Below the pieces are notes generated by a model, which was given only the letters and a program-made list of their open reading frames with translations, made no database searches and was not told the DNA's origin. A stretch of 64,000 nt of DNA from Deuterostichococcus epilithicus (taxonomy: Eukaryota; Chlorophyta; Trebouxiophyceae; Prasiolales; Stichococcaceae), in contig JAVTLE010000013.1 in the NCBI GenBank assembly GCA_033439295.1, forward strand, positions 620,001-684,000, read 5' to 3'. This document shows positions 1-64,000 of the stretch, piece by piece; within the stretch, counting starts at the first letter, position 1; the number at the start of each line of letters is the position of its first letter. The translations under genes were made by a program, and so were the position numbers.

Positions 1-2046
1 GCAAATTGTGCTGTGCAGGGCGTTTGCCACGCTACCAAAGCAGAGGCACAAGAGGCAAGGACCACAGCGGCAGCCAAGCCAGCATTGCAACAAGCCGTTG
101 CAGCAGCTTTTTAAACGAACAGTGCGATCCGATGGGTTTAAGGGCTTCGAGACCCACCTGTACGATGCCGATGGGGGTGGGGCTGCCGCTGGCCTGCGTT
201 GGCAGCGCCGCCTGCAGTGCGGGCGCCATCAGGAAGCTCACGGCGCTGAGCGCCCGAGCGGCGGCGTCGTCGGCCGTCTGCCAAAACCCCGTGCGCCCCG
301 CGAAACGGGCGCCGCGCAGGCCCGTCAAGTACGTGCCATCAGTTGGCAGATCGTCCAGGTTGGTGGCCGACTTGGCGTTCGGAACCTGCATCAGAGGGGC
401 GGCTCATGCGGTAGGACCGTTTTGATTGGTTGCAGAGCCGCAGGGGGGCGGCGGACTTCGAAGCTGGCAGCGCTGCCGCTCAGCGCGCTCAGGCAGCCGT
501 TCACCGTCAGCTCCATGCTCTCAGCAGCTGCCCAATGTGCAGACTCTGTCACAGGCGCCCCCAACCCACAGAGAAACCCTAAACCCTGATCCCTAGACGG
601 GACCGCAGGACTACCTGGAACAGGCGGATCAGCGGCGCCGGCGAGGTGGAGGCGTTGGCAATTGCCTCCTCTGCGAGGCCCTGCCAGGGCGCAGTGCCGT
701 CCAGCTGGATGTCGGCCAGCGACAGCACGGCGTTCGACTGGCCTGCGACCTGCGCGCAGCACGGACCAGAGCGAGTGCGCAAGGTGTCACAGGGGCCAGG
801 GGCAGGGGGAAACGGCATCGTCAAGTTGCCGCTGCTGTCAGCAGCACTCTTACAACCCCGCACATGACAATTTCTCATGCATGTGGCGCAGATGGAAGCA
901 CAGCCTGTGAGGGCGCAGGAGGAGAAAGGCAATCCCCAAGGGCTGCTCCGACGACCACCCCTGAAGTGCACACACAGCGGCTGCTGCTGCCAGCACTGCA
1001 AAATGCTGCATGCCAGCCCCAACCCTCTGATCCCCAACTCCACTCCTCACCAAGTAGACCTGGCCGACGAGCAGATTCTCCGCCGTCGCCATGTCACCGC
1101 CGCTGATGGCTTGCAGGCTGTAGGGGCCGCCAGCGGCGAGCGCGGGGAGCAAAACGCCCAGGGCGGCGGTCCACCGCCCGCCGGCGTCCGCGGTCGCGGG
1201 TGCCGCAAGAAGCTCCGCCGGCGAGCCGACCTGGGGCCCAAGCAGCGAGACGGTGACGGCGGCGCCAGCTGGCGCAAAGCCGCGCACGTTCAGCGGCTGC
1301 CCCTGCTGCAACACCGCGCCGTCGCTAAAGTAGCCATGCAGCCGGAAGGGCTTGGCGGCGACCGGCGCGCCGCCGGCGGGCGCCACCTCTGACGTGCCTG
1401 CGGGCGGCGAGTATTGGTCGGTCGAGAGTGGGAATGCCGCAGAGACTTCTGGCGCTGCCGGCATGCCTGCAGGCACTTGTGTCGGGGTCGCTGCCGTCAG
1501 CGCAGGCCGAGCACACGCCGCTGTCGCGCTGGCCGGCTCCGCAGCCGGGGCAATCTTCGATGTGTGACATCACGCCATGAGACTCTTTGGGACGCCCATT
1601 CAGGAAATGCTGCACCCTTCGGCAGCAGGCCCGCAGCGCTCTATAACTGTAGTGCAGACGCAGCTGCCGTCGCCATTGCCGTGCTGTTTCCCTCCCAATA
1701 AATTCGGGAACAGCGCAGCTGCATGTCACCTGTAGTGCTTTGCAGCAGGGCGCGGCCGCGCCGCAGCTCTGAGGTACGCAGTCTGTGCAACCGTTCCATG
1801 CCGCCGCCGCCCTGTCCGTCCGTCTGCATGTCGTGGAGTCACTAGCGATCTCAGCCGGCCGCTGATGTTCGGGCTGCTCGTTGTTGCCGCACAGCCCTCC
1901 CCAGAGCCCAGCCACAGACATGAGTCAACAGGGGCGGTGCAGTGGCGGGCGGCACAGCCTGTGCGGTGACCTACATGCGACGATCCAGCGGCCGATGATC
2001 CCGCTAGCAAGATCACCAGAGCCGCCCAGATTGCAAACGCTGCCAT
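1..2046 (-). CDS. Sialate O-acetylesterase family protein (partial, 3' end outside window)
   Basis: Secreted carbohydrate esterase of the SGNH type (SIAE/SASA family), predicted to remove O-acetyl groups from sugars in the secretory pathway or cell wall. Exons on the minus strand: 1975-2046, 1051-1554, 615-749 and 158-385, all joined in phase 0. Exon 1 encodes a clean signal peptide (starts MAAFAIWAALVILLAG). Exon 2 has the N-terminal beta domain with FSDGAVLQQGQPLNVRG, the family's 'M/AVLQRD..VWG' strand. Exon 3 has VYLVAGQSNAV, matching the block-I GQSNM motif with the nucleophile Ser. Exon 4 has ALSAVSFLMAPALQAAL and PTPIGIVQ, matching the 'FSAVCYFFGREL..vPVGLI' block. The catalytic His lies beyond the left edge. 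Telomere-like AAACCCTAAACCCT sits at 574-587 in intron 3. The family call is firm; the substrate is not known. Confidence 0.85.
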
Positions 2047-3410
2047 GGTGACACGCAGCACCTGCAGAAGCAGCACCAGACCAGCTTGACCTGTAGGTTG
2101 TGTAAACGTGCAGACAATTTTGAGGCCTTCGTATGATGAGGAGGATGCAGACACACCGCGTGGTAAGAGGCCACAGTTGCAACAGGATCATGCTTGCTGT
2201 TTGATGCGCCGTGGCCGAAGAATGCACGAGGGCTCGAACGCAGTCGGCTCGCATCAGTATGCGACGAGCAGCCGTGTGTGTGGCCCCAAATCAGTTTCGA
2301 GCTCTTTTTCTCTTGTCTAATATTCGTAGCTGCACAGCAACCCTTACCGTTTGCGGGGAGTGGAACAAGCTTCCACTAGCCCCCAGCGGATCACCAAAAA
2401 AATCTCGATGGTCCGGACACTCGTCAAGTGCGCAGCGGTCTGTGGTCTGTTATATCCTAACGAAGTCGCGAGTCTGAATGCCAACTGAATCAAGCTGGGG
2501 TTTGAGTCTCGACAAACTGCGCCGGCATCTGCGTGGTCCGACCAAGTCATGCACGGGTCAGGTGCAGCGAGCCTATTTTCCTTGCACGCTGGCAGCCAGC
2601 TGCCTAGTCCAGTAAACTCAAGTTCAGACAGCAGATATCTACGCTGATGGTCAACTGATGCAGTGGGCACACCGGTCTGGCACTCTGTCGGCGAGGCACG
2701 ACACTAGATTTGAGAAATGGTGACAGCTGGCACTGCAGCACGCGAGCCGTCAAAACCTGGTTGTGGCGGGAAGCTTGCGACCGCCTGATGATTATAAGGC
2801 GGCTACGTGGTTAAAGTGTCTGCGACTCATCCAGGGTGTGAAAGTTGGACGCGCGCTGACAACTCATCATGAATGTTGAGCCAAATATGATGTATGCTGC
2901 GTGCACGCAAGATGCGCCCCGATGATGAGGTGCGTTGCGGCGATTTAGTTTCTCATGCGAATATTGGCTGGGGGTCCGTCGTAACATGCAGCTGCAACAA
3001 ATTGGCGGCAAGACGCACGAGCTGTCGCACATTACTCGACTGATTAAATGACTTCTGAGATGGTATATTAGCCGATCATACAGCAGTCAAATCGTGAAGA
3101 GTCAACGACATCATCGCATTTGCTTGGCATTTTCATAGGCCAAGATCTTCAGCATCAAAAAGTGGCTGCGCCGCCTGCGCGCAATATGCGTTCTTTGCGG
3201 ATGCATCATGATGCACGCTTTGCTCATGGAATTCTGAAACTGCCGGTGTGCAGACGCGCGCGCGCTCTGCCCGCCAGCAGCAAGTCGGACCTCATCAGCA
3301 GACTGGCTCATCAGCGCAGCAGACGGAGCACTCGCTTCAAATCTATATAGCCGCAATTTCTGCTGCTTGTGCAGTGTTTCACAAACTCTTAGATCATTCC
3401 ATGGTCACCA
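2047..3410. other. Intergenic region between esterase start and LEA stop
   Basis: About 1.36 kb without a supportable gene. It should hold the promoter of the esterase (minus strand, starts 2046) and the 3' untranslated region of the LEA gene. Short open frames here lack splice or family support. It is less GC-rich than the flanking exons. Confidence 0.5.
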
Positions 3411-4606
3411 TCATGAGCTCTTCTTGACCTCTTTGCGAGCATCGTCCACACCGCTCTTGATGCTGTCGGCGCCTGCACGTAAAGTGTCCATCAATACTGA
3501 GTGCCATTGAACCCAGGTGAGTAAGGGTGATGTTGGCCAGCGTGGGATCGAGTTTGCACAGGAAGAACACGAGGGATCTACTATGACCCGCACACCCCGT
3601 GATATTTGTTAATCAATGGTGCAGTCGCGCATGCATTCGACAGAGACCGCCGTGCGCAACCAATTGTTATCGAGATTGATGATCAGCGGCAGATGACGCA
3701 TGGCACGAGGAGAGCTATATATGCTCACCGTCCCTTGCCGCGTCCTGGGCATCGGATGCCGCATCCTTCAGGTTGCTCTTTCTGCGTGCAAGGTCAACCT
3801 CTCCTGTTTCCCTTAGGTGCCATCGTCAGCGTCGAAATACTTCGGGATGCAGCAGTAGTGGAGCAACACCAGCATCGGTTGTTATGCATGTGATTCACGG
3901 CATCGCCGCTCGCTGGCCATGGAGCAATATGGCAAGTAATGCAGCCACATTGCAAGAGGCAGCTCACGCATCACGGCTGGCGTCACCGGCTTCATCCGCC
4001 TTGTTTCCCAGCCCGCCGATGATGTCCTGCCGCAAGAGGAGACACGGCTCTCATCAGAGCTCATGGCTGAAGTGCGGCGCATCAGATGATGGTGCGGCGC
4101 TGAAACATCGCAGGACGTCTGACATTCTTGAAGCACGCACACTGAGCTCACAGGAACAGTGCATACCTAAGTCCTGCGACTCGAGCTCACCTTGAAAGAG
4201 CTGCTGATCTTGTCGACTGCACCTTTGATCGAGTCAGTGATGCCCTGCGAAGCGCACATGCATCTGAACACTCGCCTCGGCCCCGAGCGTTCGATAGGGA
4301 TATCAGATCATATCGAAAATTGTGAAGATTCTGCATGATGTGCTGAGAGGGGTGCCCCTCGACGTTCCGATGCGAGCGATGAGCTCTGAGTTGCTTCACA
4401 AACAGAGTCTCACAGACATTCAGTGTCCACGACAGCACGCAAAGTTGGGTGTGTGAGTAAGCTGATTGAATTCAAACCTCTGCTTTGACTGTGACGGCTG
4501 CGCGACGGCTGGGAACAGGCCTGACTGACAGGCGCCTGCGCGCGAGGGCCGGCCTCCTCGTGACGACGAGTACGCTGGGGCGCGTTGCCGGGGCGAAAGC
4601 GGCCAT
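3411..4606 (-). CDS. Chloroplast-targeted group 3 LEA-like protein (HIC6-like)
   Basis: Small hydrophilic protective protein of 118 residues. Exons: 4478-4606, 4191-4244, 3968-4026, 3729-3781 and 3411-3472; the phases close exactly to a TGA stop. Exon 1 is a typical chloroplast transit peptide rich in Arg, Ala, Ser and Val (starts MAAFAPATRPSVLVV, ends with VTVKAE just before the splice). The mature part is a run of amphipathic units such as ITDSIKGAVDKISSSFK, LKDAASDAQDAARDG and ADSIKSGVDDARKEVKKSS, with the Ala/Asp/Lys 11-mer rhythm of group 3 LEA proteins. Chlorella HIC6 and HIC12, induced by cold hardening, have this layout (established knowledge; the match was judged by eye). A cryoprotective or desiccation role in the stroma is inferred. 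Another Ala/Lys-rich plastid protein cannot be excluded. Confidence 0.82.
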
Positions 4607-4981
4607 TGTTGATTCTCCTTCAGTTATGACTGAAGAGTGGTATGTGCTTCAAGTTTGGCAGCTTCGAGAGCTGTTTGTGGTGTCTCCCCACCGAATCTCC
4701 TTTCAATCTGCATCACGTGCTCCGTCGAGACTGCCGCCGAAGCAACGACGGCGGAGCTGCGAACGGGCAAGCAGCACTCACTCGTGTGCCTTCTCAGGAA
4801 TTGGCAGAATCTTCAGAATCGCTCTATAGCATCAGCAGACGCACGTGATGAGCAACAATGGTACTGGGTGCGGCCGGTGCTGGCTTACTGCCGGTCTTCA
4901 TTAATCATGACGTCAAGCCGCCGCATCCGTCACCAGTGGTCTTCGGCACCACAAAGAAGGATCCAAGCCGAAAATTCATGA
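4607..4981. other. Short intergenic region
   Basis: Lies between the LEA start codon (4606) and the stop of the next minus-strand gene (4982). It probably holds the LEA promoter. No feature seen. Confidence 0.5.
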
Positions 4982-6606
4982 TTACGCTTTCATCGAGCTT
5001 GCACCATAACCGTCAGACGCCCCACCGACCAGCTCCTCGCTGCCGAGCATGCCCTCAGCTTGGCTGCTGCCAGCCGCGGCGCGGCGGCGGTGCGCGGCCC
5101 AGATGGGGTAGAAGTAGGCTGCAGTCCCGGTGCCGCTGATAACGCACAGCACCACCAGCGTGGCCTCGATCACCGTTAGCATCCTGCACCGCAGACAAGA
5201 CCCCCTCGCTTGCTTCACCAGTCTGCTGCTGGGACTCCTGCTCCTTTGTGCATGCAGTTCCGCCTGGCTACGCATCAATCTACCGAGGCAGTGCTTGTGT
5301 TCGCTCACCCGTTGCTCGCTGGTTGCTGGTGACGATGCTTCCAATGCTCGATGGTCGCCGAAACATAGCCGGGGGCGTCGCGGCCGCCCTTCAGGAAGTC
5401 GGCATCATGTGCATTTTCCGCAGCGGCCAGCTCGGTTGCTGGCGCAGCCATCCTGGCGCATCCGTGCGGGAAGGTAGCGGTTTCTTCATTCAAACCTGCC
5501 TCTATGACTTGAGGCACACAGCCGCTGCACAGCGACATGCAATCTGAGGCATGTGACCGAGTGTGGATTACAAACAGATGCGTCAACTACCCGCATGATC
5601 TATCAACGGCCACATCGCACCCTCTGCCACCATCATGCAAGTAAGCACATCCAGCTGCTGGAAACTGCGCTGCATGTACCAGCACGTGCTGGGTGGCCTA
5701 CCGCAGCGGCGGAGCGCAATTCTTCAGACCGTGTCCCACCTGCCACACACTGGTGGGCGGCCTGGCTCACGGCTGCGGACAGGTCGATGCCTCCTTCCAC
5801 AGACTCGGCTGTGAACTTGTACCTGCAGTGTGCAACGAGTGAGAAAACCATGAACGCATCAGCCACATTTGAAAGACTGCTGTGTTGTGCTGAGTGCTCT
5901 GTGTTGCGCACAGCATCAGTACTGCTAGTATATGGCCCGGCGGCACGCTGACTGGTGCATGAGCGTGCGCACGGGGTCCGTCCCGCCGCCGCCGCCGCCG
6001 CCGCCGCTGCTGCGCCGTTTTGGATCTGAGATGTGTGCTTCACGCCATGCCCAATCTGCATCACTCACGGCCACGAGCAGGCTGCCGCCGCCAGCCGCAA
6101 AGCGCGGGGTGCTGCCGTCATAGCTGTCGCCAGGCAACAGGTGCCCCATGATCAACTTATGTGACCTGACGCTGCTCTATATGCAGCCACTCCCCGAAGT
6201 AGCCAGATGCGCATCGCGGCTTCCACAGAGTTGGCGAGGCTGAGGCCGCTGGAGTTGCAGTCACCGTCCTCGAATACCATCTGGAGAAGAGAGGTATTGT
6301 ACGGCCACCCGTGATGCTGCAAGTAGATACAGTATTGGTTGCAGGCTGAGGCATCTCTGCCGCAAGTAGCTGCAATACGCTGAGCGGTGCATCGCTGATA
6401 TTGCCATCGCCACGCTTGCTGCCGCCGGTGGCGCTGCTGGCGGGCTGGCCAGCAGCGAATCATGGCGCCGCAGGAGGGGCTGGCGCGGTGACGGCTGAAG
6501 CATGGTCTGCTACCGACTGCATTGGTCGAGATGCGTGGGCAGGACTTGCAGAAGAAATGACGGCCAGGAGCACTGCTAAATGTCCTGCCGCCAACAAAGG
6601 GCGCAT
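4982..6606 (-). CDS. Unknown small type I membrane protein with signal peptide
   Basis: Function not recognised. Candidate exons: 6514-6606 (signal peptide MRPLLAAGHLAVLLAVISS, cleavage near SPAHA), about 6191-6316 (CNSSGLSLANSVEAAMRIW), 5953-6123 (SYDGSTPRFAAGGGSLLVA then a poly-Gly run), 5751-5822 (YKFTAESVEGGIDLSAA) and 4982-5183. The last exon has one transmembrane helix (VIEATLVVLCVISGTGTAAYF) followed by a basic stop-transfer and a Ser/Gly/Ala cytosolic tail. The last three exons join in consistent phase, with donors CACCA|GT used twice. The joint between the second and third exons is not resolved: the obvious donor at 6190 gives the wrong phase, and a 71-nt intron ending near 6135 would mend it. 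The product would be about 200 residues, extracellular or lumenal N-terminus, single pass. Confidence 0.45.
5984..6006 (-). repeat. (CCG)n microsatellite encoding poly-Gly
   Basis: Perfect CCG repeat in plus orientation. Read on the minus strand it encodes a Gly run inside the third exon of the type I membrane protein gene. Confidence 0.85.
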
Positions 6607-7265
6607 CACAGCTTGATGGCAGCAAAGTTCACAAACGCCTTTTCAAGAATACAGCACCGACTTGATCTCAGCAAGGAGGATTTCGCTGCCTTCAATCGCC
6701 CGAGGTCAGCACATTGTCCCTCAGCTTCGGCCCTTGGCATGCTGGGATTGAGACCAAGCTGAGCACGCTATTGCTCCTCGTGCCTAGTTATTATCTGTCG
6801 CGGAACAAGATCGTGATTTTGGGCCTCCTTCATGCCGTCAAACGATGTGGATGCGGGCAACTCTGGCAATTGTTCTTCGTTACAATTGCCCGCTTCGTTG
6901 CTCAACTTTGTAAGAAGTCTCAACACAAAATTTCAAGAAGGCATTCTGCCCGCACTACCGGCATGCTGGAACATACATGGGCAGTGCACAACACCTCAAC
7001 TCCTCAGTCAGACACCCTCATAATTGTCACCGCAAACCAACACATTCAGTCAAGTAACACACTGCTTCGATACTTCTCAGCCCATTCCAGCTGCGGCTCC
7101 CCCTGGAGTGTTCTCTGCACCGGCAGCGCCATGCTGTACCACTGAGAGCCAGACCAGGCACCAACAGCAGATGCATATCATGGCAGTGCAGCTGACGCCG
7201 GCTCCAGCATCTGAGTCGGCTTCCTTGTTGCAACCGTTGCAGCGTCCCAGCCGCGGGCCTGCGTC
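6607..7265. other. Intergenic region
   Basis: About 660 bp, AT-richer than its surroundings, between the start of the type I membrane protein gene and the stop of the O-fucosyltransferase gene. No gene or RNA recognised. Confidence 0.5.
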
Positions 7266-10200
7266 TCACCCCGCCGTGCCGTTGAGCTCGGCCCCTGCCG
7301 CGAGGCGGGGGAAGTCGGTGAACCAGGCGCCCTGCCGCATCATCTCCTGCAAGTGCAAATAATCTCGCTGTGAATGGATCAGTCCTTTTACCGACCTTTA
7401 CATGGCGCTGCAATGGAAGCTACAGTTTCCGGCCAAGACCGCTTCCAGAATGGGGCCGCAGCCACCGTCATGCCTGAGATGTTGGCGGCGTCGCTACCTG
7501 GGCGCGGCGACAGACGGCTGTGCTCGCCAACGAGGCGGCCCCGCTGCGGCGTCGCTTGCGTCGAGAGCCATGCATCGTCGGCGGGCCAGGCTTTGCTGGC
7601 GCAGTCATTGCCAGCGCAGGACAGGAGGCTTCAGTGCAGGGGGCTCGGCTGCGCCACCTTTGTGAATTCGTGCAGGGCGGGCACGTCCACATATGTCGGC
7701 GGCGGCCCGCTGTAGCCATGCAGCTTGCGGTACTCGTGGATGCAGATCGAAAACGTTGACGTCACAAAGCCCACAAAGCCCTGCGGGGCACGAGAAGGGG
7801 CAAGCTTATCGACAGAGTCTGTCTGCAGCGCGCTGACCAAGGGCGTCAGCCCCAGATCAACTGCTTGTTCTTTGGACGGTTTCGTCTACTGTGATTCCTT
7901 TCCTGCTTGTGTGACGGCCCGCACGCTGTGCGCCGGCCCCCTGGCATATCCGCAGCGCTTTGCTCAAACCTGATCCTGGCAGCATCCTCCTGGCAGCTCA
8001 TCAAATCAAGAGTGGGCCGTCAAAACGCACCCTGGACTGCGCTAGCACCAGAAAGTCGATGGCAGCGCGCTGCTCGGAGTGCAGCCGACTGAGCTCTTCC
8101 TTCCCTGCCGGTCAGCAATCACGCAACTTAGTGCTGACTGAGTGTTGGCTATGGTTTGCGGCGCAGGGTGTCCCTAGGGTGGACATAGACAACTCTCAAA
8201 GCTGACCCACACGAGCCCCTATGCCCAAGCCGGCAGCAGCAGCAGCAGCAGCAGCAGCAGCCGCACGCGACGCCCCTCCCGGCTTTCCCCATCAGACCGA
8301 CAGCCGTGTCAACTGGTGCAGCCCGGCCCGTCTGGGGGAGCAAGCTGTGGGTGGGGGATGCAGGCTGCGACCGGAACTCGACCACAGGCCCCGCCGCCCA
8401 GGGGCGTGGCGCAAACGTGACCTTCAGAGGGCGCACCCAGGAAGCGGGTCTTCTCGTAGACTGCAGATGCGGCGGTGCGGCGCAGCGCCGCCAGGTGCCG
8501 TTTGTTGGCCGGCGTCATGTTGGAGAAGATGCCCGACGCCACATACTGCACGAATGCGGACAAACGAAAGTTTTCTTTCATCAGCATTCGTAGTGTTCTG
8601 CTGTGTTTCGTTTTGTTCGGTTGCCGCAGTGCCGCCAGGTGGCGTGTGGTCGCCGCGTCTGGTTGAAGAAGACGCTCACTGCCGCACACTGCCAAGACAG
8701 GGACACATTCCTCTGAATGTGTCCCTTGCTCATGTGGTTGCTTACAGGCGGCTGCATGCTGTGCATTAATGAGATGCCGCGGGTGCAATGGCCCGGCCGC
8801 CGCCGCAGAGCCAGTCGGCCCAGACGTGCAGCCCGGCGCTTCCTGGATCACGCAATCCCCTGCCATTGTCCCTGGTGCACAACTACTCACAACGCAGCGC
8901 TTGGCTGCCTGCATGAAACGTGCGACCAACAGAAGCCTGCACGGCTCATGTGCCGCTCACCAGCGGAGTTTTGGTGTCGAACTTCGCTGCGACAGCGGCC
9001 TTCATGTAAAACGTCCACAACTGCTTCAGACCGCCAAACATCTCGATCCATGCCGCAGCGTCTGCTTCCAGCCGCAGGTGCAGCCCATTGAACACCGCCC
9101 TGCCACTCTGCCGCCTGATGCCGTCTGCATGCGGGCAGAGAAGTGGAGTGGCATCAGAGAACATCAGGCACTTGACCGACTCCCCGGCAGGTTGCGTGCT
9201 AACGTTGAGAAAAACGGAACAGCTGCAGTCTGCTGTGCGACCTATGCATCACAGCACGCACAGCAGGCGCGCTGCAGATGCTCAGAGGCAGCCGCCGTGG
9301 GAGGTGCCTGATTCAAGACCCTGGCGGCGGATGGCCAAGGCAGCTGTAGCGTCACATCTGTGCATCGCAAACGCAGGTGCAGCAAATCCGCTGCGACAGG
9401 CTTCGCGAATACTTTGGCTTCAGTCTTATCTGAAAGATCCCACCAAACCTGCAACGGTGCGATGCGGGCAATGACAGCATGGAGGCCGTGTCGCAAAGTT
9501 TGAAAGTGTATTCGGTATCTTCTGGCCAAGATGCGCACCGGTGATGTGGGCGGCGACAGCATGCAGCCGCGGCGCAAAGTCCAGGTTCAGCGCCACCTCG
9601 CTCATGAGCGAGCTGCCCTGGGAGCGCACGCCAAACAGCACGCACGGCAGCAGCAGTAGCAGCCGGTCCGGCGGCGAGTGCAGTTTGAAGGCTGTGTGCC
9701 CGCCAGCATCCTCCGCCTGCGCAGCAATGAAACCAACTCTGGGATCTGCCAGCATTGCACAGGCAGTTACATGACCTGACGCCATGGCAGCTACAACAGC
9801 GGATCAGGAGAGGCTATCTGCTCAGGTTGCCGGCTGGCTCTGCGGTGTGGCACCCCCGCATTGCTTCGTATGTTGCAGGGCAAGCGAGGCGTCGAGGTAG
9901 TGGGCAGCACGCGGGCAGCCCTAGCTCTGTGCGGTGTGCGAAGCTGTCGGGCGGCCGGCGGCGTACGTGCCCGGGGCGGTCCCAGCAGCACTTTCCGGGC
10001 TGATGGCGGCATGCGCTGCGTGAGGTGGCAGGGGCCGCCGTTGCAAATCAGGAGGGCGGGGAACTGGAGGGCGTTCTGTCCACTAAAACCCTCAAACAGG
10101 ACGTAAAACTCAAACAGGATGTACCGGCTGCACCCAGCCGTCCCGAAGGCTTGGGTCCGACAGGTCGTTGGGGATGACATCGTCGGCTCCCCGGTCCAGC

Positions 10201-13200
10201 GGGAAACCCCACTCCGCGGCAAACGTCTGGTTCACCAGGTACTGCCCCATGAGCTCCCAGACCTGCGCGTGCCGGGGGCCTGATTTCGAGGTTTTGTGTC
10301 TCTGCAGCTCAGTCGCCTGATGCACCCAACCAGGCACCGTCCCGAGGGCTCCCACGCCCGAGCGCACATACGCCTGTTGCGATGCACGCCTCGGGCTGGC
10401 GCCTTGGAGCCGGGGAAACCCCCCGCAACCTGCGGCGTACGCACGGAACGGCTGCGCTCTCGCAGCGCCGCCGCAGTGCGTCTCTGCGACCCAGGCGTGT
10501 GCACACCTAACCGGTGCGGACGCCAGACATGCTAAGGGCGCGGACAGTATCCGACATGCCACGGGCGCCGGGCGTTACCGCGCAATGACGGCTCAGGCCC
10601 GGGCATCCGGCAGGCAGAACGAAGGGTCTGGCTGCGCGCAGGCGAGCAGGCATTGAAGTTCGCAGTTGTGACACCCGGCACAGGCAGGATTACAGGGGCA
10701 GGTACAGGGTTTTGGGCTCAAAGGGGTTGGGCTCCCACCTGGACGCCCTCCTGCCAGTCGGAGGCGTTGATGCGCTGGTCGTGGGCGAGCAGGCTGTCGG
10801 CGCGGAAGCGCGAGGCGTTGCTTTCCCGCAGCACCGCCCAGTGTGGCACCTGTGCCCGGAGGTCCGCCACCAGCTCGCCGCGCACCTGCAAGAGGGGTCT
10901 GAGGACTGTGAGATTCAGGACTGTGAGAAGGGTTCGACCGAGGGTCTACATCTCGACGAGGCTCAGCGGAAGTGGGTCCAGCGGAAGCGTTGCCGAGTGC
11001 GGCACCTGCGCCCGTAAGTCCGCCACCGGCTTGCGGTGCACCTGCGGGGGTTCAGGGTTCACAGGTTGTGAGATCACCAGGTGTTGTCAGCGGTTGCGAG
11101 TTCAGCGTACAAGGCGACCAGTGCAGTATCTGCGTCCGTCGGTCCGCCACCAGCTTGCTACGCACCTCAGGGAATGGTTCATGGCTCTAAAGGAGGAGCT
11201 AGACAAAAGCCATTTTCCGTCTTGCAGCATCGCCCAGTGCAAGACCTGTGCCCGCAAGTCCGCTCACCAGCTCGCCGCGCAGGCGCCATTTTCAAGCTAT
11301 CAAAGTGCAGAAGGGGGCTGCCGACAGCAGCTTCAGCAGCAGGAGAGTTTCAACAGCAAATGGAGCAGGGACGCTGATGAACAACTGGCCGTCAGCTAAT
11401 CGTGTAGGTCCCAGAAGATGAGAATCAGTAACGCAAGGGTGCAGCGCCCCTGGCACCCTTCAAGGGCGTCCAAGGGAGGACAGCATCGCCGCGCCCGGAC
11501 ATGGCAGGCAGCCGTTATTTCCTTCCAAAAAATCTCTCTAAAGTCGCACCAGGCGCCAACGCAGGCCGGGGTGGTCCTTTGGGGAAGGCCCCTGCGTGAG
11601 GTGGCGCACGTAGGCGTCCACCCGTGACCGCGCCAGGCCCGCCCATTCTTCCATGGCGTACAGCTCGTTGGCCATGTACGGAAAGCGCACCACCTGCAGC
11701 AGAAGCAGCAAAACACAATGAGACAGTTAGAAAGGATGGAGGAGGATGGCAGGTGTCGAGCCGCGCCATGCCCGCAACCTCTTCCAACGCACACAGCTCG
11801 TTGGTCATGTACAGGAAGCACGGTACCTGGACACAGTGTGGATGACTCGCAAACCCAGATGAGATGTAGAAACCGACTCGAGATGCATGGAAAGTGTAGG
11901 TGAGATGGATCAATCCCGTGTCGGCCAAGCGTGGTCATTGTCCTGGAGTGGTCTTCTGATTGTAGAAAGTCAGGCCCTACTTGCAGCTCACAGGAAAAGA
12001 TGTGCTGGTGTAGCGGTGTCGCCTGGTGTTGGTGCAGGTGCAGGTGGGGCCGGGCTAAAGACCGCCGGCAGCATGAGGCCGCTGCTGCCAGCTTGCACGG
12101 TGCCCGGCCGCCGCCAGGGCACCGATGAACATGCGCAGACTGGCAGCGGCGCCGCGGCAACGTTCAGAGCCGGTGAAAGTCACATCCTGAGGCAAGAGGA
12201 GGCACCTGGTGGCGTCCCAAGCCGTAGGGGTTGAATGCGCCAAAGCCGTCCGGCACCCAGTGCGGCAGCAGCGTTGGCACCTCGTAGACTGTGACGCCCT
12301 TTGCTGCATTGCCAGGGACGCACGCCACGTCAGGCGGCTGCTGACAGTGCCAAGCGCCGCTCCCTGTCGACGCTGGCTAGCGGGACAGCAGATGCGTGCG
12401 TCGGCGCGCAGGGTACAGCAGCAATTTATTAGCGTCGGCAACGTGTACTGCTGCCACGGCGGCAGGGCGGCTCTTGCCTCCACCAGGGGCTTGGCACTGC
12501 TCATGTAGTGTGCGCCAAGACAGCAGCACAAACGCCTGCGACCAGCCCCTCAAGGACGCATGCATCTGACCTTGCGCCCTCGACAACCAGCAAGAGTCGC
12601 ATCTCGCGATTGGTGCAGTCCATCCAGCATGAAGGCGCCACTCACTGGCTGCATAGGCGCGCAGTCGCCGCAGGTCCCACACGGTGCTGGCTGCCACGGG
12701 GCTCCACGACGCTTTGGTGGCGTCGACAGCGAATTTATTGCGCCGCATCGCCGGCGGCATGACCTGCAGGCGCAGCCGGCACGCTCATGCCGGCATTCGC
12801 CATGTGCCTTGGTGTGGTCTCAGCAGCTGCCCTCGAGTCACCTTGAGGAGGCCATGGTCGCCTTTCAGCAGGTGCTGCTGGCACAGTCGGAATCAGACGC
12901 CGCAGCTCCAGTCCGCAGCGGCACACGAAGCGGAAGTATGAAACTGCATCGCGCCACTGTCGCAATGCTCCGACCGGCCACAGCTGCGCTGCCATGTCCT
13001 GCCGGCAGGAGGCCGCTGTTTCCATCTCCTTGTGTTAGCTGACAATCTTCGCCAGTGTGCCATGCTGAGGAGACAAGCTGCAGGGACCAGCGGTTCTCAC
13101 CACGCCATCCGCGCCAAGGGCGATGGCCATCGCGATGCCCGCGACATGGCAGTAGTGCTGGTTGAACAGCCCGCCGCACGCCGCATAGCGCACAACCAGC

Positions 13201-13789
13201 GACGGCGGCTTGCCGCTGGCCGCCGGCCCCAGGCCGCCCGCGCGCCTCATGTAGTGCCCCGACGCCGTCTCCTCACGATCCAGCAGCTGCGGCGGCGGAA
13301 CCGCCCGATCCAGGTCGCCATGCGGCCCGACACCTGGCGCACCGGCGGCGGTTTTCATTGCTCGAGCCCCGCTGTCCATCCGGCTGCACAATGTTCAAAC
13401 GTGGCGGTGATGGTCCAAGCAGCGGCGGTGCCACACCTGTGTCAGTGCCCCGCAGCCAGGACCCCGACGGGAAGCCCTTCCAGGCTGCCACGAGGAACGC
13501 CGCAAAGGCAAGCACCTACAGAGACACGGAATCTGTTGCATGATTTGCAAGTCGACTCAGGTGTGAAGGGCAGTCGGTTGTGACGCACCACAGGTGCAAA
13601 GAGCAGACAGCTCTGAAATAGCTAGCCAAGTCAAGTAGGATTCTGCTGTTCGAATGACCAGCGATTATGCATAGGGTGTCGCGGTGCTCGTGCGCGCAGT
13701 GCACCCCTCACCACGACCGACCGGCGGTGTCGGAGCTTTTTTCGGAGGTTTCCTCCTCTGCTGTTTGTGCGAGGAACTCGGGGTCGCAT
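7266..13789 (-). CDS. O-fucosyltransferase family protein (plant-type, type II Golgi membrane)
   Basis: Predicted GDP-fucose-dependent O-fucosyltransferase-like enzyme of the Golgi, 587 residues in 14 exons: 13712-13789, 13437-13515, 13101-13333, 12646-12763, 12206-12303, 11550-11693, 10739-10885, 10125-10262, 9539-9716, 8961-9124, 8437-8545, 8031-8104, 7658-7780 and 7266-7346. All phases close. The N-terminus is a basic stretch plus one helix (VVVLAFAAFLVAAW), a type II anchor. PF10250-like landmarks in order: CGGLFNQHYCHVAGIAMAIA (the GGLNQ glycine-rich start), VMPPAMRRNKF, YEVPTLLPHW, VALNLDFAPRLHAVAAHI, FNGLHLRLEADAAAW (the LHLRxExD motif), YVASGIFSNMT, EELSRLHSEQRAAIDFLVL and FVGFVTSTFS. 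The acceptor and substrate cannot be told. Introns carry decayed copies of three exons (10739-10885, 11550-11693, 8437-8545), listed separately. Confidence 0.88.
8233..8261 (+). repeat. (GCA)n microsatellite in an intron
   Basis: Near-perfect GCA trinucleotide run in the intron between exons 8437-8545 and 8031-8104 of the O-fucosyltransferase gene; non-coding in this gene model. Confidence 0.9.
8610..8655 (-). repeat. Decayed copy of O-fucosyltransferase exon 8437-8545 core
   Basis: Read on the minus strand this intron segment translates as TTRHLAALRQPN, against KRHLAALRRTA in the real exon. It lies upstream of the parent exon in the preceding intron. It lacks a continuous frame with its neighbours and is probably not spliced. 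Confidence 0.6.
10985..11290 (-). repeat. Three decayed tandem copies of the acceptor and 5' half of exon 10739-10885
   Basis: At about 10985-11050, 11115-11170 and 11228-11290 the minus strand repeats the acceptor and first 50-60 nt of the downstream exon, which encodes VRGELVADLRAQVPHW. The copies read approximately VHRKPVADLRAQVPHS, VRSKLVADRRTQILHW, and a third with an inserted base. Spacing is about 120 bp. The first copy even keeps a CAG|GTG acceptor context. They are ordered tandem relics of one exon edge in a single intron. Confidence 0.85.
11750..11830 (-). repeat. Decayed copy of O-fucosyltransferase exon 11550-11693
   Basis: The intron upstream of this exon contains a segment translating on the minus strand as FLYMTNELCALEEVAGMAR, against FPYMANELYAMEEWAGLAR at the start of the real exon. 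The copy includes the acceptor side but runs into unrelated sequence after about 80 nt. Confidence 0.88.
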
Positions 13790-14817
13790 GACAGCGGCGA
13801 AAGAGAATTCCAAGAGCTGTCATATCGATGCCATGCCCCCGGTGCAGCTGCACAGCGGCTATTGTTAGCGTAACGGGTTGCGGCAGCCTGCTTGAAAATG
13901 AAATAGCATCGTTTCTACCGAACCGACTAGATCGACTTGCAGATTGCGACCGGCAATGCAGCGATCCAGCACGCCTTGTCGCGGAAGCTGTTCAGCCTCC
14001 AAGTGCTCGCTTAGTCACAAGCTGGGATGCAGCCCGGATCACCAAGGAGTGGCTGTAGTTGTGTCGACAACGCGTTGCAGTTTGTGGCTCCAGTCAGCTG
14101 ATATTTCGTGTTCCAGGTGTTGACTGCCGCAGACAACGACAAAACTGGCCTGCGCTGTGGCTGACTGCGTTCTGTCATTTGAGCTGACGTGCTGCAAATA
14201 CGAGGTCGTGTAAAGTACGACAAGTATCCAAGCCTAGAAGGGTAGTCTCGCCTCAAGTCACCTTCAACTGCCTGCAGGCCGAGGGCAGCAAGGGCACTCA
14301 GCGGCATCGCACACGGCATGGCTGCATGAAAGTGCCTGGAGGGCAGTTTCACACAAGACAGCGCTATTCTTCCGTCAGCGCCCGCGCCGGAATGCGGCGG
14401 CAGCACATCTTGCCAAGGCTGGTGCGTCGCATTCGCCACGCCAAGCCAGCCCGAGACGTTTCGCCTGCTGGAGTCATCCCGACTCAGTCGCCTGCTAGAC
14501 GGCTCTTGTCGTGGATGCTGTACAGTTCACATTCCCAGCCCAAGGCTGCTTGCCCGTCGCGGTCATTGAGAGCGAGCTGCCTGCTGACGGCCCTTGTCGT
14601 GGATGCTGCGTGCGCCCGTGGTGGTCCCCCCGCTGTGCGTCCCTAGGGACCGGCCGCTGCGTGCAAGCAAACCCAAGGATTGAGCGTTGTTACCGCTGAA
14701 ACCGCTGGCAAAATTGCTGCGGGGTGCCAGAAGTGGCATCCTGATGCACCTGCATATGCACAACTCTGCACATCTGACATTGACCAACAGACGTTCGTGT
14801 TTCTGCTCGTGCAGCGC
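13790..14817. other. Intergenic region, O-fucosyltransferase promoter side
   Basis: About 1 kb between the O-fucosyltransferase start and the stop of the small membrane protein gene. No exon supported. It contains a local direct repeat (14481-14607). Confidence 0.5.
14481..14607 (+). repeat. Direct repeat of about 35 bp, two copies
   Basis: The stretch ending in CTTGTCGTGGATGCTG at about 14505-14520 recurs at about 14592-14607 together with upstream matching GCCTGCT..ACGGC. The spacing is about 87 bp. It resembles the local duplications seen at exon edges but lies outside any gene I can model. Confidence 0.7.
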
Positions 14818-15773
14818 TCACTCTAGCGACGCCACGTAGCGCTCGTCGCCCCCCTCTTTGCGCTCGATCTCCCCAAGCAGCACGGCGAGCCGCTCCTTGT
14901 TCACACGCGCCATGACCTGCGCGTGGGTCCACCGTGATTGATGCCATAGGGTTCCTGCCGATCAGATGATGCACAGGTTGTTCACAGGGCTCGCAGGGGT
15001 GGCCGAGCAGGTTTGTATGCTGTTGATCAGCAGCATGCCGTCAGCATTCACATTCGTTGGCAGCGTGCCACGACCCTGCAGAGATCGTTAGGACTGGACT
15101 TGCAAAAGCGAACTGGTGGCAAGGCCTCGAGGGTGTGGACCCCACCACAACTGCAGCTCGCGGCTCCTTTGCTCAAGGGTGAGAAGTTGGGGAGGTATGC
15201 ACCCCAGAAATCGTACATGGAAACCAGCCCACCTGGTGGTTCAGGGACATGCGTTTTCGCAACTTTTCCTCCAGCGGCGTCTGCGGCACGCCTCCAGCCT
15301 GCTCCCCCGGCGGCCCCCACAGCTCCCCATTCGTGCCCTGCGGAGGAGGTGCGGCTGGCAGGTCGCCAAGCCAGGTCGAGAATAGCCTCCAGCAGCAGGC
15401 CGAGGGCAGGTCGCAAATCCACTGCGGAGACTTTCGCGTGTGGTGCAGGTAGCACTAGGACAGAGACGCATGTAACTGTCATGCGCCGGTCACCACTGCT
15501 CTGCAGGGTCCGTCAGGCGTGCTTGCCCAGTTATGCACGATGCCGCATGGATCCCAGAAGCTGCGTTGGCACCGCAGACGCATCCTAGCAAGCTGAGCCG
15601 AGTGTTACATGCCTCTCCACCATCCGGAAGGCGCGTACCTGCAGGATGAGCTTGCCAGCATAGTAGGGAACGGCGCATGCCACCACCGTGAAGCCAGCCA
15701 TGGCCAGCGGCGACTGCTTGGTGGTGGCAACGATGCGCCGCCACAAGCTGCTCTTTTCGAAAAGCCACGACAT
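14818..15773 (-). CDS. Unknown 112-residue single-pass membrane protein
   Basis: Three exons, all phase 0: 15639-15773, 15233-15337 and 14818-14916. The N-terminus starts MSWLFEKSSLWRRIVATTK and is followed by one hydrophobic segment (AMAGFTVVACAVPYYAGKLIL), a Gly/Pro linker (WGPPGEQAGGVPQTPLEEKL) and a charged coiled-coil-like tail (VMARVNKERLAVLLGEIERK). The size, a short basic N-terminus before one helix and a charged tail are reminiscent of small organelle assembly factors or accessory subunits, but I do not recognise the family. The gene is divergent from CYP38 with 617 bp between starts, so the two may share a promoter region. Confidence 0.65.
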
Positions 15774-16390
15774 GCCTGTTGGCTGTGCCGTTCAGGTGCC
15801 GCCGCCGGTTTTGCTTCAGTTGCTGACTGTCCCAGCTGAACTAGTGATTTGTGTGAGAACAGCCCAGGATCTACTGCAATTCAATACTCATGCTCTCTTA
15901 AAGCCAGAAGCCCGAGCTTGCAGCTGTGGGTGTCGCTGATTCGGCGATGGAGCTTCGCGAGCGCAATGCGCCTTGACGCAGCTTGAAGGTCCTCCGAATA
16001 TAAATAACGAGCTCTCTACAGGCACCTGCCGACGCTAGGCGCCACCAAATGCACAGGGACGGTATCGTTAAATCACGACTTCAGCGGATGTGCAGCAAAG
16101 GTGAAGTCGTCTGGTCGTGTCGGAGCCTAGTTTCTCCGGCTCAATCGGGCTTTGGTGCAAACAAGGCGGATCCGAGGACGCGGAAGAGCGGCGACACTGC
16201 AGTTGCACCTCGCGTTGACGTGGACAAGTTTAATCTGCTAATATCTGATTGGGTCGCAGATAACAGGAACCGACATCGTGCACTGATCGCAGTCGGGTGC
16301 CTGCAAACTCCAAATTCCAGATCTTGATATATATCTACGTGAAGTCTACGTGAAGAAGAGACACTGCGAACCGCGCCGGCGAGCAGCGCC
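15774..16390. promoter_or_regulatory. Putative bidirectional promoter region
   Basis: Divergent spacer between the small membrane protein gene (minus, starts 15773) and CYP38 (plus, starts 16391). A TATA-like TATAAATA is at 15999-16006 and an AT-rich GATATATAT stretch lies near 16328. Assignment to either gene is uncertain. Confidence 0.35.
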
Positions 16391-19300
16391 ATGTCATGTG
16401 CGATGCTGCAGTGCAGTCCCGCGGGCCGGTGTGGGACAGCACCCTTTCAGGGCAGCAGCAAGGCGCTGCGCCTTCCCCGCAGCCAGACCTGCAGAAGCAG
16501 ATGCGAGCCGCAGCGTCTCGTGTCCTGTACCGCAGCCCGTGATGAACAATCCTTGGTGGGCACCTCTACTCTATCACCAAGCCTGCTGCGTCGCTTCTTG
16601 CAGCTGAAATCCACCTTAGATGATGTTTGTGCATCGTAATAAGCCTGGTCACGCTTCATCTGGTCGTCGGGCAAGTGCCAACGTGTTGCAAGTATCGAGT
16701 GATCTACGCAGGTGTCTGCAGCGCGAGACTTTCTGCGCACCACAGCCCTGGGCCTTGCGGCTGTTGCAGCCATGCAGATGCCGGGGGCAATGGCACCCTA
16801 TCAGGTGGGTCGGTCCGCCGGTAGCTCGAGAACCATCACGCCTGTGCGGATGCACAAGACAGTGTCGTCAACAGAATGGCAAAGCTCCTGCAGCGATGTT
16901 CAGCCAGGCACACGCCGGGGATAATCGCGCATTCGTTGGCTGCGTTGTTGAATGCTGCGATGTGCTGCGCCTGCAGCTTATGCCACCGGCAGAGGCAGGC
17001 CTGCTTTCAGTGGAGCCTGTTAAAAATGCGCGGGCATTGCTGCGGTATTCGCTGCCAATCAAGAACGACAAAATCCGGGACATCCAGGTGCCTACCAATC
17101 TTACTGCGTGGCCCCCCTTCATCGCGATCATCACGTGTTGCCCTGATCCAGCAGCTTTGCCATGACTGCGATTCGGGGGCATGATGCCACCTGCTTCTTT
17201 TTTCACGGTGTCATCCTTTGTTCTGCAGAAAAGCCTGGAGTCGGTGTCAGAGCAGCTGCGCATCCCCGGCAGCAAGTCGCTCGGACCCATCGGCCAGGTC
17301 GGTGTTGGAGCTTGGCAGTGTTGGTGGTGCCGTCAGTCAGTGACGGCAGAAGCTTTCGCGACGGCAGAAGCTTTCGCTGGGCTTTTGTTGTTAAACTCGC
17401 CCAGGGCTTCCTGTGTTCAGAGACAGTCTGTGTTGGTGGGTGTACTTGAAGCGCGCCGGCCGTGAAATTGTGCTCGTGCCGCTCGCAGTCGGTGCGGCGG
17501 GCGCAGGGCGCACTAAACGCGAACAAGGGGAAGCTGGAAGCAGAGTTTGCGCCTGAGCACAAGGCGGAGGGGCAGGCAGCCATCGAGAAGCTGGACGCAG
17601 CGCTGAAGGAGTTTCAAGTGGTGATCGACGCCAATGACAAGCAGGTGAGGGTCGGCACCGGTGCTTGACAAGCAGTGCATTGGGTCTCACCGGCGCTAGA
17701 GTCGCCACTGGCGCTCGAAGCTTTTGTCCAGACCTAGCTCTGGGCGCTGTGTCTGCATCTTCCACGAGTGTGTCTTGAAGGGATTGCTGACCGTGCCACA
17801 GCGGTAGTGTGATGCTTGCGGCGACTGCGGCAGATTTTTCCGGCGGCAGACAATGCACGGTACTGGCAAGTTGGCTGGCTGTGATCAGCAGGGCCTGCCG
17901 GTGTCCCTGCCGGGAAAGAAAGCAAACAGTGCGGTTGTAAAACAGCCCGCGCTGTTGGTGGTAGTGAAGCAGCAGCAGGCGCTGAGGTTTGTGGGCGCCG
18001 TTGAGGAGGCACATACGGAGTCGATAGGCGGATGACACTGATGGAAGCAGCAGCTGCTGATGCACGTTGTTCTGCAGCCAACTGCGCAGTCGGTGGTCGA
18101 GGAGCAGCTGCAGGCAGTGCCGTACGTGGGCGCCGTAAAGGAGGCACCCAGCCTGGTGCGAATCCGTGGCACTCGACTTGGGGACGATCAGCTGATGGGC
18201 TGCTGTTGCTGCGCAGTCGGTGATTGAGAAGCAGCAGCAGGCGCTGACGTATGTGGGCGCCATCGAGGAGGCCATGGTGAAGGGATTCCCCTTCGAAGTA
18301 CCGAAGGACTACGACAACCTGCCCCAGCTCAAGGTGCGGCGCATCCCTTGAGACCACAGTGTGTTGTTCCGAGGGGCTCCAGGTTGTGTCCCTCGGAGCG
18401 CTCTGCCTGCTGCCGACTCGTGCCAGGGACTTTGACCACCTGCACCAGGTCAGGGCGCGGCGGCAGGCCGGCGTGGAACGCTCGCAGTCCCTGCTTCTGC
18501 CTGCTGTCCGCAGCTGTGTGATCAACCCACGCATGACGCACCATGAGCGCAAGTGCTCCAGTGGTGCTGAGGCGCACTCGGCTCACGAGATGTCCGGCCA
18601 CTCTTCAACCCGTTGGCTTCTGATTGGCGGCGGCTCATACCTCTCCTGCTCAAACCAAGTACCCTGCATCGTGCAGGGCCGGGCCACGGTGGAGATGGGG
18701 CTGACGTTCAAGACGGCGCGCGACAACGGTATCAAGGGTGGCCTCATCCGCATCGTGAGTCTTTAAACCGTCTCGGAATACCAACCGTCTGTGTGCTGTG
18801 GCTCTGGCATCAAGGGCGGCTCATCCGCATCGTGCGCCGCCATTGCCCCTGGATCGCAAATCGCAGGCCACTTGCGCAAATCGCAAGTGGCCTGCATGCC
18901 ATGGCTTGTGGTGACAGCCATGTCAACACGACTTTGCTTGTGTCGCTGATCAGCGGCGCCGGGGCGGCGCACAACCTGGCAGTTACCTGGACGGATTCTA
19001 CTCGCTGTGAGTGCGTGTCATCTGTATCCGCGTACGGACCTAACACCCAGCATGCACTGGGTCCTGCGCACCACGCACCCTCATATTCTGGTCCGCCCAG
19101 GTGGTGGACGGATACAACGCCCCCGTGACAGCGGGCAATTTCATCGACCTGGTCAGCCGCAAGTTCTATGACGGGCTCACCATCCAGCGCGCCGACGGCT
19201 TCATCGTGCAGACCGGCGACCCTGACGGCCCGGTGCGCCACTTCGAAATCCCCTAAATCCCAACCATTCTGGGCGCGTGCAAGCGGGCCCGTGTGCCCCC

Positions 19301-20959
19301 AAGGAAGGGGCGCGCGGGGCGCGAGCTCGTCGTCGCTGGCTGGGCCTATGAGCTGTCCTTTTTGGGCGTATGCGAGGCGCCTGAGCCGTCGGCAGCATGG
19401 GCCTGATGCCAGCACGCACATGCACCCGGCCATGCTGCCGGACCAGCCTGCCGCTCCCGTGCACTGTTGCTCCCCCGACGTGACCATGTCACAACAATGG
19501 GTGCCACCCCTCGCAAGCCCGGTCCCCCGCCAAACCCTAAACCTGCGGTTTCCGCACCGCAGGCGACCGGATTCGTGGACGAGGCGACGGGCAAGAACCG
19601 CACGGTGCCCTTCGAGATCATGGTGCAGGGCGACAAGACGCCGGTGTACGAGGAGAACCTGGAGGACAATGGCCGCTTCAACGAGCAGCCGGTGCTGCCC
19701 TTCAACGCCTACGGCACGCTGGCGATGGCGCGCTCCGAGTTCGAGTCCAACGACGCCTCCTCCCAGTTCTTCTTCCTGCTCAAGGCGCGACACGCTTCTG
19801 CTCACAAACCCTAAACTCAAGGGGCTGCGCCGTCCCGGTCTCGTTGCTGCCCAGAGCATGCGCTCGAGTGCCTGGTCCAGTGGCGTCACAGCGTGGTTAG
19901 GGAGGCAGCATATGTGTGGGCTGGCGCTGGTTGGGACAGCACTTGGCAATGCCAGGGGCGGTCCATCTGAGCATGTCGGCCTGCTGCAAGCTGGTCGCAG
20001 CATGACCGGAGCAGCTCGCTACATATTCTGCGCGCGTGTGCTTGCCGTCTTCTTGGGCCACCAGACTCCGGGAGCCTGCGCAGGGATGCGAGCTTGACTC
20101 AACCTCTGCAAAACGCTGCAAACGTGGTAAGCGACGATGAAGCGTGGCTGCCCCCGTTGTGACACCAAGATGATATTGTGCAACACAGGAGTCGGAGCTG
20201 ACGCCTACGGGCAGCAACCTTTTGGACGGCCGCTTCGCGGTGTTTGGCTACGTGGTCGACAACGCCGACCTGCTGGGCGAGCTGCAGGTGGGTTCAGGGT
20301 TTAGGCGCGACCATCCGTGGTTGCCGCCCCTGGTTGGAAGGGTGAAGGGCTTTCACATCAGGACTGTCTGTCCGTGCGGCCGCGCGACCACCTGGCCCGC
20401 CACCAGGGAGGGTGACGGCTGTGCTGCGCGATGAGGTGGCGCAGCCAGCCGCGCGGGCGTGCTGTGCAGCATGCCACACGCAGCAAGTTAGCACCTTACA
20501 GCTGGCTGACGCCTTCCAGCGGGCAGGGGCGGCACGCTGAGCACCGGCCCGGCAGCTGCCTGGCCTGGCCAGTGGCCCTCTGGCCTGCACCTGTGCGACA
20601 ATCCAACCCGACATTCGAGCCTCTGAGACATGACCTCTCATTCTTTTCTGCAGGTGGGCGACAAGATCGACTTCATGAAGGTGGTCGATGGCCTGCAGAA
20701 CCTCCAGGTGGGTCCGCGGTTTAGGGTTTAGGGTTTGGCCACCCTTTGCAGCCTTGGACTTGAACTTGTCCCCCCCGGTGCGGTGCAGCACCTCGCAAGG
20801 GTTGCGCTGCTGAGCAGGCTTCTGACATCACGCGCATGCGCGCATCCAGTCCCACTCTGCACACTCTGCCTGCGTGCTGAACGCACACCTCCTGTGTCGG
20901 AGCAGGCACCCAAGGCGGGCGCGACAGCGCAGCCGATGGGCGACGACAGGGTCGCTTGA
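16391..20959 (+). CDS. CYP38: Thylakoid-lumen cyclophilin-type protein CYP38 (TLP40)
   Basis: Lumenal cyclophilin-fold protein needed in plants for photosystem II assembly and repair. Twelve exons, every intron phase 0: 16391-16555, 16712-16804, 16977-17087, 17229-17297, 17489-17644, 18217-18333, 18677-18754, 19101-19232, 19563-19784, 20189-20287, 20654-20707 and 20906-20959 (last one inferred from phase, acceptor and stop). Product about 449 residues, close to Arabidopsis CYP38 (437). Exons 1-2 give a bipartite plastid and lumen signal ([22 protein letters not shown]; the RD rather than RR still fits Tat-like import). Then come the helical bundle ([33 protein letters not shown]) and the cyclophilin domain ([47 protein letters not shown]). 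The intron after exon 9 begins with GC. Introns 5-7 carry decayed exon copies. Confidence 0.95.
17959..18160 (+). repeat. Two decayed copies of CYP38 exon 6 in intron 5
   Basis: At about 17959-18025 the intron reads [19 protein letters not shown]. At about 18081-18160 it reads [19 protein letters not shown], preceded by a preserved CAG acceptor. The real exon 6 (18217-18333) reads [19 protein letters not shown]. The first copy keeps an open frame of about 30 codons across the match. Confidence 0.92.
18420..18450 (+). repeat. Decayed copy of the 3' edge of CYP38 exon 6 in intron 6
   Basis: Reads ARDFDHLHQ followed by GT, against [11 protein letters not shown] before the GT donor of exon 6 at 18333. 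It lies about 90 bp past the true donor. Confidence 0.65.
18806..18836 (+). repeat. Decayed copy of the 3' edge of CYP38 exon 7 in intron 7
   Basis: GGCATCAAGGGCGG.CTCATCCGCATCGTG repeats the exon 7 end and donor (GGTATCAAGGGTGGCCTCATC.. at about 18730-18756) with one base lost. The direct repeat is about 80 bp downstream of its source. Confidence 0.9.
19531..20738 (+). repeat. TTTAGGG-like words in four consecutive CYP38 introns
   Basis: AAACCCTAAACC at 19531-19543, the same word at 19806-19816, GGGTTTAGG at 20297-20305 (10 nt after a GTGGGTTC donor) and three tandem TTTAGGG-like units at 20718-20738 (10 nt after a GTGGGTCC donor). All are intronic. Confidence 0.85.
19785..20188 (+). other. 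GC-AG intron of CYP38
   Basis: Exon 9 ends FFFLLK and the next exon starts ESELTPTG. The only donor in frame before a stop codon 30 nt later is AAG|GCGCGA; there is no GT in that stretch. The acceptor is ACACAG at 20188. Confidence 0.85.
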
Positions 20960-21811
20960 GGGGCGTCTGCCGGGCATGCCTGGTGATCAGCAGCAGCACG
21001 GCACAGCTGGGTCGTCCATGACGAAGACCTTTGGCACGGAGACCAGCGGAAGCTGCAAAAGGCAGTGCAGACAAGCCGGCCGCTGGCGCATGATTGTTGA
21101 GCAAGGGCAGCATGCGGCGGTGGAAGCGGCCACTTGTCTGTCCAGCATCCAGAGGCTCGCAAATGTACGCAGGACAGCTGCCAAGCATTGGTCCATGGGA
21201 CTGTGGTTTTTGGGATTGACATCGGGACCACACGAGAAGATACTTGTTCAGTGCCGCACAAGGCAACTGCGCTGCCTTGCGCCATTTTGACACTGTTGCC
21301 GGGACATGCGACTTGACCCTTCACCGAATAATGGAAGAGTAAAGCAACGTAGAGATTACTTCGGCTGTCCTCGGCGACGTGATGCTGAAGGGCGTGCAGC
21401 CTCTGAACCTGTTCATGTGCGGAAGTGATGCTCCAAATTACTGAGCCTCCCAATCTGAACCTCAATGTCCATGTGCCACAACACGATGCCAATGCTGCCA
21501 TGAATGCTGCCCGGCTGGCAGGCCGAGCAGTACAAGGTTTGAAGCTTCAGGTGTTTCCATTGGCAGCGTCTGCAGCTGCTACCCGGAAGCCTCGTTTGAC
21601 GTGCGGCACCCCTCAATCGTCACGCGCTTTACTCATTGGCGCCAACAACACTGATGTGGCCAGTCCGGCTGCTGCGCAGCGCTCCCGCCAATCATCGCTG
21701 CCACCGCTTCGGATCTGTCTGCACGAGCGGTGCACCCACCCGCTGAGCCACGCCCCCGCCGGTCACAGCTGCTGCCGTCGCTGCCATCGCCTGTCCGCCA
21801 GTTGCTGCCGG
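20960..21811. other. Convergent intergenic region
   Basis: 3' ends of CYP38 (plus) and the MerT/HMA gene (minus) face each other across about 850 bp. No exon supported. Confidence 0.5.
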
Positions 21812-23553
21812 TCATCGCTGTGCATGTACGTCCCGCCGTACAAACGACGCAGGGCTCTGCAGCTCGTTCATGGCTGCCAGCAGGGCCCTGTTGTTGACTG
21901 CCGCCTGGTCTCGTAGGTGCACCACTACCGCTTTGCTCTTTTCCTCAATCTCCACCTGCGGCGATGTAGGGCCGTGTTGTGGTCGCGGACATCAGAATGT
22001 GCTTGGTCCTGACGACAGTGGCCTCAGGTGCATGGCAGTTCTCTTTCGGGTCCGCCGTGTGCTTCTGCAAGCCCAATGCTCAGCAGGGTGGTTCCTGCAT
22101 GGGCTCTTGCCTGCCTGTCTGCCAGCCTGGCCTCGCCGGCAACGTGCATAGCGAAGCACCGCTAAGCACCCGGACAGTATCTGAGGCGGCTACATAGTTG
22201 GGATAAAGCACGGCTGAAACCAGGCACTCACCAGCTTGATGTGGGAGCCGAACTTGGACTGGAGCCCGTTCTTTATCCGCGCTCCGCATGCCGCGCACCT
22301 GATGTTGAGCGCTGTCATGATGACCGTTGCCTGCAAAGTGGGAAAACATATCTGCTCCATGTTTGTGAGCAGAGCATCTCGGTTGGCACAGTGGCTCCGG
22401 CAGAGCGGACGTTCTCAGGACCAGCTCTGCGCGCCGACCCAGCACCAAGACGGGCTGCACGCAACGCGGCGGCTGCTGACACAACCGGCAAACGGCTACT
22501 GTGCGAGCTCGCGCTCACCTCCTGAGGCGTCGCTGCGGCTGCAGCGGGCGGCGGGCTGAGCGGGTGGCCCGTCTTTGCCTTGGTGTCCAGTTGCGACGGC
22601 AGAACCCACTGCGGCGGGGACAGCGCCTGCTGCAGCCAGCCGGGCAGCGGCTTGCCAAACACCTCTGACCGCTGCAGCTTGCCTGCAGCCGCAACCGTCT
22701 GTCGTCAGCCTCCGCTGCGGCGTGCTTTAAAACTGCTGGTGACAGGCCGCGGTCGAAGTGGCAGCACCCTGCAGCCTCTCGATGCAGTCCAAGGGCGCAC
22801 CTTCATTATACTGGCGGACGGCCACGTCCGAGTACGCCAGGGACACGGCAAGCAGGCCTAGGAGCACGGTGCGGCGGCTGAGGCCGCCACGCTGCACCGC
22901 CGCAGCGATGCCAATGGCCGTCAGTGCCAGGAAGAACGGCCTGCGCTTGCACAGCGTCACCCCCATGAGCACGGCTTGCAGCCCGTATGATATCTGGCCA
23001 GGTTTGCTGACGTGCTCGAGTGGCTTGTTGGTGGTCCAGGGGCGCATGACAGCCGGCAGCTGGCAGTGCCGCAGCCAGCTACATGGACCGATGTGCATCG
23101 AGCCATAGTGCATGCAGAATGCTGTGTGAAAGCCCACATGTTGCACGCGGCAATGCAATGCGCGCGAAGGTGACGCTGTAGTGAGTCAGAGCCCGCCAAA
23201 AGGCTCCAGAACAGGGACTCGTGACTGGCTCGAGTCACAACAGCTTTCAGTGAGGCCGGCTTCACGATGTAGTCCCAATCCAAAACTAGGTTTCATCTGG
23301 TGCTCGGGGTTGCAGCGCAGTCGGAAGCGGCTCACCTGAAGGGCGTCAGTATCGCGAAGCCGAAGCATGCAAAGTTGAAAAAGTTGAGGACCAGCTGCGG
23401 GATGCAGCAGGACGATGCCAGCAGCGCCGGAACCAGAGCAGCAGCAGAGAACAGCGCATTAGAGCTGCCATCGCCGTTGCGCTTGAGAGACGCTCTGTCG
23501 CCCGCTGTTGCCGCTGACTTGTCTAGCGGTGCGGGCTGTATCTCGCTGCTCAT
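21812..23553 (-). CDS. MerT-like membrane protein fused to a C-terminal HMA (MerP-like) domain
   Basis: Probable heavy-metal handling membrane protein of 276 residues. Exons: 23336-23553, 22801-23006, 22519-22682, 22232-22330 and 21812-21955; phases close. The first hydrophobic region carries a vicinal Cys pair in PALLASSCCIPQLVLNFFN, then NFACFGFAI, as in MerT-type helices. Two or three more helices follow in exon 2 (FFLALTAIGIAAAV, VLLGLLAVSLAYSD). After a Pro/Ala linker, exons 4-5 give a heavy-metal-associated fold, MTALNIRCAACGARIKNGL with the CxxC metal site (CAAC) and VEIEEKSKAVVVHL as the second strand half. In bacteria MerT passes Hg(II) from MerP into the cell; here both parts are on one chain. 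The metal and membrane are not known. The start codon and the second acceptor (GTCAG at 23007) are my best choice, not certain. Confidence 0.78.
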
Positions 23554-24346
23554 TCCAGGTGAGGCAATGCTGCGCCTCTTATCCAGTCGGAATGTCTGAT
23601 TGAGCTGGCCCGGCGGTCTGTGATGGCGGAGAGAGCCTGGAGTTTGCTTGTTGCTGGGTTTCTATCTGTCCTGCAATCCTTTTGGCAGTGGTGGTGCTGC
23701 AGCCCCTGCACCAGCCCGAGAAAAATCTCTGCGCTTCGGCGTTGCGACGGACGTGAGGGGCTGCAAATGCCACTGCACCTCCGATGAGCCAAATGGTTTC
23801 AAAATCTTTAAAAATCTTCAAAAATTACGAATTTTCGCGGCACGTGCCCTCCGACACTTCCGCGCTTGGACAGTCCTTTGACACTCACGGCGCCTGCACG
23901 ACTTGTTGCCGACTGATAAAAGCATGCAATATCGAATGCATGCAGCCGCGGCTTGACAGTGCTGCCGGCGACCGCCTGCAAAGCCAGCTCGGTCGGACCC
24001 GCAGCTTCCGGCACCGAGGGTGCCAGATTGACGGAGGCAAGTGGCTCCGAACGCGAAACACTTGAATGAATTTGCCGATCGAGGCTCAAATATTGATGAC
24101 GCCGCTTCATTGGCCGCGGATTCCCCGTTGGCAACGAAACGTCGGAGAGCATATAGCGGAGCAGCCGTGTGGTGTTGACGCCACTACACCTGCCTGCCAG
24201 AGAACATTGTTATTCTGCATCCGCGGAATCTTCGATGTCGTTGGTGTGCACCCCCGGATATTGAATTATCCTTGACCTGACACTACTGCGCAATTTGCTG
24301 GTGCAGGTGCGGTCCAGCGCCCAACGTGAGGCCTGCCATAGCACAA
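23554..24346. promoter_or_regulatory. Putative bidirectional promoter region
   Basis: About 790 bp between divergent starts of the MerT/HMA gene (minus) and the nodulin-like transporter (plus), with AT-rich runs around 23796-23830. No motif assigned. Confidence 0.3.
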
Positions 24347-27300
24347 ATGGACGGAGAAAGTCTTGTGGACCCGCTGCTGCCGCCTTCCGGCTCGCAGGCG
24401 CCCCTCACTCGGCCGCGGCTGTTCATCAATCCATGGGTGGCATTTGCCGCGTGCACGGTGCTGCAGATGCTGTCAGGCGTCCAGTATGTAGTCGTCCTGT
24501 GGGCCGGGGACCTCAAGGAAATCTTCGGGTACAGTCAGGCCCAGATCCAGGGCATGATCTCGCCGCCGTTCTTCGTGGCCGTCATCGGCTGGCTGCCGGG
24601 GCTGACCTATGACGCCCTCGCCCGCCGCCACCGCCTCGGCCCCAGGTGACTGTTGGCGCCCTGAACATATGCTGCAGCTCGTGAATTTCTCTCCAAATAA
24701 TGGTGCCACCTTCCGAGCAACAGTGCTGAAGCATTCCGCCTTGACGTGCACTGCGAGTTTCCGCCTTGATTCGGCAGGGTTGTCATCGCCGTCGGGCTGG
24801 TGCTGCACTTCTTGGGGCACTTTGGCCTGTTTCTGGGCGCCACTGGCCTTTTATCGCTGCGCTACTGGCAGGTGTTTTTTTTTCCACTGCTGACTGACGG
24901 GCGCTGCCAGCTCCCCAATGCCTGAACGCACCTCGGCAACCGGTCGAGCTTGACATGACATGAACGAGCACTCCTCCCAAACCCATGTGCAGGTGGTGAC
25001 CCTGGCAGTGGTCGGCTTGTCTGGCGGCGGGTGGACTGATACTGCCGCCATCGCCACCAGCATTCGTAACTTTCCACGCCACAGGGGCTCCGTCGTTGGT
25101 GAGGTTTCCTCGGCCATCATGATGCATCTGCATAGATTGGCACCTGCAGTCTTGACACCCCATTAAAAACCAAGATTTTGTTGAGTTATTAGAAATATAA
25201 TGCGTGTTTTTGCAGGCATTCTGAAAGCGTTTGTCGGCCTCAGCGGCTCCGTGTTCACCACTGTGTACATGGGCGCCTTCAAGCCCCACATGCTGCACTT
25301 CCTGCTGTTCCTCGCCGTTGCCCCGCCGCTGGTGGGCCTGGCGCTCGTGGGCTTCGTCAACGCGGTGCCGCCGCGGTCGCAACCGCGGACGCCGCTGCCG
25401 GCGATCCGTCAGGGCGTGCTTAGCCAGGCTGCCGGAGGTGGGTGCACTTCGATCTGCCAATGTCTGGGCACGGCTCTCCTCCTTGGCATCCAACAGCATG
25501 CTTGGCCTGCCAGGCTGCGCTCAAGAGAGCCGCACATTACACTGTGCAGATCAAATGGGGTGTGCCTGTCGTCAGGTGCCCTTGTAACAGGCAAGCGGAA
25601 TCGATGACTGATGCTGATCTTCGTGTTGGCACAGACGTGCGGCTGCAAGCGGCGTATCTCGCCGTGCTGCTGCTGGCCTTCTACCAGCTGGTCATCTCAG
25701 CGGTGGCAACGTCCGATGAGCGGACGCCCACAGAGCGGCGGGCCTTTCTGACCGGCACCCTGGCACTCATTCTGCCGCTGGCGCTGCTGCCATTGGGCTC
25801 TGGCGGGCTGCTGTGGCGCGGCGACCTCAATGACAGGTGGCCTCTTGGCTCGTGGTTCACAAAGCAGCACTGCGGGCTGCTTTGTTGCGGCGACCTGAAC
25901 AACAGGTGGGTGTCGGGAAGCAGCCCCGATGGTGTTGCGAGCTGGCTGCTATCATTGACATCTCGGCTCAGAGGAAGCACACCTCCATTCCTGCTTGATC
26001 GGAGGCCAAACCTGAAGTTGCCTGCGCTGCCGTCAGGGAGGAGCTGCATGACGCTTCGCCAAAGAAGGGCAGCACGGCGCATGCGGCGGAAGAGGGGGGC
26101 GGCGGAAAACCATCGCTGCTGGGCCTCAAGCGGTGCGTCGGCACCTTCTGCGAGCGGTCTAGAGCAAACAGGACATGCTTTTCCTGTGCCATCTGCGAAG
26201 CAGCTGCAGCAAGGACCTTGTCACATCTGCAGCGGTCGTGTGGACATGAAAGGCAGCATCAGGTCTGCGCAGTGCACTTGCACTTGCGGCCACTGTCAGT
26301 GGACACAAGCAACTGCAGATATTGCAAGCTGTGTGACCCGCTGCGCTTCAGGAACATGTTCTGGCTGCACGCTCGTGCTGGCGCAGCGCCCGCCACAGGA
26401 CAGGCGGGACCTCTGCTGTCGGACAAGTCGGCCTGCATGTGCTCGGAGGCTGGCCCGCTGCTGTGGGCGCCGCTGCCGCAACACGAGCCGCCGAGGCGGT
26501 GGGGTCCGGCTGCCAGCCCTGCAGCAGGTAGCACCGCGGCAGCTCACGTGCCCGCGCCGCCTGCTGCGCCCGGGCCGGCGCCAGCAGTGGAGCAGCTCTT
26601 CTGCACCCAGCAGCAGCACCATCAACTGAGCACGCCACGAGAAATCCAGGCGCCTCAGAAAGCAGCGGCAGCGGCGGCGGCGGCTCGACATGGCGGCGTT
26701 GCGGGAGGCATGCAGATCGGCGCGCACCGGCCGGCGGCGGCGGCATCAGCCCCCATCACCATTGGCGGCCGTCGCCACGACTGGTGGGCTGTGCAGCTGC
26801 AGGAGCACCGCGCGGGGTTCGTGCGGCGTTGCGACCTGCAGGTTGACAAGGTGCATTTCATTCTGGCAGCCGTGCCTGACGCTCTGCTGCATTTGCCCCT
26901 GCACATGCTTTCTGGCCTGCGCGACCAGAGCTCGACGGGAGCCAGCTAATCTGGTGCATGAATTTTCACCTGTCTGCCCACCTGGCGCTGAGCTCCTGCT
27001 GACACAAATACCGTGCGCGGCAACTGCGGTGCCCTCGCCCTGTACCAGATGAGTACATAGTGCTGAACTGACTCGCCGGCTCTGGTTCAGCAGGACGGCG
27101 CCGGACCCGCAGACCCCTGCCAAGAGTTGGGCGAGCCGCCGGCCGGCGGTCGGCTGCCGACGCTGATGTGGGACCGCCGCGTCCCCGCCGCAGGGGCGGT
27201 GGCTGCTGGCGAGGCCGCAGCCGTAAGTGCCGCCGCCGTGGCGCGGCAGCCGGCACGCCGGCCTCAGCCGGCTCGCCGACAGCGGCGACGCAAACTTCAT

Positions 27301-29338
27301 CGCTGACGGCATCGGCGGCGGACACTCTCAGCCCGGTTGGGCCGGCCGTCTCGTACATCGCGGAACACGCGCTGCTGCTGCACCCGGCGGACTCTGCCTC
27401 TGGCGCCTCCACCCTGCTGCTGCTGCCCTCGCGCGGGCAGCAGGGCTTGGCGTGCCATGACGGCATCACGCCCGGCTCTGCGGCCACCAGCCTGCACGAC
27501 AGCTGCCTGCACCTCAGCCGCCCCGGCAGTGGCCTGCGGGCGTCTGGCACCGGCGGGGCTGGCGGCGCCGGCAACGGCGGCGGCCACGATTGCATCATCA
27601 CAGAGGAGCGCGCCGGAGCGGTCGTCCCGGACGAAGAGGACCCCTCGGACCTGACGCCGCTGCAGTGCCTGGCCAGCGTCGACTTCTGGCTGCTGTTCAC
27701 CATCTTCGGCACCGGGGCGGGCTGCGGCCTGATGCTCATCAACAACCTGGGTGCGCCTCCCCCAGAGGCGATGCCGTAGTTTGGAGTCTTCCCAAGTCTC
27801 AGTTGTCAAAACTTAGCTGTTGTGTCGCGACTGTCTGGTTGTTTCGACCGGGGCAGCCCGGTACCACCTGCTGCGCATTGATGCTCTTTCCAATGCAGCG
27901 GCACCGCCGCACATGCGATGGAGTGCCTTACTGAACTGTCGAACCCATTCCTCTCGTCAGCCTGTTAATCGTGCCGTCATTCTGGTCGCCCCGTAGGCGG
28001 TCTGGTGCAGAGCCTGGGCGGCGAAGTGGACGGCCATGATGTGCTCGTGTCCTTCTTCTCCGTCATGAACGCCGTGGGCCGCCTCGCCTTCGGCTTCTTC
28101 CCGGAGCGCTGCCTGCACAGCTTTGGCGTCCCCCGGTGAGGAAATACTTCAGGGTACTTCTCTGTGCGGCGTGCCGGGCAGAGCGTTCGCCTGTGCCTTG
28201 CTGCCCGGCTGCCCTGACGCAGAGACGCCGGGAAGCGTCTGCGTGGCTGTGGGGAGGCGCCGCCAGCTCTATGTGCCAGTGTGGGGCTGAGCATCTGCGC
28301 GAGTCACCTGGGCGCCATCCACGGCACCGGACCTAGGAAGGGCGGCTGCTCTTCCTCCCGATATGAATGATCCGAGTACTCGACCAGCGCCACAGGACGG
28401 CATGGCTGGTGGTGGCGTGCGCTATGACGGCCGGCGTCTGCGCCTGCACTGCACTGGCGGCCGTGCCCGCAGGCCTCGTGACGGCCACGCTTGGTGCGCC
28501 CTGCCAGCGCTCAAGCTTGACCAGTGAAGTCGTCTGCAACATTGTCGTAGCGCCCAGCAATTGTGGGACAACTGGGTCCTGGTGATGACATGGCAACACA
28601 GTGCCGGTCAACGCAATCAGATCGCACTTGCGCATGCCGTGGCTGCAGGCATGGCGACAGGCGACGGGAGCGGGCTGTCCTGTCCCACATGCTAAGATAG
28701 CTCCCTTCAACGCTGTGACAAGACGCCCTGCTGCCACGCAGGCGGCGGTGCCGCGTACGGCGCAATGTGGGGCCTCATGCCGGCGGTCGCCTCGGAGCTG
28801 TTCGGGCTTACGCACTTCGCCACCGTCTACTGCGCCCTGGGCTTCGCAACGTCCGTATCGGCATACCTCATGGCCACGCAGCTGGCGGGCAGGCTGTACG
28901 AGGCGGCTTCCGCGGCGCACGGCGGCGACGGCCACGAGTGCTTCGGCGACGACTGCTTTGGGTGGGTGCCCATCTGCCGCACGCATGCGCATGTTTGCAG
29001 CCTGCACGGGTTTCTACCAAGGTTGCTTCAGCCCCACTGTCACTGTGCCGCTAGTGTCGACCGACAGACGATGCCTTGGAAGGGGATTATTCAGGCAGGC
29101 GACTTGAGCTCGGCGTGTGCGGGCTCAGGTCACTGCTCAAGGTGCTGATATATTTTGCAGGCCCGCCTTCCTCATCGCTGCTGGCCTGGCGTGCCTCGCA
29201 ACCGTGCTGGCGGCAGTTCTGGCATGGCGCACACGTGGCGTCTACCGCCGGCGGCGGCCTTTCAATGACCTGGACTGCACCATGCCTGCAGCCGCCGCAA
29301 CAAGCGCAACCGCATCACCAATGGTCGTTCGAGTCTGA
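24347..29338 (+). CDS. Nodulin-like major facilitator superfamily transporter
   Basis: Multi-pass membrane transporter of the nodulin-like (NFD4-type) MFS family; substrate unknown. Exons: 24347-24645, 24778-24871, 24993-25098, 25216-25437, 25635-25836, 27332-27750, 27997-28135, 28396-28493, 28742-28961 and 29161-29338, about 658 residues with consistent phases. Landmarks: NPWVAFAACTVLQMLSGVQY (family N-terminal helix), LKEIFGYSQAQIQGM, VVIAVGLVLHFLGHFGLFLG, GILKAFVGLSGSVFTTVY, a long Ala/Gly/Ser cytosolic loop, then the C-terminal half beginning LQCLASVDFWLLFTIFGTG, GLMLINNLG and VSFFSVMNAVGRLAFGFFPE. The tail YRRRRPFNDLDC is basic. Intron 25837-27331 is long (1.5 kb) and could hide another loop exon. 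An in-frame decayed copy of the exon 5 edge follows exon 5. Confidence 0.9.
25872..25905 (+). repeat. Decayed copy of transporter exon 5 3' edge with intact donor
   Basis: CGGGCTGCTTTGTTGCGGCG.. ending AACAG|GTGGGT repeats the exon 5 end (CGGGCTGCTGTGGCGCGGCG.. ending GACAG|GTGGCC at 25836). Exactly 69 nt separate the two donors and the frame stays open, so use of the copy would insert 23 residues. Confidence 0.92.
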
Positions 29339-29967
29339 ATAGTGCCGCAGATGGGCCGTGCCACAGCAGCGCTGCCACCCTGCCGACGGCTTGGATCGGT
29401 ACAGTGTGATCAGGGTCTGCCGGTGGCGGTGAGCAGTGCTGGCGGTGCACCAAGATGCTGAAGAGTCACAGTTAGAAACCCACAATCAGACACACAAACC
29501 ATAAACCCTGCTCTGCTCTGTTTTAAACTGCAATAAGTGCAAGTTGACTTGAACTCGAACTGCCAGCAGGTATATGTCCATGACGTTGTCATATTTCCAG
29601 TCGGAAACGGTGTTGATCAATTGAGGTGCAGGGTTAGGATTGTGTCACACTAAACTTTGAACCGAAAGTTGCCTGCTGCTGCATTGGACCGTGGCGGGTT
29701 TCTTAGGCTTTCCATCTCAAATTCAATCTCAATGCCGGGGAAACACAAATTACAGTGATGAATCACAGTGATGTACACACCAGCCAAGAGTGCCCAGCAA
29801 TGAATATCTTTCACATACCTAGTGCCACAAACGAGTGTCGTCTCACAGCTCGCCCGTGCAACTGCCTCGTGCAGCAAGTGAGGGCCAGACGCCCCAGGCT
29901 GTGCACGCCATAGCTACACAGAATCCTTCCTACATGCGCAGCGCCGTCCGCCTGCTTGACGGGCGCC
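29339..29967. other. Convergent intergenic region
   Basis: Tail-to-tail spacer of the transporter and D27. It contains a telomere-like AAACCATAAACCCTG near 29500. No exon supported. Confidence 0.5.
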
Positions 29968-31309
29968 TCAGTAGGTCTGCAGCTTGTGGCAGGGCTGGTC
30001 CGCCCGCCCCTCTGCACAGGCACTGGGGCAGCCGACCAGGCAGGGCTGCCGCGACGCCTCATCCGCCTCAGTCGGCGGCGGCCGCTGCCCGAAAGTCATG
30101 GTGCACTCATAGGTCTCAAAGTTGGGCTCCATTGTCAGCGGCATTCCCAGCTGCTCTGTGAAGAACGCCTGCACAGGCACATGCCTCACGGATGTGACTG
30201 ATAACGAATGGAGCGAGCACAAGAAAATTTTACAAGAACATCTCACAGGCTGACCCACAAAGGTACACATCAAAGGAGCACAGCCGGGAATGAACTTGCC
30301 TGGGTTGGCGATTTGCAGAGGTTCACGCACATGCCAGCACATGCCGACTCTGCCAGGTACCTGCAAACCAGTGACGCAACTTTGAGATGATTCAGAGAGG
30401 TGCATTTGCAGTATTTTGGAGCTGTGACTGCCTGTTCCGCCTCTCATTTGCATTGGGTTGCCATTTGCAAAGGGCCGAGGCCGCCTTGGGCTCGCCAAGC
30501 GGACATCCTGACCTGCAACGCTTGATGTGGACGCCGCTGCGCTGTGTGACACCGTTCACCTCCACATCCACCCGCTCCATGGGCCCCACCTGCGGATAGC
30601 GCCCCGAGCCTGAGTCTCCCCTGTGTTGCATCTGTTCATGTTGTAGCACCGGCGTCACACAGGATAGGAGACGAGGTGGGATCACAGACCAGCGGAGCCG
30701 CAGCCGCTTACGAGCCAAGAGAAGAAGGCGGGTGTGATGAGGGCATTGAGCTCTGCGCCCCACTTTGAGTAGGGGAACAGCCGCCTGAACCACGGCTGGA
30801 TGGCTGGAAAACCGGCAATCACAGCGGCGCGCTGCTGCTCCGCCGTCTTGCCCTGCAGCAAAATACCCGTGGATCATGTTGTGGAGCTCGCTCTGATGCG
30901 TGACATGCGGCATGCTGATGTTGAGCTCGCTCTGTTTGTGCAACGCGCAGTCTACCTTCATGAGCGCTCGCGACACTTCAATCATGCCACCGTACGTTTC
31001 CGGCCCGCTGTCCCAGCCGGCTTCGCTCTGCCAGCCCGCCAGGTTGCCATAGGCTTTGCGGCACATCCCGATGAAGGCAGCGTCCATTGCGCTGTCGCTC
31101 CATTCAACTACCTCTGCGTTCTGAACGCCCGGCGGCGCCGGAATGCGGTAGGTCTGAGCGCGATCCTGTGCAGCAGCGCTGAGGACCCTGCGACTTCGGC
31201 TTTTGCAATGTAATATGGAAGCGGTATGGCTGCCTGAGAGCCGTCTGAGGGCATGGCGCTGCGGCAGACATGCTGGCGGGGCTCGCAGCCAGCCAGCTGC
31301 TGCTAGCAT
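29968..31309 (-). CDS. D27: Beta-carotene isomerase D27-like, plastid
   Basis: Iron-containing plastid enzyme that in plants interconverts all-trans and 9-cis beta-carotene, the first step to strigolactones; an alga may use it in carotenoid or retrograde chemistry (inference). Five exons: 30956-31309, 30712-30852, 30513-30589, 30300-30360 and 29968-30168; 277 residues. Exon 1 opens with an Arg/Ser/Ala transit peptide (MLAAAGWLRAPPACLPQ). The DUF4033 domain shows YLAESACAGMCVNLCKSPTQ, FFTEQLGMPLTMEPNFETYE, CTMTFGQRPPPTEAD and a Cys-rich end (QPCLVGCPSACAEG), all hallmark D27 blocks. The intron after LCKSPTQ begins GCAAGT, a classical GC-AG intron. The gene is divergent from NAA50. Confidence 0.94.
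30169..30299 (-). other. GC-AG intron of D27
   Basis: Donor CAG|GCAAGT after the conserved CKSPTQ and acceptor TGCAG before AFFTEQLG. This is the standard GC-AG donor form. Confidence 0.9.
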
Positions 31310-32253
31310 GTATATGCCTGGCGAACGGTGGAAGCCTCAAGATGAACCTGAGCAGTGTTGACCAGTGGGCGTCTGCAATAGCAAAGAAGGAAGAATGCAG
31401 CAAGGCATTCGTCGTCCGTGATGATGTCCTGCAGGGTTTGAGCTGGAGGGCTTAATTGTGCGCAAACGAAGACTTTGATGTCTGCAGCGGCAGTGCGGCA
31501 CTCCGTGGACACTCTTAGAGTTGTGTGATCGTGGATTGCTTTGGTGGTCGGCTACCGTTCAGGTCGTTGTACACATACAATACTTGCCGGCCGAGCTCAG
31601 AGATTGCACTGGCCATCACGGTCACCAACGTCAGGCTTTGAGATCAGTCGCTAGAGCTGAGATGGTGTGAAACAGACTTCGGGTGCCAAGTATCGGCAGC
31701 GGTATGCGTACAGCCCGCCCTGATCTTTTCGCAAGGATCCCGGCTGCGGCTCTTCGTCCACTCCCCGCTGCACGAGGTCGGCAGCGCGTCGCGGTCACGA
31801 AGACATCTGCAAGGCAAGCACCTAAGTGCATGCAGATGCTGGAGCGAGGTCTCCGTTCACTGTGAATTCGTCATGGCACATGGAATCAGCAGTTTGAACG
31901 CCCCCAGCGCTGCTGAGGGATCGGACTTGCCGCACCGCAATATCCTCTTTCAATCCATCCGATCAGATTGATGTTTCGAAGCCAGCGCGGTTTGTCGCCG
32001 GGCTGGTGTGCGCCCTGCTGCTTCCCACCACTTCCGCAGGAAGCCGGAGGCCGACTGAGGCGCCACGGCCATTAGTTCGAATCTGTCATGCATATCCACT
32101 TAGAAGTACCCTTTCTTCAAGCTCAGCATTCGCGGCGATCTTAGTGCTGACCGCATCAGCAATTAGAATTAGTCTATCTCGTTGACGCGGGTCTGAGAGG
32201 TCCCTCCGGCTGCAACTCTCACGCACGTTCTTTCTGATCACAGCGGTTTGGAC
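31310..32253. promoter_or_regulatory. Divergent intergenic region between D27 and NAA50
   Basis: About 940 bp head-to-head spacer that must contain both promoters. Nothing coding is supported; no motif assigned. Confidence 0.35.
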
Positions 32254-33656
32254 ATGGGCACGGGTCAGAAGCTGCAGGTCACCTTCGACGGGCTGCTGCC
32301 GAAGAATATTGAGCAGCTGAAGATGCTGAACGCGGCGCTGTTCCCCATCAAATACCAGGCGAGGATGGCATCCCAGCGCATAGACTGCCACAGTGCAGCC
32401 TCATATTCTGCACGTCATCCGATGGCATGACACGGCGGTGGATATAACACGATACCTGCGGATTGTGCCACAGGACGGCTTTTACAGGGAATGCTGCGCA
32501 GCCGGCGACGTCACGCAACTAGGTGAGTGGCTTTGCAACATGTGGCGTGCCGTGAAGAGAAGTGCATGTCAGCACTGATCTTCAAGGACCCCACATGAAC
32601 TGATCATCGTTGCTCACATTGCATTCGTTTCCATGTCGGGTTGTGCCAGGCAAAGCGTGATTACATCACTCCAGGATTGCCGAACCAGCTCAATGAGACG
32701 ACTGCTTGGCTCGCGACTTACAGCCTCCGGCACATGCATCTGCAGCATACCACAACGACGTACTGGTGGGCGCAATCGCATGCCGCTTCGAGCTGCAGCC
32801 CGACTACAGCGCCAAAGTGAGTGCTGCCTGCCTGCGGCACACCGGACATGCGGGCTGCGGCTGACCGTACGTCCCTCGCCTGCCAGCTCCAACCACTGAC
32901 GCGGCCGGCAATCAGCTGCCGGCAATGCGGCCAGCGTGAACCGCTAGGCATTCGACAAGCGCCCTCGACCCGCTTGTGGCTGACACGCTGCCGGTGCCGG
33001 GTGCAGATGTACATCATGACCATTGGTGTGCTGGCGCCCTACCGCGGCATGGGCCTCGGTGCGAGTTCGCTGCGCCCGCTGGCATTGATCGACAGATTGT
33101 GGTATCGCCTGCAGCGCGCAGGGCTGCACTTGAGAGCCTGATGCCGGTCCGCACGCGTAGCACAATGGGCTGTGTGCTGCTGCGATGCCGGGTCTTCCCA
33201 CAGAGCTGTCACAGCTGAGCCTGTCGCGTACTTGCATCAGACTGCTTGGCTGTCGATGCGCAGGTCGGCAACTCATAGAGCGGTCGCTGGATGTTGCGAA
33301 GAGAGACCCCAACATCAAGTCAGCCTACCTCCACGTGCAAGCTACCAACGAGGTGCAGCCCTACACTTCGAACCCTCGACACATCAGCATGCCATGTCAC
33401 GCTCTGTGCCAGTCCGCGGCTGCAGGCCGGCTGCAGGCCGGAGCTCATATGCTGATTGGCAGACAAAAATGCAACTCGACCCACCGGTGGCACAACCAAC
33501 GTGCAGGAAGCGGCAAGCTTTTACAAGAAGTTTGGGTTCCGGGAAACGGAGGTGGTGAAGGATTACTACAAGCTGGCGGACGGGCGCGACGCCCTCATCC
33601 TCAGCCGCAGCCTGGCAGATGAGCCCGAGCCGGTGCCGGCGGTGCAGCCGTCGTAA
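32254..33656 (+). CDS. NAA50: N-alpha-acetyltransferase 50 (GNAT family)
   Basis: Catalytic NAA50 acetylates nascent N-termini starting with Met (NatE) beside NatA on the ribosome. Six exons: 32254-32358, 32474-32522, 32746-32816, 33007-33058, 33264-33352 and 33507-33656; 171 residues against 169 in human. The start ATG gives GTGQKLQVTFDGLLPKNIEQ, aligning with the plant N-terminus. Then come LNAALFPIKYQ, AYHNDVLVGAIACRFE, YIMTIGVLAPYRGMGLG (the acetyl-CoA-binding RxxGxG/A loop, here Y-R-G-M-G-L-G), SAYLHVQATNE and EAASFYKKFGFRETE. Intron 1 starts GC. The last exon's 3' edge is repeated just past the stop codon. Everything from exon 4 on lies in the 11-kb duplicated segment, whose second copy (from 44024) is decayed. 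Confidence 0.95.
32359..32473 (+). other. GC-AG intron of NAA50
   Basis: Family alignment requires PIKYQ joined directly to DGFYRE, which sets the donor at CAG|GCGAGG and the acceptor at CACAG 32473. A GT donor 40 nt further on would insert a dozen residues into a conserved block. Confidence 0.85.
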
Positions 33657-33659
33657 CAG

Positions 33660-33720
33660 GTCGTCCTCAGCCGCGGCCTGGCAGACGAGTCGTCAGCAGC
33701 GGCGGCGGCTCAGGTGTCCT
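33660..33720 (+). repeat. Copy of the NAA50 coding end past the stop codon
   Basis: Reads VLSRGLADE after the TAA at 33654-33656, repeating ILSRSLADE of the last exon. The same double structure is present in the decayed NAA50 fragment of unit B (44600-44710), so the local repeat predates the 11-kb duplication. Confidence 0.88.
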
Positions 33721-34594
33721 AACAGCACAGCCGCAGCAACTCAGTCAACTCTCACATCAGCGCCATGCAGCCGTGTGGCGGGGCGAGGCCCTTGGTGAAG
33801 CGAGCTGCGGGCCTGCGGCGACGGCGAATGCGGCACAATGGTTATTGCGGTGGCTGCCGCGGTGCCGCGCTGATCTGGCGAGCTGGTGGACCAAAGCAGC
33901 AGTATCTGTGGTGCGTGGCGCGGTGGCCCTTGGGTCGGCAGGCAACTGTGTGGACTCGGCACGTGCGGTCCCAGTGCTGTGCTAGGCCTGTCCAGATAGC
34001 CACCTAAGCATCGGCAATGAGTGCACGAAGCCGTCAATGGCGAAATGCAGCCACCGCGGCGACGTCGAGCGCAGAGGCAGCAGCGGCATCAGCGTGCATC
34101 TTGGTGTCGCACAAGATCGTCTGCTAGCGCTGTGCCCTCGTTGGCAACGTGCAGTCCGACTAGCTAGCAAGGGCAACAGGCAGCGCGGAAGACCCTGTGT
34201 GCATGCCGCTAAGCAACGACCTAAATCATCAGCGTTGGAGTTTGTGATTTCCTAGCAGATGTAGACTTCCAAAGCAGCAAGTTTCAATCGTCAGGAAGAT
34301 TTAGCCATTCATTTGATGTTTAGCTTCGCCAGCCTCGAAGCCTTTAAAACTGGTGGTACAACGTGTGTGCAACGCGCCAATTACACACTAGGTAGGTAGA
34401 CTCTAGGAAGACTTGGCTGCTTAGGGCCTCTGAAATAGGACAGTTTCGCAACCCAGCGCTGCATATCATGAAGATCATGTGCCAACGAGTTCATAGTCTA
34501 TCCAGCACTGGCACTTGTATGTACAACCCACTGCTGTTTGGTCGCAACCCTGTCGCAACTCGTCAAGGAAGCGGCATGCGCAGAATCTGTGCCG
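33721..34594. other. Convergent intergenic region
   Basis: Spacer between NAA50 (plus) and aminopeptidase A (minus). Sequence at 34085-34170 has a recognisable counterpart in unit B near 45005-45075. No gene. Confidence 0.5.
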
Positions 34595-37500
34595 CTACCT
34601 GCCGTCCAGCCAGCCGCACAGCTCCTCGGCGTGGCGTGACAGCCACGCGCCGTTGCTCGCGACTGCGGACAGCGCCGTCGCGAGGTATGGCTTCTTTGGC
34701 AGCGCCGCCGAGTGCCGCTGGAACAGCGTGCGCAGCTGCTGCGCTGTTGCGCCGGCAGCCGGCTGCTTGGCAGCATCCACAACGAGGGCTGCCACCGCGC
34801 CCGCCGCCCGGGTGGTCCCGCCCAGTTTCAGGTATAAATCCTCTACGTGCCTGCAGCACGAGGGCCGGGCTCCAAGCTTGGTATAGGTGCTGACGAGCGG
34901 TTGTGATGCGGGAGGCTACTGTGAATCGTAATTGCAGGCATGCTCTCATACTTCTCACAGACGCCCCAGCGCTCAGCAGCACTCAGCTCCACCTGCAGGC
35001 TACCCACCTGTCTGCATGCGGGCCTGTGTGATTGCAGATCGCAGGAAGCGCGGCCAAAGACCGGCCGAAGAAGGCGCAGGGCGCAGGCACACATACCAGA
35101 CCAACCAATCTCGTGCGAACATCGAACATGCGGCCCCCGTCCCCGTGTGCGTTGAGCAGCACACCCGGCGGCGCAGTGCACGCGCGCCTCCGCACGATTT
35201 GAGCAGCAATGCAATGCACACGTGCGAGGCCGTGTGCGCTGAGGGGCCTAGGGTTTTGCGCTGCTCGCCACTCAGGGCCTCTGCTCACCGCTGCAGGTAG
35301 GCCCACACTTGGTGCGCGCCGCCAGCCGCGCCGCCGCCGAGCAGCGCCCGCAGCAGTGGCGCNGANTCCTGNGGCCGCGTGGCGGGCGCCAGCGCCAGGG
35401 ACAGCACCCCCTGCAGCTGAGCCGGCTCCACGGCGGCGCCGAGGGCGCTGAGAGCGCGGTCCCGCACGGACGGCGACGGATCCTGCATGTATGTTGACAG
35501 GTTTTGGGTTGAATCCCAGCTCCACTTGGTGTTTCAGTACACAGGGGTGCAGGACTCATGCACCGAGCATGTCAAGCCCTCGACTCGTCCGTCTATGTGG
35601 GTGAGAATTTGCTAAGAGGCAGGCAGCCGGGCTCATTAGTGCACAAGCTCGAGCGGAGTGCCTGTGGAATGCTGAGTCCCCAACAATTCCGAAAAGTCGT
35701 TGCGATGGCCGCAGGGGCTTACACCTTGAACCCAACGGGCCCACGCACCGTCTGGTACGCATTTTTGACGGCCTGGTACGACGTGGAGTCTCCGCTCTGC
35801 ACCGCAAGCTGCGCTGCCACGGCTGAGAGGTCCGGAGGCACCGCCGCCGCGCCGCCGCTGCTTATCCGCTCGGCCGCCTCCGCCCGCAGCGTCTCGTCGC
35901 CAAAGTCGCCTGCTTGACAGTTTGGAAAATGAATGGCTTTGGCTCGCCCTGGTGTTGCGGCGCAGTCAGACAACTGGCCCACGATTGCCTGCAGGGTCTT
36001 GCTGCGACACTGACGCTTCCAGCCTGCATGAAGCCTCAACAGGCCAGCATTTCGTTGGGCGGTCGGGATGGCGGTTCACGCACGAAGCGGGGCAGAAGTG
36101 CAGCTGCGTGAGGGTAGGGAGGCGCGCCTGCTAGCCTGAGGATCAGCGGCCGCACGAGCCGGAGCTCCGTCCCGTCGACGCTGCCCACCACGAAGCTGCT
36201 GTCACCGCCCGCCGTCACGGCAGCCAGCGTCGACGGCAGCACCTGGCACACAACAGCAATATGCATTCCAATGCGTTCGGCGTCTGTGCATGCTTCGTGG
36301 GCAGCCTCCGTCCGCATTTCTGGTCAGGTTTTCCATGGCACGCTCACCTGGGATCGCACGAACCGTGTCCAGCCGCCGGTACACTCCTTACGATCGGGGC
36401 TGCCGCTCAGCAGCGCCGATACGGCACCCAGGTGGCGGACTGCAACCGCCCAGGGGGAGTACTCTGCGCCGCCGCGCCGCCCTAGCGACCTGCCCGGAAT
36501 GTGCGGCATACCCTGTTCAGCTCGCCACCCAACGAGAGTTCGCATAGTGAAGTCACCCCGGTGGCGGGCCGCCACTCCCCAGGAAGGGGGATACTGTGCG
36601 CCGCCACAGTACTGTGTGTATGGTAGAGATGAGGCAGGCGGCAATTCTTGAGGATCCCCAGACCATGCTGGGACACATTCGGAATGCTTTGCTGGAACGG
36701 CAACACAACACGGGGTCGTGCTCCGTGACCTGTCATGCGCGTGCTGGCGTACCTCAACAAATCGAGGAAGGGTGTGATGTGGCCCCGACCAGCCCCAGCA
36801 ATCGCCCAGGCGTCGTCAAGGAGGCCCGCAACATCCACCTACAAAGTAAATCTTGTCACTGTGAGCAAAACATCAGCGGGCAAGCAAGTCGCTCTTGAAA
36901 ATCAGCTCATGGCCCGCCATGTTGGTGTGGTTGGCGCGCCTGTCCCGAGGCGCGATGGACATGCAGCAGTGACAACCGCCCCCGTTTGACCGGTGATCGC
37001 CGCAGCATGCAGCTCCAAAGCTCGCAGGGTGTCAGCTGAATGGTCTCTCTCAGTGTGTTTGATGTGCCAAACCCCGCGCACCGGCTGCAGCTGGCTGCCA
37101 TCGGCGGCTGCGGCCGCAAGGTGGGACCACAGCTTTGGAGGATACTGCACCCGCAGCGGCACCAACTGCCCGGCGTTCAGCTTCACCCAGCCGCGCCGTG
37201 AACTTGCCACCTCCAGCAGCGGCTCGCCTGCAGCCGGGGCCAGGTGTGTGATTCAGTGCGCGTCAATGTGCAGTGTGGTTCACACAAACCAAGGAGTTGT
37301 TGCGAATGCCAGCAGCATCCAGCAACACCAGGCCAGCTGCAAAAGGCAGTGGCGCATCAGCGATGCCTACACCATGCTGCGCACAAGTGTTTGTAGGATT
37401 TGAAGTTTGAAGGCAGCGCTGCATACAGTCGGGCTCGCAATGTGCCCGACAGCGTTGGAATATCTGGGCTATGGAGTTTTCTGGGCAGGTTTGAAGAAAG

Positions 37501-40500
37501 GCCACAAACCCGAGTTGCAGCTGTTGAGCTCCACCCAGGTCACAGGGTTTGCAGCCCCGTCACCAACGTCGCCGCCGCTGACGAATGCCAGCGGCAGCCA
37601 CCATGGCGCGAACGAGCCGTCGCGGCCGCCATTACTGCACCGCAGCTCCTGCCCAGCTGCAAACGGAGCCTGCACATAGGTAGAAAATCTATGAGAAACT
37701 TTAACCTCTGTGCTCACCCTGGCTCCTGCGTATGCCCACATGTGCCGGCAGCCACGGAGGCGAGCAGCAACAGGAGACACTTGCCAGGAAGGTTTGAATT
37801 CAAAAAGACGTGCGCAAGCGGACATCCCGGACCGCAGTGTGCCTGCAGCGCAATGTCCACCCCCAGTTCCTGGCGAAGTCAGAAACACATGCACCTGCTG
37901 CGCCATGAGCCGCCAGCGCTTTGGGCCTTGGCCGCCGTCATCTCCGCCATCACCGTCGTCGTCGTCACCGTCCTCGTCCCCCTCGTCCGCTTCGCTGTCG
38001 CCGCCGCTGCTGCCGTCGTCGCCGTCCAGGCTGACAGTCAGCAGCGGGAACCCTGGCTGGTGCGTCCACGTGTCCATCCACTGCCGTACGTCGGCGCCTG
38101 CGACACCAGCAACTCTCTGCACGCCGCTGCTGCACGTCTCTGCTGCTTGAAGGAGGCGTGGAATCCACACCTGCCTGGGCCGCAGACACGCAGGTGTCCG
38201 GAGGTTTGCGGCCCTCTACATGGCCTGCTGTTGCAGCCTCAGGCATCGCCAGCCATGGGACGGGCGTGGGCACGTGGTTGTGCCTGCGGCGGCCCTCCTC
38301 AGAGGTTGTGAACGAGAAACGCCCTTTGCATAGCACAGTCTCTGCCATGCCAGGCAGATCGCAGGTGAGCGCACCGGAGGAGTCTGCAAGGGCGCCCCAG
38401 ATGTCTGCACTGTCGGCGCTGCCGAACTTGTGCGCCTTGAGGTACCGTCGCAGGCCGGCGATGAAGGGGTCAGCACCCCCCACGTCGCCGCTGCTGGTTG
38501 TGCTGCCGCGGCTGCCACCACTGCTGCCGCTGCCGCTGACGATGGCACCGGCGCTGCCGTTGCCGCCACTGATGGTGCCGCCCTCGACGTCACCGCTGCT
38601 GCTGATGGAGCCGCTGCCGCCGCCGCCGCCGCTGCTGCCGCTGGCGTCGCCCGATGCTCCAGCTGCCCCCAGCAACCCTCGCACTGCCGCCGCTGCCGCG
38701 TCGTGGCTGCCCTGCCCTGAGCTGTGCGCTGCCTGCACCCACACCGACGGAGCCGCGACCACCGTCAGTGCCGCACGCTGCTCAAGCTTCGCAGCAGCGG
38801 CGCTGTCGCTTTGCCGTCGCCTGCCGCCGCCGCTGCCAGTGGCAGCTGCATCGCCCCATGACAGGGCGCTGGCCAACGCCAGGGCCCTGGCGTTGGCCCT
38901 GCTGCCATGCACACCGCTTTCGGGGGCCGCGTCCCGCCGTACCGCACCACCACTGCCGCCAAGGCTGTGCGGCGATGCGGCCGCCAGCGCCCGCCGCCGC
39001 AGCCTCAGCGGTGGCAAGGCGTCGCGGTTGAGGAAAGCGCGCAGCATGCGCAGCAGCGATGCCCCCTTCTCGTAGACAACGGGGTCGAAGAACGACTCGA
39101 TGGTGTCGTCGCTGTCGACCCCTGTGCATGGCAGCATGCACAGAATGTGGGCCGAAACCCAGGAAGAAGTTTGCGCAGTGAGAGTCTCAGCAGTCGTGGC
39201 CGTCTTGCAGCTCAACAACCGTACAGGCTGTCGCCATTGAACCCACTCGAACTGATCAGCGCTGCCTGTGCCGCGACATGACCTTCCAACCTCACCGTGC
39301 AGGCCTGTCAGGGCTTTGCAAGCTCGGCATTTCTTGCCCCACCTGATTCGACTGCCAGGGGGTGTGTCGCGCCCGCAGCGGCGTCGTGATCCAGGAACCG
39401 CGTCATGGAGTCTGCGAAAAAGCGGTCCAGGAACGCTGACCCCGGCACCGCCGCCTCGCCGCCCACGTCTTCAAAGTAGGTCGCAGGGCCCTCCGCCAGC
39501 CACAGCGAACCCCAGTAGGCAAAGGTCGCAGTGTCACCGAACCACTGCAGACATGGAGGGGCCAGCCAAGGGTCAGCGTGCGAGCGCCTCGCTGGCTTCA
39601 TGGCGCAGTGCTTCTGAAACTGAGGGCTCGCTGGCAAGGGTGCATGCCATGCTGATGCGCTGGCCAGAGTGCCAAGATGGTCTGCAACATTGCGAGAAAG
39701 CCGGGAGACATCGTGCCTGACAACAGAATTCTGTCAGAATTGATGTCGATCATGACATGACAATCCCGAACCAGGCTCCTGGTCTGGACATTTAATGTGG
39801 GGCGCCGCACCATGTGCGACATCTCGTGAGCGATGATGGACGCGACTCCCAGCTGCTCCTGCAGGCCTGCAGTCGCTGGGTCTGCCAGCAGATAGGACTC
39901 TCGGAACGTGATGAGCCCCCAATTCTCCATGGCGCCGCCTGCATAGTCCGGCACCGCCACCTGCACACCACTAGTTTGGCTCACACAGAGCGGCCCTGGC
40001 ATGCGTACGGCCTGGCACAACATCCGGTGGCGAGCCGCCGGTTGTCCACCACACCGCCTGCACAGTGCGGCACCCCCAGTGTTACTCCAGCATTTCGGCT
40101 TCTGCTAAGCGGTCTGCCTGGTGCCGTCCCCAACCAAAGGCCAGCCACAGCCTCCAATGCCTGCTGCAGTGCAGACTCAGAATGATGTGCAGTCAGAGTG
40201 AAAGCACAGGTTGCCAAGCGCGCACCAGGTCGAGCTTGTCGAGCGGGTACGGCATGTCGAACAGCTGCTCATAGAAGGGCAGCAGCGTGGTGGCCACCTT
40301 GCCTGCGGACTCCAGCTCTGCTCTCGACCTGCAACCGAAGCGACTGACGATTGCCAGATGTGCGTCACGAAAGGCATCATATGGCAAGGCTTGCATGGCG
40401 AGCCAGGCACTAACCCCACAGTCGGTGACCCCACAATCGTGGCAGTTCATTGAAGCATCCTTTGACAACAACAGCCTGCTTGAGGTCCTGGAAATCAAGC

Positions 40501-43338
40501 CAGACCTTCCGGGGGCGCCCCAAACGCGGATGATGGTGGTGTCGTTCACCCAGTGGAGGCACTGCATCTTGCCGACCACCTGTGCAACAGAATGAGGCGG
40601 ACCTCGGAGGAGACGAGCGTATCTGCATGGCGCTGCATAGCACCGTCGCAGCAGGCCAACTCGGCAATGGCCGCAGGCATCCACGGGGCAGGACCCTGTC
40701 CAGGGCGCGTGGCCGGTGATGTCAGGCAGGCGAATTGGTGTAACTGCCGCAGCTCCCGCGGGCGCGACACAACAACAGGAGGCACGCCAGCGCACCATGG
40801 CGAACAGGTAGGTCGACATGGGCGGCGTGCGCGCAAAGGCGTGCCGGGTTCGGCCGCCGACGACGGGCTCCGCCGACGTTTCCTGCGTGTTAGACAGTGC
40901 CGCCAGCCCCTTGGCGGCCGTTAGCTCCAGCTGGAATGGCGCCTGCGGGTGTGGGCAGCAGGACATCCCTTTTAGTTTCAAGTTTCGGGTTTCTTCCCAC
41001 ACGGCAAGCAGGGTGATCTGGGACCAGCTTTACTGGGTACTCAGCCGCCAGTGCATGCACATGCACAGAATTTCGTTTCAGCATCATTCAGGGGCCGCAC
41101 ATGAGCGGGGACCCATGCGCTTCCATCTGCACCCCGATGCCACCAGCGTCAAGGGAATTGCGGCGCACCTTCAGCTGCGGCTCGTCGAAGCAGGGGTACG
41201 CCTTTCGCGCAGAGGTTGCCTCGAAATCCGTGATCGCGAAGTTGTACACGTCGCCGCCCGGCGCTGCAGAGTGGATAAAGTCGTGCTCGCACCAGGCCGC
41301 TGCGACAAGTCAGTGCACAGACACAGGGGTGCATAGACAAGCTCCGCACACTGACCACGGGTCAACATGGGCCAGCGTTCGAGAGCAGCAAGCGAGCGCT
41401 GAACTTCTAGGTATTCATGACGCTCATGAGCAGGGTTAACAGAATCCGTGCAAGAGAGCAGGCGTGCAACTTCGCCATGTGCACAGCCAGCCTGTGCGGT
41501 GTCAACCATTGCAAGGAGCCTCACATGTGGAGGTGGCCAGGTAAAACCCGCTCAGGCTGGCGCGCAGCTTGTAGTAGAACTTCAGTGAAAGCACACCAGC
41601 CCCCCGCGATAGCAGCTCCGGGAAGCGCAGCACCACCTGCCCGGGCTGTGCCGTTGATGCCGTCCAGGTGCCTGCGCACAAATGGTGATCCGTCGATAAT
41701 GGCGTTTTTCCAAGCCAGACATGGAGGGCCAATTGGGACACGGAAGCGTGCCGGGCCTGTGGCAGCGTCTCACTGAGCGCATGATCCATCATTCCGTGCA
41801 CTGGACTTGTGGTTGCTGCTGCCACGGCGAAGGGCGATGCTGCGAAGCTCTTGGAACTGGCGCCGTCCACCCACCTGTCTGGGAGCCAAACGTGACGGCG
41901 CTGAGGTCCATGTGCGCGGCGTGCAGCACCACGCATCGGGACGCAGCGAGCACATTGATGCCAATGGCCACCTGCCCTTCCACCTGCACGGCAGAGCGCC
42001 CAACCGGTGGCTGCGGTTTGACACAGTGGTGCGCAGTAGAACATGAAGGGGCGCTGATACAGTGTCGCGTGACACGAAATGGAGGAGGTCAACATGATCC
42101 AGAGGAAAGCCAGACCTCAGCGAAGCGACAGATTCATTCAGCATGCACTGCCATGTCCAGGCCTGGGTGCTCAACCGACAAGAACCGGAGCGCCTGCAGG
42201 CAAGCGCATGTTGCGCCGATGGTGCGGTTTCTATTTGAAGTTTCTGCTTGCAAGCGCAGATGCGCCCAGCCACACCTTGGAGGGCGGGACGAGGTCCACG
42301 TCAAAGGTGAGGTTATAGCTCGTTGGCGTTACGTGCGTCGGCAGCCGGAAGCCGGTCCAGCCACATACCGCCTCGCCGCCGCCGCCGCCCGCCGATGCGC
42401 TGTCATGAGATGCCGGCACGCCCAGGCGGAGCTGCATCCCCAGGAACACGACCGCAGCCACCAGCGCCACCACCACCGCCAGCAGGCCGCCAGCACATCC
42501 CAAAATCACCTGCAGCGAAGTGTATCATACGTGATACTGCCTCTCATGATCGACACTTCCTTCACCGCTCGGAGACTGACAGTGAACACGCTCTGCCTAC
42601 GCCCGAGGACTGATGCGCAATGGCGCCAGCCCCAGGTGGGGACGGCAACGGCATGCGGTGATCGCAGTAAGTGAGCGTTCCGACGCTGATGACCAACGAC
42701 AGCGCTCCAATCCCACCTTGCGCTGCCGCGCATGCAGGCGGTACCACCACTCCGGCAGGACCACCGCGCCGCAGCACAGCAGCCGCGTGCGGTTGGGCCG
42801 CCAGTCCAGCAGCATGTCGTCGTCGTCTTCGTAGTCCAGGTTGAATATCTGCGAGGTGCGCCACGGTCTGGCAACTCGGAGCCATGCACGGGTGATAGCA
42901 GAGGATTGTCCAGGGCCAGACATCACCTTGGCTGCGAGTGCTCATCAGGCAGTCATTAGATAGGGTGGACGCTGTCAACGTGAATGCAAGCCGGCCAAAA
43001 GAGGTGAAGGACGGCAGGGACGCGAGGGGGGCGCGGCAAACCTGGTCGGGGCGGTCGTATCCGTCGAGCGGCGTCGAGGGGGCTTCCGAGCCATAGTACG
43101 AGTAGTTGTCGTCTCCTGGCGACGCAGCCAAAGATGCGCTCATGAGATTGGAGGAAACACAGCTTTCCGACCTGTGTCGTCTGTGACATTAACTCGGTTT
43201 TGCACCATGCATGCGACATGCCGCATGCGGCGGCCGTGACGAGGTCATGGGGATCGCACCGTTGATAAGGGTGCGCGAGTCGTCCTGCCAGGGGTTGCCA
43301 CAGATGGCGGGGCTCCGCGGCGTGCCCTTGCCGCTCAT
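34595..43338 (-). CDS. M1 family zinc aminopeptidase, type II membrane protein (copy A)
   Basis: Zinc exopeptidase removing N-terminal residues, anchored with its catalytic part outside the cytosol. Twenty-two exons with fully consistent phases, about 1251 residues. First 43260-43338, anchor exon 42276-42509, GAMEN/HEXXH exon 39811-39960, WFGD exon 39343-39544, large exon 38375-39121, last 34595-34850. A cytosolic acidic tail ([13 protein letters not shown]) precedes the helix [21 protein letters not shown]1 hallmarks: [30 protein letters not shown] (39922-39936), HEMSH (39814-39828), WFGD..LWLAEG with the third zinc ligand Glu 18 residues on, [12 protein letters not shown], then an ERAP1_C-like helical region ([12 protein letters not shown]). 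Unusual: a Gly/Ser/Ala-rich insertion of about 165 residues inside exon 38375-39121 and an acidic insertion in 37895-38097. Three undetermined bases lie at 35363-35372. Confidence 0.95.
35363..35372. other. Undetermined bases (N) in an aminopeptidase A exon
   Basis: Three Ns at 35363, 35366 and 35372 in exon 35289-35482. The reading frame is kept. The paralogous exon in copy B is complete. Confidence 0.95.
35910..36127 (-). other. GC-AG intron of aminopeptidase A; paralogue uses GT
   Basis: Copy A has LILRLAG with donor GCAG|GCGCGC at 36127. Copy B at the identical place has GCAG|GTGCCC (near 47020). The next exons ([12 protein letters not shown] and GDFGNETLRAEA) match, so the splice position is fixed by comparison. 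Confidence 0.9.
36555..36612 (-). repeat. Decayed copy of aminopeptidase exon 36348-36489 (unit A)
   Basis: The minus strand repeats the GGCGCAGAGTACTCCCCCTG.. part of the real exon (reads GAQYPPSW against GAEYSPW), about 120 bp upstream in the preceding intron. The counterpart in unit B is at 47445-47503. Confidence 0.85.
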
Positions 43339-43815
43339 GACTGCGCAGGAGTCGTCCACCTGCTTCCGCCTGGTGCACAGCACTGGTCCGGTCCCCTGAT
43401 GATCATATGTTCACAAACCCTTCGCCGCTGGTGTCCGAGATCCGAGCTCCTTTTCAACCACACCGATTCAAAGCTGCATTTGCGGTGTCCAGGCTTCCCT
43501 GTCAAGCAAGCTCTGTACACCGCATTTTGAGTTTGACAAGTCCCGCACATGAAATGATCTCAGGACCGCAAACTTTGCAGCCGGACTCCATCGAGGGTAG
43601 CTGAGGATGATAAGGCAAGCCAGAGCAATTGTTCTTGTCGATTGGTAGCCAGCGTTGACAAGAACATGAGTCACGCTGATGCTGGCTGCCAGCTTCCAGC
43701 TTCCATTCGGGAGAAGTGCAATCTGCAATGTGATCGTTCCTATAGTGCAGCCTGCGAGCTATCGCAACACACCAGTTGGTGCACGAGGAGGTCTGCGGCA
43801 GCTCAGCTTGATACC
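43339..43815. other. Aminopeptidase A upstream region
   Basis: Presumed promoter, homologous to 54424-54904 upstream of copy B. AT-rich relative to the exons. No gene supported. Confidence 0.45.
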
Positions 43816-44018
43816 ACGGGAACGCCGACACAGATGGTGGCCGCGATGCTTGTTGCACCTGCGCGTCACGTGCGTGCCCAGCCTGGACCGTCCTGCGGTG
43901 AGCGCATCGTCTAGCATACGAGCGGGTTTGGTCGGAATTTTCCGCTGTATCTCTGATCCCACCTGCTCAACGGCTTGTCGGAGGAAGCTCCACATGATGT
44001 GGTCACCCTCGTCGCCAA
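43816..44018 (+). pseudogene. Truncated 5' fragment of the fibrillin-like gene
   Basis: Matches the region around 54905-55108 at the start of the fibrillin-like gene, including an ATG-GxGGCCGCGATGCTTG start and the CGGTGAGCGCATCGTC donor-like context. Similarity stops at about 44018, where NAA50 sequence begins. No downstream exons remain. Confidence 0.8.
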
Positions 44019-44023
44019 TTTAA

Positions 44024-44745
44024 GTGCCGGGTGCAGATGTACATCAGGGCCATCGGTGTGCTAGCCTACCGCGGCATGGGCCTCTGTGTGTGTCGCTGTG
44101 CCCACTGGCATTGCCTGGCAGGTTGTGGCATTGCCTGCAGCGCGCAGGGCTGCGCTGAGTTGACGCACAAGCAGCAGAATAAGGGTGCGTCTGCTGTGTT
44201 GGCTGGGCCTTCCCACACAGCTGTCACAGTTGAGCCTTCCCAGGCATCGGCGCATTTTTGCACCAAACTTGCTGGCCGTCGATACGAGGCAGCTTTCGGG
44301 CTACCGCTACATGTTGCGAGGACCCCAATATCATGTCAGCCAACCTCCACACTACCAACGAGGCACCCTAGATCCCCAACGTGTCAGCGATGTCACGCTA
44401 TGTGTCAGTGTGCGGCTGCAGGCCGGTTGCCCGAGGGTCATACGCTGACTGGCGGGTGAACATGCATTCAACCGGCACAAGTGACCATGCGAACAAGACC
44501 AAGAAGCGCGACCTGTCTACAGATAGTCTGGATTTTGGGAATTGGAGTTATGAAGGACTACTACGAGCTGGCCAACTAGGACGCCCTCATTTTGCGGCAG
44601 GCTGGCAGACGAGCCTGAGGCAGTCGTCGCAGTACAAACGTTGTGACCAGCTCAACCTGGTGCAGCCTGGCAGACGAGTCGCCAGCAGCGGCAGCGGCTC
44701 AGCTGTCCTAGCAGCGCGGCCGTGGGCATGCATTTAGTATCATCG
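44024..44745 (+). pseudogene. Truncated, decayed 3' fragment of NAA50
   Basis: Begins at the acceptor of exon 4 (counterpart of 33007: MYIRAIGVLA, then a lost codon and YRGMGL). Exon 5 is recognisable near 44290-44360 with internal losses, and exon 6 near 44520-44640 with a premature stop (DYYELAN then TAG). There is no 5' half and no promoter of its own, so it is non-functional. Confidence 0.9.
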
Positions 44746-45473
44746 CAAAAGCGCAGGGCAGCCGTGTGGCGGTGCGTGGCCTTCGGCAAAGCAAACTGCG
44801 GGCCTGCGGCGGCGGCGTTGGCCGGCAAACTTAAGGCGCCGCGGTGGCTGCCGCAGCACCGCTCTGATCTAGCAGGCTGTTTTTCCAAAGCAGCAGCATT
44901 CACGGTCCGCGGCGCGGTGGTCGTTGGGTCGGAAACTTAGCCATGGAGCAGCACGGGAAGCGAGCATCAAGGCGCCAATGATGACAAAATCGTCGATTGG
45001 CGCAGCGGCATCAGCATACGTCTTGGTGGCTGCCTGCTGGTGCTGTACCCTCTTTAGTAACGTGCCGTCCGACTAGCTAGCAAAGAGGGAACTGGCAGCG
45101 ACCCATTGCCCTTATTTTGAGTGACTATGTGGTCAGCAATACGGTGTTTGGAAACAAGTGCGGATCCAGAGCTGCCAAGCATTCAACGTCGTCAACAGTT
45201 ACAGTACACCTCCCTTTCCTCGAAAATCTCAGCTTCGCCACCCACAACGTTTTTCTTGACTGAGATTGACTGCAAAAAAATCCAGGGCCTCAAAAACAGG
45301 ACATCTTGGCAACCCAGCGCCGCAAGATCAAAATTATGCCAACGAAGTTTGTAGTCGATGTCTGCACAGCACTGGCACTTGTATATACAGACCAATGTTT
45401 TCTGGTCGCAACCCTGTCGCAAATATGAACCCTAGATAGTGTACAAGGCATCAGCAAACACAGAAGTGTGCCG
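44746..45473. other. Spacer between NAA50 fragment and aminopeptidase B
   Basis: Homologous to 33721-34594. It is AT-richer, with short low-complexity runs (45265-45290). No gene. Confidence 0.5.
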
Positions 45474-48400
45474 CTACCTGTCGTCCAGCCAGTCGCACAC
45501 CTTCTCGGCATGGCGCAACAGCCACGCGCCATTGCGTGCGACCGCAGACAGCGCCGTCGCGAGGTACGGCTTCTCCGGCAGCGCCACCCTGTGCCGCTGG
45601 AACAGCGTGCGCAGCTGCTGCGCTGTCGCGCCGGCAGCCGGCTGCTTGGCGGCATCCACGACGAGGGCTGCCACCGCGTCCGCCGCCTGAGTGGTCCCAC
45701 CCAGTTTCAGGTACAGATCCTCTACGTGCCTGCAGCGGGAGGGCCGGCTCCAAGCACTGTCATATAGTGCTGAGAGAAGTATGTGATGTGGGAGAACACT
45801 TTGAGTCGTATTTGTAGGGCATTCACTCAGGCATCCAGGAGACGACCCAAGGCTCAGCAGCAGTTGCCAAATGATTGGGTGCACCTGCAGCACAGACTAT
45901 CCACCTGTCTGCATGCTGCCTGTGTGATCGCAGGCGCAGGCAGAGCAGCCGCAGTAAGGCAAAGAAGGCGCCGAGTGCAGGGGTACACACACCGACGCAA
46001 GTAGTCCGACGTGAACATCTGGCATTCGCCCCTGTCCAACGTGTGACTGCAGCGGCACACCCACCCGGCGACGCAGCAAATGGGTGCCTCCGCACGATTG
46101 GCATCAGCAATGCCCCGCAGGCATGCAAGGCGCGCGCCCAGGGGACTAGGGTTCCGCGCTGCTCGCCGCTCAAGGGCTCTGCTCACCGCTGCAGATAGGT
46201 CCACACTTCTCGCGCGCTGTCAGGCGCGCCGCCTCCGAGCAGCGCCCGCAGCAGCGGTGTCGAGTCCTCTGGCAATGTGGCGGCCAGTGCCAAGGACAGG
46301 ACCTCTTGCAACTGGGCCGGCTCCGTCGCTGCGCCGAGGGCTCTGAGAACGAGGTCCCGAGCCGTTGGCGGCAGGTGCTGCATGTTTGACGAGAGTCTGG
46401 TTAGGATATAGCGCCACCTGATGGTTCGACATAAAAATACGTGTGCAGGGCGTATGCATCAGAGTCTGTGCTCTTGATCCTGGGACCCTTCTCTGGGTGG
46501 AACTTGCGAAGAGGAACGCAGCTGGCCTCACTTCTGCACAAGCTCGAGCAGCACACATGCAGCGCTAAGTCTGCTTCAAGCCCGCAAATCCGTCGCAATG
46601 CCCCAGGACTTGCACCCTAAATTCGACAGCGCCACTCACCCTCTGGTATTTCGTTTCGATGGCCTTGAAGGATTTCCAGACACCGCTTTGCACCGCCAAC
46701 TGCATTGCCACAGCTGTGAGGTCTGGTGGCACCGCCGCCAAGCCGCCCCTTGTCAGTCGCTCGGCCGCCTCCGCTCGCAGCGTCTCGTTGCCAAAGTCGC
46801 CTGTCCCACAATCAGAACAAGAATCTGTTGTAGCTCCCCCTGGTGTTGCGGCGCACCCAACCAGTCCTCCTGCAAACACATGCAGGGTATGCAGCTACGA
46901 CTCTGACCATCTAGTTTGCAGGAAGGCAGCCTTCACAGGTCAGCATGTTGCCATATGGTCGGGAGGATGGTTTGCGCATCAAGAGGGGCAGGTGTCCAGC
47001 TGTGTCAGGGCGTGGGGGGGCACCTGCAAGCCGAAGGATCAGAGGCCGCACAAGCCGCAGGTCCGTGCTGTCACCGCTGCCAACCACGAAGCTGCCGTTG
47101 CCGCCTGCTGTCACCAAAGTCAGCGCCAGCGGCAGCACCTAGGGCATGCACCAATGATGCATTCCAATGAGTGTTGCGTCCGCGCATGCTACGTGGCCGG
47201 CCGCCGGTCATGCCTATGCAGGGTCTCAGTGGCAACCTCACCTGGTTTCGGACAAAACGTGTCCAGCTGCCGGTGCACTGCTCTTGATCGGGGCTGCTGC
47301 TTAGAAGCGCCGATACGGCGCTCAGGTGGCGAGCTGCCACCGCCCACGGGGAGTACTCTGCGCCACCACGCCGCCCAAGCGACCTGCCCAGAATGTCCGG
47401 AGCACCCGGTTGAGCTGGCCACCCAAGACTTCGCATAATAACATTGCGACGGTGGCGGGCCGTTACCCCTAAGGGAGTACCCTGCCGCCACGCTGCCTCA
47501 GCAACATGCGTGCTTTTATCTCATGGTCAGCAGGAATTCCTTAGAGCGCCTGCATGCTGAGGCTGCGAATGATGCCAAGTTCAGGCTGCAATCTTTGCCC
47601 CAGGTCCTTTGATCAGCCTTCTGTAATGGGGTACGAGTAACCAGTCAAACATCACCACAGCAATTGCACAAGGTGTTGGCGCTGCGGCAACTAGGAACAG
47701 CGGCGGGCAGAGCACAGTATGAATGGTATTTAGTTGTATGAGGAGGCAGAAAGGCGGCAAACACCTTGCGGAGCCCAGGCCATGCTGGACACATTCGGAA
47801 GAGGTGTTGCTGGGGAAGGCAACTCAACACATGGAGTTGTGCTCAGTGACTTGTCGTGCGTGTTCTGGCGTACCTCAAAAGGTCGAGGAAGGGCGTGATG
47901 TGGCCCCGGCCAGCCCCAGCAATCGCCCAGGCATCGTCGATGAGGCCCGCAAAATCCACCTACAAGGCGAGGCCTGTCACTCTGAGGGCGACAGCGGCGG
48001 GCAGACAAGTGCGTCCGGTCCGAGAATTGCTGGGCCCGCCAACTTGGCACAATTGGCACAACAGGCATGCAGCAAATACAATGACCCTTATTCGATTGGT
48101 GGATGCTGTAGGGTGCAGCTTCACAGTCCTCAAAGTGCGTGAGCTGTTGGTCTGATCGGTGCAAGTGCTGTGCCGAAGCCTGCGCACCGGCTGCAGCTGG
48201 CTGTTATCAGCGGCCGCGTCCGCTAGGTGGGACCACAGCGTCGGAGGATACTGCACCCGCAGCGGCACTAACTGCCCAGCATTCAATTTCACCCAGCCGC
48301 GCTTTGCAGTTGCCACCTCCAGCAGCGGCTCGCCTGCAGCCGGGGCCATGTGTGCGCTTCAGTGCGCACTGATGTGGCCTTGTGGTGAATCTGCCGATCA

Positions 48401-51400
48401 CACTCCACAGCCCAGATGTTGCGGTATTGGGCACGTGGCCAGCCAGCCTGTGTACGGTGCCACTTATTGTTTGCTGTTAAACCCCCATGCAGCATAGTGC
48501 AGGCACTGCTGGTGCGCCAACGCCTGTGGCAGCTGGCCGGGTGTTGCTGGCTGTTGCCAGGCCGCAACAACTCACTGGGGTTGTGTGTCAGACAAACCTG
48601 AACTGCAGCTGTGGAGCTCCACCCAGGTCACAGGGTTTGCCGCCTCGCCACTGCCGCCGTCGCTGCTGATATATGCCAGCGGTAGCCACCAGGGCGCGAA
48701 CGAGCCGTTGCGGCCGCCGTCACCGCACGGCAGCTCCTTCCCTGCCGCAAACGGAACCTGCAGACGCAGAAATACCGCGAGGAACTTGACGTCTACTACT
48801 CACCTTGGCTCCTGCGAATGCCCACATGTGCCGGCAGCCACGGAGGTGAGCAACAATACCAGACCCTTGCCAAAAGGTTTGTAACAAACCAGGTGCGCGC
48901 AAGCGGAAGTCCCAGACTGGAGTGTGCCTGCAGCCCAACGTACACCCCCAGTTCCTGGCAAAACCACACAAACACGTGCACCTGCCGCGCCATGAGCCGC
49001 CACCGCCTTGGGCCTTGGCTGCCGTCATTTCCGCCACCATCGTCATCGTCATCATTGTCCCCGTCTTCCTCGTCCCTTTTGCCGTCGTCGCTGCCGCTGC
49101 CGTCGTCGCCTTCCAGGCTTACAATCAGCAGTGGAAACCCTGACTGGTGCGTCCAAGTCTTCATCCATTGCTGTACGTCGGTACCTGCGAAATCAATAAT
49201 ACGACAACGGCTTTGTATGCCGCTGCTGCACATCTCTGCTGCCGACTGGATGTATGACGTCTACACCTGCCGGGGCCGCAGGCCAGCAGGTGCCGGAAGT
49301 CTTGCGCACCTTCCCATGGCCCGCTGCAGCAGCCTCAGGCGTCGCCAGCCATGGGACGAGCGATTGCATGATTTCGTCATGCTGCCGTCCTTGCAGGTCA
49401 CGGATGATGTGTGCCATTTTGACCGCACAGTCGCTGTCCTGCCAGACAGGTTGCCGTTGATCGCACCAGAGGCGTCTGCAAAGGCGCCCCAGAGGTCCGC
49501 ACTGCTGGCGCTGCCGAACTTGTGCGCATTGAGGTACTGTCGCAGGCCGGCGATGAAGGGGTCAGCGCCCCCCAGCGCGCCGCTGCCGAGTGTGCTGCCG
49601 CTGCTGCCGCCGCTGCTGCAGTCGCTGATTGTGTTGCTGATGCCGCGGAGGATGACGCCCCCGTCATCGCCGTAACTGATGCCGACGTTGGCATCGTCCC
49701 CCTCGCCGCCGCTGCTCATGTTGCTGTCGCCACCGCCGTCACCGCCGCCGCCGCTGCTGCCGCTGGCGTTGCCTGTCGCTCCAGCTGCCCCCAGCAAGCC
49801 TCGCGCTGCCTGGCTGCCCTGCCCCGGGCTGCGGGCTGCCTGCGCCACCAAGGGGCCCGCAGCAACCGTAGATGCCGCCTCATGTTGAAGCATAGCCGCA
49901 GCTGCGCTGTCGCTCTGCAGTCGTCTGCCGCCGCTGCGGCCAGGGGCAGCCCCATCACCAATCAACAGGGCGCTGCCTGACGCCAGGGCCCCACTGCCAT
50001 GCACACCGCTTTCGGATGCCGCAACCTGCCACGCCGCGCCACCATTGCCGCCTAGGCTGTGCGGCGACCCGGCCGCCAGCGCCCGCCGCCGTAACCTCAG
50101 CGGCGGCGAGGCGTCGCGGTTGAGGAAAGCGCGCAGCATACGAAGCAGCGATGCCCCCTTCTTGTAGACAATGGGGTTGAAGAACGACTGGATGGTGTCC
50201 TCGCTGTCAACCCCTGTGCATGGCAGCATGCACAGAAACTAGGCCGAATCCAGAAAGACCTTTACACACTACCGGTGTCAGCAGTCTTGGCTACATTGCA
50301 GCGCAACACCTATCTAGGCTGTCGCTGTGCAACACACCTGGACAGGTCAGCACTGCCTGTGCCGCTGCGCCGCACCATGGACCTTCCAACCTCACCGCGC
50401 AAGCCTTCTAGGGGTTTGCCAGGTCGGAATGCTTGCCCCACCTGATTCGACTGCCAGGGGATGTGCTGCGCCCATGTCGGCGTCGTGCTCTAGGTACCGT
50501 GTCATGGAGTCCGCAAAAAACCGGTCCAGGAACGCCGACCCTGGCACCGCCGCCTCACCACCCACATTCTCAAGGTAGGTTGCAGGGCCCTCTGCCAGCC
50601 ACAAGGAACCCCAGAAAGCGAATGTCGCGGTGTCGCCGAACCACTGCAGACGAGGAGGGGCATGTCAAAGTCCAACATGCGAGCTGCTCGCTGGTCATGG
50701 TACATTTCGAAATGCTAGAGGGGTCGCCGGCAAGCGTGCATGCCATGCAACAGCGATGGTTACAGCGCTAGGAGGCTCTGCAACAGTGCTGCATGACCGA
50801 ATAGATCTGGTGCGCCGTACCATGTGCGCCAACTCGTGCGCAATTATTGACGTGATTCCCAGCTGCTTCGGAAGGCCAACAGTTGCCAGGTCCGCTAGGA
50901 GGTAAGGCTCTCGGATGGTGATGAGCCCCCAGCTCGCCATGGCGCCGCCTGCGTCGTCCCGCACCCCAACCTGCACACCACAAATATGGCTTATGCGAAG
51001 CAGCCCTTGCAGGCATCCGGCTTGACATAACACCCGGTGGTGAGGTGCCAGAGTTGCCAACTATCCAATATTACGCTTAGGGCGACACTGCCAGCTGCAC
51101 TCCAGCGATTTGTCTTCAGGAGAGCAGTTGGTCTGCTGCCATGCCAAAAGAAAGTTCGGCCACGACATTAAAAGCCTGCTGCAACGACGACTCAGTCGTT
51201 GCAGTCAAACTGATGCACAGGTCGCCAAGCGCACACCACGTCGAGCTTGTCGAGCGGGTACGGCATGTCGAACAGCTGCTCGTAGAAGTGCAGCAGCGTG
51301 GTGGCCACCTTGCCTACGGCCTCCAGCTCTGTCCTTAACCTGTAGCCAAAGCAAAAGACAGACGCCAGATGCGCATCTCATGAAATTATTGAAACTTGAA

Positions 51401-54400
51401 GGCTTGCATGGCGAGTCGAGTGCTGAAAGGTTCCTGATGGCGAGTCTTGGCTAGAGGTGGCGACGACACGCAGCGCACCACCAGCGTTCCCACAGCCACG
51501 TAGTGGTCGGATCCCGTAAATGCGGCAGCGATCAAAGCCGCTTCGAGAGGAAGAGCTGCTCCAGAAAGCCAAACCTCCAAGGGGCGCCCCAAATGCGAAC
51601 AATGGTGGTGTTGCTCACCCAGTGGAAGCACCGCATCTCGCCAATCATCTGTGCGGAAACAGCATGCTTGGAATACGCAGGAGTCAAGCGTGTATGAATA
51701 GCGTTGCACGGCACTGTCGCAGCAGGCACGACCGGAAAGTCAACCCTGTCCCACTACAGCAGCCAGGCTATGGCCGAAACGACGACTCGCCGATGGCAGC
51801 GGCGGGCCTGCAGGGGCAGCACACTGTCCAGGGCGCCCCGTTGTTGCCGCCAGGTAGGCACACAGTTCCAGCTGCCGCAGGCCCCACGATTGGACAGGGA
51901 CAGCAGGCATGCCCGCGCACCATGGCGAACATGTAGGTCGACATGGGCGGCGTGCATGCAAAGGTGTGCCGGGTGCGCTCTTTGTCGACGGGCTCCGCTG
52001 ACGTCTCGTGTGTGTTGGAGAGCGCCGTCAGCTTCCCGGGCGACGTGAGCTCCAACTGGAATGGCGCCTGCGTGTGGGCAGCGGGACGCGTCCGTCATGG
52101 ACCGTGCGCCGTGTGCCAAACGACGACGAGGAGGGTCAGCTGGGACCAGCCTGGCCGGGTGTGAGCTGCCAATGCCTTACCTGAGTATGCACAGGGTTTC
52201 ATCTCAGCGTTGCAGCCATTGCATGCCTGCAATGCATGGAGTACGGAGCCAAGGGATCTTGACCACACCGCAATACCATCAGAGTGGAGATGTTGCGGCA
52301 CACCTTCAGCTGCGGCTCATCGAAGCAGGGGAATGAGTACGCTTTGTGCGCAGACGTCGTCTCGAAGGGCGCAATCGCGCCGTTGCGTATGCCGCCGCCC
52401 GGCACTGCAGCATGGACATGTCTGAGCACGCTCGCAGCTGGATCTGCAGCACGTCAGTGCCCAGAGGAAGGACTGCCAAGGACATCAGATTCGGCCCTGG
52501 CTTCCTATCAGCATGGGGCAGCAGGCGAGTGCTGAACTTTAGAACAGTTGTAACTCGCATGTCGTGACTCATACCACAGGATCGGTCCTCAAGGAGCACA
52601 CATGCAGATCCGGCTAGTGCACTGTGAACTTTGTGCAGGGTCCACCATCAGAAGGAGCCTCGTAGATGGAGGTGGCAAGGTAGAAGCCGGACAGGTCGGG
52701 CGGGATTTTGTAGTGGAACCACAACGAGAGCACGCCAGCCCCCTGCGGTAGCGGCTCCGAGAATCGCAGCACCATCTGCTCGGGCTGCGCCGCTGACGCC
52801 GCCCAGGTGCCTGCGCACAAGTGGTGACTCATTGATATCGGTGGGGTTCCAACACAGGCACAGAGGGCGGATGTGACACCGGGACATGCCGGGCAATTGG
52901 CAGTGCCTCACTTAGCGCATTGGCTGTCGTCTAGTGCACTGCGCATTTGGCTGCCATTGCCAGTGCGAAGAGTGATGCTTTGCAGCGCTTGCAATTCGCA
53001 AGAAGCTGTGCACCTGTTTGTGAGCCAAAGGTGACGGCGCTGATGTCCAAGTGTGCGGCGTGCAGCACCACGCATCGGGACGCAGCAAGCACATTAATGC
53101 CAATGGTCACCAGCCCGTACACCTGCGCGGCAGAGCGCCTCACCAATGTTTCCGATCTGACATGGTGTTGCGCAGCAGCTCGTGACAAGGCGCTGAAACA
53201 ATGCGCGGCATGGTGCGGGAAAAGGCCACAACATCTCAGAACATTCAGCAACCTGGCAGCGGCAGATGCATTCCAGCATAAACTACCATGGCCAGGCCAC
53301 GATGCTCAATCTGGCAATGAACAAGAGCGCCTGCAGGCCAAAGCTACATTGCAGAAGCAGATGCGCCCAGCCACACCTTGGAGGGAGGGAAGAGTTGCAC
53401 ATCAAAGGTGAGGTTGTAGCTCGTCGGCGTCACGTGCATCGGCAGCCGGAAGCCGGTCCAGCCACAGACAACCTCGTCGCTGCCGCCGCCGCCATCGTGC
53501 GCTGCTGGCACACCCAGGCGGAGCTGCATCCCCGTGAACACGACCGCGGCCAGCAGCGCCACCACCACTGACAGCAAGCCGGCAGCACACCCCAGAATTA
53601 CCTGTAGCATAGCGTATCACATGTGATGCTGCCTCCCACACACAGAACTCCTTGCGCCGTCCTAGACTGACATTTCACACATGCCCTGGCTATGCCCGGA
53701 ACCAGATGCACAACGGCGCCAGACCCAGGTGGGGATAGGAATGAAACGCCGCAGTCGCAAAAATTGAGCACTCCAACATTCAAGGGGCTGACAACAACCA
53801 AGTGCATTGTCATGCCCACCTTGCGCTGCCGCGCATGCAGGCGGTACCACCACTCCGGCAGCACCACCGAGCCGCAGCACAGCAGCCGTGTGCGATTGGG
53901 CGGCCAGTCCAGCAGCATGTCGTCGTCATCCTTGTGTTCGAGATTGAAGATCTGCGGGGCGCGGCACGGTCTGGCGTCTCAGAGGCATGTGCGGCTGGCT
54001 GCACTACATTGTGCGCGAACACACATTACTTTGGCTGCGATCGTTCATGCACTGAGGGTGCACGCTGTCAACTTTTTTGCAAGCTGTCAGAGAAGTGAAG
54101 GACGGCAGGGACGCACGGGCGGCGCCGCGAACGAACCTGGTCGGGGCGGTGGTATCCCTTGAGTGGCGTCGAGGGAGACCCCGAGCCATAGTATGAGTTG
54201 TTGTCGTCCCCTGGCGATGTAGCCGGAGAATCTCTCGCTTAGACTGGGAGCATATTTCTTTTCCCGACACACTTGCAATCTGGTCCGCACCAGGCAACGC
54301 AACATACCGCATGCAGCGGCCATGTCGAGGAGATGGGATCGCACCATTGATAAGGGTGCACGATTCGTCCTGCCATGGGTTGTCACAGATGCCGGGGCTC

Positions 54401-54423
54401 CGCGGCGTGCCCTTGCCGCTCAT
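45474..54423 (-). CDS. M1 family aminopeptidase-like protein (copy B), GAMEN motif altered
   Basis: Tandem paralogue of copy A with the same 22-exon layout: start exon [18 protein letters not shown] at 54423, anchor CAAGLLSVVVALLAAVVFTG, last exon ending HAEKVCDWLDDR at 45474. The exons examined are open, and exon 47242-47383 has the same length as its paralogue. HELAH (50824-50838) and the downstream WFGD..LWLAEG are kept, so zinc binding should persist. The exopeptidase motif is changed: GAMAS (50932-50946) replaces GAMEN, in the context VRDDAGGAMASWGL. In M1 enzymes the GAMEN Glu binds the substrate's free amino group, so weak, altered or lost aminopeptidase activity is inferred. The Gly/Ser-rich insertion has diverged strongly from copy A. 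The donor after GFYLATS has moved (GATG|GTGGAC instead of ACAT|GTGAGG). Confidence 0.88.
47445..47503 (-). repeat. Decayed copy of aminopeptidase exon 47242-47383 (unit B)
   Basis: Counterpart of the 36555-36612 relic in unit A, at the same relative place, which shows that the local copy is older than the 11-kb duplication. Confidence 0.82.
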
Positions 54424-54918
54424 GGCTGCCCAGGACTTGTTCACCTGCTTCCAACTAGTGCACAGCACAGGTCCCTGATAGCCATATGTTCACAAACCCT
54501 TCGCCGCTGGTTTCCAAGACTCAAATCCATGTTAATTTACGAAGTTTCAAAGCTGCATTGCGGTATCCGGGCTTCCTGTCATCACGCTCAATATACTGTG
54601 TTTCGAGGTTACCAAACCCCGCACTAATGACCTTCGAGACCGCGGGTGTTGCAGCCAGATATTCCATCAACGATAGCAGACATTGCTAGAGTGTACTTGC
54701 AAGCCATTGCACAACAATTTGTAGGCAACTTCGCAATGGATTTTGATTTGTGTTGATGCTGACTCGGCCTGGGGCTGGCCACCAGCGTCCAGCTGCCATG
54801 TGGAAGCAGCTTGTCTGCAAGCCTGCAACTGCCTGCAATCCTGCCACCGCTACACACCAGTTTGTGCACGAGGAAATCTTCGGCAGCAAAGCTTGATAGC
54901 ACTCGAACGCCGATACGG
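54424..54918. promoter_or_regulatory. Divergent spacer between aminopeptidase B and fibrillin-like gene
   Basis: About 500 bp head-to-head region; the intact version of the arrangement whose truncated copy is at 43339-44018. No motif assigned. Confidence 0.35.
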
Positions 54919-56966
54919 ATGGCGGCCGCGATGCTTGGTGCACCTGCGTGTCACGTGCGTGCCCAGCCTGGACCGTCCCTTCGGTGAGCGCATCGTCTTG
55001 CGTGCGAAGAAGCTGTCAGTCGGAACAGTTTCGCTGTATCTTTCATCCCACCTGCTCAACGGCAAGTCGGAGAAGACTCCACGTGACGTGGACACCCTCG
55101 TCGCTGATCGATGCAGGTGCAACCAACCTGTTCTCGGCACACGGCGGCGGTGGTGCTTCCAAGCGCAGCGCCGGGTGGTATCGGCCGCCTCAGCGGCGGA
55201 GCAGCTCCCTGAGCTGAAGCAGAAACTCAAAGGCATCATCGAGTCTGTGGGCAGCTCAACGGCGTTTCCCCCAGATGCGCTGCCGGTGCTGGAAAAGATC
55301 GACGAGCTCGTGCAGGAGACCGGCGTGCCAGAGTTGAGCATATGATTCGAGACGGCTCCCTGCATAATGCTCCTAGAACCTGAACTGCACCCCACTTGCT
55401 GTGCCGCAAGTGACCGCCGCGCCCACCACTTAGGTATGACTGGATCTGGACAGCTACCGGCGGCCATGTATTTCCGAGAGACAAACCCGACGTTCCTCAT
55501 TTGCACGCTTGCAGCAGTCGCGATAGGCCGAGCACATCAGTCCTGTCTCGCATGTCTGCTGCAGATCACGGCAGATGGCATCCGGGGCAAGTTCCGGCAG
55601 GCGCTGAGCAGCACAAACTTCATTGACGCGGAAGGCAACCTCAGCCTGGGCGTGCTGACATTCAACCAGTTCCAGCCAAAGGACCTGAAGGTTTGCGACC
55701 TTGAGGCGCTCCAATAGCCGCGCCGCCGCACACTCACTGCACATCGGCTCACAAAGAACCGGGCAGTGCTTGCGCCCCGCTCAATACATCGAATCGGCTC
55801 CCAGACGTGCTCCTGCTCTGACACCTTGGGCTGACGTAGTCTTCTCCAAACTGCGTGGAGATGCCTGCGCTGCGAACATCGCACCCTTGCTGCATGCTGC
55901 GCCGACAGTTCTGGCCAACAATTTACGCAGCTGCGGCTGCTTGGAGTGGAGCTGCTACAGGGCGTCGAGTCGCCGGACCAGTATTCCACGGAGGCCACAT
56001 TTGAGGTACGTCAAGTCAAACCCATTGCCCAGCGTCTGTGTGGGAAGCTGTCGTTGTCAATCTAAGATCGTCACACCTGCCCACACCGGCGGCCCGCCTC
56101 CTGTCAAGCAGCAGAGATGCGGGCCTGGATGCAGGTGCGTGCTTGTGTCCTGCCTGCAGATCCTGGACGGCGACCTGGCGGGCGTGAAGGGCGTGCAGAA
56201 GACGCTCGGCCGCTATGAGGTCACTGGAGAGGTAAACCGGCTTGCACCAACACACCGCAGGCACACTGTGCCATGCTGCGCTTGCCTGTTCTCCAGCACT
56301 CCAGCACACGTTCCAATTCGCAGCACAGCCAGGCGTGTATTGCTGGTGTCCAAGCTCAAGCCAAATTGGGTTGCCCTTTCCCTTCGAGCAGAAGCGCGGG
56401 CGTCAGGATGTGTACTTCACAGGCGTGGCGCTGTTCCCGAAGGACACCCAGGATCGTGAGAAGTGGGTCACGGCAATGAAGGAGCACAACCCAGCCATGG
56501 TGAACTCCTTGCTGTAACTTGTCTGCTCAAACTCCCTGTTCCTAGAACAGTGCGCCGTCCAGCAGCATGGGCCGCTGAGCGAGGCTTTTGGGTTCATCGA
56601 ACAATCACGAGCGCAACCATTGGTCTGCCCGCACGGCCAGCGCAAGTGTCCTGGCAAGATGCCAGCCTGGCGTTGGCCGCCGCTGCAGAGACCCAGCGAC
56701 TGCGGCACACGATGCCCAACGACGCCCGTCCCAGCTGATCGAGCATGCCGACTCCTGTTCAACTGCTCCATCGCAAGTACGTTTTCCACAAACCTCGCTG
56801 AACCCTCTCGAATGTTTTGGGTTGCCTTCAGGACGAGGAGGGCCGTGCAACGGTGGAGTTCCCAGGCCAGGCGGCGCACGGCTTCCGCGACTTCCGCATC
56901 CTGGACGACGACCTGACGCTCAGCGTCGGCAACCGCAAGAGCTACGTCTGCGTGCAGCCGCTGTGA
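54919..56966 (+). CDS. Plastid lipid-associated protein (PAP/fibrillin)-like
   Basis: Probable plastid protein of the PAP/fibrillin fold, nearest in my reading to plant PAP8-type members that bind lipids at thylakoids. Supported exons: about 55169-55317 (RRVVSAASAAEQLPELKQ, LPVLEKIDELVQETG), 55565-55690 (GKFRQALSSTNFIDAEGNLS), 55931-56005 (LGVELLQGVESPDQYSTEA), 56160-56231 (GVKGVQKTLGRYEVTGE), 56389-56499 (GRQDVYFTGVALFPKDTQD) and 56832-56966 (FRILDDDLTLSVGNRKSYV), the last resembling the family's closing strand. The N-terminus is unresolved: an ATG at 54919 gives MAAAMLGAPACHVRAQPG and a GTGAGC donor, but its phase does not fit the next exon. Exon 56389 could instead read to a stop at 56517, giving a shorter form. 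The joint after ETG is also uncertain. Confidence 0.6.
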
Positions 56967-57692
56967 GGGGGGAGCGGGGCGGCAACTGTAACAGCTGCAT
57001 TTGGCTTTTAGAGCGGCCGCAGTGAGGCTCAGGCCGCCGCCTTGCAGGGTTCAGGACGCAGCAGGCAGTAGGTCGCCCCATCGAATCGCGGCGCCGCCAG
57101 GGGTGCAATTCGTAGATGGCAGACTGCAAGTTCAGGCAGGCAGATGCATGATCGCTGCGGCAGGCAGATGCGTCAACGTTTTGTGCATCACCACTTGTAC
57201 ATTCATAGCCTTTCGCTCATTTACCATTTGACACCTCCCTCGAGGCCGACGAAAGCGACCTCGGACGAAGCATCTGCCTGCGGTTTGCTTGCGTCACAAT
57301 GCATCTTTGAAACGGCGGCAGAATTGTCAATAGAGTAATGTCTCAGTAGGCGTCAATCTCGGCTCCAGTGGTCCTCTCGCCCATGGCCAAATGGTTGCTG
57401 CCATCCTAGGTTTCTGCTGAACATCCAGGCGACATGATTGCCGCTGATCTTGCTGCTTCCAGACCAACGCCTCCAGGTTACATTGCACAGGTGGCCACAG
57501 TCCTTGTAGCCTTGACAACCATTGCTATTGACGCTCTAAGTGCACGGACTCTACTCCGTATAGCGCCCCTTTTCCAGCATGCGCTGCAGGCTCGCGCCGC
57601 GCGCAGCGGCATGCAGCGCCGCCGCCTGCGCTGCCGGGCCACCTCCCAAGATGAGGCCGCGCGCCGAGCTGCTGGGCGGCGTTGCTGGCTCT
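56967..57692. other. Convergent intergenic region
   Basis: Tail-to-tail spacer with AT-rich stretches. A short repeat of GGCAGGCAGATGC occurs near 57134-57172. No gene supported. Confidence 0.5.
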
Positions 57693-59743
57693 TCACCAGC
57701 TGGCTGCTGCAAGGGCGCCCCCCCCTACAGCCTGCTGGCGAGCAAGCGCTGAAGCATTGGTCAGGGGCAGCCATCTGCTGGGCAGGGACCCGTCGCCGGT
57801 AGGTGGTGCGGCGGCCTCGGCGGGTGGCAGCACTATTGGGCCGGTGGAGTAGGGGCCAGGAACGTTGTTTTGCTCGATGGCCGTGCCCCCGCCACCATTG
57901 CAGCCTGCACAGTGGTCGTCGTCGATGTCCGACGGCTCCTTGCCGCTGCCGTCGCTGAGCTGGTCCGCGGCCGCGACGGCGGCGGCCGCAGCCTCGGCAA
58001 GTTCGATCTCCATCTCTGCTGCCTGTGATGCACGTAGTAGTTTCTAGGGCAGTGACAATCTGTCGATGCTCGATGCTCAACTTGATGGCAGGATCCGAAG
58101 CTAGAACTAGGCCCTACTGCATCGTTTGAAGATCTGGCAGCACACTTTTTGCGTGTGTGGACAGGTGAGGTAAACTCGTAGCTGTTGGTACGAGAGCACC
58201 CACCGCAGCATCCATGAAACCATCAGGAAATTCCTGGCTGGCGCCTGCGCCGCCGCCGCCGCCTGCCGCCTCTGCATCCGCGTCGCCCGCACGCTGCTTG
58301 GCAGGCGCGCTGTCTGCGTCAGCAAGGTGCGGTGCGCCATAGCCTGCTGGCCCGCCATGCTCGGGGCAGCCGCAAAAGCCGCGGCGAAACACCTGACTCG
58401 GGACTGCAAGACCGCTCTCGATGATTGCAGCAGCCATTGCCATCGACTGCGGCATGCCAGCTGCGATTGCTTCGGTCACTGCGGCATGCTGTGCCGCTGT
58501 TGGCTGATGCAATCCGTCCTCCTGCTGCATCCTATCGTCCTTGAAGCCGCCACCGCAGCCAAACATAGGCCGTCGCTGCGGCCGTCGCTGCTGCTGCTGC
58601 TGCTGCTGCCCTGTCGTCTGAAGCTGCACAGCCACCTCTGGTCCCCCCGCCATCATGTTCGCGGCACTTGGCGGCAGCAACCAGAGGCACCCACTATCAT
58701 CCATGTACAGGCGGCTGCCCTGCAGGAGATGTACAGAAAACAAGTTCTAAGCCTCAGGTGAATGCACAAAGACGCCATACAGGATTCTGCTCAACAGGAT
58801 TCTGCTCAACAGACACCCAGGGCCGAACCTCTTGCAGGGTGCTGCACGATGCACAGACGTCACAAGCTAGCTGCGTATGCGCCGAGACCGGGACTGCACT
58901 CGTGCACCGGGACCAAACGATAAGCTGCGCCTCGGCTTGCAGCCACGCATGCATGAACAATCTGACGGCTGCTGACCGACCTGCGCCGCCAACTGCTGGT
59001 TGATGACGGCAAGGCCTGCTTGCGTGGCAGGCAACTCAATGTGGGAGGCAGGAAGCTGCCCCTGAGCTGCCGCAGGCAGCGCGCCGCCCGCCAGGAAGGC
59101 GCCACCAGACACCCCGGCTGCACTGCAGCGTGCAGCTGCTGCCATCTGCTGCAGCAACGGCGACGTCGGCTGCGACGATGGCGCAGGTGCCGTCAGGTGC
59201 GGCGGGACCATGGGCGCCTGCCGCAATGCAGCACAACTGCCTTCTGATTGATGGGATCAAGAGGCACTGACTTGATGGAATCATAAATCATTTGAAACCA
59301 TGTCTGCGTGTGTACAGGTAAAAACAATACATTGCCCTACAACATCTGGCATTCCGTCGCTGACCCACAGCTGACTGCGAATGCCAAGTGTCAAGACTGT
59401 CGAACAATCAGACGTTAAAACATGAGTTTGTGCAGCAAGCAATCACCGGCACGCCGTAGATGCCGGAGGCGGTCTTGCTGGGGAAGGGCAGCTTCCGGGC
59501 AAACGGGTCTACATGTGGTGTGGCTTCTGGCGGAAAGGAGGGCGGCCGCGGTGCCGGCGGCCCGCGCTGCGGCAGCGAGTAGCTGGGCGGGCTGCCGCGC
59601 ACCACGTAGTGCTTGTGCCAAGGCTTGGACGACCTGTAGTGGACAGGCAATGTCAGGCTGCACTGTTGCCATGCAGCAGTGATTTGCGCGACGGTGGTGC
59701 AGGCGGGGTGCGCTACTGGGATGTGGTCATATACGTTGTGCAT
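57693..59743 (-). CDS. Gln/Ala/Gly-rich protein of unknown function
   Basis: Not recognised. Candidate exons: about 59453-59660 (HYRSSKPWHKHYVVRGSPPS, SLPQRGPPAPRPPSFPPEA), 58981-59217 (PMVPPHLTAPAPSSQPTSPL, phase 0 at both ends), about 58202-58720 (GSRLYMDDSGCLWLLPPSA, a poly-Gln tract from a CTG repeat, FCGCPEHGGPAGYGAP) and 57693-58014 (EMEIELAEAAAAAV, then acidic GKEPSDIDDDHCAG). The last joint, at a donor near 58201, is tentative. Low-complexity, Pro/Gln/Ala-rich composition suggests a regulatory or scaffold protein, but no DNA-binding domain is visible. The first exon may lie further upstream, since a CTACAG acceptor precedes RSSKPW. Confidence 0.4.
58780..58809 (+). repeat. Perfect 15-bp tandem repeat, two copies
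   Basis: CAGGATTCTGCTCAA occurs twice in a row in the intron between exons at 58720 and 58981. Confidence 0.9.
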
Positions 59744-60619
59744 AGCAGTGCAGGATCTCGCGCCATAAGCAGACTATCACCTGAGCCCCCGGCCGCGGCG
59801 AACTACTACTTCCTCTGCATCTGCTGGGCCTTGGATGTAATCCGTGTGGCACTGCAGCGCCGGCGTCGGCTGGATACCTGGTGTTGCTGCGGCGTCAGCC
59901 ATGCTGCCGGTGGCTGTTACTGGTAGCAGGGCGTTCATCGCGCTGTTGACCCTCGACGCTCAAACTAGCGGTCGACCTGGAGGCAGAACGATGCAAGTTT
60001 TGGCAGGCTGGCAGACGAGGTTGCAAAGGAGGGCACCAATCCTGCGGATTCTGCAACAGCGCAGAGGTGCGATGCGCTCGGCTGCTTCAGCGTCATAGTT
60101 TCGTGAGTCTGTCAACGTCTGACAGGACCAAGTCAACGGTCGAGTCTTGGCCACCCAGAAACCACCGACTAATTTAGGGGCGGACTACCGTACCAGACGG
60201 GGCCACGTGCTTGTTGGGTGGTGTCCGGCGACACACCAGGCTATGAGCCAGGCCTGTGCAACAATGAAATGCAATGGCGCAGAATAGGGGACCGCAAGGC
60301 CCTTTAGAGACACTGCACACAGTAGCGAGGGACGGGATCTGCGGCAGAAGGACTGCAAATCGATAGGTAGGTAAGCGAGCAGAAAAACCACAAGACAGCC
60401 CGAGTTGCGACACGGAGTTCGAGCTCGTTCGGGCCGGGCTGTCAGAGCTTCATCTCTACACGCGCCGCCCGTAAAAATGCACCTTTAAACCCGCAACATG
60501 TGCAAATCAATGCAACTGCTTTCTTGCCGCACCATCCGCATAAACTTAAAAATCATACTCTGGACAGTCGGCCAAGCACAGCACGCCAGCTTGTGGCGTG
60601 AGCCAGCTGTGCCATACGC
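59744..60619. other. Intergenic region
   Basis: About 875 bp. A possible upstream exon of the Gln-rich gene (reading MTLKQPSASHLCAVAESAG on the minus strand near 60100) is too weak to call. Otherwise nothing seen. Confidence 0.4.
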
Positions 60620-62847
60620 TCAATTGCGGTGCTGCTCCGACAGCGAATTGATGAATGCCAGGTCCTGTGAATGAACACAACAGGGTGATTGGGGTCGCTG
60701 CAGGAATCCCTCCAAGGGGGAGAGCAGCATCGGGGTGCCCGCACACAGTCAGCGGCTGCTGTCCTGTGCCATCTGAGCTGGTGAATGCGATGCAGCATGA
60801 TGCGGATCGAATAGCACGAAGTGTGCCGTGCGCTCATTGGCACAGCTCACCAAGTCTGCCTTGGCGCCCCAGCCCTTTTGGCCATCCGCGACGGTTGGCC
60901 TGCAAACAAAAGGATAATTTCTGGGTCAAGCTCAGCCTCTGCACAGGGGACATTGGCTTTGTGACCGCGCCTGTCACTGACGCTTCGAGACACTTGAGTG
61001 GCATCCACTGCGTTTTTGGCGGCGCTGTGGACCCCGCCCCAAGCTTCAGGCTGCGCCTACCTCCCTATCGACAGCCAAGAGCATGCAAAGCAACAGCCTC
61101 TGACGCTGGGCAAAACCGGCACCTAAATTTCTCGTAGAGTCGGTAAGCCTCCTTGCCAACGTCTTCCTTTGGCAGCGACTCCGCCAGGCCACCCAGAGCC
61201 GCCTCCACCTCGTCAAGGTCGTCGCCAAAGGCGCGCTTCAGGTAGCTGCGGGCCTGCTGAGGGTTCATGGCCTGCAGAGAAGAAGGCCAATGACGATCAA
61301 AAACGAAAAACGAGTGATGCGTCATGGACTCAAACCGCCTCCTGTCAAGCGCCTTCCTGGCTGGCTGCCAGCACAGGTTGTGTCGGAGGGCCCTGGCGGC
61401 AGGCACATCGCAGCAGGCGGCGCAACTAAAACGACTGCTTTCGGACCGCTGACTCCCCAGCCGCACCGACCGGCTCAAGATGCTCTTGGACGACCCAGAG
61501 GTGCGCTCGTTGCTGCCAATGCTCGCGGGTGCCTTGCGGCGCTGCTGCGGTGCGCTGACGGCTGCAAAGCCTGAGCAGCTGCTGCCGCCCACCGTCCGGT
61601 CCCCCAGCTGTTGACAACATCCTGACGGTCGCAGTTCAGGCACCACACTTTCAGCTTAAACAAATACAATTCAGCCCACCTTGTCTCCGCTCTCTGTCGC
61701 ATGAACGCTGTCGCCGTCCCGCGCCACCTTGATGCGCATGCCGAACACCTCGGCTTTGTCCGCCTGCAGGTGACCTGGCTCCTGCTGCTCGTGCTCCTGC
61801 AGCGATCGCGAATCCTGCTGTCGTTTCGTTTCTGGTGCCGACCAGACTGCCCATGCACCATCACATCTTTGAAATCATTGCGACAAAGATTGACAGGGCA
61901 GTGTCGGGGCAGTGTGCTCCAGGAAACACGCCGCCAAAGGACTTGGTGCTGGTGTCAGTAGCACTGCCTTTACCTTCAGCGATCGGAAATGGACAAGCGC
62001 ACACCTTCTCATCAAAGACGCCAATGCGGCGGCCCTTGGACTGCGCCATCAGCCCCGAGATGGCCTTGCCGAAGGTCAGCGCTGCGTCCTCATCGTACCT
62101 GCAGCAGCATCTTAGCAGCACGCCTAATCACGAAAGCTCTCAGTCGCTCATTCTTTTTCACAACGACATCCATCGCAGTACATTGTGGTGGTGACCATCG
62201 TCCAGACGGGCATGGCGGCGGCAGCAGCGCTTCGAAAGAGCAGGCGTGGCCAGTGCTGCGCACCCTTCCCGCTCGGCAACCTTCTTGGCCCAGAGGGTGA
62301 GCACCGGGGCTCTGTTGATCTTCACGACCTTGCCAGGGTGCTGCTCTGCGTCTGCCCTGGCCGCCTTGACTTTCTGCGCCTTGCCGCCGGGCCCCTTGCC
62401 CGCCGCAGGCTCTGCGTGCATGTGCTCGCGCTTGTCCAGCCGCATCTCCCTGTCAGGTTCGTCTGCGCTGGCCCCGCCGTTGTCGCTGCCGCCATCGCCG
62501 CTGGCGGCCGGCTTCGCTTGCAGGCCGGTCTGCTTGGTGGCCTTCCGCAGCTGTTCCTGAGGGTCTCCAGTGTCCACTGACGCCACTATGGCTCTGCTGT
62601 CATCTGCAGAGACGTCCTGCTTTGCGTCCTGCTGTGTCTGCCTCGACTGCGGCGCTGCCTTGTTGTTGCTGCTGCTGCCGCCAGCTGCGGAGTTGGCCTT
62701 TGCCTTCTTCAGAGGCTTCTCCTCCGTCGGCCGCTCGTTGGCACGCTTTCCGCCGCCTGTCTTGCGAATGGCAGACACGCCGGGCAGCTCATCCAGCGAC
62801 TTCTGCTTGGCGTTGCTGCTGTCAGCGCCGCTCCGGGTGGTGGGCAT
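60620..62847 (-). CDS. Conserved protein with Lys-rich N-terminus and bacterial/fungal-type C-terminal region
   Basis: About 356 residues, six exons with consistent phases: 62264-62847, 62005-62098, 61680-61796, 61123-61271, 60851-60899 and 60620-60697 (last one inferred). The first 165 residues are low-complexity and strongly charged, with a nuclear-signal-like EEKPLKKAKA and many Ala, Lys, Asp and Gln. The structured part is VLTLWAKKVAEREGYDEDAA, LTFGKAISGLMAQSKGRRIG, SYLKRAFGDDLDEVEAALGG and KGWGAKADL. I know this order (LTLWA..VAERLG.. ALTLG.AVAGLNA.SKGR..LG.. YLE..FGD.L..V..AM..LA.. WGAKG.LDL) from uncharacterised bacterial and fungal proteins. The reaction is unknown. The fused basic N-terminus suggests retargeting to the nucleus (inference). 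Confidence 0.72.
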
Positions 62848-63708
62848 GATATCTCTGACTTTTCCTGAACGCTGCGAAGATATCAGCAGAATATCAAAAC
62901 CTAATGATGAGTGCCGCTCCTGCAAACGTTGCAGCTTTCAAGCAGGCCGCCCGGTGCCGAGTCGACCGTCACCTGATGCAGCAGTAGGAGAAGCAGCAGC
63001 AGGGCGCAATAATCAGGTAGACAAACTTTCGTGGTGCAAGGAGCTTCATCTCAAGCAAAACAAGCGTAGGGGCATCGGGCATTGCGGCAATGAGCTTGCC
63101 TTGGAGATCGCTTCTCGCCAGGTACGAGATCCTAGTCTAAATATGGTCAGCAAAGCATGTAAGACATCGACACCAAGGCTGCATCAGTTCACTGTTTTCA
63201 GCGATTCTCGTTTGCTTCCCTCGAATTTCAGCGCTCGAGCTCGACTGCGACAGCCCACAACGGACTCGATAGCGTCAGATGTCCATCACTCTGGAGCTGT
63301 TTTAGAGGTCGCTGAGGTTGTGCGAGCTTTGTGGCAGGATGCTGTCTGGCAGACAACGCTTCCACTGCTTCCGAAAGACAGCTGCAAGAGGAGGTCGCGG
63401 TTCTTGCAAGTTTGCGGCGTCCCATAAGCCGGCACGTGAAGCGCGCCGCTTGGAGCCGAGCTCCTGCTTGTAGCTCAAGTGTGCGCATCTCTCTATACCA
63501 CCTGTATAATGCTTGAGTTCATATGACTGTCAGACCGTCTGTCCTTCACCAGCGAATTATCACCATTTTGCGGATCTGAGTAAGCAGCGAAATCTCTGAA
63601 CAACCGCTCTGCAACATCGCATCAGGACGTTTTATCATTGTCTGAAGCAATTGGTTTTCGCCGCAGCGTAGCGCACCCTGCGACTCACACGGCAGCGTGG
63701 CCTTCACC
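62848..63708. other. Intergenic region
   Basis: About 860 bp upstream of the conserved protein gene; presumed promoter. A long plus-strand open frame over 62570-63427 is mostly the antisense of the charged exon and is not supported. Confidence 0.45.
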
Positions 63709-63897
63709 ATGGCGGCAATGGTGGCGCTTCCACCTGAGGGCGTGCAAATTCACCCAGACACAGATGCGCCTGCCAAGGAGGATATGTACAAGCTGCAGGC
63801 CGGCCCGGACCCTGTGGCCCAGCCGGAAACGCCAGCATGCTCAGAGGCGTCACGGCTGCAAGGTCTGGGCATTTATGAAGATATACCGAGCGCCTGA
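63709..63897 (+). CDS. Possible first exon or short gene at the right edge
   Basis: ATG at 63709 opens MAAMVALPPEGVQIHPDTDA, then KEDMYKLQAGPDPVAQPE, up to a stop at 63895-63897, with a possible GT donor after SRLQ at about 63860. No family recognised. It could be exon 1 of a gene running out of the window. Confidence 0.25.
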   Translation: MAAMVALPPEGVQIHPDTDAPAKEDMYKLQAGPDPVAQPETPACSEASRLQGLGIYEDIPSA

Positions 63898-64000
63898 TCA
63901 GGACACAGAGCAGCATGACATTCGGGTCTTCAAAGTGCGAGGCTCACGAACGCCTTCGACACTGAAGCGGCAGACTCGATGCCAGCCGACCCAATCGCAC

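Follow-up and report, generated by a model that had tools for sequence, protein, structure and literature searches.

Worn copies of exon edges in a green algal genome look like relics of small splice-site duplications

Why do worn copies of exon edges lie beside their parent exons in the green alga Deuterostichococcus epilithicus, and do they record the making of new introns? The question is raised by a stretch of 64,000 nucleotides of contig JAVTLE010000013.1 (the window), in which a sequence-only reading had noticed such copies in five genes. The current work shows that, for about one exon in ten of a 264-kb sample, a worn copy of the exon edge lies in the neighbouring intron at a distance of about 120 bases. 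These copies look like relics of small splice-site duplications, not newly made introns.

Copies at the named loci

Self-alignment recovered the copies in all five genes, at 74-90% identity to the parent exon edges, with one copy (47473-47509) weak by itself at 28 bits. The clearest array lies on the forward strand in CYP38, the identity of which is backed by the Pfam families PF21329 (CYP38_PsbQ-like) and PF00160 (Pro_isomerase). The parent exon start, including its acceptor, occupies 18209-18272 (gene-model exon 18217-18333) and has an outer copy at 17949-18012 (85% to 18211-18272, offset 262) and an inner copy at 18082-18147 (83%, offset 127), which are 78% identical to each other. A copy of an exon end with its donor is located at 18427-18462 (81% over 36 nt to 18306-18341, offset 121), and the end of the following exon, also with its donor, was found again at 18806-18834 (90% over 30 nt to 18728-18757, offset 78).

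In the O-FucT gene, on the reverse strand, the domain was found by Pfam. Copies of exon starts are located at 8625-8692 (77% to 8481-8549, offset 144) and 11761-11819 (80% to 11628-11686, offset 133), and a copy of an exon end, additional to those of the sequence-only reading, at 9451-9499 (78% to 9535-9580, offset 84). A single exon start, 10828-10889, has three copies, at 10992-11045 (83%, offset 156), 11115-11167 (77%, offset 280) and 11224-11281 (86%, offset 396). The first two of these share 70% identity across 101 nt, intron included. Parts of the CYP38 and O-FucT copies were called exonic by the gene finder used here.

The nodulin-like transporter gene, its family confirmed by Pfam, contains a forward-strand copy of an exon end with donor at 25872-25909 (84% to 25803-25840, offset 69). 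In the putative NAA50 gene (a name taken from the sequence-only reading), Pfam detected a GNAT domain. The last coding segment of this forward-strand gene is copied past the stop codon at 33661-33725 (74% to 33595-33659, offset 66), a repeat also recovered by Tandem Repeats Finder with a period of 66. A second coding-end copy past a stop codon was found at positions 292-358 of the sampled locus L010.

The two aminopeptidase paralogs lie on the reverse strand, and Peptidase_M1 was confirmed by Pfam in the one paralog tested. Exon starts of the left paralog are copied at 36554-36605 (77% to 36425-36473, offset 129) and, in addition to the earlier observations, at 40032-40078 (77% to 39913-39959, offset 119). 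The right paralog carries the counterpart of the former at 47473-47509 (77% over 39 nt to 47349-47387). This weak copy is credited mainly because the paralogous intron carries a copy at the same position. A guess of PsbO for one protein was dropped, with neither a PDB nor a Pfam match.

Frequency, spacing and limits of the copies

Further copies were detected by self-alignment in sampled loci outside the window, and local copies recur on other contigs of the 264-kb sample; the phenomenon is not confined to the five genes. A comparison of exons with adjacent and distant noncoding DNA had been proposed for the whole genome, and in this sample adjacent similarity exceeds distant similarity. Each exon was compared with 450 bp of noncoding DNA on each side, with distant windows as controls; 34 of 629 exons, shorter than 30 nt, were excluded. 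Of the remaining 595 exons, 53 have a match of at least 28 bits in the adjoining noncoding DNA; the distant-window control gave none, and five control sets gave an expectation of 1.8 per 595. The excess over control stays at 57-63 exons (about 60 exons, 10%) for all thresholds between 19 and 24 bits. It is flat below 24 bits, with no store of fainter copies visible. Block-shuffled sequence gave no pairs of at least 32 bits at offsets below 2000 bp. Chance similarity is ruled out by these controls, in agreement with the original impression that the copies go beyond random likeness.

The offset of the 64 pairs scoring at least 32 bits is sharply distributed (30 at 100-140 bp, none below 60) and copy length, which ranges from 24 to 100 nt, is not. 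Only three of these pairs join noncoding to noncoding DNA. No real inverted copies were found: the 40 inverted matches within 450 bp at 32 bits were all self-overlapping palindromes. Five copy-bearing introns were searched against 46.8 Mb of the genome, and the best candidates included only the intron itself and the adjacent exon (four of the five). For these five introns, a mobile element is disfavoured by this lack of relatives elsewhere among the best candidates.

The outer end of the match falls at the splice junction, between -8 and +3, in 44 of 68 cases (65%), the total being 71 rows minus three far-interior ones (114, 553 and 164). Outer-end, flank, composition and neighbour-exon tests used pairs of at least 30 bits, and the offset listing those of at least 32. 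Between 15 and 70 nt past the junction, flanks score 6.29 against 5.90 in controls, and 2 of 58 edges exceed 10; these edges comprise 33 start copies and 25 end copies, about equal numbers. The flanks of 22 pairs at 82% identity or above match no better than the rest. Nearer the junction a weak excess appears, 5.45 against 5.02 at 8-40 nt (p = 0.005) and 7.21 against 6.44 in a second test (p = 0.003). Pairs with an outer end outside -15 to +16 were omitted from the flank test, and those outside -9 to +16 from the composition test.

Upstream of exon-start copies, the acceptor-composition score averages +0.35; the rest of the same introns gives -0.71, and real acceptors give +0.61. The difference, in 20 copies after 9 of 29 outside the modelled intron were left out, is significant (p = 0.0004; paired p = 0.0016; earlier version p = 0.0019), and AG is retained in 9 of the 20. 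On the donor side the flank composition gave p = 0.098. When copy flanks were compared with the spliced neighbour exon, none of 45 scored above the 95% point of the controls (mean 5.64 against 5.66 in controls). Because the flanks do not run on into that exon, mature mRNA was not the template, and insertion of processed mRNA was rejected.

Similarity over the whole unit is seen in a minority only (for example L014 9178, L016 3772 and L004 4909 in the sample; 33595 in the window). Near-full-unit pairs are L016 3772/3879 and 2207/2312, L004 4909/4986, and 33595/33661 in the window. At L014, intron and exon start are spanned by a 159-bp match (92%, offset 133 bp), which begins within the region where an older copy of an exon start (9147-9199) is homologous to the exon.

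In 40 exon-noncoding pairs, mismatches at codon positions 1, 2 and 3 amount to 15.3, 15.4 and 21.5%, and 23 of 34 gaps are of 1 nt. Protein constraint on the copies was rejected, positions 1 and 2 being equal and gaps mostly of 1 nt. The pair at 38476 of the window was omitted from this count, and the coding repeat L003 5257-5559 from the codon-mismatch, fill and identity, simulation, outer-end, flank, neighbour-exon and composition analyses. Matches fill a median of 0.44 of the offset in 45 single-step pairs. The copies had been pictured as recording many stages of decay, which holds only in part: identity reaches at least 90% in 6 of these 45 pairs, and lowering the threshold does not enlarge the excess. 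The copies, mostly partial exons, lie within existing introns or beyond stop codons; they do not fit tandem exon duplication or alternative exons, which call for a whole exon, both splice sites and a kept frame.

The paralogous introns of an 11-kb block still align (mean 18.8, 83% above 10). Two copies are common to both paralogs, with identities of 0.62 and 0.51 compared with about 0.54-0.70 per bin in the surrounding intron, gaps counted. None of the 16 alignment gaps of at least 12 nt holds an adjacent-exon copy that would be new since the split. One of the 16 overlaps low-complexity coding repeats.

Origin of the copies

The sequence-only reading had suggested that the copies arose on the way to intron gain, through tandem duplication of AGGT-containing exon segments. 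Their position in introns, with AG or GT at the junction, is in favour of this idea. The in-register signature was scored in 511 introns of at most 400 nt by comparing the end of exon 1 and the intron start with the intron end and the start of exon 2, taking the intron length as the offset. The mean score was 7.15, close to the control value of 6.98. A weak excess among scores of at least 9 (115, with 95.2 expected) would fit, but higher scores show none (6 against 4.4 at 14 or more; 0 against 0.7 at 18 or more). Moreover, the copies lie mid-intron or past stop codons, not at the opposite intron end. Intron gain by this route appears very improbable, and this part of the earlier interpretation is not supported.

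The account favoured here, tentatively and with chances somewhat below even, is that old duplications of about 120 bp crossed the exon edges, that their intron half has decayed, and that their exon half has stayed readable through constraint and exchange. A small local duplication, with a unit of about 70-150 bp, would copy the surroundings of a splice site or gene end, including part of the exon, the splice site and the adjoining intron. The inner splice site would remain in use, and the outer one would turn into intron. The intron half of every unit would decay past alignability. The exon half would remain legible owing to constraint on the parent exon and to occasional sequence exchange between copy and exon through slippage or gene conversion, and such exchange could also build the multi-copy arrays. 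The outcome would be longer introns with dead splice sites and no new introns.

This account is supported by the sharp distribution of the offset, not of copy length, together with exclusively direct orientation; by the acceptor-like flanks of exon-start copies; by the L014 match and the 101-nt match between O-FucT copies, both of which include intron; by the existence of some near-full-unit pairs and of weak flank similarity near the junction; and by the copies past stop codons, which lack a splice junction as a limit. We infer that the intron half belonged to the original units and that the exon half is kept young by exchange, an exchange-like event having been seen at one locus. That it was observed at one locus only counts against the account, as does the need for two clocks, since divergence in the exon half is about 15-21%, the flanks are near background and paralogous introns are alignable. 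Continuing decay should also leave a tail of fainter copies, yet the excess is flat below 24 bits.

A possible but clearly less probable explanation is junction-bounded copying: a segment that takes in about 5 nt beyond the splice site and 25-75 nt of the exon would be copied into the neighbouring intron over a distance of about 120 nt, for instance through templated break repair limited by splicing complexes or an exon nucleosome. The clustering of outer ends at the junction points this way, and so do flanks that stay unmatched even among the 22 edges of pairs at 82% or above, where paralogous introns match. Under a short-copy model that is blind to position, noncoding pairs should be about three times as common as junction-spanning pairs, and exon-only pairs 0.7 times as common; the pairs observed include three noncoding ones among 64. 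However, the flanks of exon-start copies resemble former acceptor regions, two copies end at or past stop codons instead of junctions, and the 45 flanks exclude mature mRNA as the template. No enzyme is known to perform such copying. It is doubtful, to the same degree, that a mutational process recognising splice junctions repeatedly copied exon edges and marked one exon in ten of the genome.

Patch-type repair is unlikely. Fill-in of a staggered break at the exon edge would duplicate 30-80 nt and leave new filler separating the two copies; the old intron flank would stay with the outer copy, and the filler would become the new intron end. Unmatched flanks without exchange and the acceptor-like outer flank would be explained, and staggered breaks are an established source of small tandem duplications (PMC8355091). 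Nevertheless, 50-80 nt of filler would have to serve as a 3' splice region at once, while start and end copies are nearly balanced, and noncoding copies should be common, which they are not. Ordinary recent tandem duplications across the genome, visible mainly at exons through exon conservation, are less likely still. Constraint does prolong the visibility of exon-intron pairs, and the few full-unit pairs fit, but a neutral simulation with rates from the paralog block predicts that a median of 0.98 of the offset is filled and that noncoding pairs are 0.8 times as frequent as exon pairs. Recent neutral full-unit duplication is disfavoured by both predictions. Even at t of 0.30-0.45 only 40% of simulated outer ends fall within the junction interval, so that an old neutral burst without exchange misfits the outer ends; it would also need a reservoir of fainter copies, and none is visible. 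Functional decoys or alternative exon starts under selection are marginally less probable again: the acceptor-like flanks and seemingly slow decay of the exon halves would suit them, whereas the equal mismatch at codon positions 1 and 2, the 1-nt gaps, the retention of AG in 9 of 20 exon-start copies, and paralog identity no higher than in the surrounding intron (in the two copies testable) would not.

Known systems and biological meaning

Among known cases, a tandem duplication across an intron-exon border of the potato RdRp gene created a new spliced intron (PMC4974935). It resembles the present copies as a local duplication with an intron 3' end, exon start and splice signals; it is single, recent and nearly identical, whereas here many decayed copies lie in existing introns and the intron halves are unalignable. 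The AGGT tandem genomic duplication model (PMC3443670) likewise involves short, direct, local duplication of splice-site sequence, but its in-register signature at both intron ends was not found here. The small tandem duplications that arise from staggered breaks (PMC8355091) are also short, direct and local repeats, and that source ranks tandem duplications first in frequency among short (<100 bp) insertions of the human genome; the available part of it describes neither exon bias nor a junction limit, whereas here offsets are most frequent at 100-140 bp and exon edges dominate. Direct repeats of 4-30 bp around intron borders (PMC11782384) are shorter and compare the two borders of an intron, unlike copies of 24-100 nt of one edge inside the intron. 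Introners (PMC9860276) also represent mass intron change in algal genomes, but are similar introns in many genes, whereas the five introns searched here have no relatives among the best candidates. Among the matches listed from the open-licence literature, in the parts available, no prior account of the exon-edge pattern was found.

In practice, gene finders can mistake these copies for exons, as with CYP38 and O-FucT. For a measurable fraction of exons, copies of the exon's own splice edge have been shed into the intron, leaving a dateable record of splice sites that were duplicated and discarded. These remnants make it testable how often splice sites are tried and lost, whether exons and their copies exchange sequence, and why new introns rarely result.

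Exon-edge copies in the genome sample

The genome comprises 46.8 Mb in 21 contigs. A further 200 kb, made up of both window flanks and 18 10-kb stretches taken from 16 other contigs, was added to the window (C11:620001-684000), giving a sample of 264 kb (0.56% of the genome). A self-trained exon-chain finder predicted 50 gene models with 629 exons and a median intron of 228 nt; it fused the two aminopeptidases and called some ghosts (decayed duplicates of exon edges) exons. In these models, the donor consensus is CAG/GTGNG and the acceptor consensus TGCAG/G (slash, junction), and predicted introns and exons occupy 58% and 31% of the sample. The window's CYP38 has a PsbQ-like domain, which together with the base composition suggests a green alga; ambiguous bases (N) lie within an aminopeptidase exon at 35360-35375.

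Every exon-edge copy listed by the sequence-only reading aligns to its parent edge. The excess over distant DNA that this reading anticipated was also observed: at 28 bits, 53 of 595 exons in the 264-kb sample match adjacent noncoding DNA, against 0 of 595 in the control, and five control sets give 1.8 of the 595 expected by chance. Self-comparison of the sample (at least 32 bits, offset of at most 450 bp) detected 64 local direct pairs; block-shuffled sequence gave none at offsets below 2000 bp. Offsets of 100-140 bp account for 30 of the 64 and offsets below 60 bp for none, and density falls from 15 per 20 bp at the peak to 0 to 0.4 per 20 bp beyond 600 bp. Exon-start copies lie upstream of their own exon and exon-end copies downstream, with few exceptions, where the ghost itself was called an exon. 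In this genome sample, exon-edge copies are real, frequent and curiously regular.

The last coding segment and stop codon are copied just past the stop in stretch L010 (166-231 / 292-358) and at window 33595-33725, so the process is not restricted to splice sites. Telomere-like heptamers are also seen near splice sites in sample introns, such as at window 20700-20740. Within 45 nt of the donor, a zone holding 17% of intron bases, lie 10 of 14 intronic TTTAGGG. The zone within 52 nt of an acceptor contains none of these 14 and 5 of 14 intronic CCCTAAA. Shuffled introns contain about 7 of each heptamer in total. A near-perfect (92%) self-palindrome of 52 nt occurs in stretch L007 (7040-7091), and the sample contains about 40 weaker examples.

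Decay of the copies and the junction boundary

In 40 exon-noncoding pairs, mismatches at codon positions 1, 2 and 3 number 89/581, 90/586 and 124/577, and 23 of 34 gaps are single-base, a pattern that fits a copy decaying freely next to a slowly evolving exon. Rates were calibrated on a tandem paralog block of about 11 kb (window 32994-44015 and 44024-55104), which contains the GNAT gene and the M1 aminopeptidase and is 70-77% identical including introns. Divergence is 15, 11 and 23% at codon positions 1, 2 and 3 and 33% in aligned intron; two ghosts common to both paralogs are no more conserved than the surrounding intron. One short segment of the block is inverted (37281-37380 vs 48489-48587). 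Other tandem paralogs, 3-5 kb apart, are possible further rate controls (L003 1-297/4939-5241 and 2092-2678/5491-6086; L006 410-2365/5372-7701).

At 29 start and 23 end edges, the first 35 nt on the exon side match at 70-86%; on the intron side the match drops from 65-70% at nt 1-5 to 41-49% at nt 6-10 and is mostly about 30% beyond, where single 5-nt bins range from 20 to 45%. For 44 of 68 pairs, the match ends on its outer side between -8 and +3 relative to the junction. The flank score 15-70 nt past the junction is 6.29, versus 5.90 in mismatched controls, and exceeds 10 in 2 of 58 edges; the nearer flank (8-40 nt) shows a small excess (5.45 vs 5.02, p = 0.005). At 41 edges shared by the paralog block, the 15-70 nt score is 18.8, with 83% above 10; thus intron homology of that age is detectable here where present.

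Origin of the copies

Neutral duplication of the full unit, simulated at paralog-block rates, gives a median match length of 0.98 of the offset, versus 0.44 observed (45 pairs), and would yield 0.8 noncoding pairs for each exon pair. Under a position-blind short-copy model, each junction-spanning pair should be accompanied by about 3 noncoding and 0.7 exon-only pairs. A predicted exon is involved in 61 of the 64 local direct pairs, even though exons take up a smaller share of the sample than introns; of the other three, one is ghost-ghost. In 45 copy flanks no continuation into the spliced neighbour exon was found, and the best-scoring matches contained no relatives elsewhere in the genome for five copy-bearing introns. 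The proposal that the copies record intron gain by tandem duplication of AGGT-containing exon segments predicts in-register similarity between both ends of one intron. Among 511 introns of at most 400 nt, scores hardly differed from control, the only excess being a weak one at low scores (at least 9, 115 vs 95.2 expected; at least 14, 6 vs 4.4), and the copies are situated mid-intron or past the stop codon. Intron gain is not supported.

The 25 nt upstream of 20 exon-start copies have an acceptor-composition score of +0.35, whereas other parts of these introns score -0.71 and real acceptors, the model's training set, +0.61 (p = 0.0004; paired p = 0.0016; p = 0.0019 with another control). AG is retained in 9 of the 20; the donor side gives p = 0.098. 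Judging by this composition, ghosts look like former acceptor regions, although alignment between their flanks and the acceptor now in use has been lost. Flanks of this kind are better accounted for if complete splice regions were duplicated long ago than if an exon fragment alone was inserted into arbitrary intron sequence. If ghosts are old duplicated splice regions, the exon half appears younger than the intron half.

Stretch L014 suggests how the exon half could be renewed. A fresh tandem repeat (9147-9469; 159-bp match, offset 133 bp, 92%) spans intron and exon start, and its start lies within the homology of an older exon-start copy and the exon (9147-9160, 9178-9199 vs 9407-9420, 9444-9465); slippage between ghost and exon could therefore create a fresh copy. 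Subsequent loss of the older copy would leave a young exon half next to old flanks. We infer such exchange at other loci, and multi-copy arrays (three ghosts in the O-fucosyltransferase, two in CYP38, three in L007) fit ghost-exon slippage. Two results count against exchange: the predicted tail of very faint ghosts is absent, the excess over five control sets being flat at 57-63 exons at each threshold from 19 to 24 bits, and the paralog block has gained no new ghosts since its split. The sharp junction boundary is only partly accounted for.

Relation to known duplications

Among the open-licence literature matches listed, no report of decayed exon-edge copies at such scale was found. Direct repeats of 4-30 bp close to splice borders are described for 213 introns (PMC11782384). 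The nearest case among the literature matches comes from potato, where a recent duplication spans an intron-exon border (PMC4974935); unlike the ghosts, this single duplication did yield a new intron. Exon-edge ghosts may be a form of small splice-site duplication.
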